Source: Rhipicephalus microplus
Taxonomy: Eukaryota; Arthropoda; Arachnida; Ixodida; Ixodidae
Assembly (NCBI RefSeq): GCF_043290135.1
Contig: NW_027464602.1
Location: 2,418,001 to 2,482,000 of the forward strand
Length of the DNA: 64,000 nt
Direction: 5' to 3'
Within the stretch, counting starts at the first letter, position 1. Each line of letters opens with the position of its first letter. The notes below the pieces were generated by a model. It did no database searches. It saw only the letters and a program-made list of their open reading frames with translations, and was not told the origin of the DNA. Position numbers and translations under genes: made by a program. This document shows, piece after piece, positions 1-64,000 of the stretch.

Positions 1-510
1 TGTTGTGTATACACAGCTGCATATTTCCTAGCTAGAAAAATTTGATTTTAGGTGTTTCACGCCATTTTCCATGTAACTATTCCACAATTGCACACACTGA
101 TCAGCAGGCTTTCAATTGCGCTGAAGGACACAGGTGCCATAAAATTCATAGTCGATTCTTTCAAGAAACCGTATGTAAAGGCTGAAGCTTCATGTGTACA
201 TACACACACACATATTGTTTTTTGTACTTTATGAAAGCTGCGAAGGTCCCATGTGCCTCCAAGCGTAACCTGTCTTATTTATTCTCCATCACCGCAAAAG
301 TTTTGTGAGTTTCAAATAAAAGTGCTTTGCGCATGGCCACTTTTGGGTAATTTTTTGGTGTAGGTGTTATTTGAGCAGCCTACAGTGTTTACCTTATAAG
401 CCTGTATGTATATGTTGCATTATAAGGACGCAGAATGTGTGTAGCTGTACAATATAGATGAAGTGTAAAAATTAAGTGTGTCTATTGTAGTGTTCTTGCA
501 ACCAATCTTA
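1..510. other. Non-coding sequence upstream of first recognised exon
   Basis: No convincing exon, RNA gene or transposon end was found here. Reading frames are short and AT-rich and begin at non-ATG codons. A short CA/TG-rich stretch lies near 200-215. The first recognised exon (791) begins in the middle of a codon, so earlier exons of the DUF4806-like gene must lie here or to the left of the window. None could be placed with confidence. Confidence 0.5.
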
Positions 511-731
511 CCCCCGTATTCTAGAACGTCCCTCCACTCAACGCTTCACCTTCACTTGAGATGGCTGATGGGAGCGCCGTCTTTAAGCAGAGAAAATTGC
601 TGCATGTCAGCAATAATCTGCTGTGATTCTCGAGTAGCGCAGCGTCGCTTTCAAACGAGTAGCGGCACAGTGCTCAACTCTGTCAAGTGAAGGGTGAAAG
701 TCGAGTCGGGGAGCGTTTATGAATATGGGGG
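511..731. mobile_element. MITE, PIF/Harbinger-like (TTA target duplication)
   Basis: This 221-bp element has imperfect terminal inverted repeats of about 49 bp. The left end starts CCCCCGTATTC and the right end, read in reverse, starts CCCCCATATTC. The similarity continues through ACG-TCCC, ACTC and TTCACTTGA blocks. It is flanked on both sides by TTA (508-510 and 732-734). A 3-bp TTA/TAA duplication is the PIF/Harbinger hallmark, so the class is inferred from it. There is no coding capacity, so it would be non-autonomous. It lies about 60 bp upstream of the exon at 791, probably inside an intron. Confidence 0.7.
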
Positions 732-790
732 TTAGTTTTGTTGTCTTGTTAGCCTGCCATTAACACTGGATTGATGCTACTTTGCTCTAG

Positions 791-853
791 CTGTACAGTG
801 CTCTCCAATGCTCAAGGAGGCACCGCACGGGGAAGGCTCGGAGCAAACCATGC
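791..853 (+). CDS. Exon of DUF4806-like gene (first recognised)
   Basis: A TTTGCTCTAG acceptor precedes 791 and a strong GTGAGT donor follows at 854. The 63-bp exon is open in all three frames. The frame chosen (first base completing a codon, GC left over at the end) is the only one that continues without a stop through the next exon. It encodes a Gly/Ala/Arg-rich stretch with no recognised motif. Confidence 0.5.
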
Positions 854-3800
854 GTGAGTTTCCTTTCATTGTTACCCTATGCACGTATTAAGTGATAGAC
901 TTTAATGTATGCTATTTGTATTGTGCAAGTTTTTGGGGACATACAACTTCCAACACTTATATGTTCTGATGAAAATCACGCAAGAATGAGAGAAGCTTGT
1001 GCAAAAATTATGCAAGAGTGTAAGAAGCTTTTGCAGAAGTCTGTGAAATGAAGTTTTGAAATTTTGTGGCAATGTGTCATTGTACAGTGGTCAACAGTCT
1101 TGCTCAGCATGCTTGACTGCAGGGCTCCCGGCTGCACAGGCGCATCTACGGAGTGCCTGATGCATGATGGGCCAAATGTCAGCCTGCACACTGGTGCCTC
1201 TTATCCCCGTTTGTCTGTTACATCAGTGTCTCTTGTAAAGGGGATCAACTGTGCTACCTTTTTTTTTTTCGAATGTAATGAGTTCTTTTTCCAGATTATT
1301 GTTGTTTTAAGGTAGAGCCTCACATTTCTATCAAATACTGAAGATTCTATTTTTCCTTCTAGATGCTATGAAGTCACTCCTTGTGTTACAATAGAGTGGA
1401 CACTGTTATGAGAAAAGCTACTTTATGGAGTTAACTCACTCCATATTGACTTAACACACAGAATTGGTAAAAACTACACTCCATTCCAGCTGCATTAGGA
1501 ATAATATTCATTTGCATACTTCTGTTTCTTTTGTTTGTTTGTTGGCTGGAGGTTTGGAGTATAGGGTGGCCAGAGGGCACTGTGTAGTCTTTTTTCATCT
1601 TCCCAATTTTGTGAACATCAATTGATAGCCGTATGGGAAGCAGCCAGCATGCTGAAACAGCGGTGCAAGCATGCAAGATGCTCACCATTGCATGCAGTCA
1701 GTTGCTGTGAGCAACCTACTGCATACAATTAACTGCGAGTGGTGAACTAACGCTGCACTATGTGTGCCTCCTGGAAAGCTGCAATGGTAAAGTGCCACAA
1801 TCGTATAGTAACATGGATAACATCGCAATTTGTTTGTTGAATAATTTTGCAACAAAATCAATGGAGTTTTGGATAAATTTGTGTATCTGCCTGGTTCATC
1901 AAAGCTACAGAGTCAAATGCGGTATATACTCGCGTATTATGTGTACTTTTTTTGTCAATCCGATCATGTGCGAAGCTAGTAGGAATCGCTGGCCTAAAAG
2001 CTCAACTGGGAATATATGTTGCAGGCGCTGTCACAGCTGTCTCAAAGCGGATTGTCATTTGTTTGCTAAGCCTGTTCAAATGCCCCCATTTTCTTGAAGT
2101 TCTTCCGAACAGTGCTCACAAAAACCAGTTCCCACGACAGGATTATACCAGAGAACATAAGTACTCTCCAATAATTGTCGGGAACCCAACGTAAAGTAAG
2201 ATGCAGACAAGGAAGCACGATGCCAACACAGTGCTGTGTGTGTCGCCCTTCATGTGTGTGTGTGTCCATTCCTTGTCCCAGTCTTCTATTGCGTTGTGTT
2301 CCCTCCGATATCTAACCAACACACCCAAGCTTCTATGCTAAGTCTTATTCAACGCACTCTTCTGCTGGCTCCCATACTGAATATTGCATGTCGAAGAACT
2401 CCACGCTGATGTGCTTAGCGGTAGCACGGTTTCAGTTTTCTTCGGTAAGCTTTATAACAGCAATCTGCCTCATATATAATTATTGTAGCCTATCACAAGG
2501 AACGGTAAAAACGCAATGGCCAGATGGCGAAACGGGGAAAAAAAAATGAGTGCGAAAACCTGCCTCATCTTGTTGATGTGACAGGTCCTTGCACGCGTTC
2601 AACATCTGTGCTGTGTCTCGGGAATACATTCTTGCCGTGGAAAAGGTGGGAAGATAGGAGGCAAACCTTTAGGCATTTCGGACTACACATAAACAGGTTT
2701 CAGTTTTCAAGTTCATTATTCTAGGGAAAGCATAAAAGTTCATGGAAGAAGGGACCTTGCACTCAGTCCATTTTGTGTAAGACTGCACTCGCCTGCTCGA
2801 CAAGAGATGTGCCTGACCAGAGCATCATGAAGTCAAATATGTCTGTGTGTGTGCTGGCAAGGTGGCTCGGGCTGGTTGGGGAGGGCAAAGTATGCGAGCA
2901 AAAAGTTTCTTGTAGTAAAGCAGGCTGGCTAATTATACTGGTGAGCAAATTATGTGAGGATGCAAATTGTGCGAGTAAATATGGTATGTACTCTTGTATG
3001 TTTCAGCTCTATTGCTATTGATCCTGCGGATCCAACTTGGCATCCGGCAGCAACAAAGAGAGGTTCTGCAGGAGGTGCGACAGCTGAAGCACAAGGTACG
3101 GCTCTTGTCCGTGCCTCGGCACGCCCAGCCAGCACAGCGCCCCTCTGACCTTCCGCGGCTGCCTGCTGGTACAATTGGAGAAGTGGAGGCAGCAGAGGCA
3201 GCTGTGCAGAGTAAAGCTGTGGCTGCGGCTTTGGTGTATATTTCTTGATTTTTAATATGCCTATGTAACATGCAGAAATTTAGTACTGCTTTAAGATACT
3301 GTGTTTCGGGAAACAAACTAGTCAGGTTATCTCATGAGCCACTGTACTACAGTCGAATATGAATAATTCGTACTCAAAGAGGCCAGAAAATTTGTTCAAA
3401 TTAAAAGAAGTTCAAAATAATGAAAGTTACCGTAATTACTTGAATCTAACACGCACCTTTTTTCCGGTTAAGAGAGTTCATAAATCGCATGTGCGTTAGA
3501 ATCGAGTACGAAAAAAAAAATGAATATGGTCATTCTATTGCCATCGCCACTTACAAAATGGCCGCCCCCTACGTGCGTCGGCATGGCGCGTCGGTCATTT
3601 ATGCCTATGTGTTTCCCATGCGCAGCACTTCATACGTGTGCTGAGGAGTTCGTCGTCATCTTGTAGCACATTAGCATCGACGGCATGGTAGGGCCGACTC
3701 CAAAAACTCGACGAGTGCACCACAATGCTGCTTCTAAAAGAAAAGTCGTCGCGTGTGCCGGAACGGACAGAAATCGGGCCGCATCGCGGTCATTCGGAGT

Positions 3801-6657
3801 TCCCGAAACGTGCGTGCGGGACTGGCGGAAACAAAAGCAGAATATTGTCGACAGCAAAGATTCACGCAAAGGCTTCAGTGGACCACAGCAGGGTCGGTTT
3901 CCAGAAATTGAAAAGCTGCTCGGCGAGTATGTGATTAAGCAGTGAGCGGCACAGCGGCCCGTGACGACAGAACTGCTCCAAGTGCAGGCTATGCAGTTAG
4001 CCTTAGAAAAAGGGCTAATGCAGAGCCATTTTAAAGCGAGCAGGTGCTGGCTAACGAACTTTATGAAGAGAAAAGGCTTTTCCCTCCGAAGGCGAACGGG
4101 CATATGCCGGAAGTTGCCGTAGGAGTACGAAGAAAAGCTTCAGAGTCTTCAGAGGTTCCTCCTAAACTTGCGGCACAACAACGGCTACCTGCTTGGGCAA
4201 ATCGGGAATGCCGATCACACGCCTCTTTACTTCGACATGCCTGGCACCACAACCGTCTAGGAGAAGGGGGCGAAGCAAGTTTGTGTACTGACATCGGGCC
4301 ACGGTAAAACTAGAGTGACAGCAATGCTTTGTTGCACGTCAGATAGGCATAAGCTTCCCCCGTACTTGATATTTAAACGGAAGACGCTCTCAAAAAGAGT
4401 CGTTTTCGCGAGTGGTGTGATCAAGCGGGCCAACGAGAAAAAAGGGGGTGCGCGTGGCAACCGATGTCTTAGTTTTTTTTTTTTTTTGTCGTGGAAACCG
4501 GGCGCGCGTTACAATCAAGGGCGCGGTAGAATAAAGTAAATACGGTAAACGAGCGGAGGGTTCACCATGCAGTGATGCATGTGCATGGAGAAGGTTTATT
4601 CACAAATTACAGGACATCCGTGATTAATTAAAGTAGTCAATACATGTCTGTACACGTTGGCCTTGCAACGAGTCAACAAGTTTTGCGTGCAGTTTGCAAA
4701 GCTTTTGTACTTCGGCTTCAGTATTCTCCTGGCAAAAGAAGTTGAGCGCGGCAATGTCCAGTGCTGACACTCTTCGAAGACAACTGTGTTTCCACTGTTA
4801 CCATCTGCGCTGCAGCCGGAGCGTGGCCAGCACACATGATGAGAATGGAGGAGTGTCTCCACCTGGAGAAAAGCAGATCGGCATTCGAGAGAGAAACACT
4901 CCGCGGCAGCTTTTTTTTTCTCTCTCTCTTCATGCGCGGTGTTGAAAGGAGAAGAGTCTCTACATAGCAGGAACGAAAAACAGGGGAGCGTGACACCGGC
5001 GCGTTGCAGATCGGCATGAGAGAGCCAACTCTCTGCGACAGCTTTTTTTCCCCTCTTTCTCTTCATGCGAAGTGTTAAGAGGAGAAGGGTCTCTACATGG
5101 CAGGGACAGAAACAGCCAAAGCGGGGCACAGGAATGTCGCAGATTGGCATTTGGCAAACATTCCACCGCAGTCTTTTCTTTCCTTTTCTTCATTTTCTTC
5201 TTCAAGCACAGCGATGAGGTGTCTGAAGTGCCACCGCAGGATTGGGCGGGGTGCTGAGAGCATTTTCGGAGCGCGGTATAGCTTTGATAGGACCACAGCG
5301 TCAGTTCGAATTAAGCGTGTTGGAATTAATGAGATTCGACTGTATTTACTATAGTCTGTGAAGTCCGAGTGAACTGTCCTAAGCTAGCAGACGATGTAGG
5401 CGGCATCGTGTGTTTGATGGGCAGTGACTAGCAATAGCCTGCTTAAAACAGACATTCAGTAATTTTGTTCATTTATCACCCTATTTCGTGTCCGCTGCGG
5501 CTCTCTCTACTTTGAGCTACAGTTCACCCTGCCTTGTGTTAGCCGATTTCTTACCTTTTTAAAATCTAACATGCACCCAATTTCGCAGTGTGAAGAAAAA
5601 TGCACCTTTGTTTATTGTGATGAGATTTCTATAGCGACATGCCTCTTTGTTGGCTATCACAGAAAAAGATAAACAGCAAATGGTGCGACCATCTAGTGCG
5701 ACCTTTATTTTTCTATCAGTTTCATCTATGACCAAGATTTGGTCGCTCTAAGGTTGCCTCTTAGTACGCCTTGATCATGTTCATTTATCTTGTTGTGCTC
5801 TGCTTACAATGCATTGATTAAAAACATGTCCAAGCTTCTTTTTGAATTCCACATATTTTATCGTTTTTCACCTGTAGAAGCTACTCCTGGTCAACATTCA
5901 GGCAAAGACATTGTAACCTCGAAGAAACGTGGTACAAAGTAATTATACTATTTCATAGCTAGAATCAATATTTATTAAGGGTTATAACAGTGTTGTATTT
6001 GATTTCATAACCGCGAAACTGCATTCAGAGAAGGACTTTGAAAGGTTCTCACACTGAGTGTGAGAGGGCTGATGTGGAAACCATTTTAGGTCAAGTGAGT
6101 TGAAGTTAGCGTAAAAAAACAATGAAATGTGATGCCCAAAAATTCAAGTTGTTGTTTTCAGTGTCCTCTTCTTGCAGAATTTTATCATGAAAACATTTCG
6201 ATGTGCTGTTGCGTTTACCCCATCTATGCTTCTTGCATTTTTTTACAGCGCAAGCACCTCCTGCAGATTGGGGGACGTGGCCTCCGAAAAATTGGTGTGA
6301 ATGCCATGAAGGCTGTATTGGCACATGACGTGCAAGTGCTGTACAGCCTTCATGGCAGAAAAGGGAAAAGGGCCTTTGTGAACCTGAGGCTCTGTAGATT
6401 AGTGACAGGTTAGACTTGTTCATTGTTTTATGTGTGTGTACCCTTGTGTATTCTCTGTACAGCAGTGCTTCATGTGTACTATGGTATTTCTGTTCTTGTA
6501 TGCAGATGTCATCTGCCAAAAAGCTGGGTGCGACCAGGCGGAGGCCCTCAACTTTATTAAGAGGTGGCTGCCAGGGTCTGGTGATCGCTGTGGGGGCAGG
6601 AAGCGGCGCTTCAGAGAAGAATTTGTTGTGGAGCAGCCCGATGATCCCCACTCTTAG
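791..6657 (+). CDS. DUF4806 domain-containing protein gene (five exons recognised, 5' end missing)
   Basis: Five exons join in one open frame: 791-853, 1123-1193, 3007-3233, 6249-6408 and 6506-6657. All have AG acceptors and GT donors, and the phases agree at every junction (2, 1, 0, 1). The third exon encodes a charged coiled-coil-like stretch (IRQQQREVLQEVRQLKHK). The fourth encodes the conserved core: IGGRGLRKIG, then MKAVLAHDVQVLYS, then GRKGKRAFVNL. That order (an IGG start, a K/R-L helix, a G-(R/K)-GK-AF block) matches DUF4806, a domain of unknown function frequent in arthropod proteins. The last exon ends in a basic then acidic tail and a TAG stop. No molecular function is known and none is assigned. 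The 3-kb intron 3233-6249 is full of transposon remnants. The exon model is inferred from splice signals and phase; the domain call rests on the motif pattern. Confidence 0.68.
1123..1193 (+). CDS. Exon of DUF4806-like gene
   Basis: The exon sits between a TTGACTGCAG acceptor and an ACTG|GTGCCT donor. Only the frame fed by the two leftover bases of exon 791-853 is free of stops. It leaves one base (G), which fits the phase of exon 3007-3233. The peptide is short and has no recognised domain. Confidence 0.5.
3007..3233 (+). CDS. Exon of DUF4806-like gene (coiled-coil-like region)
   Basis: Acceptor TATGTTTCAG ends at 3006 and donor TTTG|GTGTAT begins at 3234. The frame starts with two bases completing a codon and ends exactly on a codon boundary, matching the phase-0 start of exon 6249-6408. 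It encodes a hydrophobic start (LLLLIL), then a Gln/Glu/Arg/Lys heptad-like region, then a Pro-rich linker and an LP-x-GTIGEVEAAEAAV segment. That resembles the lead-in usually found before the DUF4806 core. An earlier donor (AAG|GTACGG near 3097) is possible but would break the phase match. Confidence 0.65.
3430..4545 (+). mobile_element. Tigger/pogo-like DNA transposon, internally deleted (nested)
   Basis: The ends CCGTAATTACTTGAATC (left) and GTAAATACGG (right) are inverted relative to each other, and TA flanks both sides (3428-3429, 4546-4547). The interior carries a plus-strand transposase remnant. At about 1.1 kb it is less than half the usual length of a Tigger element, and the catalytic DDE portion is missing. 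It is nested inside the outer element, so it inserted later. Confidence 0.7.
3685..4450 (+). pseudogene. Tigger/pogo-type transposase, N-terminal remnant
   Basis: The first 86 codons (3685-3945) read as a pogo/CENP-B-like DNA-binding start: TRR then SKRKVVA, followed by NRAASRSFGVPETCVRDWR, a helix-turn-helix of the Brinker/CENP-B type. A TGA at 3943 then interrupts it. Similarity resumes in shifted frames with PVTTELLQVQAMQLALEKG, ASRCWLTNFMKRKGFSLRRRT, then GQIGNADHTPLYFDMPGTTTV and TAMLCCTSDRHKLPPYLIFK. These are familiar Tigger transposase segments up to the first catalytic region. Stops and frame changes, plus loss of everything after about 4450, make it non-functional. Confidence 0.8.
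4873..5230. repeat. 133-bp imperfect tandem repeat (about 2.7 copies)
   Basis: Copies start at 4873, 5006 and 5139, each with GCAGATCGGCAT or GCAGATTGGCAT. Each continues through a pyrimidine-rich run (CTTTTTTTCTCT...), CTTCATGCG and, in the first two, GGAGAAG-GTCTCTACAT. The first two copies are the most alike. The third loses similarity after about 5200. It sits inside the outer Tigger-like element. Confidence 0.7.
6249..6408 (+). CDS. Exon encoding DUF4806 core
   Basis: Acceptor TTTTTTACAG ends at 6248 and donor GACAG|GTTAGA begins at 6409. The exon starts on a codon boundary and ends with one spare base. It encodes RKHLLQIGGRGLRKIG, a helix with MKAVLAHDV, then LHGRKGKRAF and a closing LRLCRLVTD. 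This is the diagnostic part of the gene. Confidence 0.8.
6506..6657 (+). CDS. Terminal exon of DUF4806-like gene
   Basis: Acceptor TTGTATGCAG ends at 6505. The two leading bases complete an Asp codon with the G left by the previous exon. The frame then encodes VICQKAGCDQAEALNFIKRWL, followed by a basic stretch (GGRKRRF) and an acidic end before TAG at 6655-6657. Confidence 0.75.
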
Positions 6658-6828
6658 AGTGCAGATTATCGGCTGCTCGCGGCAGCTGGCTTCCTGCCCA
6701 GCCACAGCAGCCAGGGCCTTGACAGCACCACTGTCACTGTGCCCCCAAAGCAACCTGACCTGCACTAGAGCGGGCCTTTTTTAGTTGTGTATATATATTT
6801 TTCAATGTATACATTTTTTGTTGTACCA

Positions 6829-6838
6829 AATAAATAAA
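6829..6838 (+). terminator. Polyadenylation signals (overlapping AATAAA)
   Basis: Two overlapping AATAAA hexamers lie about 175 bp after the stop codon of the DUF4806-like gene, followed by an A-rich stretch. Another AATAAA lies at 7072. The first pair is the likely 3' end signal. Confidence 0.6.
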
Positions 6839-6849
6839 AAAAAACAAAG

Positions 6850-7324
6850 AATAAATAGTCTGCAGACTGTCGGTGGTGCACTGTTCGGCTAGCTTATGCT
6901 GATTCGGAAGCACCATCACCATGTTTTAGTTACAAAAAAATGCTCTAAACTATGAATACTCTCGATTACCATGTGGGGGACATATGTGGGGATTGCAAGT
7001 GGGGGACATACGCTTTCAACATTTACTTCCTAACGACTTTTTTCGATCTGCTGTACCAAATACCAGTACCAAATAAAGCACTCGCTATTGCAAAAGATAA
7101 ATTGGTAAAAAAATAAACTACACTTCTAGTGTTAGCAAAGGGAATGAGGTATAAAAGATGAAATAGATCGAGTAACTGCTTTCAGTTCTCAGCATTCAAT
7201 TTTCTGTTGCCCCAAGTATACAGGGCTGCAAAGCTACAAGAGCGGGTCATCGAGGCATATTGTTTAAATATTCCGGTAAGAAAAATTCCCTACTAATAAT
7301 GGTTACATAATGGCAAGCCAATCA
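6850..7324. other. Intergenic sequence, nothing recognised
   Basis: AT-rich sequence between the 3' end of the gene and the short-repeat patch. It holds a local duplication of a GTGGGGGACATA motif (near 6972 and 7001) and one extra AATAAA (7072). No exon, RNA or transposon end was recognised. Confidence 0.5.
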
Positions 7325-7690
7325 GTAGCCAATATTCGTCGTGCAGGAAACATCGGTGTAATAACGGCATTTGATGGGCTGCAATGTGGCCCTGGATTGG
7401 TCCAATGTCGGTCGCACATCCGTAGCCAATATTCGTCGTGCAGCAAACATCGGCGTAAAAATGGCATGTGATTGGCTGAAATATGGCCCAATGTTGGCCG
7501 AACATTGGCAGCTTTGTCGGCAATACGATGGGCCTTCGTCGGCCCAATGTTGGTTGCATACTGGCTAAAACATCGGCAAAACGTCGGTCCATCATTGGCT
7601 TGAACGTCGGCCCGACATTGGAAGAAGTTGCACTTCCGACGTCGGCCCGACGTCGGTGCCGATGTTAGCCGATGTTGGTCCAAGATCTGC
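7325..7690. repeat. 97-bp imperfect tandem duplication and TTGGC/CGATGTTGG short repeats
   Basis: Two copies beginning GTAGCCAATATTCGTCGTGCAG lie at 7325 and 7422, about 97 bp apart, and diverge towards their ends. From about 7480 to 7690 the sequence is built from variations of short words such as ATTGGC, CCAATGTTGG, ACATCGGC and GTCGGCCC. This looks like a degenerate minisatellite. It directly abuts the start of the tRNA-like array. Confidence 0.6.
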
Positions 7691-8160
7691 CTGGGTATCT
7701 TCAAACTATCAGCGCAAAAAAAAGCGCCGCACCACCACCGGGTGGGCTCGAAACTCCAACCTTTTGGTTAACAGCCGATTGCGCAAGCCAATTGCGCCAC
7801 GGAGACAGTCCTGCTCCACTCTCACCACCATCAGAACATATCTTCAAAGCTATCAGCCTAAAGAAAAAAAGCACCGCGCCACCACCGGGTGGGATCGAAC
7901 TTCCAACCTTTCGGTTAACAGCCAATTGCGCCACGGAGACAGTCCTGCTCCACTCTCACCACCATGAGAACATATCTTTCAAGCTATCAGCCCAAAGAAA
8001 AAAAAAGCGCCGCACCACCACCGGGTGGGCTCGAACCTCCACCCTTTTGGTTAACGGCCGATCGCGCTAGCCAATTGCGCCACGGAGACAATCGTGCTCC
8101 ACGCTCACCAACATCAGAAAATATCTTCAAAGCTATCATCGCAAAAAAAAAGCAACACAC

Positions 8161-8234
8161 CCCACCCGGGAGGGCTCGAACCTCCAACTTTTTGGTTAAA
8201 AGCCGATCGCGCTAGCCAATGGCGCCACGGGGAC
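8161..8234 (-). pseudogene. tRNA-like unit with UUU (Lys) anticodon
   Basis: Same framework as the neighbouring units, but the anticodon loop reads CTTTTAA, with anticodon TTT at 8198-8200 instead of GTT. The T-stem is complete (GGAGG/CCTCC). The anticodon stem has lost a pair (CGG opposite CCA). One base change from the Asn form explains the anticodon, so this is more likely drift than a true Lys tRNA. The same form recurs near 11885, 20130, 25440, 33840 and 36640. Confidence 0.6.
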
Positions 8235-8605
8235 AGTCCTGCTCCACTCTCACCACCGTCAGAACATTTCTTCAGAGCTATCAGCCTAAAGAAAAAAAAG
8301 CGCCGCACCACCACCGGGTGGGCTCGAACCTACAACCTTTCGGTTAACAGCCGATGGCGCTAGCCAATTGCGCCACAGAGACAGTCGTGCTTCACTCTCA
8401 CCACCGTCAGACCATTTCTTCAGAGCTATCGCCCCAAAGAAAAAAAAAGCGCCGCACCACCACCGGGTGGGCTCGAACCTCCTACCTTTCGGTTAAAAGT
8501 TGATCGCGCTAGCCAATTGCGCCACGGAGACAGTCCTGCTCCACTCTCACCACCGTCAGAACATTTCTTCAGAGCTATCAGCCCAAAGAAGAAAAAGCGC
8601 CGCAC

Positions 8606-8679
8606 CACCACCGGGTGGGCTCGAAACTCCAACCTTTCGGTTATCAGCCGATCGCGCTAGCCAATTGCGCCATGGAGAC
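8606..8679 (-). pseudogene. tRNA-like unit with GAU (Ile) anticodon
   Basis: The anticodon loop reads CTGATAA, with GAT at 8643-8645, one change from GTT. The rest matches the tRNA-Asn consensus, but acceptor position 7 is A instead of G and the T-stem ends in a mismatch (GGAGT). The same variant recurs near 12322, 20572, 25734, 34132 and 36933, so it was copied with its higher-order block. Confidence 0.6.
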
Positions 8680-11552
8680 AGTCCTGCTCCACTCTCACCA
8701 CCATCAGAACATATCTTCAAAGCTATTAGCGCAAAGAAAAAAAGCACCGCGCCACCTTCGGGTGGGCTCGAACCTCCAACCTTTCGGTTAACATCCGATC
8801 GCGCTAACCCATTGCGCCACGGGGACAGTCTTGCTCCACTCTCACCACTATCAGAACATATCTTCAAAGCTATCAGCGCAAAGAAAACAAAAGCGCCGCA
8901 CCACCACCACCAGGTGGGCTCGAACCTCCAACCTTTCGGTTAACAGCCGATCGCGCTAGCCAATTGCGCCACAGAGACAGTCTTGCTCCACTCTCAACAC
9001 CATCAGAACATACCTTCAAAGCTACAAGCGCAAAGAAAAAAAAAGCGCCGCACCACCACCGGGTGGGCTCGAACCTCCAACCTTTCGGTTAACAGCCGAT
9101 CGCGCTGGCCAATTGCGCCACGGGGACAGTCTTGCTCCACCCTCACCACCATCAGAACATATCTTCAAAGCTATCAGCGCAAAGAAAAAAAAGCGCCGCA
9201 CCACCACCGGGTGTGCTCGAACCTCCAACCTTTCGGTTAACTGCCGATCGCGCTAGCCAATTGCGCCAGGGAGACAGTCCTGCTCCACTCTCACCACCAT
9301 CAGAACATATCTTCAAAGCTATCAGCCCAAAGAAAAAAAAGCACCGCACCACCACCGGGTGGGCTCGAACCTCCAACCTTTCGTTTAACAGCCAATCGCG
9401 CTAGCCAATTGCGCCACGGAGACAGTCCTGCTCCACTCTCACCACCATCAGAACATATCTTCAAAGCTATCAGCACAAAGAAAAAAAAGCGCCGCACCAC
9501 CACCGGGTAGGCTCGAAACTCCAACCTTTCGGTTAACAGCCGATCGCGCTAGCCAATTGCGCCATGGAGACAGTCCTGCTCCACTCTCACCACCATCAGA
9601 ACATATCTTCAAAGCTATTACCACAAAGAAAAAAGCAACACACCACTCCTGGGAGGGCTCGTACCTCCAACCTTTTGGTTAACAGCCGATCGCGCAAGCC
9701 AATTGCGCCACGGAGACAGTCCTGCTCCACTCTCACCACCATCAGAACATATCTTCAAAGCTATCAGCACAAAGAGAAAAAAGCGCCGCACCACCACCGG
9801 GTGGGCTCGAACCTCCAACCTTTCAGTTAACAGCCGATCGCGCTAGCCGATTGCGCCACGGAGACAGTCCTGGTCCACTCTCACCACCATCAGAACATAT
9901 CTTCAAAGCTATCAGCGCAAAGAAAAAAAAGCGCCGCGCCACCACCGGGTGGGCTCGAACCTCCAACCTTTCGGTTAACAGCCGATCGCGCTAACCCATT
10001 GCGCCACGGGGACAGTCTTCCTCCACTCTCACCACTATCAGAACATATCTTCAAAGCTATCAGCGCAAAAAAAAAAGCGCCGCACCACCACCGGGTGGGC
10101 TCGAACCTCCAACCTTTCGGTTAACAGCCGATCGCGCTAGCCAATTGCGCCACAGAGACAGTCTTGCTCCACTCTCAACACCATCAGAACATATCTTCAA
10201 AGCTACAAGCGCAAAGAAAAAAAAGCGCCGCACCACCACCGGGTGGGCTCGAACCTCCAACCTTTCGGTTAACAGCCGATCGCGCTAGCCAATTGCGCCA
10301 CGGGGACAGTCTTGCTCCACTCTCACCACCATCAGAACATATCTTCAAAGCTATCAGCGCAAAGAAAAAAAAGCGCCGCACCACCACCGGGTGGGCTCGA
10401 ACCTCCAACCTTTCGGTTAACAGCCGATCGCGCTAGCCCATTGCGCCACGGAGATAGCCTTGCTCCACTCTCAACACCATCAGAACATATCTTCAAAGCT
10501 ATTAGCGCAAAGAAAAAAAGCGCCGCACCACCACCGGGTGGGCTCGAACCTCCAACGTTTCGGTTAACAGCCGATCGCGCCAGCCAATTGCGCCAGGGAG
10601 ACAGTCCTGCTCAACTCTCACCACCATCAGAACATATCTTCAAAGCTATCAGCCCAAAGAAAAAAAGCACCGCACCACCACCGGGTGGGCTGGAACCTCC
10701 AACCTTTCGGTTAACAGCCAATCGCGTTAGCCAATTGCGCCACGGAGACAGTCCTGCTCCACTCTCACCGCCATCAGAACATATCTTAAAGCTATCAGCA
10801 CAAAGCGAAAAAAGCGCCGCACCACCACCGGGTGGGCTCGAAACTGCAACTTTTCGGTTAACAGCCGATCGGGCTAGCCAATTATGCCATGGAGACAGTC
10901 CTGCTCCACTCTCACCACCATCAGAACATATCTTCAAAGCTATTACTACAAAGAAAAAAAAGCGCCGCAACACCACCGGGTTGGCTCGAACCTCCAACCT
11001 TTCGGTTAACAGCCGATCGCGCTAGCCAATTGCGCCACGAAGACAGTCCTGCTGCACTCTCACCACCATCAGAACATATCTTCAAAGCTATTACCGCAAA
11101 GAAAAAAGCAACACACCACTCCCGGGAGGGCTCGAAATTCCAACCTTTCGGTTAACAGCCGATCGCGCTAGCCCATTGCGCCACGGAGACAGTTTTGCTC
11201 CACTCACACCACCATCAGAACATATCTTCAAACTATCAGCGCAAAAAAAGCGCAGCACCACCACCGGGTGGGCTCGGAATTCCAACCTTTTGGTTAACAG
11301 CCGATCGCGCTTGCCCATTGCGCCACGGGGACAGTCTTGCTCCACTCTCACCTCCATCAGAACATATCATCAAAGCTATGAGCCCAAAGAAAAAAAAGCG
11401 CCGCACCACCACCGGGTGGGCTCGAACCTTCAACCTTTCGGTTAACAGCCGATCGCACTAGCCAATTGCGCCACGGAGGCAGTCGTGCTCCACTCTTACC
11501 ACCATCAGAACATATCTTCAAAGCTATCAGCACAAAGAAAAAAGCAACACAC

Positions 11553-11626
11553 CACTCCCGGGAGGGCTCGAACCTCCAACTTTTCGGTTAACAGCCGATC
11601 GCGCTGGCCAATTGCTCCACGGAGAC
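11553..11626 (-). tRNA. tRNA-Asn(GUU)-like unit, second subfamily (complete T-stem)
   Basis: Example of the second subfamily, recognised on the plus strand by GCAACACACCACTCCCGGGA in place of GCGCCGCACCACCACCGGG. The T-stem GGAGG/CCTCC pairs fully, whereas the main type has an A-A mismatch there. The acceptor 3' strand is CGGGAGT, which pairs only partly with GTCTCCG. The anticodon is GTT. This copy also has a D-stem mismatch (GAGC against GCGC). It may be a tRNA relic rather than a working gene. Confidence 0.55.
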
Positions 11627-12517
11627 AGTCCTGCTCCACTCTCACCACCATTAGAACATATCTTTGAAGCTATCAGCCCAAAGAAAAAAAAAAGCGCCGC
11701 ACCACCACCGGGTGGGCTCGAACCTCCAACCTTTTGGTTAACGGCCGATCGCGCTAGCCAATTGCGCCACGGAGACAATTGTGCTCCACGCTCACCAACA
11801 TCAGAAAATATCTTCAAAGCTATCATCGCAAAGAAAAAAGCAACACACCCCACCCGGGAGGGCTCGAACCTCCAACTTTTTGGTTAAAAGCCGATCGCGC
11901 TAGCCAATGGCGCCACGGGGACAGTCCTGCTCCACTCTCACCACCGTCAGAACATTTCTTCAGAGCTATCAGCCTAAAGAAAAAAAGCGCCGCACCAGCA
12001 CCGGGTGGGCTCGAACCTACAACCTTTCGGTTAACAGCCGATCGCGCTAGCCAATTGCGCCACAGAGACAGTCGTGCTTCACTCTCACCACCGTCAGACC
12101 ATTTCTTCAAAGCTATCGCCCCAAAGAAAAAAAAAGCGCCGCACCACCACCGGGTGGGCTCGAACCTCCAACCTTTCGGTTAAAAGTTGATCGCGCTAGC
12201 CAATTGCGCCACGGAGACAGTCCTGCTCCACTCTCACCACCGTCAGAACATTTCTTCAGAGCTATCAGCCCAAAGAAGAAAAAGCGCCGCACCACCACCG
12301 GGTGGGCTCGAAACTCCAACCTTTCGGTTATCAGCCGATCGCGCTAGCCAATTGCGCCATGGAGACAGTCCTGCTCCACTCTCACCACCATCAGAACATA
12401 TCTTCAAAGCTATTAGCGCAAAGAAAAAAAGCGCCGCGCCACCTTCGGGTGGGCTCGAACCTCCAACCTTTCGGTTAACAGCCGATCGCGCTAACCCATT
12501 GCGCCACGGGGACAGTC

Positions 12518-15500
12518 TTGCTCCACTCTCACCACTATCAGAACATATCTTCAAAGCTATCAGCGCAAAGAAAAAAAAGCGCCGCACCACCACCAGGTGG
12601 GCTCGAACCTCCAACCTTTCGGTTAACAGCCGATCGCGTTAGCCAATTGCGCCACAGAGACAGTCTTGCTCCACTCTCAACACCATCAGAACATATCTTC
12701 AAAGCTACAAGCGCAAAAAAAAGCGCCGCACCACCACCGGGTGGGCTCGAACCTCCAACCTTTCGGTTAACAGCCGATCGCGCTGGCCAATTGCGCCACG
12801 GGGACAGTCCTGCTCCACTCTCACCACCATCAGAACATATCTTCAAAGCTATCAGCCCAAAGAAAAAAAAGCACCGCACCACCACCGGGTGGGCTCGAAC
12901 CTCCAACCTTTCGTTTAACAGCCAATCGCGCTAGCCAATTGCGCCACGGAGACAGTCCTGCTCCACTCTCACCACCATCAGAACATATCTTCAAAGCTAT
13001 CAGCACAAAGAAAAAAAAGCGCCGCACCACCACCGGGTAGGCTCGAAACTCCAACCTTTCGGTTAACAGCCGATCGCGCTAGCCAATTGCGCCATGGAGA
13101 CAGTCCTGCTCCACTCTCACCACCATCAGAACATATCTTCAAAGCTATCAGCGCAAAGAAAAAAAAGCGCCGCACCACCACCGGGTGTGCTCGAACCTCC
13201 AACCTTTCGGTTAACTGCCGATCGCGCTAGCCAATTGCGCCAGGGAGACAGTCCTGCTCCACTCTCACCACCATCAGAACATATCTTCAAAGCTATCAGC
13301 CCAAAGAAAAAAAAGCACCGCACCACCACCGGGTGGGCTCGAACCTCCAACCTTTCGTTTAACAGCCAATCGCGCTAGCCAATTGCGCCACGGAGACAGT
13401 CCTGCTCCACTCTCACCACCATCAGAACATATCTTCAAAGCTATCAGCACAAAGAAAAAAAAGCGCCGCACCACCACCGGGTAGGCTCGAAACTCCAACC
13501 TTTCGGTTAACAGCCGATCGCGCTAGCCAATTGCGCCATGGAGACAGTCCTGCTCCACTCTCACCACCATCAGAACATATCTTCAAAGCTATTACCACAA
13601 AGAAAAAAGCAACACACCACTCCTGGGAGGGCTCGTACCTCCAACCTTTTGGTTAACAGCCGATCGCGCAAGCCAATTGCGCCACGGAGACAGTCCTGCT
13701 CCACTCTCACCACCATCAGAACATATCTTCAAAGCTATCAGCACAAAGAGAAAAAAGCGCCGCACCACCACCGGGTGGGCTCGAACCTCCAACCTTTCAG
13801 TTAACAGCCGATCGCGCTAGCCGATTGCGCCACGGAGACAGTCCTGGTCCACTCTCACCACCATCAGAACATATCTTCAAAGCTATCAGCGCAAAGAAAA
13901 AAAAGCGCCGCGCCACCACCGGGTGGGCTCGAACCTCCAACCTTTCGGTTAACAGCCGATCGCGCTAACCCATTGCGCCACGGGGACAGTCTTCCTCCAC
14001 TCTCACCACTATCAGAACATATCTTCAAAGCTATCAGCGCAAAAAAAAAAAAGCGCCGCACCACCACCGGGTGGGCTCGAACCTCCAACCTTTCGGTTAA
14101 CAGCCGATCGCGCTAGCCAATTGCGCCACAGAGACAGTCTTGCTCCACTCTCAACACCATCAGAACATATCTTCAAATCTACAAGCGCAAAGAAAAAAAA
14201 GCGCCGCACCACCACCGGGTGGGCTCGAACCTCCAACCTTTCGGTTAACAGCCGATCGCGCTAGCCAATTGCGCCACGGGGACAGTCTTGCTCCACTCTC
14301 ACCACCATCAGAACATATCTTCAAAGCTATCAGCGCAAAGAAAAAAAAGCGCCGCACCACCACCGGGTGGGCTCGAACCTCCAACCTTTCGGTTAACAGC
14401 CGATCGCGCTAGCCCATTGCGCCACGGAGATAGCCTTGCTCCACTCTCAACACCATCAGAACATATCTTCAAAGCTATTAGCGCAAAGAAAAAAAGCGCC
14501 GCACCACCACCGGGTGGGCTCGAACCTCCAACGTTTCGGTTAACAGCCGATCGCGCCAGCCAATTGCGCCAGGGAGACAGTCCTGCTCAACTCTCACCAC
14601 CATCAGAACATATCTTCAAAGCTATCAGCCCAAAGAAAAAAAGCACCGCACCACCACCGGGTGGGCTGGAACCTCCAACCTTTCGGTTAACAGCCAATCG
14701 CGTTAGCCAATTGCGCCACGGAGACAGTCCTGCTCCACTCTCACCGCCATCAGAACATATCTTAAAGCTATCAGCACAAAGCGAAAAAAGCGCCGCACCA
14801 CCACCGGGTGGGCTCGAAACTGCAACTTTTCGGTTAACAGCCGATCGGGCTAGCCAATTATGCCATGGAGACAGTCCTGCTCCACTCTCACCACCATCAG
14901 AACATATCTTCAAAGCTATTACTACAAAGAAAAAAAAGCGCCGCAACACCACCGGGTTGGCTCGAACCTCCAACCTTTCGGTTAACAGCCGATCGCGCTA
15001 GCCAATTGCGCCACGAAGACAGTCCTGCTGCACTCTCACCACCATCAGAACATATCTTCAAAGCTATTACCGCAAAGAAAAAAGCAACACACCACTCCCG
15101 GGAGGGCTCGAAATTCCAACCTTTCGGTTAACAGCCGATCGCGCTAGCCCATTGCGCCACGGAGACAGTTTTGCTCCACTCACACCACCATCAGAACATA
15201 TCTTCAAACTATCAGCGCAAAAAAAGCGCAGCACCACCACCGGGTGGGCTCGGAATTCCAACCTTTTGGTTAACAGCCGATCGCGCTTGCCCATTGCGCC
15301 ACGGGGACAGTCTTGCTCCACTCTCACCACCATCAGAACATATCATCAAAGCTATGAGCCCAAAGAAAAAAAAGCGCCGCACCACCACCGGGTGGGCTCG
15401 AACCTTCAACCTTTCGGTTAACAGCCGATCGCACTAGCCAATTGCGCCACGGAGGCAGTCGTGCTGCACTCTTACCACCATCAGAACATATCTTCAAAGC

Positions 15501-15860
15501 TATCAGCACAAAGAAAAAAGCAACACACCACTCCCGGGAGGGCTCGAACCTCCAACTTTTCGGTTAACAGCCGATCGCGCTGGCCAATTGCTCCACGGAG
15601 ACAGTCCTGCTCCACTCTCACCACCATTAGAACATATCTTTCAAGCTATCAGCCCAAAGAAAAAAAAAAGCGCCGCACCACCACCGGGTGGGCTCGAACC
15701 TCCAACCTTTTGGTTAACGGCCGATCGCGCTAGCCAATTGCGCCACGGAGACAATTGTGCTCCACGCTCACCAACATCAGAAAATATCTTCAAAGCTATC
15801 ATCGCAAAGAAAAAAGCAACACACCCCACCCGGGAGGGCTCGAACCTCCAACCTTTCGGT
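12518..15860. repeat. Higher-order repeat copy (about 3.34 kb; partner 16787-20130)
   Basis: The order of distinctive unit variants in this block is reproduced at an offset of 4267-4269 bp at 16787-20130. Few differences are visible, for example CCTTTCGTTTAAC here near 13355 against CCTTTAGTTTAAC near 17624. Parts also match 9.1-11.8 kb (offset about 3975) and 20.76-23.4 kb. The 237-codon-long open stretch seen at 10312 recurs at 14288, 15903, 18555 and 21936 for the same reason. Confidence 0.75.
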
Positions 15861-16786
15861 TAACAGCCGATCGCGCTAGCCAATTGCGCCACGGGGACAG
15901 TCTTGCTCCACTCTCACCACCATCAGAACATATCTTCAAAGCTATCAGCGCAAAGAAAAAAAAGCGCCGCACCACCACCGGGTGGGCTCGAACCTCCAAC
16001 CTTTCGGTTAACAGCCGATCGCGCTAGCCCATTGCGCCACGGAGATAGCCTTGCTCCACTCTCAACACCATCAGAACATATCTTCAAAGCTATTAGCGCA
16101 AAGAAAAAAAGCGCCGCACCACCACCGGGTGGGCTCGAACCTCCAACGTTTCGGTTAACAGCCGATCGCGCCAGCCAATTGCGCCAGGGAGACAGTCCTG
16201 CTCAACTCTCACCACCATCAGAACATATCTTCAAAGCTATCAGCCCAAAGAAAAAAAGCACCGCACCACCACCGGGTGGGCTGGAACCTCCAACCTTTCG
16301 GTTAACAGCCAATCGCGTTAGCCAATTGCGCCACGGAGACAGTCCTGCTCCACTCTCACCGCCATCAGAACATATCTTAAAGCTATCAGCACAAAGCGAA
16401 AAAAGCGCCGCACCACCACCGGGTGGGCTCGAAACTGCAACTTTTCGGTTAACAGCCGATCGGGCTAGCCAATTATGCCATGGAGACAGTCCTGCTCCAC
16501 TCTCACCACCATCAGAACATATCTTCAAAGCTATTACTACAAAGAAAAAAAAGCGCCGCAACACCACCGGGTTGGCTCGAACCTCCAACCTTTCGGTTAA
16601 CAGCCGATCGCGCTAGCCAATTGCGCCACGAAGACAGTCCTGCTGCACTCTCACCACCATCAGAACATATCTTCAAAGCTATTAGCGCAAAGAAAAAAAG
16701 CGCCGCGCCACCTTCGGGTGGGCTCGAACCTCCAACCTTTCGGTTAACAGCCGATCGCGCTAACCCATTGCGCCACGGGGACAGTC

Positions 16787-19700
16787 TTGCTCCACTCTCA
16801 CCACTATCAGAACATATCTTCAAAGCTATCAGCGCAAAGAAAAAAAAGCGCCGCACCACCACCAGGTGGGCTCGAACCTCCAACCTTTCGGTTAACAGCC
16901 GATCGCGTTAGCCAATTGCGCCACAGAGACAGTCTTGCTCCACTCTCAACACCATCAGAACATATCTTCAAAGCTACAAGCGCAAAAAAAAGCGCCGCAC
17001 CACCACCGGGTGGGCTCGAACCTCCAACCTTTCGGTTAACAGCCGATCGCGCTGGCCAATTGCGCCACGGGGACAGTCCTGCTCCACTCTCACCACCATC
17101 AGAACATATCTTCAAAGCTATCAGCCCAAAGAAAAAAAAGCACCGCACCACCACCGGGTGGGCTCGAACCTCCAACCTTTCGTTTAACAGCCAATCGCGC
17201 TAGCCAATTGCGCCACGGAGACAGTCCTGCTCCACTCTCACCACCATCAGAACATATCTTCAAAGCTATCAGCACAAAGAAAAAAAAGCGCCGCACCACC
17301 ACCGGGTAGGCTCGAAACTCCAACCTTTCGGTTAACAGCCGATCGCGCTAGCCAATTGCGCCATGGAGACAGTCCTGCTCCACTCTCACCACCATCAGAA
17401 CATATCTTCAAAGCTATCAGCGCAAAGAAAAAAAAGCGCCGCACCACCACCGGGTGTGCTCGAACCTCCAACCTTTCGGTTAACTGCCGATCGCGCTAGC
17501 CAATTGCGCCAGGGAGACAGTCCTGCTCCACTCTCACCACCATCAGAACATATCTTCAAAGCTATCAGCCCAAAGAAAAAAAAGCACCGCACCACCACCG
17601 GGTGGGCTCGAACCTCCAACCTTTAGTTTAACAGCCAATCGCGCTAGCCAATTGCGCCACGGAGACAGTCCTGCTCCACTCTCACCACCATCAGAACATA
17701 TCTTCAAAGCTATCAGCACAAAGAAAAAAAAGCGCCGCACCACCACCGGGTAGGCTCGAAACTCCAACCTTTCGGTTAACAGCCGATCGCGCTAGCCAAT
17801 TGCGCCATGGAGACAGTCCTGCTCCACTCTCACCACCATCAGAACATATCTTCAAAGCTATTACCACAAAGAAAAAAGCAACACACCACTCCTGGGAGGG
17901 CTCGTACCTCCAACCTTTTGGTTAACAGCCGATCGCGCAAGCCAATTGCGCCACGGAGACAGTCCTGCTCCACTCTCACCACCATCAGAACATATCTTCA
18001 AAGCTATCAGCACAAAGAGAAAAAAGCGCCGCACCACCACCGGGTGGGCTCGAACCTCCAACCTTTCAGTTAACAGCCGATCGCGCTAGCCGATTGCGCC
18101 ACGGAGACAGTCCTGGTCCACTCTCACCACCATCAGAACATATCTTCAAAGCTATCAGCGCAAAGAAAAAAAAGCGCCGCGCCACCACCGGGTGGGCTCG
18201 AACCTCCAACCTTTCGGTTAACAGCCGATCGCGCTAACCCATTGCGCCACGGGGACAGTCTTCCTCCACTCTCACCACTATCAGAACATATCTTCAAAGC
18301 TATCAGCGCAAAAAAAAAAGCGCCGCACCACCACCGGGTGGGCTCGAACCTCCAACCTTTCGGTTAACAGCCGATCGCGCTAGCCAATTGCGCCACAGAG
18401 ACAGTCTTGCTCCACTCTCAACACCATCAGAACATATCTTCAAAGCTACAAGCGCAAAGAAAAAAAAGCGCCGCACCACCACCGGGTGGGCTCGAACCTC
18501 CAACCTTTCGGTTAACAGCCGATCGCGCTAGCCAATTGCGCCACGGGGACAGTCTTGCTCCACTCTCACCACCATCAGAACATATCTTCAAAGCTATCAG
18601 CGCAAAGAAAAAAAAGCGCCGCACCACCACCGGGTGGGCTCGAACCTCCAACCTTTCGGTTAACAGCCGATCGCGCTAGCCCATTGCGCCACGGAGATAG
18701 CCTTGCTCCACTCTCAACACCATCAGAACATATCTTCAAAGCTATTAGCGCAAAGAAAAAAAGCGCCGCACCACCACCGGGTGGGCTCGAACCTCCAACG
18801 TTTCGGTTAACAGCCGATCGCGCCAGCCAATTGCGCCAGGGAGACAGTCCTGCTCAACTCTCACCACCATCAGAACATATCTTCAAAGCTATCAGCCCAA
18901 AGAAAAAAAGCACCGCACCACCACCGGGTGGGCTGGAACCTCCAACCTTTCGGTTAACAGCCAATCGCGTTAGCCAATTGCGCCACGGAGACAGTCCTGC
19001 TCCACTCTCACCGCCATCAGAACATATCTTAAAGCTATCAGCACAAAGCGAAAAAAGCGCCGCACCACCACCGGGTGGGCTCGAAACTGCAACTTTTCGG
19101 TTAACAGCCGATCGGGCTAGCCAATTATGCCATGGAGACAGTCCTGCTCCACTCTCACCACCATCAGAACATATCTTCAAAGCTATTACTACAAAGAAAA
19201 AAAAGCGCCGCAACACCACCGGGTTGGCTCGAACCTCCAACCTTTCGGTTAACAGCCGATCGCGCTAGCCAATTGCGCCACGAAGACAGTCCTGCTGCAC
19301 TCTCACCACCATCAGAACATATCTTCAAAGCTATTACCGCAAAGAAAAAAGCAACACACCACTCCCGGGAGGGCTCGAAATTCCAACCTTTCGGTTAACA
19401 GCCGATCGCGCTAGCCCATTGCGCCACGGAGACAGTTTTGCTCCACTCACACCACCATCAGAACATATCTTCAAACTATCAGCGCAAAAAAAGCGCAGCA
19501 CCACCACCGGGTGGGCTCGGAATTCCAACCTTTTGGTTAACAGCCGATCGCGCTTGCCCATTGCGCCACGGGGACAGTCTTGCTCCACTCTCACCACCAT
19601 CAGAACATATCATCAAAGCTATGAGCCCAAAGAAAAAAAAGCGCCGCACCACCACCGGGTGGGCTCGAACCTTCAACCTTTCGGTTAACAGCCGATCGCA

Positions 19701-20130
19701 CTAGCCAATTGCGCCACGGAGGCAGTCGTGCTCCACTCTTACCACCATCAGAACATATCTTCAAAGCTATCAGCACAAAGAAAAAAGCAACACACCACTC
19801 CCGGGAGGGCTCGAACCTCCAACTTTTCGGTTAACAGCCGATCGCGCTGGCCAATTGCTCCACGGAGACAGTCCTGCTCCACTCTCACCACCATTAGAAC
19901 ATATCTTTCAAGCTATCAGCCCAAAGAAAAAAAAAAGCGCCGCACCACCACCGGGTGGGCTCGAACCTCCAACCTTTTGGTTAACGGCCGATCGCGCTAG
20001 CCAATTGCGCCACGGAGACAATTGTGCTCCACGCTCACCAACATCAGAAAATATCTTCAAAGCTATCATCGCAAAGAAAAAAGCAACACACCCCACCCGG
20101 GAGGGCTCGAACCTCCAACTTTTTGGTTAA
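16787..20130. repeat. Higher-order repeat copy (partner 12518-15860)
   Basis: Near-identical copy of 12518-15860 at offset 4267-4269. The 2-bp change in offset comes from A-run length differences. This pattern fits unequal crossing-over or gene conversion spanning about 23 units. Confidence 0.75.
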
Positions 20131-23100
20131 AAGCCGATCGCGCTAGCCAATGGCGCCACGGGGACAGTCCTGCTCCACTCTCACCACCGTCAGAACATTT
20201 CTTCAGAGCTATCAGCCTAAAGAAAAAAAGCGCCGCACCAGCACCGGGTGGGCTCGAACCTACAACCTTTCGGTTAACAGCCGATCGCGCTAGCCAATTG
20301 CGCCACAGAGACAGTCGTGCTTCACTCTCACCACCGTCAGACCATTTCTTCAAAGCTATCGCCCCAAAGAAAAAAAAAGCGCCGCACCACCACCGGGTGG
20401 GCTCGAACCTCCAACCTTTCGGTTAAAAGTTGATCGCGCTAGCCAATTGCGCCACGGAGACAGTCCTGCTCCACTCTCACCACCGTCAGAACATTTCTTC
20501 AGAGCTATCAGCCCAAAGAAGAAAAAGCGCCGCACCACCACCGGGTGGGCTCGAAACTCCAACCTTTCGGTTATCAGCCGATCGCGCTAGCCAATTGCGC
20601 CATGGAGACAGTCCTGCTCCACTCTCACCACCATCAGAACATATCTTCAAAGCTATTAGCGCAAAGAAAAAAAGCGCCGCGCCACCTTCGGGTGGGCTCG
20701 AACCTCCAACCTTTCGGTTAACAGCCGATCGCGCTAACCCATTGCGCCACGGGGACAGTCTTGCTCCACTCTCACCACTATCAGAACATATCTTCAAAGC
20801 TATCAGCGCAAAGAAAAAAAAGCGCCGCACCACCACCAGGTGGGCTCGAACCTCCAACCTTTCGGTTAACAGCCGATCGCGTTAGCCAATTGCGCCACAG
20901 AGACAGTCTTGCTCCACTCTCAACACCATCAGAACATATCTTCAAAGCTACAAGCGCAAAAAAAAGCGCCGCACCACCACCGGGTGGGCTCGAACCTCCA
21001 ACCTTTCGGTTAACAGCCGATCGCGCTGGCCAATTGCGCCACGGGGACAGTCTTGCTCCACCCTCACCACCATCAGAACATATCTTCAAAGCTATCAGCG
21101 CAAAGAAAAAAAAGCGCCGCACCACCACCGGGTGTGCTCGAACCTCCAACCTTTCGTTTAACAGCCGATCGCGCTAGCCAATTGCGCCATAGAGACAGTC
21201 CTGCTCCACTCTCACCACCATCAGAACATATCTTCAAAGCTATTACCACAAAGAAAAAAGCAACACACCACTCCTGGGAGGGCTCGTACCTCCAACCTTT
21301 TGGTTAACAGCCGATCGCGCAAGCCAATTGCGCCACGGAGACAGTCCTGCTCCACTCTCACCACCATCAGAACATATCTTCAAAGCTATCAGCACAAAGA
21401 GAAAAAAGCGCCGCACCACCACCGGGTGGGCTCGAACCTCCAACCTTTCAGTTAACAGCCGATCGCGCTAGCCGATTGCGCCACGGAGACAGTCCTGGTC
21501 CACTCTCACCACCATCAGAACATATCTTCAAAGCTATCAGCGCAAAGAAAAAAAAGCGCCGCGCCACCACCGGGTGGGCTCGAACCTCCAACCTTTCGGT
21601 TAACAGCCGATCGCGCTAACCCATTGCGCCACGGGGACAGTCTTCCTCCACTCTCACCACTATCAGAACATATCTTCAAAGCTATCAGCGCAAAAAAAAA
21701 GCGCCGCACCACCACCGGGTGGGCTCGAACCTCCAACCTTTCGGTTAACAGCCGATCGCGCTAGCCAATTGCGCCACAGAGACAGTCTTGCTCCACTCTC
21801 AACACCATCAGAACATATCTTCAAAGCTACAAGCGCAAAGAAAAAAAAGCGCCGCACCACCACCGGGTGGGCTCGAACCTCCAACCTTTCGGTTAACAGC
21901 CGATCGCGCTAGCCAATTGCGCCACGGGGACAGCCTTGCTCCACTCTCACCACCATCAGAACATATCTTCAAAGCTATCAGCGCAAAGAAAAAAAAGCGC
22001 CGCACCACCACCGGGTGGGCTCGAACCTCCAACCTTTCGGTTAACAGCCGATCGCGCTAGCCCATTGCGCCACGGAGATAGCCTTGCTCCACTCTCAACA
22101 CCATCAGAACATATCTTCAAAGCTATTAGCGCAAAGAAAAAAAGCGCCGCACCACCACCGGGTGGGCTCGAACCTCCAACGTTTCGGTTAACAGCCGATC
22201 GCGCCAGCCAATTGCGCCAGGGAGACAGTCCTGCTCAACTCTCACCACCATCAGAACATATCTTCAAAGCTATCAGCCCAAAGAAAAAAAGCACCGCACC
22301 ACCACCGGGTGGGCTGGAACCTCCAACCTTTCGGTTAACAGCCAATCGCGTTAGCCAATTGCGCCACGGAGACAGTCCTGCTCCACTCTCACCACCATCA
22401 GAACATATCTTAAAGCTATCAGCACAAAGCGAAAAAAGCGCCGCACCACCACCGGGTGGGCTCGAAACTGCAACTTTTCGGTTAACAGCCGATCGGGCTA
22501 GCCAATTATGCCATGGAGACAGTCCTGCTCCACTCTCACCACCATCAGAACATATCTTCAAAGCTATTACTACAAAGAAAAAAAAGCGCCGCAACACCAC
22601 CGGGTTGGCTCGAACCTCCAACCTTTCGGTTAACAGCCGATCGCGCTAGCCAATTGCGCCACGAAGACAGCCCTGCTGCACTCTCACCACCATCAGAACA
22701 TATCTTCAAAGCTATTACCGCAAAGAAAAAAGCAACACACCACTCCCGGGAGGGCTCGAAATTCCAACCTTTCGGTTAACAGCCGATCGCGCTAGCCCAT
22801 TGCGCCACGGAGACAGTTTTGCTCCACTCACACCACCATCAGAACATATCTTCAAACTATCAGCGCAAAAAAAGCGCAGCACCACCACCGGGTGGGCTCG
22901 GAATTCCAACCTTTTGGTTAACAGCCGATCGCGCTTGCCCATTGCGCCACGGGGACAGTCTTGCTCCACTCTCACCACCATCAGAACATATCATCAAAGC
23001 TATGAGCCCAAAGAAAAAAAAGCGCCGCACCACCACCGGGTGGGCTCGAACCTTCAACCTTTCGGTTAACAGCCGATCGCACTAGCCAATTGCGCCACGG

Positions 23101-24575
23101 AGGCAGTCGTGCTCCACTCTTACCACCATCAGAACATATCTTCAAAGCTATCAGCACAAAGAAAAAAGCAACACACCACTCCCGGGAGGGCTCGAACCTC
23201 CAACTTTTCGGTTAACAGCCGATCGCGCTGGCCAATTGCTCCACGGAGACAGTCCTGCTCCACTCTCACCACCATTAGAACATATCTTTCAAGCTATCAG
23301 CCCAAAGAAAAAAAAAAGCGCCGCACCACCACCGGGTGGGCTCGAACCTCCAACCTTTTGGTTAACGGCCGATCGCGCTAGCCAATTGCGCCATGGAGAC
23401 AGTCCTGCTCCACTCTCACCACCATCAGAACATATCTTCAAAGCTATTAGCGCAAAGAAAAAAAGCGCCGCGCCACCTTCGGGTGGGCTCGAACCTCCAA
23501 CCTTTCGGTTAACAGCCGATCGCGCTAACCCATTGCGCCACGGGGACAGTCTTGCTCCACTCTCACCACTATCAGAACATATCTTCAAAGCTATCAGCGC
23601 CAAGAAAAAAAAGCGCCGCACCACCACCAGGTGGGCTCGAACCTCCAACCTTTCGGTTAACAGCCGATCGCGTTAGCCAATTGCGCCACAGAGACAGTCT
23701 TGCTCCACTCTCAACACCATCAGAACATATCTTCAAAGCTACAAGCGCAAAAAAAAGCGCCGCACCACCACCGGGTGGGCTCGAACCTCCAACCTTTCGG
23801 TTAACAGCCGATCGCGCTGGCCAATTGCGCCACGGGGACAGTCTTGCTCCACCCTCACCACCATCAGAACATATCTTCAAAGCTATCAGCGCAAAGAAAA
23901 AAAAGCGCCGCACCACCACCGGGTGTGCTCGAACCTCCAACCTTTCGTTTAACAGCCGATTGCGCTAGCCAATTGCGCCAGGGAGACAGTCCTGCTCCAC
24001 TCTCACCACCATCAGAACATATCTTCAAAGCTATCAGCCCAAAGAAAAAAAAGCACCGCACCACCACCGGGTGGGTTCGAACCTCCAACCTTTCGTTTAA
24101 CAGCCAATCGCGCTAGCCAATTGCGCCACGGAGACAGTCCTGCTCCACTCTCACCACCATCAGAACATATCTTCAAAGCTATCAGCACAAAGAAAAAAAA
24201 GCGCCGCACCACCACCGGGTAGGCTCGAAACTCCAACCTTTCGGTTAACAGCCGATCGCGCTAGCCAATTGCGCCATGGAGACAGTCCTGCTCCCCTCTC
24301 ACCACCATCAGAACATATCTTCAAAGCTATTAGCGCAAAGAAAAAAAGCGCCGCGCCACCACTGGGTGGGCTCGAACCTCCAACCTTTCGGTTAACAGCC
24401 GATCGCGCTAACCCAATGCGCCACGGGGACAGTCTTGCTCCACTCTCACCACCATCAGAACATATCTTCAAAGCTATCAGCGCAAAGAAAAAAAAGCGCC
24501 GCACCACCACCGGGTGGGCTCGAACCTCCAACCTTTCGGTTAACAGCCGATCGCGCTAGCCAATTGCGCCATGGA

Positions 24576-24722
24576 AAAAACTTCTAGGCGCGTAAAACTT
24601 CAGACAACTAACATAAGAGACAAGGACGAGCGCTCGTCCTTGTCTCTTATGTTAGTTGTCTGAAGTTTTACGCGCCTAGAAGTTTTATATGGATTACCAA
24701 CTAGCCCAATCCCACACTTTAC
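24576..24722 (-). mobile_element. SINE-like or foldback insertion in the array (147 bp)
   Basis: The array is interrupted by 147 bp of unrelated sequence flanked by the 12-bp direct repeat TTGCGCCATGGA (24564-24575 and 24723-24734), a target duplication. Minus-strand reading gives GTAAAGTGTGGGATTGGGC, TAGTTGGTAATCC, a long palindrome and a terminal T-run. TGGGCTAGTTGG resembles a Pol III A box. A 12-bp duplication fits target-primed retroposition, so a truncated tRNA-type SINE (ticks carry one called Ruka) is possible but not confirmed. A foldback element is the alternative. It split a tRNA-like unit within its first 15 nt. Confidence 0.55.
24577..24686. repeat. Perfect 110-bp palindrome (55-bp arms, no spacer)
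   Basis: The arms 24577-24631 and 24632-24686 are exact reverse complements meeting at GACGAGC|GCTCGTC. The next outward pair (A at 24576, A at 24687) does not match. It would form a long hairpin in single-stranded DNA or RNA. Confidence 0.95.
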
Positions 24723-26393
24723 TTGCGCCATGGAGACAGTCTTGCTCCTCTCTCAACACCATCAGAACATATCTTCAAAGCTACAAGCGCAAAGAGAAAA
24801 AAGCGCCGCACCACCACAGGGTGGGCTCGAACCTCCAACCTTTCGGTTAACAGCCAATCGCGTTAGCCAATTGCGCCACAGAGACAGTCCTGCTCCACTC
24901 TTACCACCATCAGAACATATCTTCAAAGCTATCAGCACAAAGAGAAAAAAGCGCCGCACCACCACCGGGTGGGCTCGAAACTCCAACCTTTCGGTTAACA
25001 GCCGATCGCGCTAGCCAATTGCGCCATGGAGACAGTCCTGCTCCACTCTCACCACCGTCATAACATATCTTCAAAGCTATTACCACAAAGAAAAAAGCAA
25101 CACACCACTCCTGGGAGGGCTCGAAACTCCAACCTTTCGGTTAACAGCTGATCGCGCTAGCCAATTGCTCCACGGAGACAGTCCTGCTCCACTCTCACCA
25201 CCATTAGAACATATCTTTCAAGCTATCAGCCCAAAGAAAAAAAAAAGCGCCGCACCACCACCGGGTGGGCTCGAACCTCCAACCTTTTGGTTAACGGCCG
25301 ATCGCGCTAGCCAATTGCGCCACGGAGACAATTGTGCTCCACGCTCACCAACATCAGAAAATATCTTCAAAGCTATCATCGCAAAGAAAAAAGCAACACA
25401 CCCCACCCGGGAGGGCTCGAACCTCCAACTTTTTGGTTAAAAGCCGATCGCGCTAGCCAATGGCGCCACGGGGACAGTCCTGCTCCACTCTCACCACCGT
25501 CAGAACATTTCTTCAGAGCTATCAGCCTAAAGAAAAAAAGCGCCGATCCACCATCGGGTGGGCTCGAACCTACAACCTTTCGGTTAACAGCCGATCGCGC
25601 TAGCCAATTGCGCCACAGAGACAGTCGTGCTTCACTCTCACCACCGTCAGACCATTTCTTCAGAGCTATCGCCCCAAAGAAAAAAAAAGCGCCGCACCAC
25701 CACCGGGTGGGCTCGAACCTCCAACCTTTCGGTTATCAGCCGATCGCGCTAGCCAATTGCGCCATGGAGACAGTCCTGCTCCACTCTCACCACCATCAGA
25801 ACATATCTTCAAAGCTATTAGCGCAAAGAAAAAAAGCGCCGCACCACCACCAGGTGGGCTCGAACCTCCAACCTTTCGGTTAACAGCCGATCGCGCTAGC
25901 CAATTGCGCCACAGAGACAGTCTTGCTCCACTCTCAACACCATCAGAACATATCTTCAAAGCTACAAGCGCAAAAAAAAGCGCCGCACCACCACCGGGTG
26001 GGCTCGAACCTCCAACCTTTCGGTTAACAGCCGATCGCGCTGGCCAATTGCGCCACGGGGACAGTCTTGCTCCACCCTCACCACCATCAGAACATATCTT
26101 CAAAGCTATCAGCGCAAAGAAAAAAAAGCGCCGCACCACCACCGGGTGTGCTCGAACCTCCAACCTTTCGGTTAACAGCCGATCGCGCTAGCCAATTGCG
26201 CCAGGGAGACAATCCTGCTCCACTCTCACCACCATCAGAACATATCTTCAAAGCTATCAGCCCAAAGAAAAAAAAGCACCGCACCACCACCGGGTGGGTT
26301 CGAACCTCCAACCTTTCGTTTCACAGCCAATCGCGCTAGCCAATTGCGCCACGGAGACAGTCCTGCTCCACTCTTACCACCATCAGAACATAT
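24723..26393 (-). repeat. tRNA-Asn-derived satellite array, block 2
   Basis: The array continues after the SINE-like insert in the same orientation, for about 11 units. From about 25165 the order of unit variants matches 33564-34793 (offset 8399-8400). The block ends at the ATAT target site of the retrotransposon. Confidence 0.9.
26390..26393. repeat. Target site duplication ATAT (left copy)
   Basis: ATAT precedes the left LTR and is repeated at 31547-31550 directly after the right LTR. The uninterrupted array sequence has it once (AGAACATATCTTC). Confidence 0.9.
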
Positions 26394-26557
26394 TGTTGCG
26401 TGAAGGCACAAGGGAAACTAGGCGTTTTAAAATATATTTACACAGCGCCAACGCGCAAGCCAAGATGGCGAACAAGAGAGAGCGCGCGCACACACAAAAT
26501 CACCTCGTCTTCCTCAGCGCCTATCTCACTGTTTAAGTGGGGCATTGTCTCGTAACA
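26394..26557 (-). repeat. 3' LTR (164 bp)
   Basis: Identical to 31383-31546. In element orientation it starts TGTTACGAGACAATG and ends CTTCACGCAACA. An AT-rich TAAATATATTTTAAAA stretch and a CGCCATCTTGG motif lie inside. Just upstream (26558-26570, minus strand CACCCGGGGGTTA) is a short G-run that may serve as the polypurine tract. Confidence 0.95.
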
Positions 26558-26593
26558 TAACCCCCGGGTGCTGAAGCACCGTCTCGGTGCTTT

Positions 26594-29500
26594 CTATTGT
26601 GTTGCCGAGTGGTAAAGCTTAAGGCGGGATACGTGGACAATGTCTGTAGACAGCGAAGCGGAGGCGGAGGAAGACTCGAGCGGGGCTATCTCGTATGTCA
26701 CATCTGTCACCTGGCGCAATACGCGGTAGGGTCCCGAGTACCGGGAAAGCAGTTTTTCAGAAAGTCCGACGCGTCTAGTCGGAGTCCACAATAGCACAAG
26801 AGAACCTGGTGTAAAGGAAATTTGGCGGTGATGTGAGTCGTAACGATGCCGCTGGTGATCTTGCGATGCTAAAAGGCGCTGACGAGCAACTTCTCGTGCT
26901 TTGCGAGCCCTGGTGATAGCATCACGGGTGTATTCAGTCGTGAAGTCGACGGCTGTCGGAAAGATGGTGTCGAAAGGTAAAGTTGGATGACGGCCAAACA
27001 CCAGATAGAAAGGTGAAAAACCAGCTGCATCATGGCGTGAAGAATTATAGGCAAACGTAACGAAGGGCAATGCAACGTCCCAGTCCTGGTGGTCGGACGA
27101 TACGTACATAGCGAGCATATCAGTTAAAGTCCGGTTGAATCGTTCAGTGAGTCCGTTAGTTTGCGGGTGGTAAGCTGTCGTAAATTTATGTTTCGTCTCG
27201 CAGGAGCGAAGCAGGTCGTCGATAACTCGGGAAAGGAAATAGCGCCCACGATCTGTTAGGAGTTGGCGTGGGGCGCCATGGTGAAGTATGACGTCGTGCA
27301 GGAGAAAATCGGCAACGTCTGTGGCGCAGCTGGTTGGCAAAGCCCGCGTGATAGCGTACCGGGTTGTATGATCCGTCGCGACAGCTATCCACTTATTCCC
27401 CAAAGTGGATGCAGGGAAAGGGCCTAGGAGGTCAAGACCAAGTCGGAAGAAGGGATCAAAGGGAACGTCAAGTGGTTGAAGGAACCCGGCAGGACTCATA
27501 GAAGGTTTTTTGCGGCGTTGACACTGATCGCATGAGGCGACGTAGCTGCGGACCGAGCGATAAAGACTGGGCCAGTAAAATCGACGCTGTACGCGGTCAT
27601 ACGTCCGAGACAGTCCGAGGTGACCGGCAGTGGGAGCGTCATGAAGCTGGCCGATCACGCTCGCACGTAAGTGGGAAGGTACTACAAGGAGCAGTTCGTG
27701 TCCATCAGGGCGGACGTTGCAACGGTACAATGTGTCATCCTTAAGCACGAACAATCGAGTAGAAGGATCGGGTGCCGCAGAATGAAGCTTCTCGATGATG
27801 TTACGCAAGGTAGGATCTCGGCGCTGTTCCTCACGGATGTTGCTTAAAGCGGAGAGAGACAGCACACATGGCGATTCATCGAACGCTTCAGGTGGGTCCA
27901 CTGGATTCCGAGATAAGCAGTCAGCGTCATGGTGTAAACGGCCAGATTTGTAGGACACCGAGTAGTTATACTCTTGAAGCCGTAGTGCCCATCGACCAAG
28001 GCGCCCAGTGGGGTCCTTCAAGGACGAGAGCCAGCAAAGTGCGTGGTGATCGGTTATGACAGTGAAATGTCGACCATGTAAATAAGGCCGAAATTTTGCT
28101 ACTGCCCAAACGAGAGCAAGGCATTCCCTTTCGGTGATGGAGTAGTTCCTTTCCGCCTGCGAGAGGAGACGGCTGGCATAGGCGATAACGCGGGCGCAGC
28201 CGCTTTGATGCTGAACCAAAACAGCACCGATTCCGTAACCGCTGGCATCTGTGTGTACTTCTGTAGGGGCAGAAACGTCGAAATGGGCCAGAACAGGTGG
28301 TTTTGTTAGCGATTCAATAAGTGTAGAGAACGCCGTAGCCTGCGCAGCGCCCCATGTGAATGAGACATCTTTTCTCAATAAGTCTGTGAGAGGACGGGCG
28401 ACTTCCGCAAAGTTGTTCACAAAACGTCGAAAGTACGAGCACAGACCGAGAAAGCTGCGTACTTCTTTAGTGCAGGTCGGAACAGGGAAGTTACGCACGG
28501 CTCGCACTTTATCGGGATCAGGACGTACACCAGAGGAGTCGACAAGGTGGCCCAACATTGTTAGTTGCTGGCGTCCGAAGTGACACTTTGACGAGTTCAG
28601 TTGGAGACCGGCATTGCGAAATACGGCCAGTATTGAGGAAACGCGGTCGAGGTGGGTTTCAAAGGTCGGGGAAAAGACGATAACGTCGTCAAGGTAGCAT
28701 AGACAAATTGACCATTTGAACCCACGCAAAAGAGAGTCCATCATCCGCTCGAAGGTGGCTGGAGCGTTGCATAATCCGAAGGGCATGACCTTAAATTGGT
28801 AAAGACCATCGGGGGTGACAAAAGCGGTCTTCTCGCGGTCCATGTCATCGACAGCAATTTGCCAGTAACCTGCTCTTAGATCAATAGAAGAAAAATACTT
28901 AGCGCCGTGAAGACAATCTAGGGCGTCGTCTATGCGCGGTAGCGGGTAGACGTCTTTTTTAGTGATCTTGTTCAGATGTCGGTAGTCAACACAGAATCGC
29001 CAAGTGTTGTCCTTCTTTTTGACAAGAACAACAGGGGAAGCCCATGGACTACATGATGGTTCAATTATGTCTTTGGCGAGCATGTTGTCGACTTCTGCTT
29101 GAATTATGTGACGCTCGGTCGAAGATACGCGGTATGGCCGTCGATGGACAGGGGAGGCATCGCCGGTGTCAATGCGGTGCTTTACCGCACTGGTTTGACC
29201 TAGTGGACGATCACAAAAGTCAAATACGTCCCAGTATGACTCAAGAACGCGAAGGAGTTCGTCAGCTTGATGCGGCAAAAGGTCTGACGCGATCATTTTT
29301 TTAACATCAGGAGACGGGCTTCCTTGCGAAGATCGAGCATGTGTGAAGTTGGAGTGTCGAGCCTCGTTCGAAGACAGAGCTGATATGACGCATTCTTCAG
29401 AAGGAGTCAGCATGGCGAGGGCGATTCCGCGCGGAAGCACTTGCGGACACAGAGCAAAGTTGAGCACAGGAATGCAGGCGCGGTTTGCACGTAACTGAAT

Positions 29501-30166
29501 AACAGTGTGTGGTAAGGTAACACTGTGGGTCAAGAGAAGGGATGTGATGGGCGCGAGCACATAGTCACCATCGGATACAGGTGGCGAGGGCGTAACGGTG
29601 ATGCAGGTCACAGTTTGCGGTAACAAACGGACATGTTCAGCAGAGCACATACGGGCTTGCGGTCGACTGGGCGGATCAATCGGACACGGTAGGTCAAGTT
29701 GCACAGTACCGGCTGAACAGTCGATGAGAGCGGAATGAGTGGACAAAAAGTCAAGGCCGAGGATCACGTCATTGGTGCAATGAGAAAGAACAGTGAAGAG
29801 AACTGAAGTTTGACGGCCGGCAATAGTAACGCGTGCAGTACAGACGCCAATAACAGCAGCCGTACTACCATCAGCAACGCGAACGCTGCGTGAAGGGGCT
29901 GGAGTAAGTACTTTCTTTAAGCGGTCTCGAATGTGCAGGCTCATCACAGAAATATGGGCGCCAGTGTCTACTAAGGCTTTAACAGATAAACCGTCCACTT
30001 CAACGTCGATCAAGTTCTGATTGGTCGGGAGCGTCAACAGAGGAATTGGAGAGCAAGTCGTATCAGCAGCGTCACCTCCAGGAGCTGCAGCCGTTAGTTT
30101 TCCGAAGAAAACCGCCGGGCAGAGGACGGGGACGGGGAACGAGGTGGTGGTGGAGATCGGGAAAAT
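26594..30166 (-). CDS. pol: Ty3/gypsy Pol polyprotein (protease, RT, RNase H, integrase)
   Basis: The frame is open from 30166 down to the stop at 26594. There is no ATG near its start (the codon at 30037 is TTG), so it is probably made by a -1 shift from gag. Numbering from 30037: protease DTGA at 24-27 with ILGLDFL at 92-98; reverse transcriptase about 320-500 with YLDD at 448-451; RNase H with TDASG (D597), TEREC (E637) and TDHHAL (D663); integrase zinc-binding H799, H806, C836, C839; integrase catalytic D869, D929, E965 (35 residues between the last two, a DD35E triad); and a C-terminal GPYRVLRQV (GPY/F) module. There is no chromodomain and no internal stop. All catalytic residues are present, so it appears functional. 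Confidence 0.95.
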   Translation of the reverse strand: MFPISTTTSFPVPVLCPAVFFGKLTAAAPGGDAADTTCSPIPLLTLPTNQNLIDVEVDGLSVKALVDTGAHISVMSLHIRDRLKKVLTPAPSRSVRVADGSTAAVIGVCTARVTIAGRQTSVLFTVLSHCTNDVILGLDFLSTHSALIDCSAGTVQLDLPCPIDPPSRPQARMCSAEHVRLLPQTVTCITVTPSPPVSDGDYVLAPITSLLLTHSVTLPHTVIQLRANRACIPVLNFALCPQVLPRGIALAMLTPSEECVISALSSNEARHSNFTHARSSQGSPSPDVKKMIASDLLPHQADELLRVLESYWDVFDFCDRPLGQTSAVKHRIDTGDASPVHRRPYRVSSTERHIIQAEVDNMLAKDIIEPSCSPWASPVVLVKKKDNTWRFCVDYRHLNKITKKDVYPLPRIDDALDCLHGAKYFSSIDLRAGYWQIAVDDMDREKTAFVTPDGLYQFKVMPFGLCNAPATFERMMDSLLRGFKWSICLCYLDDVIVFSPTFETHLDRVSSILAVFRNAGLQLNSSKCHFGRQQLTMLGHLVDSSGVRPDPDKVRAVRNFPVPTCTKEVRSFLGLCSYFRRFVNNFAEVARPLTDLLRKDVSFTWGAAQATAFSTLIESLTKPPVLAHFDVSAPTEVHTDASGYGIGAVLVQHQSGCARVIAYASRLLSQAERNYSITERECLALVWAVAKFRPYLHGRHFTVITDHHALCWLSSLKDPTGRLGRWALRLQEYNYSVSYKSGRLHHDADCLSRNPVDPPEAFDESPCVLSLSALSNIREEQRRDPTLRNIIEKLHSAAPDPSTRLFVLKDDTLYRCNVRPDGHELLLVVPSHLRASVIGQLHDAPTAGHLGLSRTYDRVQRRFYWPSLYRSVRSYVASCDQCQRRKKPSMSPAGFLQPLDVPFDPFFRLGLDLLGPFPASTLGNKWIAVATDHTTRYAITRALPTSCATDVADFLLHDVILHHGAPRQLLTDRGRYFLSRVIDDLLRSCETKHKFTTAYHPQTNGLTERFNRTLTDMLAMYVSSDHQDWDVALPFVTFAYNSSRHDAAGFSPFYLVFGRHPTLPFDTIFPTAVDFTTEYTRDAITRARKAREVARQRLLASQDHQRHRYDSHHRQISFTPGSLVLLWTPTRRVGLSEKLLSRYSGPYRVLRQVTDVTYEIAPLESSSASASLSTDIVHVSRLKLYHSATQ
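30094..30166 (-). promoter_or_regulatory. gag-pol overlap, presumed -1 frameshift window
   Basis: The pol frame opens after a TAG at 30167-30169 and the gag frame closes at 30094, leaving 73 nt in which a -1 shift can join them. No canonical X-XXY-YYZ heptamer is present in the gag frame. The nearest candidates are CGG-TTT-TCT and TCG-GAA-AAC just before the gag stop. Confidence 0.55.
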
Positions 30167-31311
30167 CTACGTCGAGGTGAAGGTGAGCGACTGTACTGGG
30201 CAGTGGTCGTAGTGGTCGGGTCGTAATTAGCTGAGCCATCACGCCGTGGTGGTTCCTGGTCATAGAGGTGGGCCGGTGAATGGGGTTTGGAGAAGTTTGG
30301 GTTTGCCCGATACGGTGAGGTCCACGTGCTTCGGCAATGACGGGAAATGTGTCCCACTCGTTCACATCGGAAGCAAATCGGCCTGTCATCAGGCGTTCTC
30401 CACGCATTTGGGTCACGATTACGTGGAGCAGGGCGGCGATACTGCTGTGGGTGGCTCGGGGTAGACGAACTGACAGCGCCGGGACGGTGCACAGAACAGA
30501 CTGTGTGAACACCCGCGTTGGCTAGTTCCTGGCGAACAACGGTCTGTATTAGCGATATGGTCGGCTGAGGATCACTCGGTGCCAGTGCTCTCAAGGGGGC
30601 GGGTGAGATGGCTTCGATTTCACGGCGTACAATTCTCGTGATGTCACTGGAGTGTGAATTGGGCAGGGTCGGTACACAGAGATCCGCACATGTTGACGTC
30701 GCAGCAGTGTTGGGAAGGCGCGTAAAGTGGTAAGCAATGCGACGGCTTTTAGCCTCTTGAAACTGTTGGCACTCCAGGATAACATCTTGCACGGTGGAAC
30801 AGCCTTTGCACACAATGAGGTTAAATGCATCGTCTGCGATGCCCTTGAGCACGTGCGCTACCTTGTCGGCTTCAGCCATGGTTCGGTCAACTTTACGGCA
30901 AAGGGTCAGCACATCTTGAATATACGCCAGGTAGGACTCCGTGGACGTCTGAACACGTGTGCCAAGTTCTTTCCTAGCGGCCTGCTTGCAGCCGGCAGAT
31001 TGACCAAACAACTCGCGTAATTTGGTCTTGCATACGTCCCAGCTTGTGATACCGTCCACATTGTTATTAAACCACGCCTTGGCCGTTCCTTGTAAATAAA
31101 AGATGATGTTTGCCAGCATTAAGGTTGGGTCCCACCTGTGATTTGTGCTGAAGAGTTCGTAGAGTTTAAGCCACTCATCCACGTCCTCGCCGTCCGTTCC
31201 CGAAAAGTTGCCGGGATCGCGGGGTGGAGCGGCCACGAGATAAACAGGAGAGGTCGGCGCCATTGATGCATTGGGCGTAGCAGTTGAGGAAGCGTCGCTG
31301 CCGGTGGACAT
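30094..31311 (-). CDS. gag: Ty3/gypsy Gag polyprotein
   Basis: The protein has 405 residues if it starts at the ATG at 31311. The frame stays open upstream through the primer-binding site into the LTR (to 31482). That extension is unlikely to be in the protein because it overlaps LTR sequence. The first part (FSGTDGEDVDEWLKLYELF, then LQGTAKAWFNN) is a typical retrotransposon gag core. A CX2CX4HX4C zinc knuckle (CFRCERVGHISRHC) lies at residues 313-326, followed by an Arg/Ser/Pro-rich tail. Gag packages the element RNA. It ends at TAA (30094-30096), inside the pol frame. Confidence 0.92.
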   Translation of the reverse strand: MSTGSDASSTATPNASMAPTSPVYLVAAPPRDPGNFSGTDGEDVDEWLKLYELFSTNHRWDPTLMLANIIFYLQGTAKAWFNNNVDGITSWDVCKTKLRELFGQSAGCKQAARKELGTRVQTSTESYLAYIQDVLTLCRKVDRTMAEADKVAHVLKGIADDAFNLIVCKGCSTVQDVILECQQFQEAKSRRIAYHFTRLPNTAATSTCADLCVPTLPNSHSSDITRIVRREIEAISPAPLRALAPSDPQPTISLIQTVVRQELANAGVHTVCSVHRPGAVSSSTPSHPQQYRRPAPRNRDPNAWRTPDDRPICFRCERVGHISRHCRSTWTSPYRANPNFSKPHSPAHLYDQEPPRRDGSANYDPTTTTTAQYSRSPSPRRRFSRSPPPPRSPSPSSARRFSSEN

Positions 31312-31363
31312 GTTGGGAGCAGAGACTAGGCGTCCGCTGCGTAACTCCGTCGTGCGTTGTAAC

Positions 31364-31382
31364 CCAGCACCTTCCACCAAAA
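31364..31382 (-). promoter_or_regulatory. Putative primer-binding site
   Basis: Directly inside the 5' LTR, after TTT, the minus strand reads TGGTGGAAGGTGCTGGG. The leading TGG fits a tRNA 3' CCA end. The primer tRNA could not be assigned; it does not match the acceptor of tRNA-Asn. Confidence 0.5.
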
Positions 31383-31546
31383 TGTTGCGTGAAGGCACAA
31401 GGGAAACTAGGCGTTTTAAAATATATTTACACAGCGCCAACGCGCAAGCCAAGATGGCGAACAAGAGAGAGCGCGCGCACACACAAAATCACCTCGTCTT
31501 CCTCAGCGCCTATCTCACTGTTTAAGTGGGGCATTGTCTCGTAACA
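31383..31546 (-). repeat. 5' LTR (164 bp)
   Basis: Identical to the LTR at 26394-26557. It would hold the element promoter. A TAAATATATTTTAAAA stretch near its inner end and a YY1/PHO-like AAGATGGCG (plus strand 31451-31459) are visible. Confidence 0.95.
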
Positions 31547-31550
31547 ATAT
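31547..31550. repeat. Target site duplication ATAT (right copy)
   Basis: Matches 26390-26393. After it the array resumes mid-unit with CTTCAAAGCTATCAGC. Confidence 0.9.
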
Positions 31551-33610
31551 CTTCAAAGCTATCAGCACAAAGAAAAAAAAGCGCCGCACCACCACCGGGT
31601 AGGCTCGAAACCCCAACCTTTCGGTTAACAGCCGATCGCGCTAGCCAATTGCGCCATGGAGACAGTCCTGCTCCACTCTCACCACCATCAGAACATATCT
31701 TCAAAGCTATTAGCGCAAAGAAAAAAAGCGCCGCGCCACCACCGGGTGGGCTCGAACCTCCAACCTTTCGGTTAACAGCCGATCGCGCTAACCCAATGCG
31801 CCACGGGGACAGTCTTGCTCCACTCTCACCACCATCAGAACATATCTTCAAAGCTATCAGCGCAAAGAAAAAAAAGCGCCGCACCACCACCGGGTGGGCT
31901 AGAACATCCAACCTTTCGGTTAACAGCCGATCGCGCTAGCCAATTGCGCCACGGAGACAGTCCTGCTCCACTCTCACCACCATCAGAACATATCTTCAAA
32001 GCTATTAGTGCAAAGAAAAAAGCAGCACACCACTCCCGGGAGGGCTCGAAACTCCAACCTTTCGGTTAACAGCCGATCGCGCTAGCCCATTGCGCCACGG
32101 GGACAGTCTTGCTCCACTCTCACCACCATCAGTACATATCTTCAAAGCTATCAGCACAAAGAAAAAAAACGCCGCACCACCACCGGGTGGGCTCGAACCT
32201 CCAACCTTTCGGTTAACAGCCGATCGCGCAAGGCAATTGCGCCACGGAGACAGTCTTGCTCCACTTTCAACACCATCAGAACATATCTTCAAAGCTACAA
32301 GCGCAAAGAAAAAAAAGCGCCGCACCACCACCGGGTGGGCTCGAACCTCCAACCTTTCGGTTAACAGCCGATCGCGCTAGCCAATTGCGCCACAGGGACA
32401 GTCTTGCTCCACCCTCACCACCATCAGAACATATCTTCAAAGCTATCAGCGCAAAGAAAAAAAAGCGCCGCACCACCACCGGGTGTGCTCGAACCTCCAA
32501 CCTTTCGGTCAACAGCCGATCGCGCTAGCCAATTGCGCCAGGGAGACAGTCCTGCTCCACTCTCACCGCCATCAGAACATATCTTCAAAGCTATCAGCCC
32601 AAAGAAAAAAAAGCACCGCACCACCACCGGGTGGGCTCGAACCTCCAACCTTTCGTTTAACAGCCAATCGCGCTAGCCAATTGCGCCACGGAGACAGTCC
32701 TGCTCCACTCTCACCACCATCAGAACATATCTTCAAAGCTATCAGCACAAAGAAAAAAAAGCGCCGCACCACCACCGGGTAGGCTCGAAACTCCAACCTT
32801 TCGGGTAACAGCCGATCGCGCTAGCCAATTGCGCCATGGAGACAGTCCTGCTCCACTCTCACCACCATCAGAACATATCTTCAAAGCTATTACCACAAAG
32901 AAAAAAGCAACACACCACTCCTGGGAGGGCTCGAACCTCAAACCTTTTGGTTAACAGCCGATCGCGCAAGCCAATGGCGCCACGGAGACAGTCCTGCTCC
33001 ACTCTCACCACCATCAGAACATATCTTCAAAGCTATTAGCGCAAAGAAAAAAAGCGCCGCGCCACCACCGGGTGGGCTCGAACCTCCAACCTTTAGGTTA
33101 ACAGCCGATCGCGCTAACCCAATGCGCCACGGGGACAGTCTTGCTCTACTCTCACCACCATCATAACATATCTTCAAAGCTATCAGCGCAAAGAAAAAAA
33201 AGCGCCGCACCACCACCGGGTGGGCTCGAACCTCCAACCTTTCGGTTAACAGCCAATCGCGTTAGCCAATTGCGCCACAGAGACAGTCCTGCTCCACTCT
33301 TACCACCATCAGAACATATCTTCAAAGCTATCAGCACAAAGAGAAAAAAGCGCCGCACCACCACCGGGTGGGCTCGAAACTCCAACCTTTCGGTTAACAG
33401 CCGATCGCGCTAGCCAATTGCGCCATGGAGACAGTCCTGCTCCACTCTCACCACCGTCATAACATATCTTCAAAGCTATTACCACAAAGAAAAAAGCAAC
33501 ACACCACTCCTGGGAGGGCTCGAAACTCCAACCTTTCGGTTAACAGCTGATCGCGCTAGCCAATTGCTCCACGGAGACAGTCCTGCTCCACTCTCACCAC
33601 CATTAGAACA

Positions 33611-36411
33611 TATCTTTCAAGCTATCAGCCCAAAGAAAAAAAAAAGCGCCGCACCACCACCGGGTGGGCTCGAACCTCCAACCTTTTGGTTAACGGCCGA
33701 TCGCGCTAGCCAATTGCGCCACGGAGACAATTGTGCTCCACGCTCACCAACATCAGAAAATATCTTCAAAGCTATCATCGCAAAGAAAAAAGCAACACAC
33801 CCCACCCGGGAAGGCTCGAACCTCCAACTTTTTGGTTAAAAGCCGATCGCGCTAGCCAATGGCGCCACGGGGACAGTCCTGCTCCACTCTCACCACCGTC
33901 AGAACATTTCTTCAGAGCTATCAGCCTAAAGAAAAAAAGCGCCGATCCACCATCGGGTGGGCTCGAACCTACAACCTTTCGGTTAACAGCCGATCGCGCT
34001 AGCCAATTGCGCCACAGAGACAGTCGTGCTTCACTCTCACCACCGTCAGACCATTTCTTCAGAGCTATCGCCCCAAAGAAAAAAAAAGCGCCGCACCACC
34101 ACCGGGTGGGCTCGAACCTCCAACCTTTCGGTTATCAGCCGATCGCGCTAGCCAATTGCGCCATGGAGACAGTCCTGCTCCACTCTCACCACCATCAGAA
34201 CATATCTTCAAAGCTATTAGCGCAAAGAAAAAAAGCGCCGCACCACCACCAGGTGGGCTCGAACCTCCAACCTTTCGGTTAACAGCCGATCGCGCTAGCC
34301 AATTGCGCCACAGAGACAGTCTTGCTCCACTCTCAACACCATCAGAACATATCTTCAAAGCTACAAGCGCAAAAAAAAAGCGCCGCACCACCACCGGGTG
34401 GGCTCGAACCTCCAACCTTTCGGTTAACAGCCGATCGCGCTGGCCAATTGCGCCACGGGGACAGTCTTGCTCCACCCTCACCACCATCAGAACATATCTT
34501 CAAAGCTATCAGCGCAAAGAAAAAAAAGCGCCGCACCACCACCGGGTGTGCTCGAACCTCCAACCTTTCGGTTAACAGCCGATCGCGCTAGCCAATTGCG
34601 CCAGGGAGACAGTCCTGCTCCACTCTCACCACCATCAGAACATATCTTCAAAGCTATCAGCCCAAAGAAAAAAAAGCACCGCACCACCACCGGGTGGGTT
34701 CGAACCTCCAACCTTTCGTTTCACAGCCAATCGCGCTAGCCAATTGCGCCACGGAGACAGTCCTGCTCCACTCTTACCACCATCAGAACATATCTTCAAA
34801 GCTATCAGCACAAAGAAAAAAAAGCGCCGCACCACCACCGGGTAGGCTCGAAACCCCAACCTTTCGGTTAACAGCCGATCGCGCTAGCCAATTGCGCCAT
34901 GGAGACAGTCCTGCTCCACTCTCACCACCATCAGAACATATCTTCAAAGCTATTAGCGCAAAGAAAAAAAGCGCCGCGCCAACACCGGGTGGGCTCGAAC
35001 CTCCAACCTTTCGGTTAACAGCCGATCGCGCTAACCCAATGCGCCACGGGGACAGTCTTGCTCCACTCTCACCACCATCAGAACATATCTTCAAAGCTAT
35101 CAGCGCAAAGAAAAAAAAGCGCCGCACCACCACCGGGTGGGCTAGAACCTCCAACCTTTCGGTTAACAGCCGATCGCGCTAGCCAATTGCGCCACGGAGA
35201 CAGTCTTGCTCCTCTCTCAACACCATCAGAACATATCTTCAAAGCTACAAGCGCAAAGAAAAAAAAGCGCCGCACCACCACCGGGTGGGCTCGAACCTCC
35301 AACCTTTCGGTTAACAGCCAATCGCGTTAGCCAATTGCGCCACAGAGACAGTCCTGCTCCACTCTTACCACCATCAGAACATATCTTCAAAGCTATCAGC
35401 ACAAAGAGAAAAAAGCGCCGCACCACCACCGGGTGGGCTCGAAACTCCAACCTTTCGGTTAACAGCCGATCGCGCTAGCCAATTGCGCCATGGAGACAGT
35501 CCTGCTCCACTCTCACCACCGTCAGAACATATCTTCAAAGCTATTACCACAAAGAAAAAAGCAACACACCACTCCTGGGAGGGCTCGAAACTCCAACCTT
35601 TCGGTTAACAGCTGATCGCGCTAGCCCATTGCGCCACAGAGACAGCCTTGCTCCAATCTCAACACCATCAGAATATATCTTCAAAGCTATTTGCGCAAAG
35701 AAAAAAAGCGCCGCACCACCACCGGGTGGGCTCGAACATCCAACCTTTCGGTTAACAGCCGATCGTGCTAGCCAATTGCGCCACGGAGACAGTCCTGCTC
35801 CACTCTCACCACCATCAGAACATATCTTCAAAGCTATTAGTGCAAAGAAAAAAGCAGCACACCACTCCCGGGAGGGCTCGAAACTCCAACCTTTCGGTTA
35901 ACAGCCGATCGCGCTAGCCCATTGCGCCACGGGGACAGTCTTGCTCCACTCTCACCACCATCAGTACATATCTTCAAAGCTATCAGCACAAAGAAAAAAA
36001 ACGCCGCACCACCACCGGGTGGGCTCGAACCTCCAACCTTTCGGTTAACAGCCGATCGCGCAAGGCAATTGCGCCACGGAGACAGTCTTGCTCCACTTTC
36101 AACACCATCAGAACATATCTTCAAAGCTACAAGCGCAAAGAAAAAAAAGCGCCGCACCACCACCGGGTGGGCTCGAACCTCCAACCTTTCGGTTAACAGC
36201 CGATCGCGCTAGCCAATTGCGCCACAGGGACAGTGTTGCTCCACCCTCACCACCATCAGAACATATCTTCAAAGCTATCAGCGCAAAGAAAAAAAAGCGC
36301 CGCACCACCACCGGGTGTGCTCGAACCTCCAACCTTTCGGTCAACAGCCGATCGCGCTAGCCAATTGCGCCAGGGAGACAGTCCTGCTCCACTCTCACCG
36401 CCATCAGAACA
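33611..36411. repeat. 2.8-kb tandem higher-order repeat, copy 1
   Basis: This block (19 units) is followed directly by a near-identical copy at 36412-39211. Both start at a diagnostic ATATCTTTCAAGC variant. One visible difference is CCTTTCGG near 33976 against CCTATCGG near 36776. Confidence 0.85.
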
Positions 36412-36762
36412 TATCTTTCAAGCTATCAGCCCAAAGAAAAAAAAAGCGCCGCACCACCACCGGGTGGGCTCGAACCTCCAACCTTTTGGTTAACGGCCGA
36501 TCGCGCTAGCCAATTGCGCCACGGAGACAATTGTGCTCCACGCTCACCAACATCAGAAAATATCTTCAAAGCTATCATCGCAAAGAAAAAAGCAACACAC
36601 CCCACCCGGGAGGGCTCGAACCTCCAACTTTTTGGTTAAAAGCCGATCGCGCTAGCCAATGGCGCCACGGGGACAGTCCTGCTCCACTCTCACCACCGTC
36701 AGAACATTTCTTCAGAGCTATCAGCCTAAAGAAAAAAAGCGCCGATCCACCATCGGGTGGGC

Positions 36763-36793
<31 letters not shown>

Positions 36794-39211
36794 TCGCGCT
36801 AGCCAATTGCGCCACAGAGACAGTCGTGCTTCACTCTCACCACCGTCAGACCATTTCTTCAGAGCTATCGCCCCAAAGAAAAAAAAAGCGCCGCACCACC
36901 ACCGGGTGGGCTCGAACCTCCAACCTTTCGGTTATCAGCCGATCGCGCTAGCCAATTGCGCCATGGAGACAGTCCTGCTCCACTCTCACCACCATCAGAA
37001 CATATCTTCAAAGCTATTAGCGCAAAGAAAAAAAGCGCCGCACCACCACCAGGTGGGCTCGAACCTCCAACCTTTCGGTTAACAGCCGATCGCGCTAGCC
37101 AATTGCGCCACAGAGACAGTCTTGCTCCACTCTCAACACCATCAGAACATATCTTCAAAGCTACAAGCGCAAAAAAAAAGCGCCGCACCACCACCGGGTG
37201 GGCTCGAACCTCCAACCTTTCGGTTAACAGCCGATCGCGCTGGCCAATTGCGCCACGGGGACAGTCTTGCTCCACCCTCACCACCATCAGAACATATCTT
37301 CAAAGCTATCAGCGCAAAGAAAAAAAAGCGCCGCACCACCACCGGGTGTGCTCGAACCTCCAACCTTTCGGTTAACAGCCGATCGCGCTAGCCAATTGCG
37401 CCAGGGAGACAGTCCTGCTCCACTCTCACCACCATCAGAACATATCTTCAAAGCTATCAGCCCAAAGAAAAAAAAGCACCGCACCACCACCGGGTGGGTT
37501 CGAACCTCCAACCTTTCGTTTCACAGCCAATCGCGCTAGCCAATTGCGCCACGGAGACAGTCCTGCTCCACTCTTACCACCATCAGAACATATCTTCAAA
37601 GCTATCAGCACAAAGAAAAAAAAGCGCCGCACCACCACCGGGTAGGCTCGAAACCCCAACCTTTCGGTTAACAGCCGATCGCGCTAGCCAATTGCGCCAT
37701 GGAGACAGTCCTGCTCCACTCTCACCACCATCAGAACATATCTTCAAAGCTATTAGCGCAAAGAAAAAAAGCGCCGCGCCAACACCGGGTGGGCTCGAAC
37801 CTCCAACCTTTCGGTTAACAGCCGATCGCGCTAACCCAATGCGCCACGGGGACAGTCTTGCTCCACTCTCACCACCATCAGAACATATCTTCAAAGCTAT
37901 CAGCGCAAAGAAAAAAAAGCGCCGCACCACCACCGGGTGGGCTAGAACCTCCAACCTTTCGGTTAACAGCCGATCGCGCTAGCCAATTGCGCCACGGAGA
38001 CAGTCTTGCTCCTCTCTCAACACCATCAGAACATATCTTCAAAGCTACAAGCGCAAAGAAAAAAAAGCGCCGCACCACCACCGGGTGGGCTCGAACCTCC
38101 AACCTTTCGGTTAACAGCCAATCGCGTTAGCCAATTGCGCCACAGAGACAGTCCTGCTCCACTCTTACCACCATCAGAACATATCTTCAAAGCTATCAGC
38201 ACAAAGAGAAAAAAGCGCCGCACCACCACCGGGTGGGCTCGAAACTCCAACCTTTCGGTTAACAGCCGATCGCGCTAGCCAATTGCGCCATGGAGACAGT
38301 CCTGCTCCACTCTCACCACCGTCAGAACATATCTTCAAAGCTATTACCACAAAGAAAAAAGCAACACACCACTCCTGGGAGGGCTCGAAACTCCAACCTT
38401 TCGGTTAACAGCTGATCGCGCTAGCCCATTGCGCCACAGAGACAGCCTTGCTCCAATCTCAACACCATCAGAATATATCTTCAAAGCTATTTGCGCAAAG
38501 AAAAAAAGCGCCGCACCACCACCGGGTGGGCTCGAACATCCAACCTTTCGGTTAACAGCCGATCGTGCTAGCCAATTGCGCCACGGAGACAGTCCTGCTC
38601 CACTCTCACCACCATCAGAACATATCTTCAAAGCTATTAGTGCAAAGAAAAAAGCAGCACACCACTCCCGGGAGGGCTCGAAACTCCAACCTTTCGGTTA
38701 ACAGCCGATCGCGCTAGCCCATTGCGCCACGGGGACAGTCTTGCTCCACTCTCACCACCATCAGTACATATCTTCAAAGCTATCAGCACAAAGAAAAAAA
38801 ACGCCGCACCACCACCGGGTGGGCTCGAACCTCCAACCTTTCGGTTAACAGCCGATCGCGCAAGGCAATTGCGCCACGGAGACAGTCTTGCTCCACTTTC
38901 AACACCATCAGAACATATCTTCAAAGCTACAAGCGCAAAGAAAAAAAAGCGCCGCACCACCACCGGGTGGGCTCGAACCTCCAACCTTTCGGTTAACAGC
39001 CGATCGCGCTAGCCAATTGCGCCACAGGGACAGTGTTGCTCCACCCTCACCACCATCAGAACATATCTTCAAAGCTATCAGCGCAAAGAAAAAAAAGCGC
39101 CGCACCACCACCGGGTGTGCTCGAACCTCCAACCTTTCGGTCAACAGCCGATCGCGCTAGCCAATTGCGCCAGGGAGACAGTCCTGCTCCACTCTCACCG
39201 CCATCAGAACA
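36412..39211. repeat. 2.8-kb tandem higher-order repeat, copy 2
   Basis: Second copy of 33611-36411. Sequence after 39211 resembles that after 32577 instead (offset 6632), marking the edge of the duplication. Confidence 0.85.
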
Positions 39212-39826
39212 TATCTTCAAAGCTATCAGCCCAAAGAAAAAAAAGCACCGCACCACCACCGGGTGGGCTCGAACCTCCAACCTTTCGTTTAACAGCCAAT
39301 CGCGCTAGCCAATTGCGCCACGGAGACAGTCCTGCTCCACTCTCACCACCATCAGAACATATCTTCAAAGCTATCAGCACAAAGAAAAAAAAGCGCCGCA
39401 CCACCACCGGGTAGGCTCGAAACTCCAACCTTTCGGGTAACAGCCGATCGCGCTAGCCAATTGCGCCACGGAGACAGTCCTGCTCCACTCTCACCACCAT
39501 CAGAACATATCTTCAAAGCTATTAGTGCAAAGAAAAAAGCAGCACACCACTCCCGGGAGGGCTCGAAACTCCAACATTCCGGTTAACAGCCGATCGCGCT
39601 AGCCCATTGCGCCACGGGGACAGTCTTGCTCCACACTCACCACCATCAGTATATATCTTCAAAGCTATCAGCGCAAAGAAAAAAAAGCGCCGCACCACCA
39701 CCGGGTGGGCTCGAACCTCCAACCTTTCGGTTAACAGCCGATCGCGCTAGCCAATTGCGCCACGGGGACAGTCTTGCTCTACTCTCACCACCATCATAAC
39801 ATATCTTCAAAGCTATCAGCGCAAAG

Positions 39827-39834
39827 AAAAAAAA
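39827..39834 (-). terminator. Pol III T-run terminator of a representative unit
   Basis: Eight T residues on the minus strand begin 9 nt after the tRNA-like 3' end at 39844. Runs of 5-10 T occupy this position in almost every unit. Four or more T residues normally end Pol III transcription. GCGC words flank the run on both sides. Confidence 0.7.
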
Positions 39835-39854
39835 GCGCCGCACCACCACCGGGT

Positions 39855-39865
39855 GGGCTCGAACC
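39855..39865 (-). promoter_or_regulatory. Pol III B box of representative unit
   Basis: GGTTCGAGCCC matches the B-box consensus GGTTCGANNCC. It is conserved in most units; variants with GAAACTCC lose the first G. Confidence 0.75.
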
Positions 39866-39898
39866 TCCAACCTTTCGGTTAACAGCCGATCGCGCTAG

Positions 39899-39910
39899 CC
39901 AATTGCGCCA
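39899..39910 (-). promoter_or_regulatory. Pol III A box of representative unit
   Basis: TGGCGCAATTGG fits the A-box consensus TRGYNNARNNG at tRNA positions 8-19. It is strongly conserved along the array. Confidence 0.75.
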
Positions 39911-42900
39911 CGGAGACAGTCTTGCTCCACTCTCAACACCATCAGAACATATCTTCAAAGCTATCAGCACAAAGAAAAAAAACGCCGCACCACCACCGGG
40001 TGGGCTCGAACCTCCAACCTTTCGGTTAACAGCCGATCGCGCAAGCCAATTGCGCCACGGAGACAGTCCTGCTCCACTCTCACCACCATCAGAACATATC
40101 TTCAAAGCTATCAGCACAAAGAGAAAAAAGCGCCGCACCACCACCGGGTGGGCTCGAAACTCCAACCTTTCGGTTAACAGCCGATCGCGCTAGCCAATTG
40201 CGCCATGGAGACAGTCCTGCTCCACTCTCACCACCATCAGAACATATCTTCAAAGCTATTACCACAAAGAAAAAAGCAACACACCACTCCTGGGAGGGAT
40301 CGAAACTCCAACCTTTCAGTTAACAGCTGATCGCGCTAGCCCATTGCGCCACGGGGACAGTCTTGCTCCACACTCACCACCATCAGTACATATCTTCAAA
40401 GCTATCAGCACAAAGAAAAAAAAAACGCCGCACCACCACCGGGTGGGCTCCAACCTCCAACCTTTCGGTTAACAGCCGATCGCGCAAGCCAATTGCGCCA
40501 CGGAGACAGTCCTGCTCCACTCTCACCACCATCAGAACATATCTTCAAAGCTATCGGCCCAAAGAAAAAAAGCACCGCACCACCACCGGGTGGGCTCGAA
40601 CCTCCAACCTTTCGGTCAACAGGTAATCGCGCTAGCCAATTGCGCCACGGAGACAGTCCTGCTCCACTCTCACCACCATCAGAACATATCTTCAAAGCTA
40701 TCAGCACAAAGAAAAAAAGCGGCACACCATCACCGCGTGGGCTCGAACCTCCAACCTTTCGGTTAACAGCCGATCGCGCTAGCCAACTGCGCCACGGAGA
40801 CAGTCGTACTCCACTCTCGTCACCATCAGAACATATCTTCAAAGCTATTAGCCCAAAGAAAAAAAAAGCGCCGCACCACCTCCGGGTGGGCTCGAACCTC
40901 CAACCTTTCGGCTAACAGCCGATCGCGCTAGCCTATTGCCCCACGGAGACAGTCGTGCTCCACTCTCACCACCGTCAGAACATTTCTTCAGAGCTATCAC
41001 CCCAAAGAAAAAAAAGAGCCGCAGCACCACCGCGTGGGCTCGAACCTCCAACCTTTCGGTTAACAGCCGATAGCGCTAGCCAATTGCGCCACGAAGACAG
41101 TCCTGCTGCACTCTCACCACCATCAGAACATATCTTCAAACTATCTGCGCAAAAAACAGCCCCGCACCACCACCGGTTGGGCTCGAAACTCCAACCTTTT
41201 GGTTAACAGCCGATCGCGCTTGCCCATTGCGCCACGGGGACAGTCTTGCTCCACTCTCACCATCATCAGAACATATCTTCAAAGCTATCAGCCCAAAGAA
41301 AAAAAAGCGCCGCACCACCACCGGGTGGGCTCGAACCTTCAACCTTTCGGATAACAGCTGATCGCACTCGCCAATTGCGCCACGGAGGCAGTCGTGCTCC
41401 ACTCTTACCACCATCAGAACATATCTTCAAAGCTATCAGCACAAAGAAAAAAAAGCGCCGCACCACCACCGGGTGGGCTCGAACCTCCAACCTTTCGGTT
41501 AACAGCCGATCGCGCTAGCCCATTGCGCCACGGAGATAGCCTTGCTCCACTCTCAACACCATCAGAACATATCTTCAAAGCTGTTAGCGCAAAGAAAAAA
41601 AGCGCCGCACCTCCACCGGGTGGGCTCGAAACTCCAACCTTTCGGTTAACAGCCGATCGCGCTAGCCAATTGCGCCATGGAGACAGTCCTGCTCCACTCT
41701 CACCACCATCAGAACATATCTTCAAAGCTATTACCAGAAAGAAAAAAGCAACACACCACTCCTGGGAGGGCTCGAACCTCCAACCTTTTGGTTAACAGCC
41801 GATCGCGCAAGCCAATTGCGCCACGGAGACAGTCCTGCTCCACTCTCACCACCATCAGAACATATCTTCAAAGCTATTAGCGCAAAGAAAAAAAGCGCCG
41901 CGCCACCACCGGGTGGGCTCGAACCTCCAACCTTTCGGTTAACAGCCGATCGCGCTAACCCAATGCGCCACGGGGACAGTCTTGCTCTACTCTCACCACC
42001 ATCAGAACATATCTTCAAAGCTATCAGCGCAAAGAAAAAAAAGCGCCGCACCACCACCGGGTGGGCTCGAACCTCCAACCTTTCGGTTAACAGCCGATCG
42101 CGCTAGCCAATTGCGCCACGGAGACAGTCTTGCTCCACTCTCAACACCATCAGAACATATCTTCAAAGCTATCAGCACAAAGAAAAAAAAACGCCGCACC
42201 ACCACCGGGTGGGCTCGAACCTCCAACCTTTCGGTTAACAGCAGATCGCGCAAGCCAATTGCGCCACGGAGACAGTCCTGCTCCACTCTCACCACCATCA
42301 GAACATATCTTCAAAGCTATCAGCACAAAGAGAAAAAAGCGCCGCACCACCACCGGGTGGGCTCGAAACTCCAACCTTTCGGTTAACAGCCGATCGCGCT
42401 AGCCAATTGCGCCATGGAGACAGTCCTGCTCCACTCTCATCACCATCAGAACATATCTTCAAAGCTATTACCACAAAGAAAAAAGCAACACACCACTCCT
42501 GGGAGGGATCGAAACTCCAACCTTTCAGTTAACAGCTGATCGCGCTAGCCCATTGCGCCACGGAGACAGCCTTGCTCCAATCTCAACACCATCAGAACAT
42601 ATCTTCAAAGCTATTAGCGCAAAGAAAAAAGCGCCGCACCACCACCGGGTGGGCTCGAACATCAAACCTTTCGGTTAACAGCCGATCGCGCTAGCCAATT
42701 GCGCCACGGAGACAGTCCTGCTCCACTCTCACCACCATCAGAACATATCTTCAAAGCTATTAGTGCAAAGAAAAAAGCAGCACACCACTCCCGGGAGGGC
42801 TCGAAACTCCAACATTCCGGTCAACAGCCGATCGCGCTAGCCCATTGCGCCACGGGGACAGTCTTGCTCCACACTCACCACCATCAGTATATATCTTCAA

Positions 42901-45900
42901 AGCTATCAGCACAAAGAAAAAAAACGCCGCACCACCACCGGGTGGGCTCGAACCTCCAACCTTTCGGTTAACAGCCGATCGCGCAAGCCAATTGCGCCAC
43001 GGAGACAGTCCTGCTCCACTCTCACCACCATCAGAACATATCTTCAAAGCTATCGGCCCAAAGAAAAAAAGCACCGCACCACCGGGTGGGCTCGAACCTC
43101 CAACCTTTCGGTCAACAGGTAATCGCGCTAGCCAATTGCGCCACGGAGACAGTCCTGCTCCACTCTCACCACCATCAGAACATATCTTCAAAGCTATCAG
43201 CACAAAGAAAAAAAAGCGGCACACCATCACCGCGTGGGCTCGAACCTCCAACCTTTCGGTTAACAGCCGATCGCGCTAGCCAACTGCGCCACGGAGACAG
43301 TCGTGCTCCACTCTCGTCACCATCAGAACATATCTTCAAAGCTATTAGCCCAAAGAAAAAAAAGCGCCGCACCACCTCCGGGTGGGCTCGAACCTCCAAC
43401 CTTTCGGTTAACAGCCGATCGCGCTAGCCTATTGCCCCACGGAGACAGTCGTGCTCCACTCTCACCACCGTCAGAACATTTCTTCAGAGCTATCACCCCA
43501 AAGAAAAAAAGAGCCGCAGCACCACCGCGTGGGCTCGAACCTCCAACCTTTCGGTTAACAGCCGATCGCGCTAGGCGATTGGGCCACGAAGACAGTCCTG
43601 CTGCACTCTCACCACCATCAGAACATATCTTCACACTATCAGAGCAAAAAACAGCGCCGCACCACCACCGGGTGGGCTCGAAACTCCAACCTTTTGGTTA
43701 ACAGCCGATCGCGCTTGCCCATTGCGCCACGGGGACAGTCTTGCTCCACTCTCACCACCACCAGAACATATCTTCAAAGCTATCAGCCCAAAGAAAAAAA
43801 AGCGCCGCACCACCACCGGGTGGGCTCGAACCTTCAACCTTTCGGATAACAGCTGATCGCACTCGCCAATTGCGCCACGGAGGCAGTCGTGCTCCACTCT
43901 TACCACCATCAGAACATATCTTCAAAGCTATCAGCACAAAGAAAAAAAAAGCGCCGCACCACCACCGGGTGGGCTCGAACCTCCAACCTTTCGGTTAACA
44001 GCCGATCGCGCTAGCCCATTGCGCCACGGAGATAGCCTTGCTCCACTCTCAACACCATCAGAACATATCTTCAAAGCTATTAGCGCAAAGAAAAAAAGCG
44101 CCGCACCTCCACCGGGTGGGCTCGAACCTCCAACCTTTCGGTTAAAAGCCGATCGCGCTAGCCATTCGCGCCACGAAGACAGTCCTGCTCCACTTTCACC
44201 ACCATCAGAACATATCTTCAAAGCTATTAGTGCAAAGTAAAAAGCAACACACCATTCCCGGGAGGGCTCAAAACTCAAACCCTTCGGTTTACAGCTGATC
44301 GCGCTAGCCCATTGCGCCACGAGGACAGTCTTGCTCCACTCTCACCACCATCAGAACATATCTTCAAAGCTATCAGCACAAAGAAAAAAAAAGCGCCGCA
44401 CCACCACCGGGTGGGCTCGAACCTCCAACCTTTCGGTTAACAGCCGATTGCGCAAGCCAATTGCGCCACGGAGACAGTCCTGCTCCACTCTCACCACCAT
44501 CAGAACATATCTTCAAAGCTATCAGCCCAAAGAAAAAAAGCACCGCACCACCACGGGGTGGGCTCGAACTTCCAACCTTTAGGTTAACAGCCAATCGCGC
44601 TAGCCAATTGCGCCACGGAGACAGTCCTGCTTCACTCTCACCACCATCAGAACATATCTTCAAAGCTATCAGCACAAAGAAAAAAAGCGCCACACCATCA
44701 TCGGGTGGGCTCGAACCTCCAACCTTTCGGTTAACAACCGATCGCGCAAGCCAATTGCGCCACGGAGACAGTCCTGCTCCACACTCACCACCGTCAAAAC
44801 ATTTCTTCAGAGCTATCACCCCAAAGAAAAAAAAGCGCCGCAACACCACCGGGTGGGCTCGAACCTCCAACCTTTCGGTTAACAGCCGATCGCGCTAGCC
44901 AATTGCCCCACGGAGACAGTCCTGCTTCACTCTCACCACCATCAGAACATATATTCAAAGCTATTAGCGCAAAGAAAAAAAGCGCCGCGCCACCAGCGGG
45001 TGGGCTCGAACCTCCAACCTTTCGGTTAACAGCCGATTGCGCAAGCCAATTGCGCCACGGAGACAGTCCTGCTCCACTCTCACCACCATCAGAACATATC
45101 TTCAAAGCTATCAGCCCAAAGAAAAAAAGCGCCGCGCCACCACCGGGTGGGCTCGAACCTCCAACCTTTCGGTTAACAGCCGATCGCGCTAGCCAATTGC
45201 GCCACGGAGACAGTCCTGCTCCATTTTCACCACCATCAGAACATATCTTCAAAGCTAATAGTGCAAAGAAAAAAGCGCCACACCATCACCGGGTGGGCTC
45301 GAACCTCCAACCTTTCGGTTAACAGCCGATCGCGCAAGCCAATTGCGCCACGGAGACAGTCCTGCTCCACTCTCACCACCGTCAAAACATTTATTCAGAG
45401 CTATCACCCCAAAGGAAAAAAAGCGCCGCACCACCACCGCGAGGGCTCGAAACTCCAACCTTTCGGTTAACAGCCGATCGCGCTAGTCCATTGCGCCACG
45501 GACACAGTCTTGCTCCACTCTCACCACCATCAGAACATATCTTCAAAGCTATCAGCACAAAGAAAAAAAAAGCGCCGCACCACCACCGGGTGGGCTCGAA
45601 CCTCCAACCTTTCGGATAAAAGCCGATTGCGCAAGCCAATTGCGCCACGGAGACAGTCCTGCTCCACTCTCACCACCATCAGAACATATCTTCAAAGCTA
45701 TCAGCCCAAAGAAAAAAAGCGCCGCGCCACCACCGGGTGGGCTCGAACCTCCAACCTTTCGGTTAACAGCCGATCGCGCTTGCCCATTGCGCCACGGAGA
45801 CAGCCTTGCTCCACTCTCAACACTATCAGAACATATCTTCAAAGCTATTAGCGCAAAGAAAAAAAGCGCCGCGCCACCACCGGGTGGGCTCGAACCTCCA

Positions 45901-47050
45901 ACCTTTCGGTTAACAGCCGATCGCGCTAGCCAATTGCGCCACGGAGACAGTCCTGCTCCATTTTCACCACCATCAGAACATATCTTCAAAGCTAATAGTG
46001 CAAAGAAAAAAGCGCCACACCATCACCGGGTGGGCTCGAACCTCCAACCTTTCGGTTAACAGCCGATCGCGCAAGCCAATTGCGCCACGGAGACAGTCCT
46101 GCTCCACTCTCACCACCGTCAAAACATTTATTCAGAGCTATCACCCCAAAGAAAAAAAAGCGCCGCACCACCACCGGGAGGGCTCGAAACTCCAACCTTT
46201 CGGTTAACAGCCGATCGCGCTAGTCCATTGCGCCACGGACACAGTCTTGCTCCACTCTCACCACCATCAGAACATATCTTCAAAGCTATCAGCGCAAAGA
46301 AAAAAAAGCGCCGCACCACCACCGGGTGGGCTCGAACCTCCAACCTTTCGGTTAACAGCCGATTGCGCTAGCCCATTGCGCCACGGAGACAGTCTTGCTC
46401 CCTTCTCACCACCATCAGAACATATCTTCAAAGCTATCAGCCCAAAGAAAAAGAAGCGCCGCACCACCACAGGGTGGGCTCGAACCTCCAACCTTTCGGT
46501 TAACAGCCGATCGCACTAGCCAATTGCGCCACGGAGACAGTCGTGCTCCACTCTTACCACCATCAGAACATATCTTCAAAGCTATCAGCGCAAAGAAAAA
46601 AGCAACACACCACTCCCGGGAGGGCTCGAACCTCCAACTTTTGGGTTAACAGCCGATCGCGCTGGCCAATTGCGCCACGGAGACAGTCCTGCTGCACTCT
46701 CACCACCATTAGAACATATCTTTCAATCTATCAGCCCAAGGAATAAAAAGCGCCGACACCACCGGGTGGGCTCGAACCTCCAACCTTTTGGTTAACGGCC
46801 GATCGCGCTAGCCAATTGCGCCACGGAGACAATCGTGCTCCACGCTCACCACCATCAGAACATATCTTCAAAGCTATCAGTGCAAAGAAAAAAGCAACAC
46901 ACCACTCCCGGGAGGGCTCGAAACTCCAACCTTTCGGTTAACAGCCCATCGCGCTAGCCCATTGCGCCACGGAGACAGTCTTGCTCCACTCTCACCACCA
47001 TCAGAACATATCTTCAAAGCTATCAGCGCAAAGAAAAAAAAGTGCCGCAC

Positions 47051-47124
47051 CACCACCGGGTGGGCTCGAACCTCCAGCCTTTCGGTTAATGGCCGATCGC
47101 GCAAGCCAATGGCGCCACGGAGAC
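47051..47124 (-). pseudogene. tRNA-like unit with AUU anticodon and C33
   Basis: The loop reads CCATTAA, so the anticodon would be ATT (still Asn by wobble rules). Invariant U33 is C, which would spoil the anticodon turn. The same form recurs near 49735, 53276, 56360, 58420, 60918 and 63857. Confidence 0.6.
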
Positions 47125-48664
47125 AGACATGCTCCACTCTCACCACCATCAGAACATATCTTCAAACCTATCAGCCCCCAAAAAAGCACCGCACCACCAC
47201 CGGGTGGGCTGGAACCTCCAACCTTTCGGTTAACAGCCAATCGCGTTAGCCAATTGTGCCGCGGAGACAGTCCTGCTCCACTCTCACCAACATCAGAACA
47301 TATCTTCAAAGCTATCAGCACAAAGAGAAAAAAGCGCCGCACCACCACCGGGTGGGCTCGAAACTCCAACCTTTCGGTTAACAGCCGATCGTGCTAGCCA
47401 ATTGCGCCATGGAGACAGTCCTGCTCCACTCTCACCACCATCAGAACATATCTTCAAAGCTATTACCACAAAGAAAAAAGCAACACACCACTCCTGGGAG
47501 GGCTCGAAACTCCAACCTTTCGGTTAACAGCCGATCGCGCTAGCCTATTGCGCCACATAGACAGCCTTGCTTCACTCTCAACACCATCAGAACATATCTT
47601 CAAAGCTAATAGCGCAAAGAAAAAAAGCGCCGCACCACCACCGGGTGGGCTTGAACCTCCAACCTTTCGGTTAACAGCCGATCGCGCTAGCCAATTGCGC
47701 CACGGAAACAGTCCTGCTCCACTCTCACCACCATCAGAACATATCTTCAAAGCTATTAGTGCAAAGAAAAAAGCAGCACACCACTCCCGGGAGGACTCGA
47801 AACTCCAACCTTTCGGTTAACAACCGATCGCGCTAGCCCATTGCGCCACGGGGACAGTCTTGCTCCACTCTCGCCACCATCAGTACATATCTTCAAAGCT
47901 ATCAGCACAAAGAAAAAAAACGCCGCACCACAACCGGGTGGGCTCGAACCTCCAACCGTTCAGTTAACAGCCGATCGCGCTAGCCCATTGCGCCACGGGG
48001 ACAGTCTTGCTCCACTCTCACCACCATCAGAACATATCTTCAAAGCTATCAGCACAAAGAGAAAAAAGCGCCGCACCACCACCGGGTGGGCTCGAAACTC
48101 CAACCTTTCGGTTAACAGCCGATCGCGCTAGCCAATTGCGCCATGGAGACAGTCCTGCTCCACTCTCACCACCACCAGAACATATCTTCAAAGCTATTAC
48201 CACAAAGAAAAAAGCAACACACCACTCCTGGGAGGGCTCGAAACTCCAACCTTTCGGTTAACAGCCGATCGCGCTAGCCCATTGCGCCACGGAGACAGCC
48301 TTGCTCCACTCTCACCACCATTAGAACATATCTTTCAAGAAATCAGCCCAAAGAATAGAAAGCGCCGCGCCACCACCGGGTGGGCTCAAACCTCCAACCT
48401 TTCGGTTAACAGCCGATCGCGCTAGCCAATTGCGCCACGGAGACAGTCCTGCTCCATTTTCACCACCATCAGAACATATCTTCAAAGCTAATACTGCAAA
48501 GAAAAAAGCGCCACACCATCACCGGGTGGGCTCGAACCTCCAACATTTCGGTTAACAGCCGATCGCGCAAGCCAATTGCGCCACGGAGACAGTTCTGCTC
48601 CACTCTCACCACCGTCAAAACATTTATTCAGAGCTATCACCCCAAAGAAAAAAAAGCGCCGCAC

Positions 48665-48738
48665 CACCACCGGGAGGGCTCGAACCTCCAACCTTTCGGT
48701 TAACAGCCGATTGCGCAAGCCAATTGCGCCACGGAGAC
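48665..48738 (-). tRNA. tRNA-Asn(GUU)-like, best-paired hybrid unit
   Basis: This hybrid combines the main-type acceptor (GTCTCCG/CGGTGGT) with the fully paired T-stem GGAGG/CCTCC. It has D-stem GCGC/GCGC, anticodon arm ATCGG-CTGTTAA-CCGAA, U33, GTT and G73. Only one anticodon-stem pair and the U4-U69 acceptor pair fail. Of the units inspected, this and its copy near 54848 look closest to a functional tRNA-Asn gene. A T8 run follows on the minus strand. Confidence 0.7.
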
Positions 48739-50137
48739 AGTCCTGCTCCACTCTCACCACCATCAGAACATATCTTCAAAGCTATCAGCCCAAAAAAAAA
48801 AGCACCGCACCACCACCGGGTGGGCTCGAACTTCCAACCTTTCGGTTAACAGCCAATCGCGCTAGCCAATTGCGCCACGGAGACAGTCCTGCTTCACTCT
48901 CACCACCATCAGAACATATCTTCAAAGCTATCAGCGCAAAGAAAAAAAAGCGCCGCACCACCACCGGGTGGGCTCGAACCTCCAACCTTTCGGTTAACAG
49001 CCGATCGCGCAAGCCAATTGCGCCACGGAGACAGTCCTGCTTCACTCTCACCACCATCAGAACATATATTCAAAGCTATCAGCCCAAAGAATAGAAAGCG
49101 CCGCGCCACCACCGGGTGGGCTCGAACCTCCAACCTTTCGGTTAACAGCCGATCGCGCTAGCCCATTGTGCCACGGAGACAGCCTTGCTCCACTCTCAAC
49201 ACCATCAGAACATATCTTCAAAGCTATTAGCGCAAAGAAAAAAAGCGCCGCGCCACCACCGGGTGGGCTGGAACCTCCAACCTTTCGGTTAACAGCCAAT
49301 CGCGCTAGCCAATTGCGCCACGGAGACAGTCCTGCTCTATTTTCACCACCATCAGAACATATCTTCAAAGCTATCAGCCCAAAGAAAAAAAAGCGCCGCA
49401 CCACCACCGGGTGGGCTCGAACCTCCAACCTTTCGGTTAACAGCCGATCGCACTAGCCAATCGCGCCACGGAGACAGTCGTGCTCCACTCTTACCACCAT
49501 CAGAACATATCTTCAAAGTTATCAGTACAAAGAAAAAAGCAACACACCACTCCCGGGAGGGCTCGAAACTCCAACCTTTCGGTTAACAGCCCATCGCGCT
49601 AGCCCATTGCGCCACGGAGACAGTCTTACTCCACTCTCACCACCATCAGAACATATCTTCAAAGCTATCAGCGCAAAGAAAAAAAAGCGCCGCACCACCA
49701 CCGGGTGGGCTCGAACCTCCAGCCTTTCGGTTAATGGCCGATCGCGCAAGCCAATTGCGCCACGGAGACAGTCATGCTCCACTCTCACCACCATCAGAAC
49801 ATATCTTCAAAGCTATCAGCCCCCCCAAAAAAGCACCGCACCACCACCGGGTGGGCTGGAACCTCCAACCTTTCGGTTAACAACCAATCGCGTTAGCCAA
49901 TTGCGCCACGGAGACAGTCCTGCTCCACTCTCACCACCATCAGAACATATCTTCAAAGCTATCAGCACAAAGAGAAAAAAGCGCCGCACCACCACCGGGT
50001 GGGCTCGAAACTCCAACCTTTCGGTTAACAGCCGATCGCGCAAGCCAATTGCGCCACGGAGACAGTCCTGCTCCACTCTCACCACCGTCAAAACATTTAT
50101 TCAGAGCTATCACCCCAAAGAAAAAAAAGCGCCGCAC

Positions 50138-50211
50138 CACCACCGGGAGGGCTCGAAACTCCAACCCTTCGGTTTACAGCCGATCGCGCTAGCCCATTGC
50201 GCCACGAGGAC
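50138..50211 (-). pseudogene. tRNA-like unit with GUA (Tyr) anticodon
   Basis: The loop reads CTGTAAA, with GTA at 50175-50177, one change from GTT. The remainder is the Asn framework, with acceptor 5' GTCCTCG and a T-stem ending in a mismatch. Related copies lie near 44290, 50763, 51650 and 56944. Confidence 0.6.
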
Positions 50212-51689
50212 AGTCTTGCTCCACTCTCACCACCATCAGAACATATCTACAAAGCTATCAGCACAAAGAAAAAAAAAGCGCCGCACCACCACCGGGTGGG
50301 CTCGAACCTCCAACCTTTCGGTTAACAGCCGATTGCGCAAGCCAATTGCGCCACGGAGACAGTCCTGCTCCACTCTCACCACCATCAGAACATATCTTCA
50401 AAGCTATCAGCACAAAGAAAAAAAAAGCGCCGCACCACCACCGGGTGGGCTCGAACCTCCAACCTTTCGGTTAACAGCCGATTGCGCAAGCCAATTGCGC
50501 CACGGAGACAGTCCTGCTCCACTCTCACCACATTCAGAACATATCTTCAAAGCTATCAGCCCAAAGAAAAAAAGCGCCGCGCCAACACCGGGTGGGCTCG
50601 AACCTCCAACCTTTCGGTTAACAGCCGATTGCGCAAGCCAATTGCGCCACGGAGACAGTCCTGCTCCACTCTCACCACCATCAGAACATATCTTCAAAGC
50701 TATTAGTGCAAAGTAAAAAGCAACACACCATTCCCGGGAGGGCTCAAAACTCAAACCCTTCGGTTTACAGCTGATCGCGCTAGCCCATTGCGCCACGAGG
50801 ACAGTCTTGCTCCACTCTCACCACCATCAGAACATATCTTCAAAGCTATCAGCACAAAGAAAAAAAAAGCGCCGCACCACCACCGGGTGGGCTCGAACCT
50901 CCAACCTTTCGGATAACAGCCGATTGCGCAAGCCAATTGCGCCACGGAGACAGTCCTGCTCCACTCTCACCACCATCAGAACATATCTTCAAAGCTATCA
51001 GCCCAAAGAAAAAAAGCGCCGCGCCACCACCGGGTGGGCTCGAACCTCCAACCTTTCGGTTAACAGCCGATTGCGCAAGCCAATTGCGCCACGGAGACAG
51101 TCCTGCTCCACTCTCACCACCGTCAAAACATTTATTCAGAGCTATCACCCCAAAGGAAAAAAAGCGCCGCACCACCACCGCGAGGGCTCGAAACTCCAAC
51201 CTTTCGGTTAACAGCCGATCGCGCTAGTCCATTGCGCCACGGACACAGTCTTGCTCCACTCTCACCACCATCAGAACATATCTTCAAAGCTATCAGCACA
51301 AAGAAAAAAAAAGCGCCGCACCACCACCGGGTGGGCTCGAACCTCCAACCTTTCGGTTAACAGCCGATTGCGCAAGCCAATTGCGCCACGGAGACAGTCC
51401 TGCTCCACTCTCACCACATTCAGAACATATCTTCAAAGCTATCAGCCCAAAGAAAAAAAGCGCCGCGCCACCACCGGGTGGGCTCGAACCTCCAACCTTT
51501 CGGTTAACAGCCGATTGCGCAAGCCAATTGCGCCACGGAGACAGTCCTGCTCCACTCTCACCACCATCAGAACATATCTTCAAAGCTATTAGTGCAAAGT
51601 AAAAAGCAACACACCATTCCCGGGAGGGCTCAAAACTCAAACCCTTCGGTTTACAGCTGATCGCGCTAGCCCATTGCGCCACGAGGACA

Positions 51690-54600
51690 GTCTTGCTCCA
51701 CTCTCACCACCATCAGAACATATCTTCAAAGCTATCAGCACAAAGAAAAAAAAAGCGCCGCACCACCACCGGGTGGGCTCGAACCTCCAACCTTTCGGAT
51801 AACAGCCGATTGCGCAAGCCAATTGCGCCACGGAGACAGTCCTGCTCCACTCTCACCACCATCAGAACATATCTTCAAAGCTATCAGCCCAAAGAAAAAA
51901 AGCGCCGCGCCACCACCGGGTGGGCTCGAACCTCCAACCTTTCGGTTAACAGCCGATCGCGCTTGCCCATTGCGCCACGGAGACAGCCTTGCTCCACTCT
52001 CAACACTATCAGAACATATCTTCAAAGCTATTAGCGCAAAGAAAAAAAGCGCCGCGCCACCACCGGGTGGGCTCGAACCTCCAACCTTTCGGTTAACAGC
52101 CGATCGCGCTAGCCAATTGCGCCACGGAGACAGTCCTGCTCCATTTTCACCACCATCAGAACATATCTTCAAAGCTAATAGTGCAAAGAAAAAAGCGCCA
52201 CACCATCACCGGGTGGGCTCGAACCTCCAACCTTTCGGTTAACAGCCGATCGCGCAAGCCAATTGCGCCACGGAGACAGTCCTGCTCCACTCTCACCACC
52301 GTCAAAACATTTATTCAGAGCTATCACCCCAAAGAAAAAAAAGCGCCGCACCACCACCGGGAGGGCTCGAAACTCCAACCTTTCGGTTAACAGCCGATCG
52401 CGCTAGTCCATTGCGCCACGGACACAGTCTTGCTCCACTCTCACCACCATCAGAACATATCTTCAAAGCTATCAGCGCAAAGAAAAAAAAGCGCCGCACC
52501 ACCACCGGGTGGGCTCGAACCTCCAACCTTTCGGTTAACAGCCGATTGCGCTAGCCCATTGCGCCACGGAGACAGTCTTGCTCCCTTCTCACCACCATCA
52601 GAACATATCTTCAAAGCTATCAGCCCAAAGAAAAAGAAGCGCCGCACCACCACAGGGTGGGCTCGAACCTCCAACCTTTCGGTTAACAGCCGATCGCACT
52701 AGCCAATTGCGCCACGGAGACAGTCGTGCTCCACTCTTACCACCATCAGAACATATCTTCAAAGCTATCAGCGCAAAGAAAAAAGCAACACACCACTCCC
52801 GGGAGGGCTCGAACCTCCAACTTTTGGGTTAACAGCCGATCGCGCTGGCCAATTGCGCCACGGAGACAGTCCTGCTGCACTCTCACCACCATTAGAACAT
52901 ATCTTTCAATCTATCAGCCCAAGGAATAAAAAGCGCCGACACCACCGGGTGGGCTCGAACCTCCAACCTTTTGGTTAACGGCCGATCGCGCTAGCCAATT
53001 GCGCCACGGAGACAATCGTCCTCCACGCTCACCACCATCAGAACATATCTTCAAAGCTATCAGTGCAAAGAAAAAAGCAACACACCACTCCCGGGAGGGC
53101 TCGAAACTCCAACCTTTCGGTTAACAGCCCATCGCGCTAGCCCATTGCGCCACGGAGACAGTCTTGCTCCACTCTCACCACCATCAGAACATATCTTCAA
53201 AGCTATCAGCGCAAAGAAAAAAAAGTGCCGCACCACCACCGGGTGGGCTCGAACCTCCAGCCTTTCGGTTAATGGCCGATCGCGCAAGCCAATGGCGCCA
53301 CGGAGACAGACATGCTCCACTCTCACCACCATCAGAACATATCTTCAAACCTATCAGCCCCCAAAAAAGCACCGCACCACCACCGGGTGGGCTGGAACCT
53401 CCAACCTTTCGGTTAACAGCCAATCGCGTTAGCCAATTGTGCCGCGGAGACAGTCCTGCTCCACTCTCACCAACATCAGAACATATCTTCAAAGCTATCA
53501 GCACAAAGAGAAAAAAGCGCCGCACCACCACCGGGTGGGCTCGAAACTCCAACCTTTCGGTTAACAGCCGATCGTGCTAGCCAATTGCGCCATGGAGACA
53601 GTCCTGCTCCACTCTCACCACCATCAGAACATATCTTCAAAGCTATTACCACAAAGAAAAAAGCAACACACCACTCCTGGGAGGGCTCGAAACTCCAACC
53701 TTTCGGTTAACAGCCGATCGCGCTAGCCTATTGCGCCACATAGACAGCCTTGCTTCACTCTCAACACCATCAGAACATATCTTCAAAGCTAATAGCGCAA
53801 AGAAAAAAAGCGCCGCACCACCACCGGGTGGGCTTGAACCTCCAACCTTTCGGTTAACAGCCGATCGCGCTAGCCAATTGCGCCACGGAAACAGTCCTGC
53901 TCCACTCTCACCACCATCAGAACATATCTTCAAAGCTATTAGTGCAAAGAAAAAAGCAGCACACCACTCCCGGGAGGACTCGAAACTCCAACCTTTCGGT
54001 TAACAACCGATCGCGCTAGCCCATTGCGCCACGGGGACAGTCTTGCTCCACTCTCGCCACCATCAGTACATATCTTCAAAGCTATCAGCACAAAGAAAAA
54101 AAACGCCGCACCACAACCGGGTGGGCTCGAACCTCCAACCGTTCAGTTAACAGCCGATCGCGCTAGCCCATTGCGCCACGGGGACAGTCTTGCTCCACTC
54201 TCACCACCATCAGAACATATCTTCAAAGCTATCAGCACAAAGAGAAAAAAGCGCCGCACCACCACCGGGTGGGCTCGAAACTCCAACCTTTCGGTTAACA
54301 GCCGATCGCGCTAGCCAATTGCGCCATGGAGACAGTCCTGCTCCACTCTCACCACCACCAGAACATATCTTCAAAGCTATTACCACAAAGAAAAAAGCAA
54401 CACACCACTCCTGGGAGGGCTCGAAACTCCAACCTTTCGGTTAACAGCCGATCGCGCTAGCCCATTGCGCCACGGAGACAGCCTTGCTCCACTCTCACCA
54501 CCATTAGAACATATCTTTCAAGAAATCAGCCCAAAGAATAGAAAGCGCCGCGCCACCACCGGGTGGGCTCAAACCTCCAACCTTTCGGTTAACAGCCGAT

Positions 54601-55553
54601 CGCGCTAGCCAATTGCGCCACGGAGACAGTCCTGCTCCATTTTCACCACCATCAGAACATATCTTCAAAGCTAATACTGCAAAGAAAAAAGCGCCACACC
54701 ATCACCGGGTGGGCTCGAATCTCCAACATTTCGGTTAACAGCCGATCGCGCAAGCCAATTGCGCCACGGAGACAGTCCTGCTCCACTCTCACCACCGTCA
54801 AAACATTTATTCAGAGCTATCACCCCAAAGAAAAAAAAGCGCCGCACCACCACCGGGAGGGCTCGAACCTCCAACCTTTCGGTTAACAGCCGATTGCGCA
54901 AGCCAATTGCGCCACGGAGACAGTCCTGCTCCACTCTCACCACCATCAGAACATATCTTCAAAGCTATCAGCCCAAAAAAAAAAGCACCGCACCACCACC
55001 GGGTGGGCTCGAACTTCCAACCTTTCGGTTAACAGCCAATCGCGCTAGCCAATTGCGCCACGGAGACAGTCCTGCTTCACTCTCACCACCATCAGAACAT
55101 ATCTTCAAAGCTATCAGCGCAAAGAAAAAAAAAGCGCCGCACCACCACCGGGTGGGCTCGAACCTCCAACCTTTCGGTTAACAGCCGATCGCGCAAGCCA
55201 ATTGCGCCACGGAGACAGTCCTGCTTCACTCTCACCACCATCAGAACATATATTCAAAGCTATCAGCCCAAAGAATAGAAAGCGCCGCGCCACCACCGGG
55301 TGGGCTCGAACCTCCAACCTTTCGGTTAACAGCCGATCGCGCTAGCCCATTGTGCCACGGAGACAGCCTTGCTCCACTCTCAACACCATCAGAACATATC
55401 TTCAAAGCTATTAGCGCAAAGAAAAAAAGCGCCGCGCCACCACCGGGTGGGCTGGAACCTCCAACCTTTCGGTTAACAGCCAATCGCGCTAGCCAATTGC
55501 GCCACGGAGACAGTCCTGCTCTATTTTCACCACCATCAGAACATATCTTCAAA
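51690..55553. repeat. Higher-order repeat copy (partner 45507-49370)
   Basis: Near-identical copy at offset 6183-6184. A visible difference is GCTCGAACCTCCAACATT near 48533 against GCTCGAATCTCCAACATT near 54716. The one-base change of offset comes from an A-run. Confidence 0.8.
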
Positions 55554-55560
55554 GCTGATA

Positions 55561-56750
55561 GTGCAAAGAAAAAAGCGCCACACCATCACCGGGTGGGCTC
55601 GAACCTCCAACCTTTCGGTTAACAGCCGATCGCGCAAGCCAATTGCGCCACGGAGACAGTCCTGCTCCACTCTCACCACCGTCAAAACATTTATTCAGAG
55701 CTATCACCCCAAAGAAAAAAAAGCGCCGCACCACCACCGGGAGGGCTTGAAACTCCAACCTTTCGGTTAACAGCCGATCGCGCTAGTCCATTGCGCCACG
55801 GACACAGTCTTGCTCCACTCTCACCACCATCAGAACATATCTTCAAAGCTATCAGCGCAAAGAAAAAAAAGCGCGGCACCACCACCGGGTGGGCTCGAAC
55901 CTCCAACCTTTCGGTTAACAGCCGATTGCGCTAGCCCATTGCGCCACGGAGACAGTCTTGCTCCCTTCTCACCACCATCAGAACATATCTTCAAAGCTAT
56001 CAGCCCAAAGAAAAAAAAGCGCCGCACCACCACCGGGTGGGCTCGAACCTCCAACCTTTCGGTTAACAGCCGATCGCACTAGCCAATCGCGCCACGGAGA
56101 CAGTCGTGCTCCACTCTTACCACCATCAGAACATATCTTCAAAGTTATCAGTACAAAGAAAAAAGCAACACACCACTCCCGGGAGGGCTCGAAACTCCAA
56201 CCTTTCGGTTAACAGCCCATCGCGCTAGCCCATTGCGCCACGGAGACAGTCTTACTCCACTCTCACCACCATCAGAACATATCTTCAAAGCTATCAGCGC
56301 AAAGAAAAAAAAGGGCCGCACCACCACCGGGTGGGCTCGAACCTCCAGCCTTTCGGTTAATGGCCGATCGCGCAAGCCAATTGCGCCACGGAGACAGTCA
56401 TGCTCCACTCTCACCACCATCAGAACATATCTTCAAAGCTATCAGCCCCCCCAAAAAAGCACCGCACCACCACCGGGTGGGCTGGAACCTCCAACCTTTC
56501 GGTTAACAACCAATCGCGTTAGCCAATTGCGCCACGGAGACAGTCCTGCTCCACTCTCACCACCATCAGAACATATCTTCAAAGCTATCAGCACAAAGAG
56601 AAAAAAGCGCCGCACCACCACCGGGTGGGCTCGAAACTCCAACCTTTCGGTTAACAGCCGATCGTGCTAGCCAATTGCGCCATGGATACAGTCCTGCTCC
56701 ACTCTCACCACCATCAGAACATATCTTCAAAGCTAATAGTGCAAAGAAAA
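55561..56750. repeat. Higher-order repeat copy (about 1.2 kb; partner near 57622-58800)
   Basis: Unit order and variants recur at offset 2061 bp, including the CCCCCCCAAAAAAGC linker variant and the GATCGTGC unit. Confidence 0.65.
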
Positions 56751-59507
56751 AAGCGCCACACCATCACCGGGTGGGCTCGAACCTCCAACCTTTCGGTTAA
56801 CAGCCGATCGCGCAAGCCAATTGCGCCACGGAGACAGTCCTGCTCCACTCTCACCACCGTCAAAACATTTATTCAGAGCTATCACCCCAAAGAAAAAAAA
56901 GCGCCGCACCACCACCGGGAGGGCTCGAAACTCCAACCCTTCGGTTTACAGCCGATCGCGCTAGCCCATTGCGCCACGAGGACAGTCTTGCTCCACTCTC
57001 ACCACCATCAGAACATATCTACAAAGCTATCAGCACAAAGAAAAAAAAAGCGCCGCACCACCACCGGGTGGGCTCGAACCTCCAACCTTTCGGTTAACAG
57101 CCGATTGCGCAAGCCAATTGCGCCACGGAGACAGTCCTGCTCCACTCTCACCACCATCAGAACATATCTTCAAAGCTATCCGCCCAAAAAAAAGCACCGC
57201 ACCACCACCGGGTGGGCTAGAACTTCCAACCTTTCGGTTAACAGCCAATCGCGCTAGCCAATTGCGCCACGGAGACAGTCCTGCTTCACTCTCACCACCA
57301 TCAGAACATATCTTCAAAGCTATCAGCGCAAAGAAAAAAAAGCGCCGCACCACCACCGGGTGGGCTCGAACCTCCAACCTTTCGGTTAACAGCCGATCGC
57401 GCAAGCCAATTGCGCCACGGAGACAGTCCTGCTTCACTCTCACCACCATCAGAACATATATTCAAAGCTATCAGCCCAAAGAATAGAAAGCGCCGCGCCA
57501 CCACCGGGTGGGCTCGAACCTCCAACCTTTCGGTTAACAGCCGATCGCGCTAGCCCATTGCGCCACGGAGACAGCCTTGCTCCACTCTCAACACCATCAG
57601 AACATAGCTTCAAAGCTAATAGTGCAAAGAAAAAAGCGCCACACCATCACCGGGTGGGCTCGAACCTCCAACCTTTCGGTTAACAGCCGATCGCGCAAGC
57701 CAATTGCGCCACGGAGACAGTCCTGCTCCACTCTCACCACCGTCAAAACATTTATTCAGAGCTATCACCCCAAAGAAAAAAAAGCGCCGCACCACCACCG
57801 GGAGGGCTTGAAACTCCAACCTTTCGGTTAACAGCCAATCGCGCTAGTCCATTGCGCCACGGACACAGTCTTGCTCCACTCTCACCACCATCAGAACATA
57901 TCTTCAAAGCTATCAGCGCAAAGAAAAAAAAGCGCGGCACCACCACCGGGTGGGCTCGAACCTCCAACTTTTCGGTTAACAGCCGATTGCGCTAGCCCAT
58001 TGCGCCACGGAGACAGTCTTCCTCCCTTCTCACCACCATCAGAACATATCTTCAAAGCTATCAGCCCAAAGAAAAAAAAGCGCCGCACCACCACCGGGTG
58101 GGCTCGAACCTCCAACCTTTCGGTTAACAGCCGATCGCACTAGCCAATTGCGCCACGGAGACAGTCGTGCTCCACTCTTACCACCATCAGAACATATCTT
58201 CAAAGCTATCAGTGCAAAGAAAAAAGCAACACACCACTCCCGGGAGGGCTCGAAACTCCAACCTTTCGGTTAACAGCCCATCGCGCTAGCCCATTGCGCC
58301 ACGGAGACAGTCTTACTCCACTCTCACCACCATCAGAACATATCTTCAAAGCTATCAGCGCAAAGAAAAAAAAGCGCCGCACCACCACCGGGTGGGCTCG
58401 AACCTCCAGCCTTTCGGTTAATGGCCGATCGCGCAAGCCAATTGCGCCACGGAGACAGTCATGCTCCACTCTCACCACCATCAGAACATATCTTCAAAGC
58501 TATCAGCCCCCCCAAAAAAGCACCGCACCACCACCGGGTGGGCTGGAACCTCCAACCTTTCGGTTAACAGCCAATCGCGTTAGCCAATTGCGCCACGGAG
58601 ACAGTCCTGCTCCACTCTCACCACCATCAGAACATATCTTCAAAGCTATCACCACAAAGAGAAAAAAGCGCCGCACCACCACCGGGTGGGCTCGAAACTC
58701 CAACCTTTCGGTTAACAGCCGATCGTGCTAGCCAATTGCGCCATGGATACAGTCCTGCTCCACTCTCACCACCATCAGAACATATCTTCAAAGCTATTAC
58801 CACAAAGAAAAAAGCAACACACCACTCCTGGGAGGGCTCGAAACTCCAACCTTTCGGTTAACAGCCGATCGCGCTAGCCCATTGCGCCACATAGACAGCC
58901 TTGCTCCACTCTCAACACCATCAGAACTTATCTTCAAAGCTATTAGCGCAAAGAAAAAAAGCGCGGCACCACCACCGGGTGGGCTCGAACCTCCAACCTT
59001 TCGGTTAACAGCCGATCGCGCTAGCCGATTGCGCCACGGAGACAGTCCTGCTCCACTCTCACCACCATCAGAACATATCTTCAAAGCTATTAGTGCAAAG
59101 AAAAAAGCAGCACACCACTCCCGGGAGGACTCGAAACTCCAACTTTTCGGTTAACAGCCGATCGCGCTAGCCCATTGCGCCACGGGGACAGTCTTGCTCC
59201 ACTCTCACCACCATCAGTACATATCTTCAAAGCTATCAGCACAAAGAAAAAAAACGCCGCACCACCACCGGGTGGGCTCGAACCTCCAACCTTTCCGTTA
59301 ACAGCCGATCGCGCAAGCCAATTGCGCCACGGAGACAGTCCTGCTCCACTCTCACCACCATCAGAACATATCTTCAAAGCTATCGGCCCAAAGAAAAAAA
59401 GCACCGCACCACCACCGGGTGGGCTCGAACCTCCAACCTTCTGGTTAACAGGTAATAGCGCTAGCCAATTGCGCCACGGAGACAGTCCTGCTCCACTCTC
59501 ACCACCA

Positions 59508-60060
59508 TCAGAACATATCTTCAAAGCTATCAGCACAAAGAGAAAAAAGCGCCGCACCACCACCGGGTGGGCTCGAAACTCCAACCTTTCGGTTAACAGC
59601 CGATCGCGCTAGCCAATTGCGCCATGGAGACAGTCCTGCTCCACTCTCACCACCATCAGAACATATCTTCAAAGCTATCAGCACAAAGAAAAAAAGCGCC
59701 ACACCAACACCGGGTGGGCTCGAACCTCCAACCTTTCGGATAACAGCCGATCGTGCTAGCCAACTGCGCCACGGAGACAGTCGTGCTCCACTCTCACCAG
59801 CATCAGAACATATCTTCAAAGCTATCAGCCCAAAGAAAAAAAAGCGCCGCACCACCCCCGGGTGGGCTCGAACCTCCAACCTTTCGGTTAACAGCCGATC
59901 GCGCTAGCCTATTGCCCCACTGAGACAGTCGTGCTCCACTCTCACCACCGTCAGAACATTTCTTCAGAGCTATCACCCCAAAGAAAAAAAAGCGCCGCAC
60001 CACCACCGGGTGGGCTCGAACCTCCAACATTTCGGTTAACAGCCGATCACGCTAGCCAAT
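59508..60060. repeat. Higher-order repeat copy (partner at offset 2351)
   Basis: Variants such as GCCACACCAACACCGGG, CACCAGCATCAG and CACCCCCGGGTGG occur in the same order at 61859-62380. Confidence 0.65.
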
Positions 60061-63000
60061 TGCGCCACGAAGACAGTCCTGCTGCACTCTCACCACCATC
60101 AGAACATATCTTCAAAGCTATTACCGCAAAGAAAAAAGCAACACACCACTCCCGGGAGGGCTCGAAATTCCAACCTTTCGGCTAACAGCCGATCGCGCTA
60201 GCCCATTGCGCCACGGAGACAGTCTTGCTCCACTCTCACCACCATCAGAACATATCTTCAGAGCTATCAGCCCAAAGAAAAAAAAGCGCCGCACCACCAC
60301 CGGGTGGGCTCGAACCTCCAACCTTTCGGTTAACAGCCGATCGCACTAGCCAATTGCGCCACGGAGACAGTCGTGCTCCACTCTTACCACCATCAGAACA
60401 TATCTTCAAAGCTATCAGCGCAAAGAAAAAAGCAACACACCACTCCCGGGAGGGCTCGAACCTCCATCTTTTGGGTTAACCGCCGATCGCGCTGGCCAAT
60501 TGCGCCACGGAGACAGTCCTGCTGCACTCTCACCACCATTAGAACATATCTTTCAAGCTATCAGCCCAAGGAATAAAAAGCGCCGACACCACCGGGTGGG
60601 CTCGAACCTCCAACCTTTTGGTTAACGGCCGATCGCGCTAGCCAATTGCGCCACGGAGACAATCGTGCTCCATGCTCACCACCATCAGAACATATCTTCA
60701 AAGCTATCAGTGCAAAGAAAAAAGCAACACACCACTCCCGGGAGGGCTCGAAACTCCAACCTTTCGGTTAACAGCCCATCGCGCTAGCCCATTGCGCCAC
60801 GGAGACAGTCTTGCTCCACTCTCACCACCATCAGAACATATCTTCAAAGCTATCAGCGCAAAGAAAAAAAAGCGCCGCACCACCACCGGGTGGGCTCGAA
60901 CCTCCAGCCTTTCGGTTAATGGCCGATCGCGCAAGCCAATTGCGCCACGGAGACAGTCATGCTCCACTCTCACCACCATCAGAACATATCTTCAAAGCTA
61001 TCAGCACAAAGAGAAAAAAGCGCCGCACCACCACCGGGTGGGCTCGAAACTCCAACCTTTCGGTTAACAGCCGATCGTGCTAGCCAATTGCGCCATGGAG
61101 ACAGTCCTGCTCCACTCTCACCACCATCAGAACATATCTTCAAAGCTATTACCACAAAGAAAAAAGCAACACACCACTCCTGGGAGGGCTCGAAACTCCA
61201 ACCTTTCGGTTAACAGCCGATCGCGCTAGCCCATTGCGCCACATAGACAGCCTTGCTCCACTCTCAACACCATCAGAACATATCTTCAAAGCTATTAGCG
61301 CAAAGAAAAAAAGCGCCGCACCACCACCGGGTGGGCTCGAACCTCCAACCTTTCGGTTAACAGCCAATCGCGCTAGCCAATTGCGCCACGGAGACAGTCC
61401 TGCTCCACTCTCACCACCATCAGAACATATCTTCAAAGCTATTAGTGCAAAGAAAAAGCAGCACACCACTCCCGGGAGGACTCGAAACTCCAACCTTTCG
61501 GTTAACAGCCGATCGCGCTAGCCCATTGCGCCACGGGGACAGTCTTGCTCCACTCTCACCACCATCAGTACATATCTTCAAAGCTATCAGCACAAAGAAA
61601 AAAAACGCCGCACCACCACCGGGTGGGCTCGAACCTCCAACCTTTCGGTTAACAGCCGATCGCGCAAGCCAATTGCGCCGCGGAGACAGTCCTGCTCCAC
61701 TCTCACCACCATCAGAACATATCTTCAAAGCTATCGGCCCAAAGAAAAAAAGCACCGCACCACCACCGGGTGGGCTCGAACCTCCAACCTTCTGGTTAAC
61801 AGGTAATCGCGCTAGCCAATTGCGCCACGGAGACAGTCCTGCTCCACTCTCACCACCATCAGAACATATCTTCAAAGCTATCAGCACAAAGAGAAAAAGG
61901 CGCCGCACCACCACCGGGTGGGCTCGAAACTCCAACCTTTCGGTTAACAGCCGATCGCGCTAGCCAATTGCGCCATGGAGACAGTCCTGCTCCACTCTCA
62001 CCACCATCAGAACATATCTTCAAAGCTATCAGCACAAAGAAAAAAAGCGCCACACCAACACCGGGTGGGCTCGAACCTCCAACCTTTCGGATAACAGCCG
62101 ATCGTGCTAGCCAACTGCGCCACGGAGACAGTCGTGCTCCACTCTCACCAGCATCAGAACATATCTTCAAAGCTATCAGCCCAAAGAAAAAAAAGCGCCG
62201 CACCACCCCCGGGTGGGCTCGAACCTCCAACCTTTCGGTTAACAGCCGATCGCGCTAGCCTATTGCCCCACTGAGACAGTCGTGCTCCACTCTCACCACC
62301 GTCAGAACATTTCTTCAGAGCTATCACCCCAAAGAAAAAAAAGCGCCGCACCACCACCGGGTGGGCTCGAACCTCCAACCTTTCGGTTAACAGCCGATCG
62401 CACTAGCCAATTGCGCCACGGAGACAGTCGTGCTCCACTCTTACCACCATCAGAACATATCTTCAAAGCTATCAGCGCAAAGAAAAAAGCAACACACCAC
62501 TCCCGGGAGGGCTCGATCCTCCAACTTTTGGGTTAACAGCCGATCGCGCTGGCCAATTGCGCCACGGAGACAGTCCTGCTGCACTCTCACCACCATTAGA
62601 ACATATCTTTCAAGCTATCAGCCCAAGGAATAAAAAGCGCCGACACCACCGGGTGGGCTCGAACCTCCAACCTTTTGGTTAACGGCCGATCGCGCTAGCC
62701 AATTGCGCCACGGAGACAATCGTGCTCCATGCTCACCACCATCAGAACATATCTTCAAAGCTATCAGTGCAAAGAAAAAAGCAACACACCACTCCCGGGA
62801 GGGCTCGAAACTCCAACCTTTCGGTTAACAGCCCATCGCGCTAGCCCATTGCGCCACGGAGACAGTCTTGCTCCACTCTCACCACCATCAGAACATATCT
62901 TCAAAGCTATCAGCGCAAAGAAAAAAAAAGCGCCGCACCACCACCGGGTGGGCTGGAACCTCCAACCTTTCGGTTAACAGCCAATCGCGTTAGCCAATTG

Positions 63001-64000
63001 CGCCACAGAGACAGTCCTGCTCCACTCTCACCACCATCAGAACATATCTTCAAAGCTATCAGCACAAAGAGAAAAAAGCGCCGCACCACCACCGGGTGGG
63101 CTCGAACCTCCAACCTTTCGGTTAACAGCCAATCGCGCTAGCCAATTGCGCCACGGAGACAGTCCTGCTCCACTCTCACCACCATCAGAACATATCTTCA
63201 AAGCTATTAGTGCAAAGAAAAAAGCAGCACACCACTCCCGGGAGGACTCGAAACTCCAACCTTTCGGTTAACAGCCGATCGCGCTAGCCCATTGCGCCAC
63301 GGGGACAGTCTTGCTCCACTCTCACCACCATCAGTACATAACTTCAAAGCTATCAGCACAAAGAAAAAAAACGCCGCACCACCACCGGGTGGGCTCGAAC
63401 CTCCAACCTTTCGGTTAACAGCCGATCGCGCAAGCCAATTGCGCCACGGAGACAGTCCTGCTGCACTCTCACCACCATTAGAGCATATATTTCAAGCTAT
63501 CAGCCCAAGGAATAAAAAGCGCCGACACCACCGGGTGGGCTCGAACCTCCAACCGTTTGGTTAACGGCCGATCGCGCTAGCCAATTGCGCCACGGAGACA
63601 ATCGTGCTCCACGCTCACCACCATCATAACATATCTTCAAAGCTATCAGTGCAAAGAAAAAAGCAACACACCACTCCCGGGAGGGCTCGAAACTCCAACC
63701 TTTCGGTTAACAGCCCATCGCGCTAGCCCATTGCGCCACGGAGACAGTCTTGCTCCACTCTCACCACCATCAGAACATATCTTCAAAGCTATCAGCGCAA
63801 AGAAAAAAAAGCGCCGCACCACCACCGGGTGGGCTCGAACCTCCAGCCTTTCGGTTAATGGCCGATCGCGCAAGCCAATTGCGCCACGGAGACAGTCATG
63901 CTCCACTCTCACCACCATCAGAACATATCTTCAAAGCTATCAGCCCCCAAAAAAAAAGCACCGCACCACCACCGGGTGGGCTGGAACCTCCAACCTTTCG

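Follow-up and report, generated by a model that had tools for sequence, protein, structure and literature searches.

A satellite of Rhipicephalus microplus built of tRNA-Asn(GUU)-like units that probably grew from a damaged tRNA gene

Introduction

What is a tRNA sequence doing at the core of a satellite? The question is raised by 64,000 nucleotides of the Rhipicephalus microplus genome (assembly GCF_043290135.1, contig NW_027464602.1, positions 2,418,001 to 2,482,000 of the forward strand), hereafter the window, most of which is occupied by tandem tRNA-Asn(GUU)-like units. A first-pass annotation had offered three readings of them: a massively amplified tRNA family, a SINE head turned satellite, or a structural array using Pol III sites as chromatin boundaries. 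We examined computationally how the array is built, whether its units are intact as tRNA genes, and which of these readings the units support.

Results

TRF reported a tandem array with a period of 148 bp at 7,920–64,000, up to the last base of the window, with additional rows of period 442 from 7,696 and of period 294 from 31,547. Searching the whole window with the unit (nhmmer) returned 348 matches. Of these, 344 were full length, spanning unit positions ≤10 to ≥138; all 348 lay on the minus strand, and the plus strand gave none. These results bear out the description of head-to-tail units of ~148 bp, running in a single orientation for more than 50 kb, and also the proposed number of about 345, as the array assembled within the window measures 51,152 bp (~345 units) once an insert is subtracted. 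The left part (7,696–26,393, minus strand) was recognized by TRF, nhmmer, ARAGORN and Rfam, and the right part (31,547–64,000, minus strand), which runs to the window's end, by TRF, nhmmer and Rfam. A short monomer repeated head to tail over such a length is satellite DNA, and the view of the tRNA as the core of a true satellite holds. At the array edge, the left flank carries short GCCGACATTGGCC-like direct and inverted repeats (7,303–7,695, no strand assigned). Protein pieces from the flank matched no Pfam families.

The array had been taken as unbroken from 7,696 to 64,000, but it is interrupted by a Ty3/gypsy-type LTR retrotransposon of 5.15 kb (26,394–31,546, minus strand). Its LTRs, at 26,394–26,557 and 31,383–31,546, are identical over 164 bp, and a 4-bp target duplication (ATAT) marks the insertion. 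Two minus-strand ORFs (26,594–30,166 and 30,094–31,488) belong to the element, and the gag and two pol pieces gave Pfam matches to Retrotrans_gag, RVT_1 and integrase domains. Uninterrupted counterparts of the insertion site are present at 34,394–35,193 and 37,194–37,993, each 99.6% identical over 800 bp. The element would have inserted recently, once a neighbouring block had already been duplicated.

Pairwise identity between units averaged 0.897, and 210 sequences among the 344 were distinct. We found 17 pairs of duplicated blocks, comprising 6–26 units at 98.4–99.9% identity. The largest, of 26 units, lies within 45,506–55,511 (minus strand), where 45,506–49,327 is repeated at 51,689–55,511 with a mean identity of 99.87%; an adjacent tandem duplication of 19 units (33,579–39,179, minus strand) consists of 33,579–36,379 and 36,380–39,179, at 99.82%. 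The copies have therefore been homogenized and duplicated in blocks, as is characteristic of satellite DNA. Two monomer types, of 275 and 69 units, are interspersed. A fixed higher-order repeat, which the TRF periods of 442 and 294 might suggest, was rejected, identity being flat at 0.891–0.901 over lags 1–12; the best lags (56, 79, 42 and 52) reflect the block duplications.

Near-identical blocks as long as 26 units are also what one would see had the assembler over-expanded a short real cluster. We regard such an artefact as very improbable, given that the 344 units comprise 210 distinct sequences, that the monomer types follow an irregular order and that an LTR element with its target duplication sits inside the array, although these observations do not fix its exact length.

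We then asked whether the units are recognizable as tRNA. ARAGORN made 225 tRNA calls in the array, as against none in 10 dinucleotide shuffles, in the reversed array or in 10 column permutations, so that tRNA models outperform shuffled sequence, the comparison set beforehand; the left flank and the insert yielded no calls either. The Rfam tRNA model RF00005 gave 288 matches at its gathering score (97, 87 and 104 in three parts), all on the minus strand, with a lowest start of 7,733 and a best score of 50 bits; 318 matches had E ≤ 1. Of the 344 full units, 312 have the anticodon GTT and every one has G73 as its discriminator, so the array displays both the GUU anticodon and the G73 of a functional tRNA-Asn. 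A reading as functional genes would predict these two features, which count as evidence against decay.

The cloverleaf tells otherwise. Not one of the 344 full units has it intact: with a gap counted as a broken stem pair, at least 2 of the 21 pairs are broken in each, namely 2 in two units, 3 in 128 and 4 or more in 214. The stem-pair map used here gave 0 broken pairs with human and fly tRNA-Asn, the only two sequences on which it was checked. Even one of the two units that score highest with Rfam (48,591–48,738, minus strand; 50.0 bits over 48,665–48,738; the other is at 54,774–54,921, minus strand) has 2 of its 21 pairs broken, and the consensus cloverleaf is broken in each of the two monomer types. 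The proposed tRNA-Asn(GUU) framework is accordingly there to be recognized in the units, as the anticodon and the Rfam matches attest, but is defective in every full unit.

The defects are shared. Pair 27-43 is broken in all but one of the 344 units, with A at position 27 in 343 and A at 43 likewise in 343; T at position 63, found in 69 units, re-pairs with A51, a point that counts against decay. For a view of position 27 elsewhere, we ran a protein search with a spurious ORF of the satellite; it scored 7,988 candidates and retained 106 proteins, from spurious ORFs that run over tRNA-Asn-like genes of other organisms. Of 118 pattern matches, 110 had Glu as the codon covering position 27. The Glu-Arg frame appeared in each of the 106 proteins, while the TADR string of the array occurred in none of them; the usual base at position 27 is therefore a pyrimidine. 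Among the 12 of these 106 proteins that were inspected, there was no satellite like the tick array.

If the units were maintained as tRNA genes, stem changes should be compensated. Across 208 distinct units, 3,541 of 4,368 stem cells were paired, against a shuffled mean of 3,547.7, and 981 of 1,000 shuffles did equally well or better; overall, these units showed no compensation beyond chance. Individual columns deviated in both directions: pairs 6-68 (195 versus 193.1) and 31-41 (193 versus 191.4) lay about 2 SD or more above their shuffles, and pairs 54-62 (150 versus 153.5) and 4-70 (40 versus 42.2) lay under theirs. Double changes at consensus-paired sites produced a standard pair in 7 of 10 cases. 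Column entropy did not differ between tRNA part and spacer (p = 0.93), and the tRNA parts of two consensus forms and two real units folded no more stably than shuffles (z 0.6 to 1.2). Equal conservation of tRNA and spacer is no proof that selection is absent, because repeat turnover can homogenize any sequence.

Judged by the cloverleaf and by compensation, the units do not look like functional tRNA genes. A functional cluster is contradicted by broken cloverleaves, uncompensated stems and an equally conserved spacer, and with it the first-pass reading of a massively amplified family of working tRNA genes. One may still imagine a reservoir of functional tRNA-Asn genes that boosts tRNA supply, a notion favoured by the GTT anticodons, the universal G73 and the T runs described below, as well as by a preprint (PMC13105059) in which tRNA genes are reported to be 20–30-fold more numerous in ticks than in insects or other Acari. 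Against it stand the same cloverleaf and compensation results, and the preprint describes a rise uniform over isotypes, unlike this Asn-only array; we find the reservoir scarcely credible. Near-universal failure of pair 27-43, uncompensated stems and equal conservation of tRNA and spacer indicate instead that the founder was probably a tRNA-Asn already decayed.

The 148-bp monomer comprises a tRNA-like part of 74 bp, a 3′ extension of ~9 nt, a T run and a spacer of ~53 bp. In the example at 31,664–31,810 (minus strand), the tRNA-like part occupies 31,737–31,810 and is followed by the short GC-rich extension, the T run and ~53 bp of spacer. The T run starts ~9 nt past the tRNA part, is at least 4 long in 338 of 344 units and is 6–8 long in 284; it could serve as a Pol III terminator. 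Of the 344 units, 308 carry a relaxed A box, 220 carry a relaxed B box (GWTCRANNC) and 188 have the two together. The strict B box GGTTCGANTCC occurs in none of the 344, and GGTTCGAGCC occurs in 207. With putative boxes in many units and a T run in nearly all, Pol III transcription is possible.

Two readings build on these predicted signals. In one, the satellite would be Pol III-competent: units having boxes and terminator would give short tRNA-like RNAs unable to become tRNA, and TFIIIC sites or the RNAs would shape the chromatin of a tick chromosome, for example at a subtelomere or centromere. We hold this to be unlikely. In the other, the array would be a selected Pol III/TFIIIC landing site, a chromatin boundary or structural element in which the boxes matter and the RNA does not. 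The frequency of relaxed boxes would agree with this, as would the slightly lower variability of A- and B-box columns relative to other tRNA columns, and a human tRNA tandem repeat has been proposed as a boundary element (PMC4041453). Yet the difference in box variability is not significant (p = 0.079), 124 of the 344 units lack even the relaxed B box and all lack the strict form, and the human case, as described there, depends on a CTCF site within a unit of 7.3 kb. A selected boundary would therefore be an improbable explanation.

The third reading, a dispersed tRNA-Asn-derived SINE of which one copy was amplified in tandem, deserves more weight, though we consider it clearly the less likely origin. 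SINE heads typically have a decayed acceptor and T stem and retain their Pol III boxes. The units likewise show decay of both stems, with many boxes kept. Hard ticks, moreover, carry the tRNA-derived SINE Ruka, estimated at no fewer than 152,923 copies in R. microplus (PMC3160391). Ruka, however, is similar to serine rather than asparagine tRNA according to the same source; nhmmer detected no further unit copy in the 7.7-kb left flank or in the insert, within the window searched; and a T run ~9 nt after the tRNA part would stop Pol III before it reached any SINE body. Thus, the units have the tRNA-related head of a tRNA-derived SINE but not a body and tail within one transcript. Since a SINE concerns the origin alone and predicts identical behaviour of the array, its odds overlap with those of the reading we prefer, a damaged tRNA gene as founder.

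Discussion

We consider it highly probable that this locus is a satellite with a 148-bp monomer consisting of a decayed tRNA-Asn(GUU) gene together with its extension, T run and spacer, and that it grew from a damaged founder. In the anticodon stem of the founder, a tRNA-Asn gene, pair 27-43 at least would already have been missing when the gene was duplicated head to tail. Growth would have continued by unequal exchange and by duplication of blocks of up to 26 units, during which the two monomer types mingled. That there was a single founder, and that unequal exchange was the mechanism, we infer. The units appear to make no working tRNA-Asn, and repeat turnover rather than selection on tRNA appears to keep the array.

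A repeat of nearly equal length is reportedly known from this species, the cattle tick: RMR-1, said to have been described by Hill and colleagues in 2009 as a subtelomeric tandem repeat of ~149 bp, as compared with 148 bp here. Judged by that length and the shared host, RMR-1 and the tRNA-Asn-like array may be the same satellite.

Satellites of tRNA are an already known kind. Maize tRNASAT_ZM, previously identified and present in Repbase, extends over 91.95 kb on chromosome arm 4L of Mo17 (PMC10335936); both are long tRNA-related arrays, one in a plant and one in a tick, and we note a likeness of type without claiming common descent. Among animals, Hydractinia has near-identical, evenly spaced tRNA copies in tandem arrays, tens to hundreds at a time, but these serve all 20 amino acids, have spacers of up to a few thousand bases and are presented as functional ncRNA (PMC11067881), in contrast to the single defective tRNA-Asn per 148 bp of the tick. 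Entamoeba also keeps tRNA sequences in tandem arrays, of 25 array units with up to 5 tRNA genes each and microsatellite-like spacers (PMC2652664). The human tandem repeat at 1q23.3 contains tRNA genes in a 7.3-kb unit, present in 9–43 copies per allele, of which tRNA makes up less than 6% (PMC4041453), whereas half of the tick unit is tRNA-like and there are more than 340 copies. In ticks themselves, Ruka shares tRNA derivation and a Pol III promoter but is dispersed and 176–195 bp long by the positions given (PMC3160391), unlike the tandem, asparagine-like unit. ISR-1 to ISR-3 of Ixodes scapularis are abundant tick satellites, ISR-2 having a unit of 95–99 bp, and the available portion of their description mentions no tRNA relation (PMC4748124).

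In the open-licence literature we came across no description of a tRNA-Asn satellite from ticks. An exact 30-base spacer pattern had no matches in viral and prokaryotic contigs, misses that say little for eukaryotes; the tRNA-core patterns were likewise absent, with T27 from viral and prokaryotic contigs and with A27 from viral contigs, which again says little.

The locus illustrates how short the route can be from a Pol III gene that is already damaged to a satellite of 50 kb, nearly all of whose copies still bear the founder's lesions. Where tRNA counts are unfiltered, each such array can inflate them by hundreds of calls, as the ARAGORN result illustrates, and loci of this type touch on the reported excess of tRNA genes in ticks; this array alone would not explain that excess, because the set in the preprint is described as filtered and the rise as uniform over isotypes (PMC13105059). 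The fixed A27-A43 mismatch offers a simple sequence tag by which any transcripts of the array could be told from true tRNA-Asn in small-RNA data of the tick.

A tandem array of tRNA-Asn-like units

The first-pass annotation had claimed a satellite of about 345 tandem tRNA-Asn(GUU)-like genes, and TRF, nhmmer, ARAGORN and Rfam bore this array out in the given sequence. TRF reported a single 148-bp array reaching base 64,000, with the earliest start, 7,696, coming from a period-442 row; without the LTR retrotransposon that interrupts it, the array is 51,152 bp long. With one unit as the query, nhmmer returned 348 unit matches, without exception minus-strand; 344 span the full length (unit positions 10 or lower to 138 or higher), and within the window none falls in the left flank or the insert. 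The annotation had also proposed comparing a tRNA model with shuffled sequence. ARAGORN called 225 tRNAs in the array but none in 10 dinucleotide shuffles, nor in the reversed sequence, nor in 10 column-permuted versions, the same permutation being applied to the columns of every unit. The Rfam tRNA model gave 288 matches at the gathering score (top 50 bits), all RF00005 and on the minus strand, and 318 at E up to 1. A 159-bp stretch between full-length units (24579–24737), itself not scored as a full unit, is perhaps a divergent or partial copy.

Short GCCGACATTGGCC-like repeats, direct and inverted, abut the left edge of the array (7303–7695). Elsewhere in the left flank lie a tandem repeat of about 133 bp in two copies (4873–5150; TRF), a broken stretch that by eye resembles a pogo-like transposase (3500–4500), and a pair of putative exons from a small gene or gene fragment (6249–6654), whose stop precedes an AATAAA-like stretch and which have no Pfam match.

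A broken cloverleaf shared by the units

Read on the minus strand, each unit consists of a 74-nt tRNA-Asn-like part, a GC-rich extension of about 9 nt, a T run and a spacer of about 53 bp. Of the 344 full units, 312 carry the anticodon GTT; the others have TTT (11), ATT (7), GAT (6), GTA (5) or GTG (3). We scored the cloverleaf on the standard map of 21 pairs, counting a gap as broken. A functional tRNA reservoir was rejected, as none of the 344 full units has an intact cloverleaf on this map: two pairs are broken in 2 units, three in 128, and four or more in 214. Human and fly tRNA-Asn have 0 broken pairs on the identical map.

The consensus mismatches, in tRNA numbering, are 27-43 (A-A), 51-63 (A-A) and 4-69 (U-U), corresponding to alignment columns 28-44, 52-64 and 4-70. 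A27 occurs in 343/344 units, as does A43, and the pair is likewise broken in 343/344. In spurious ORFs that cross tRNA-Asn-like genes in other organisms, 110 of 118 pattern matches have a Glu codon over position 27; the Glu-Arg frame occurs in all 106 proteins read across such genes, and the array string TADR in none of these 106. The position-27 base as read in these ORFs thus marks the array lesion as derived, and, judged from sequence, the 27-43 lesion was very probably already in the array's founder. A second monomer type, comprising 69 units with T63, also retains the A27-A43 mismatch; its consensus breaks 3-70 and 53-61 (alignment columns 3-71 and 54-62) instead of 51-63. Both types are irregularly intermixed along the array.

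Stem pairing and conservation in the tRNA part

We saw few signs that the tRNA part is under selection. Standard pairs occupy 3,541 of the 4,368 stem cells scored over 208 distinct units, a number matched or beaten by 981 of 1,000 shuffles in which the 3′ letters were redealt (mean 3,547.7). Single changes at consensus-paired sites comprise 276 that break the pair and 93 that retain a wobble; there are 10 double changes, of which 7 pair. Pairing is slightly above its own shuffles at columns 6-68 and 31-41, and below them at 54-62 and 4-70. Entropy does not differ between tRNA and spacer columns (p=0.93), the A/B-box columns are slightly less variable than the remaining tRNA columns (p=0.079), and folding of four tRNA parts gave no gain over their own shuffles (z 0.6 to 1.2). 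Running counter to a no-selection reading, G73 is invariant in full units, and T63 restores the 51-63 pair in 69 units.

The units could alternatively form an array of Pol III/TFIIIC sites or a Pol III-competent satellite. A relaxed A box is found in 308/344 units and a relaxed B box (GWTCRANNC) in 220, with 188 units having the two together; the strict B-box form GGTTCGANTCC occurs in none of the 344, and the form GGTTCGAGCC in 207. The T run has at least 4 T in 338/344 units and 6 to 8 T in 284. Since boxes and T runs persist in many units, a Pol III role would still be tenable on these motifs; on present evidence, the array is not a selected Pol III array.

Growth of the array and a retrotransposon insertion

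The units share a mean pairwise identity of 0.897, and the 344 full units comprise 210 distinct sequences. A fixed higher-order period was ruled out, identity being flat across lags 1 to 12. Repetition instead takes the form of large blocks: 26 units at 45,506–49,327 and 51,689–55,511 (99.87%), 25 units at 9,128–12,805 and 17,371–21,048 (99.87%), and 19 units in adjoining blocks at 33,579–36,379 and 36,380–39,179 (99.82%). This would be the pattern expected from unequal exchange.

The array is interrupted at 26,394–31,546 by a minus-strand LTR retrotransposon of the Ty3/gypsy type. Its two 164-bp LTRs are identical, it is flanked by a 4-bp duplication of the target (ATAT), and its two long ORFs carry gag, reverse transcriptase and integrase domains. 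The insertion looks recent. Its joined 400-bp flanks match uninterrupted array at 34,394–35,193 and 37,194–37,993 with 99.6% identity, so the element inserted later than the duplication of those blocks. The site lies about 31 bp ahead of the next tRNA-like start, which as a single event is uninformative on targeting. Directly inside the 5′ LTR, a TGG-led minus-strand stretch, by eye unlike the Asn 3′ end, could be a primer-binding site. Scoring of 7,984 candidates gave 112 gag relatives at E up to 1e-3, and all 28 with a named organism are from hard ticks (Rhipicephalus, Amblyomma, Haemaphysalis, Dermacentor and Ixodes). The top named relative, from Rhipicephalus pulchellus, shows 77% identity over 82%; for R. 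microplus entries the figures are 41–80% identity over 22–60%. The host is likely a rhipicephaline tick.

Relation to known systems

The array is unusual in appearance, and the best reading is of a satellite whose founder was a decayed tRNA-Asn. Satellites of tRNAs are a kind already known from maize: the previously identified tRNASAT_ZM, which is of the same kind as the present array, spans 91.95 kb in Mo17 (PMC10335936). Other reports describe, in Hydractinia, tRNAs arrayed in tandem in tens to hundreds of copies, an arrangement that the authors consider unusual outside Entamoeba (PMC11067881), a tandem repeat with tRNA at human 1q23.3 (PMC4041453), and, in a 2010 survey, tDNA numbers and clusters that are very large in certain animals (PMC2888827). 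For ticks, published accounts describe a 20–30-fold rise in tRNA genes over other Acari and insects, uniform over isotypes, in a 2026 preprint that applied a score cut of 50 and a eukaryotic confidence filter (PMC13105059), the tRNA-derived SINE Ruka, which resembles a serine tRNA (PMC3160391), and the Ixodes scapularis satellites ISR-1 to ISR-3 (PMC4748124). Our search of the open-licence literature did not turn up any tRNA-Asn satellite described from ticks. R. microplus has a subtelomeric repeat of about 149 bp, RMR-1. If RMR-1 is the present satellite, the novelty would lie in its tRNA origin.
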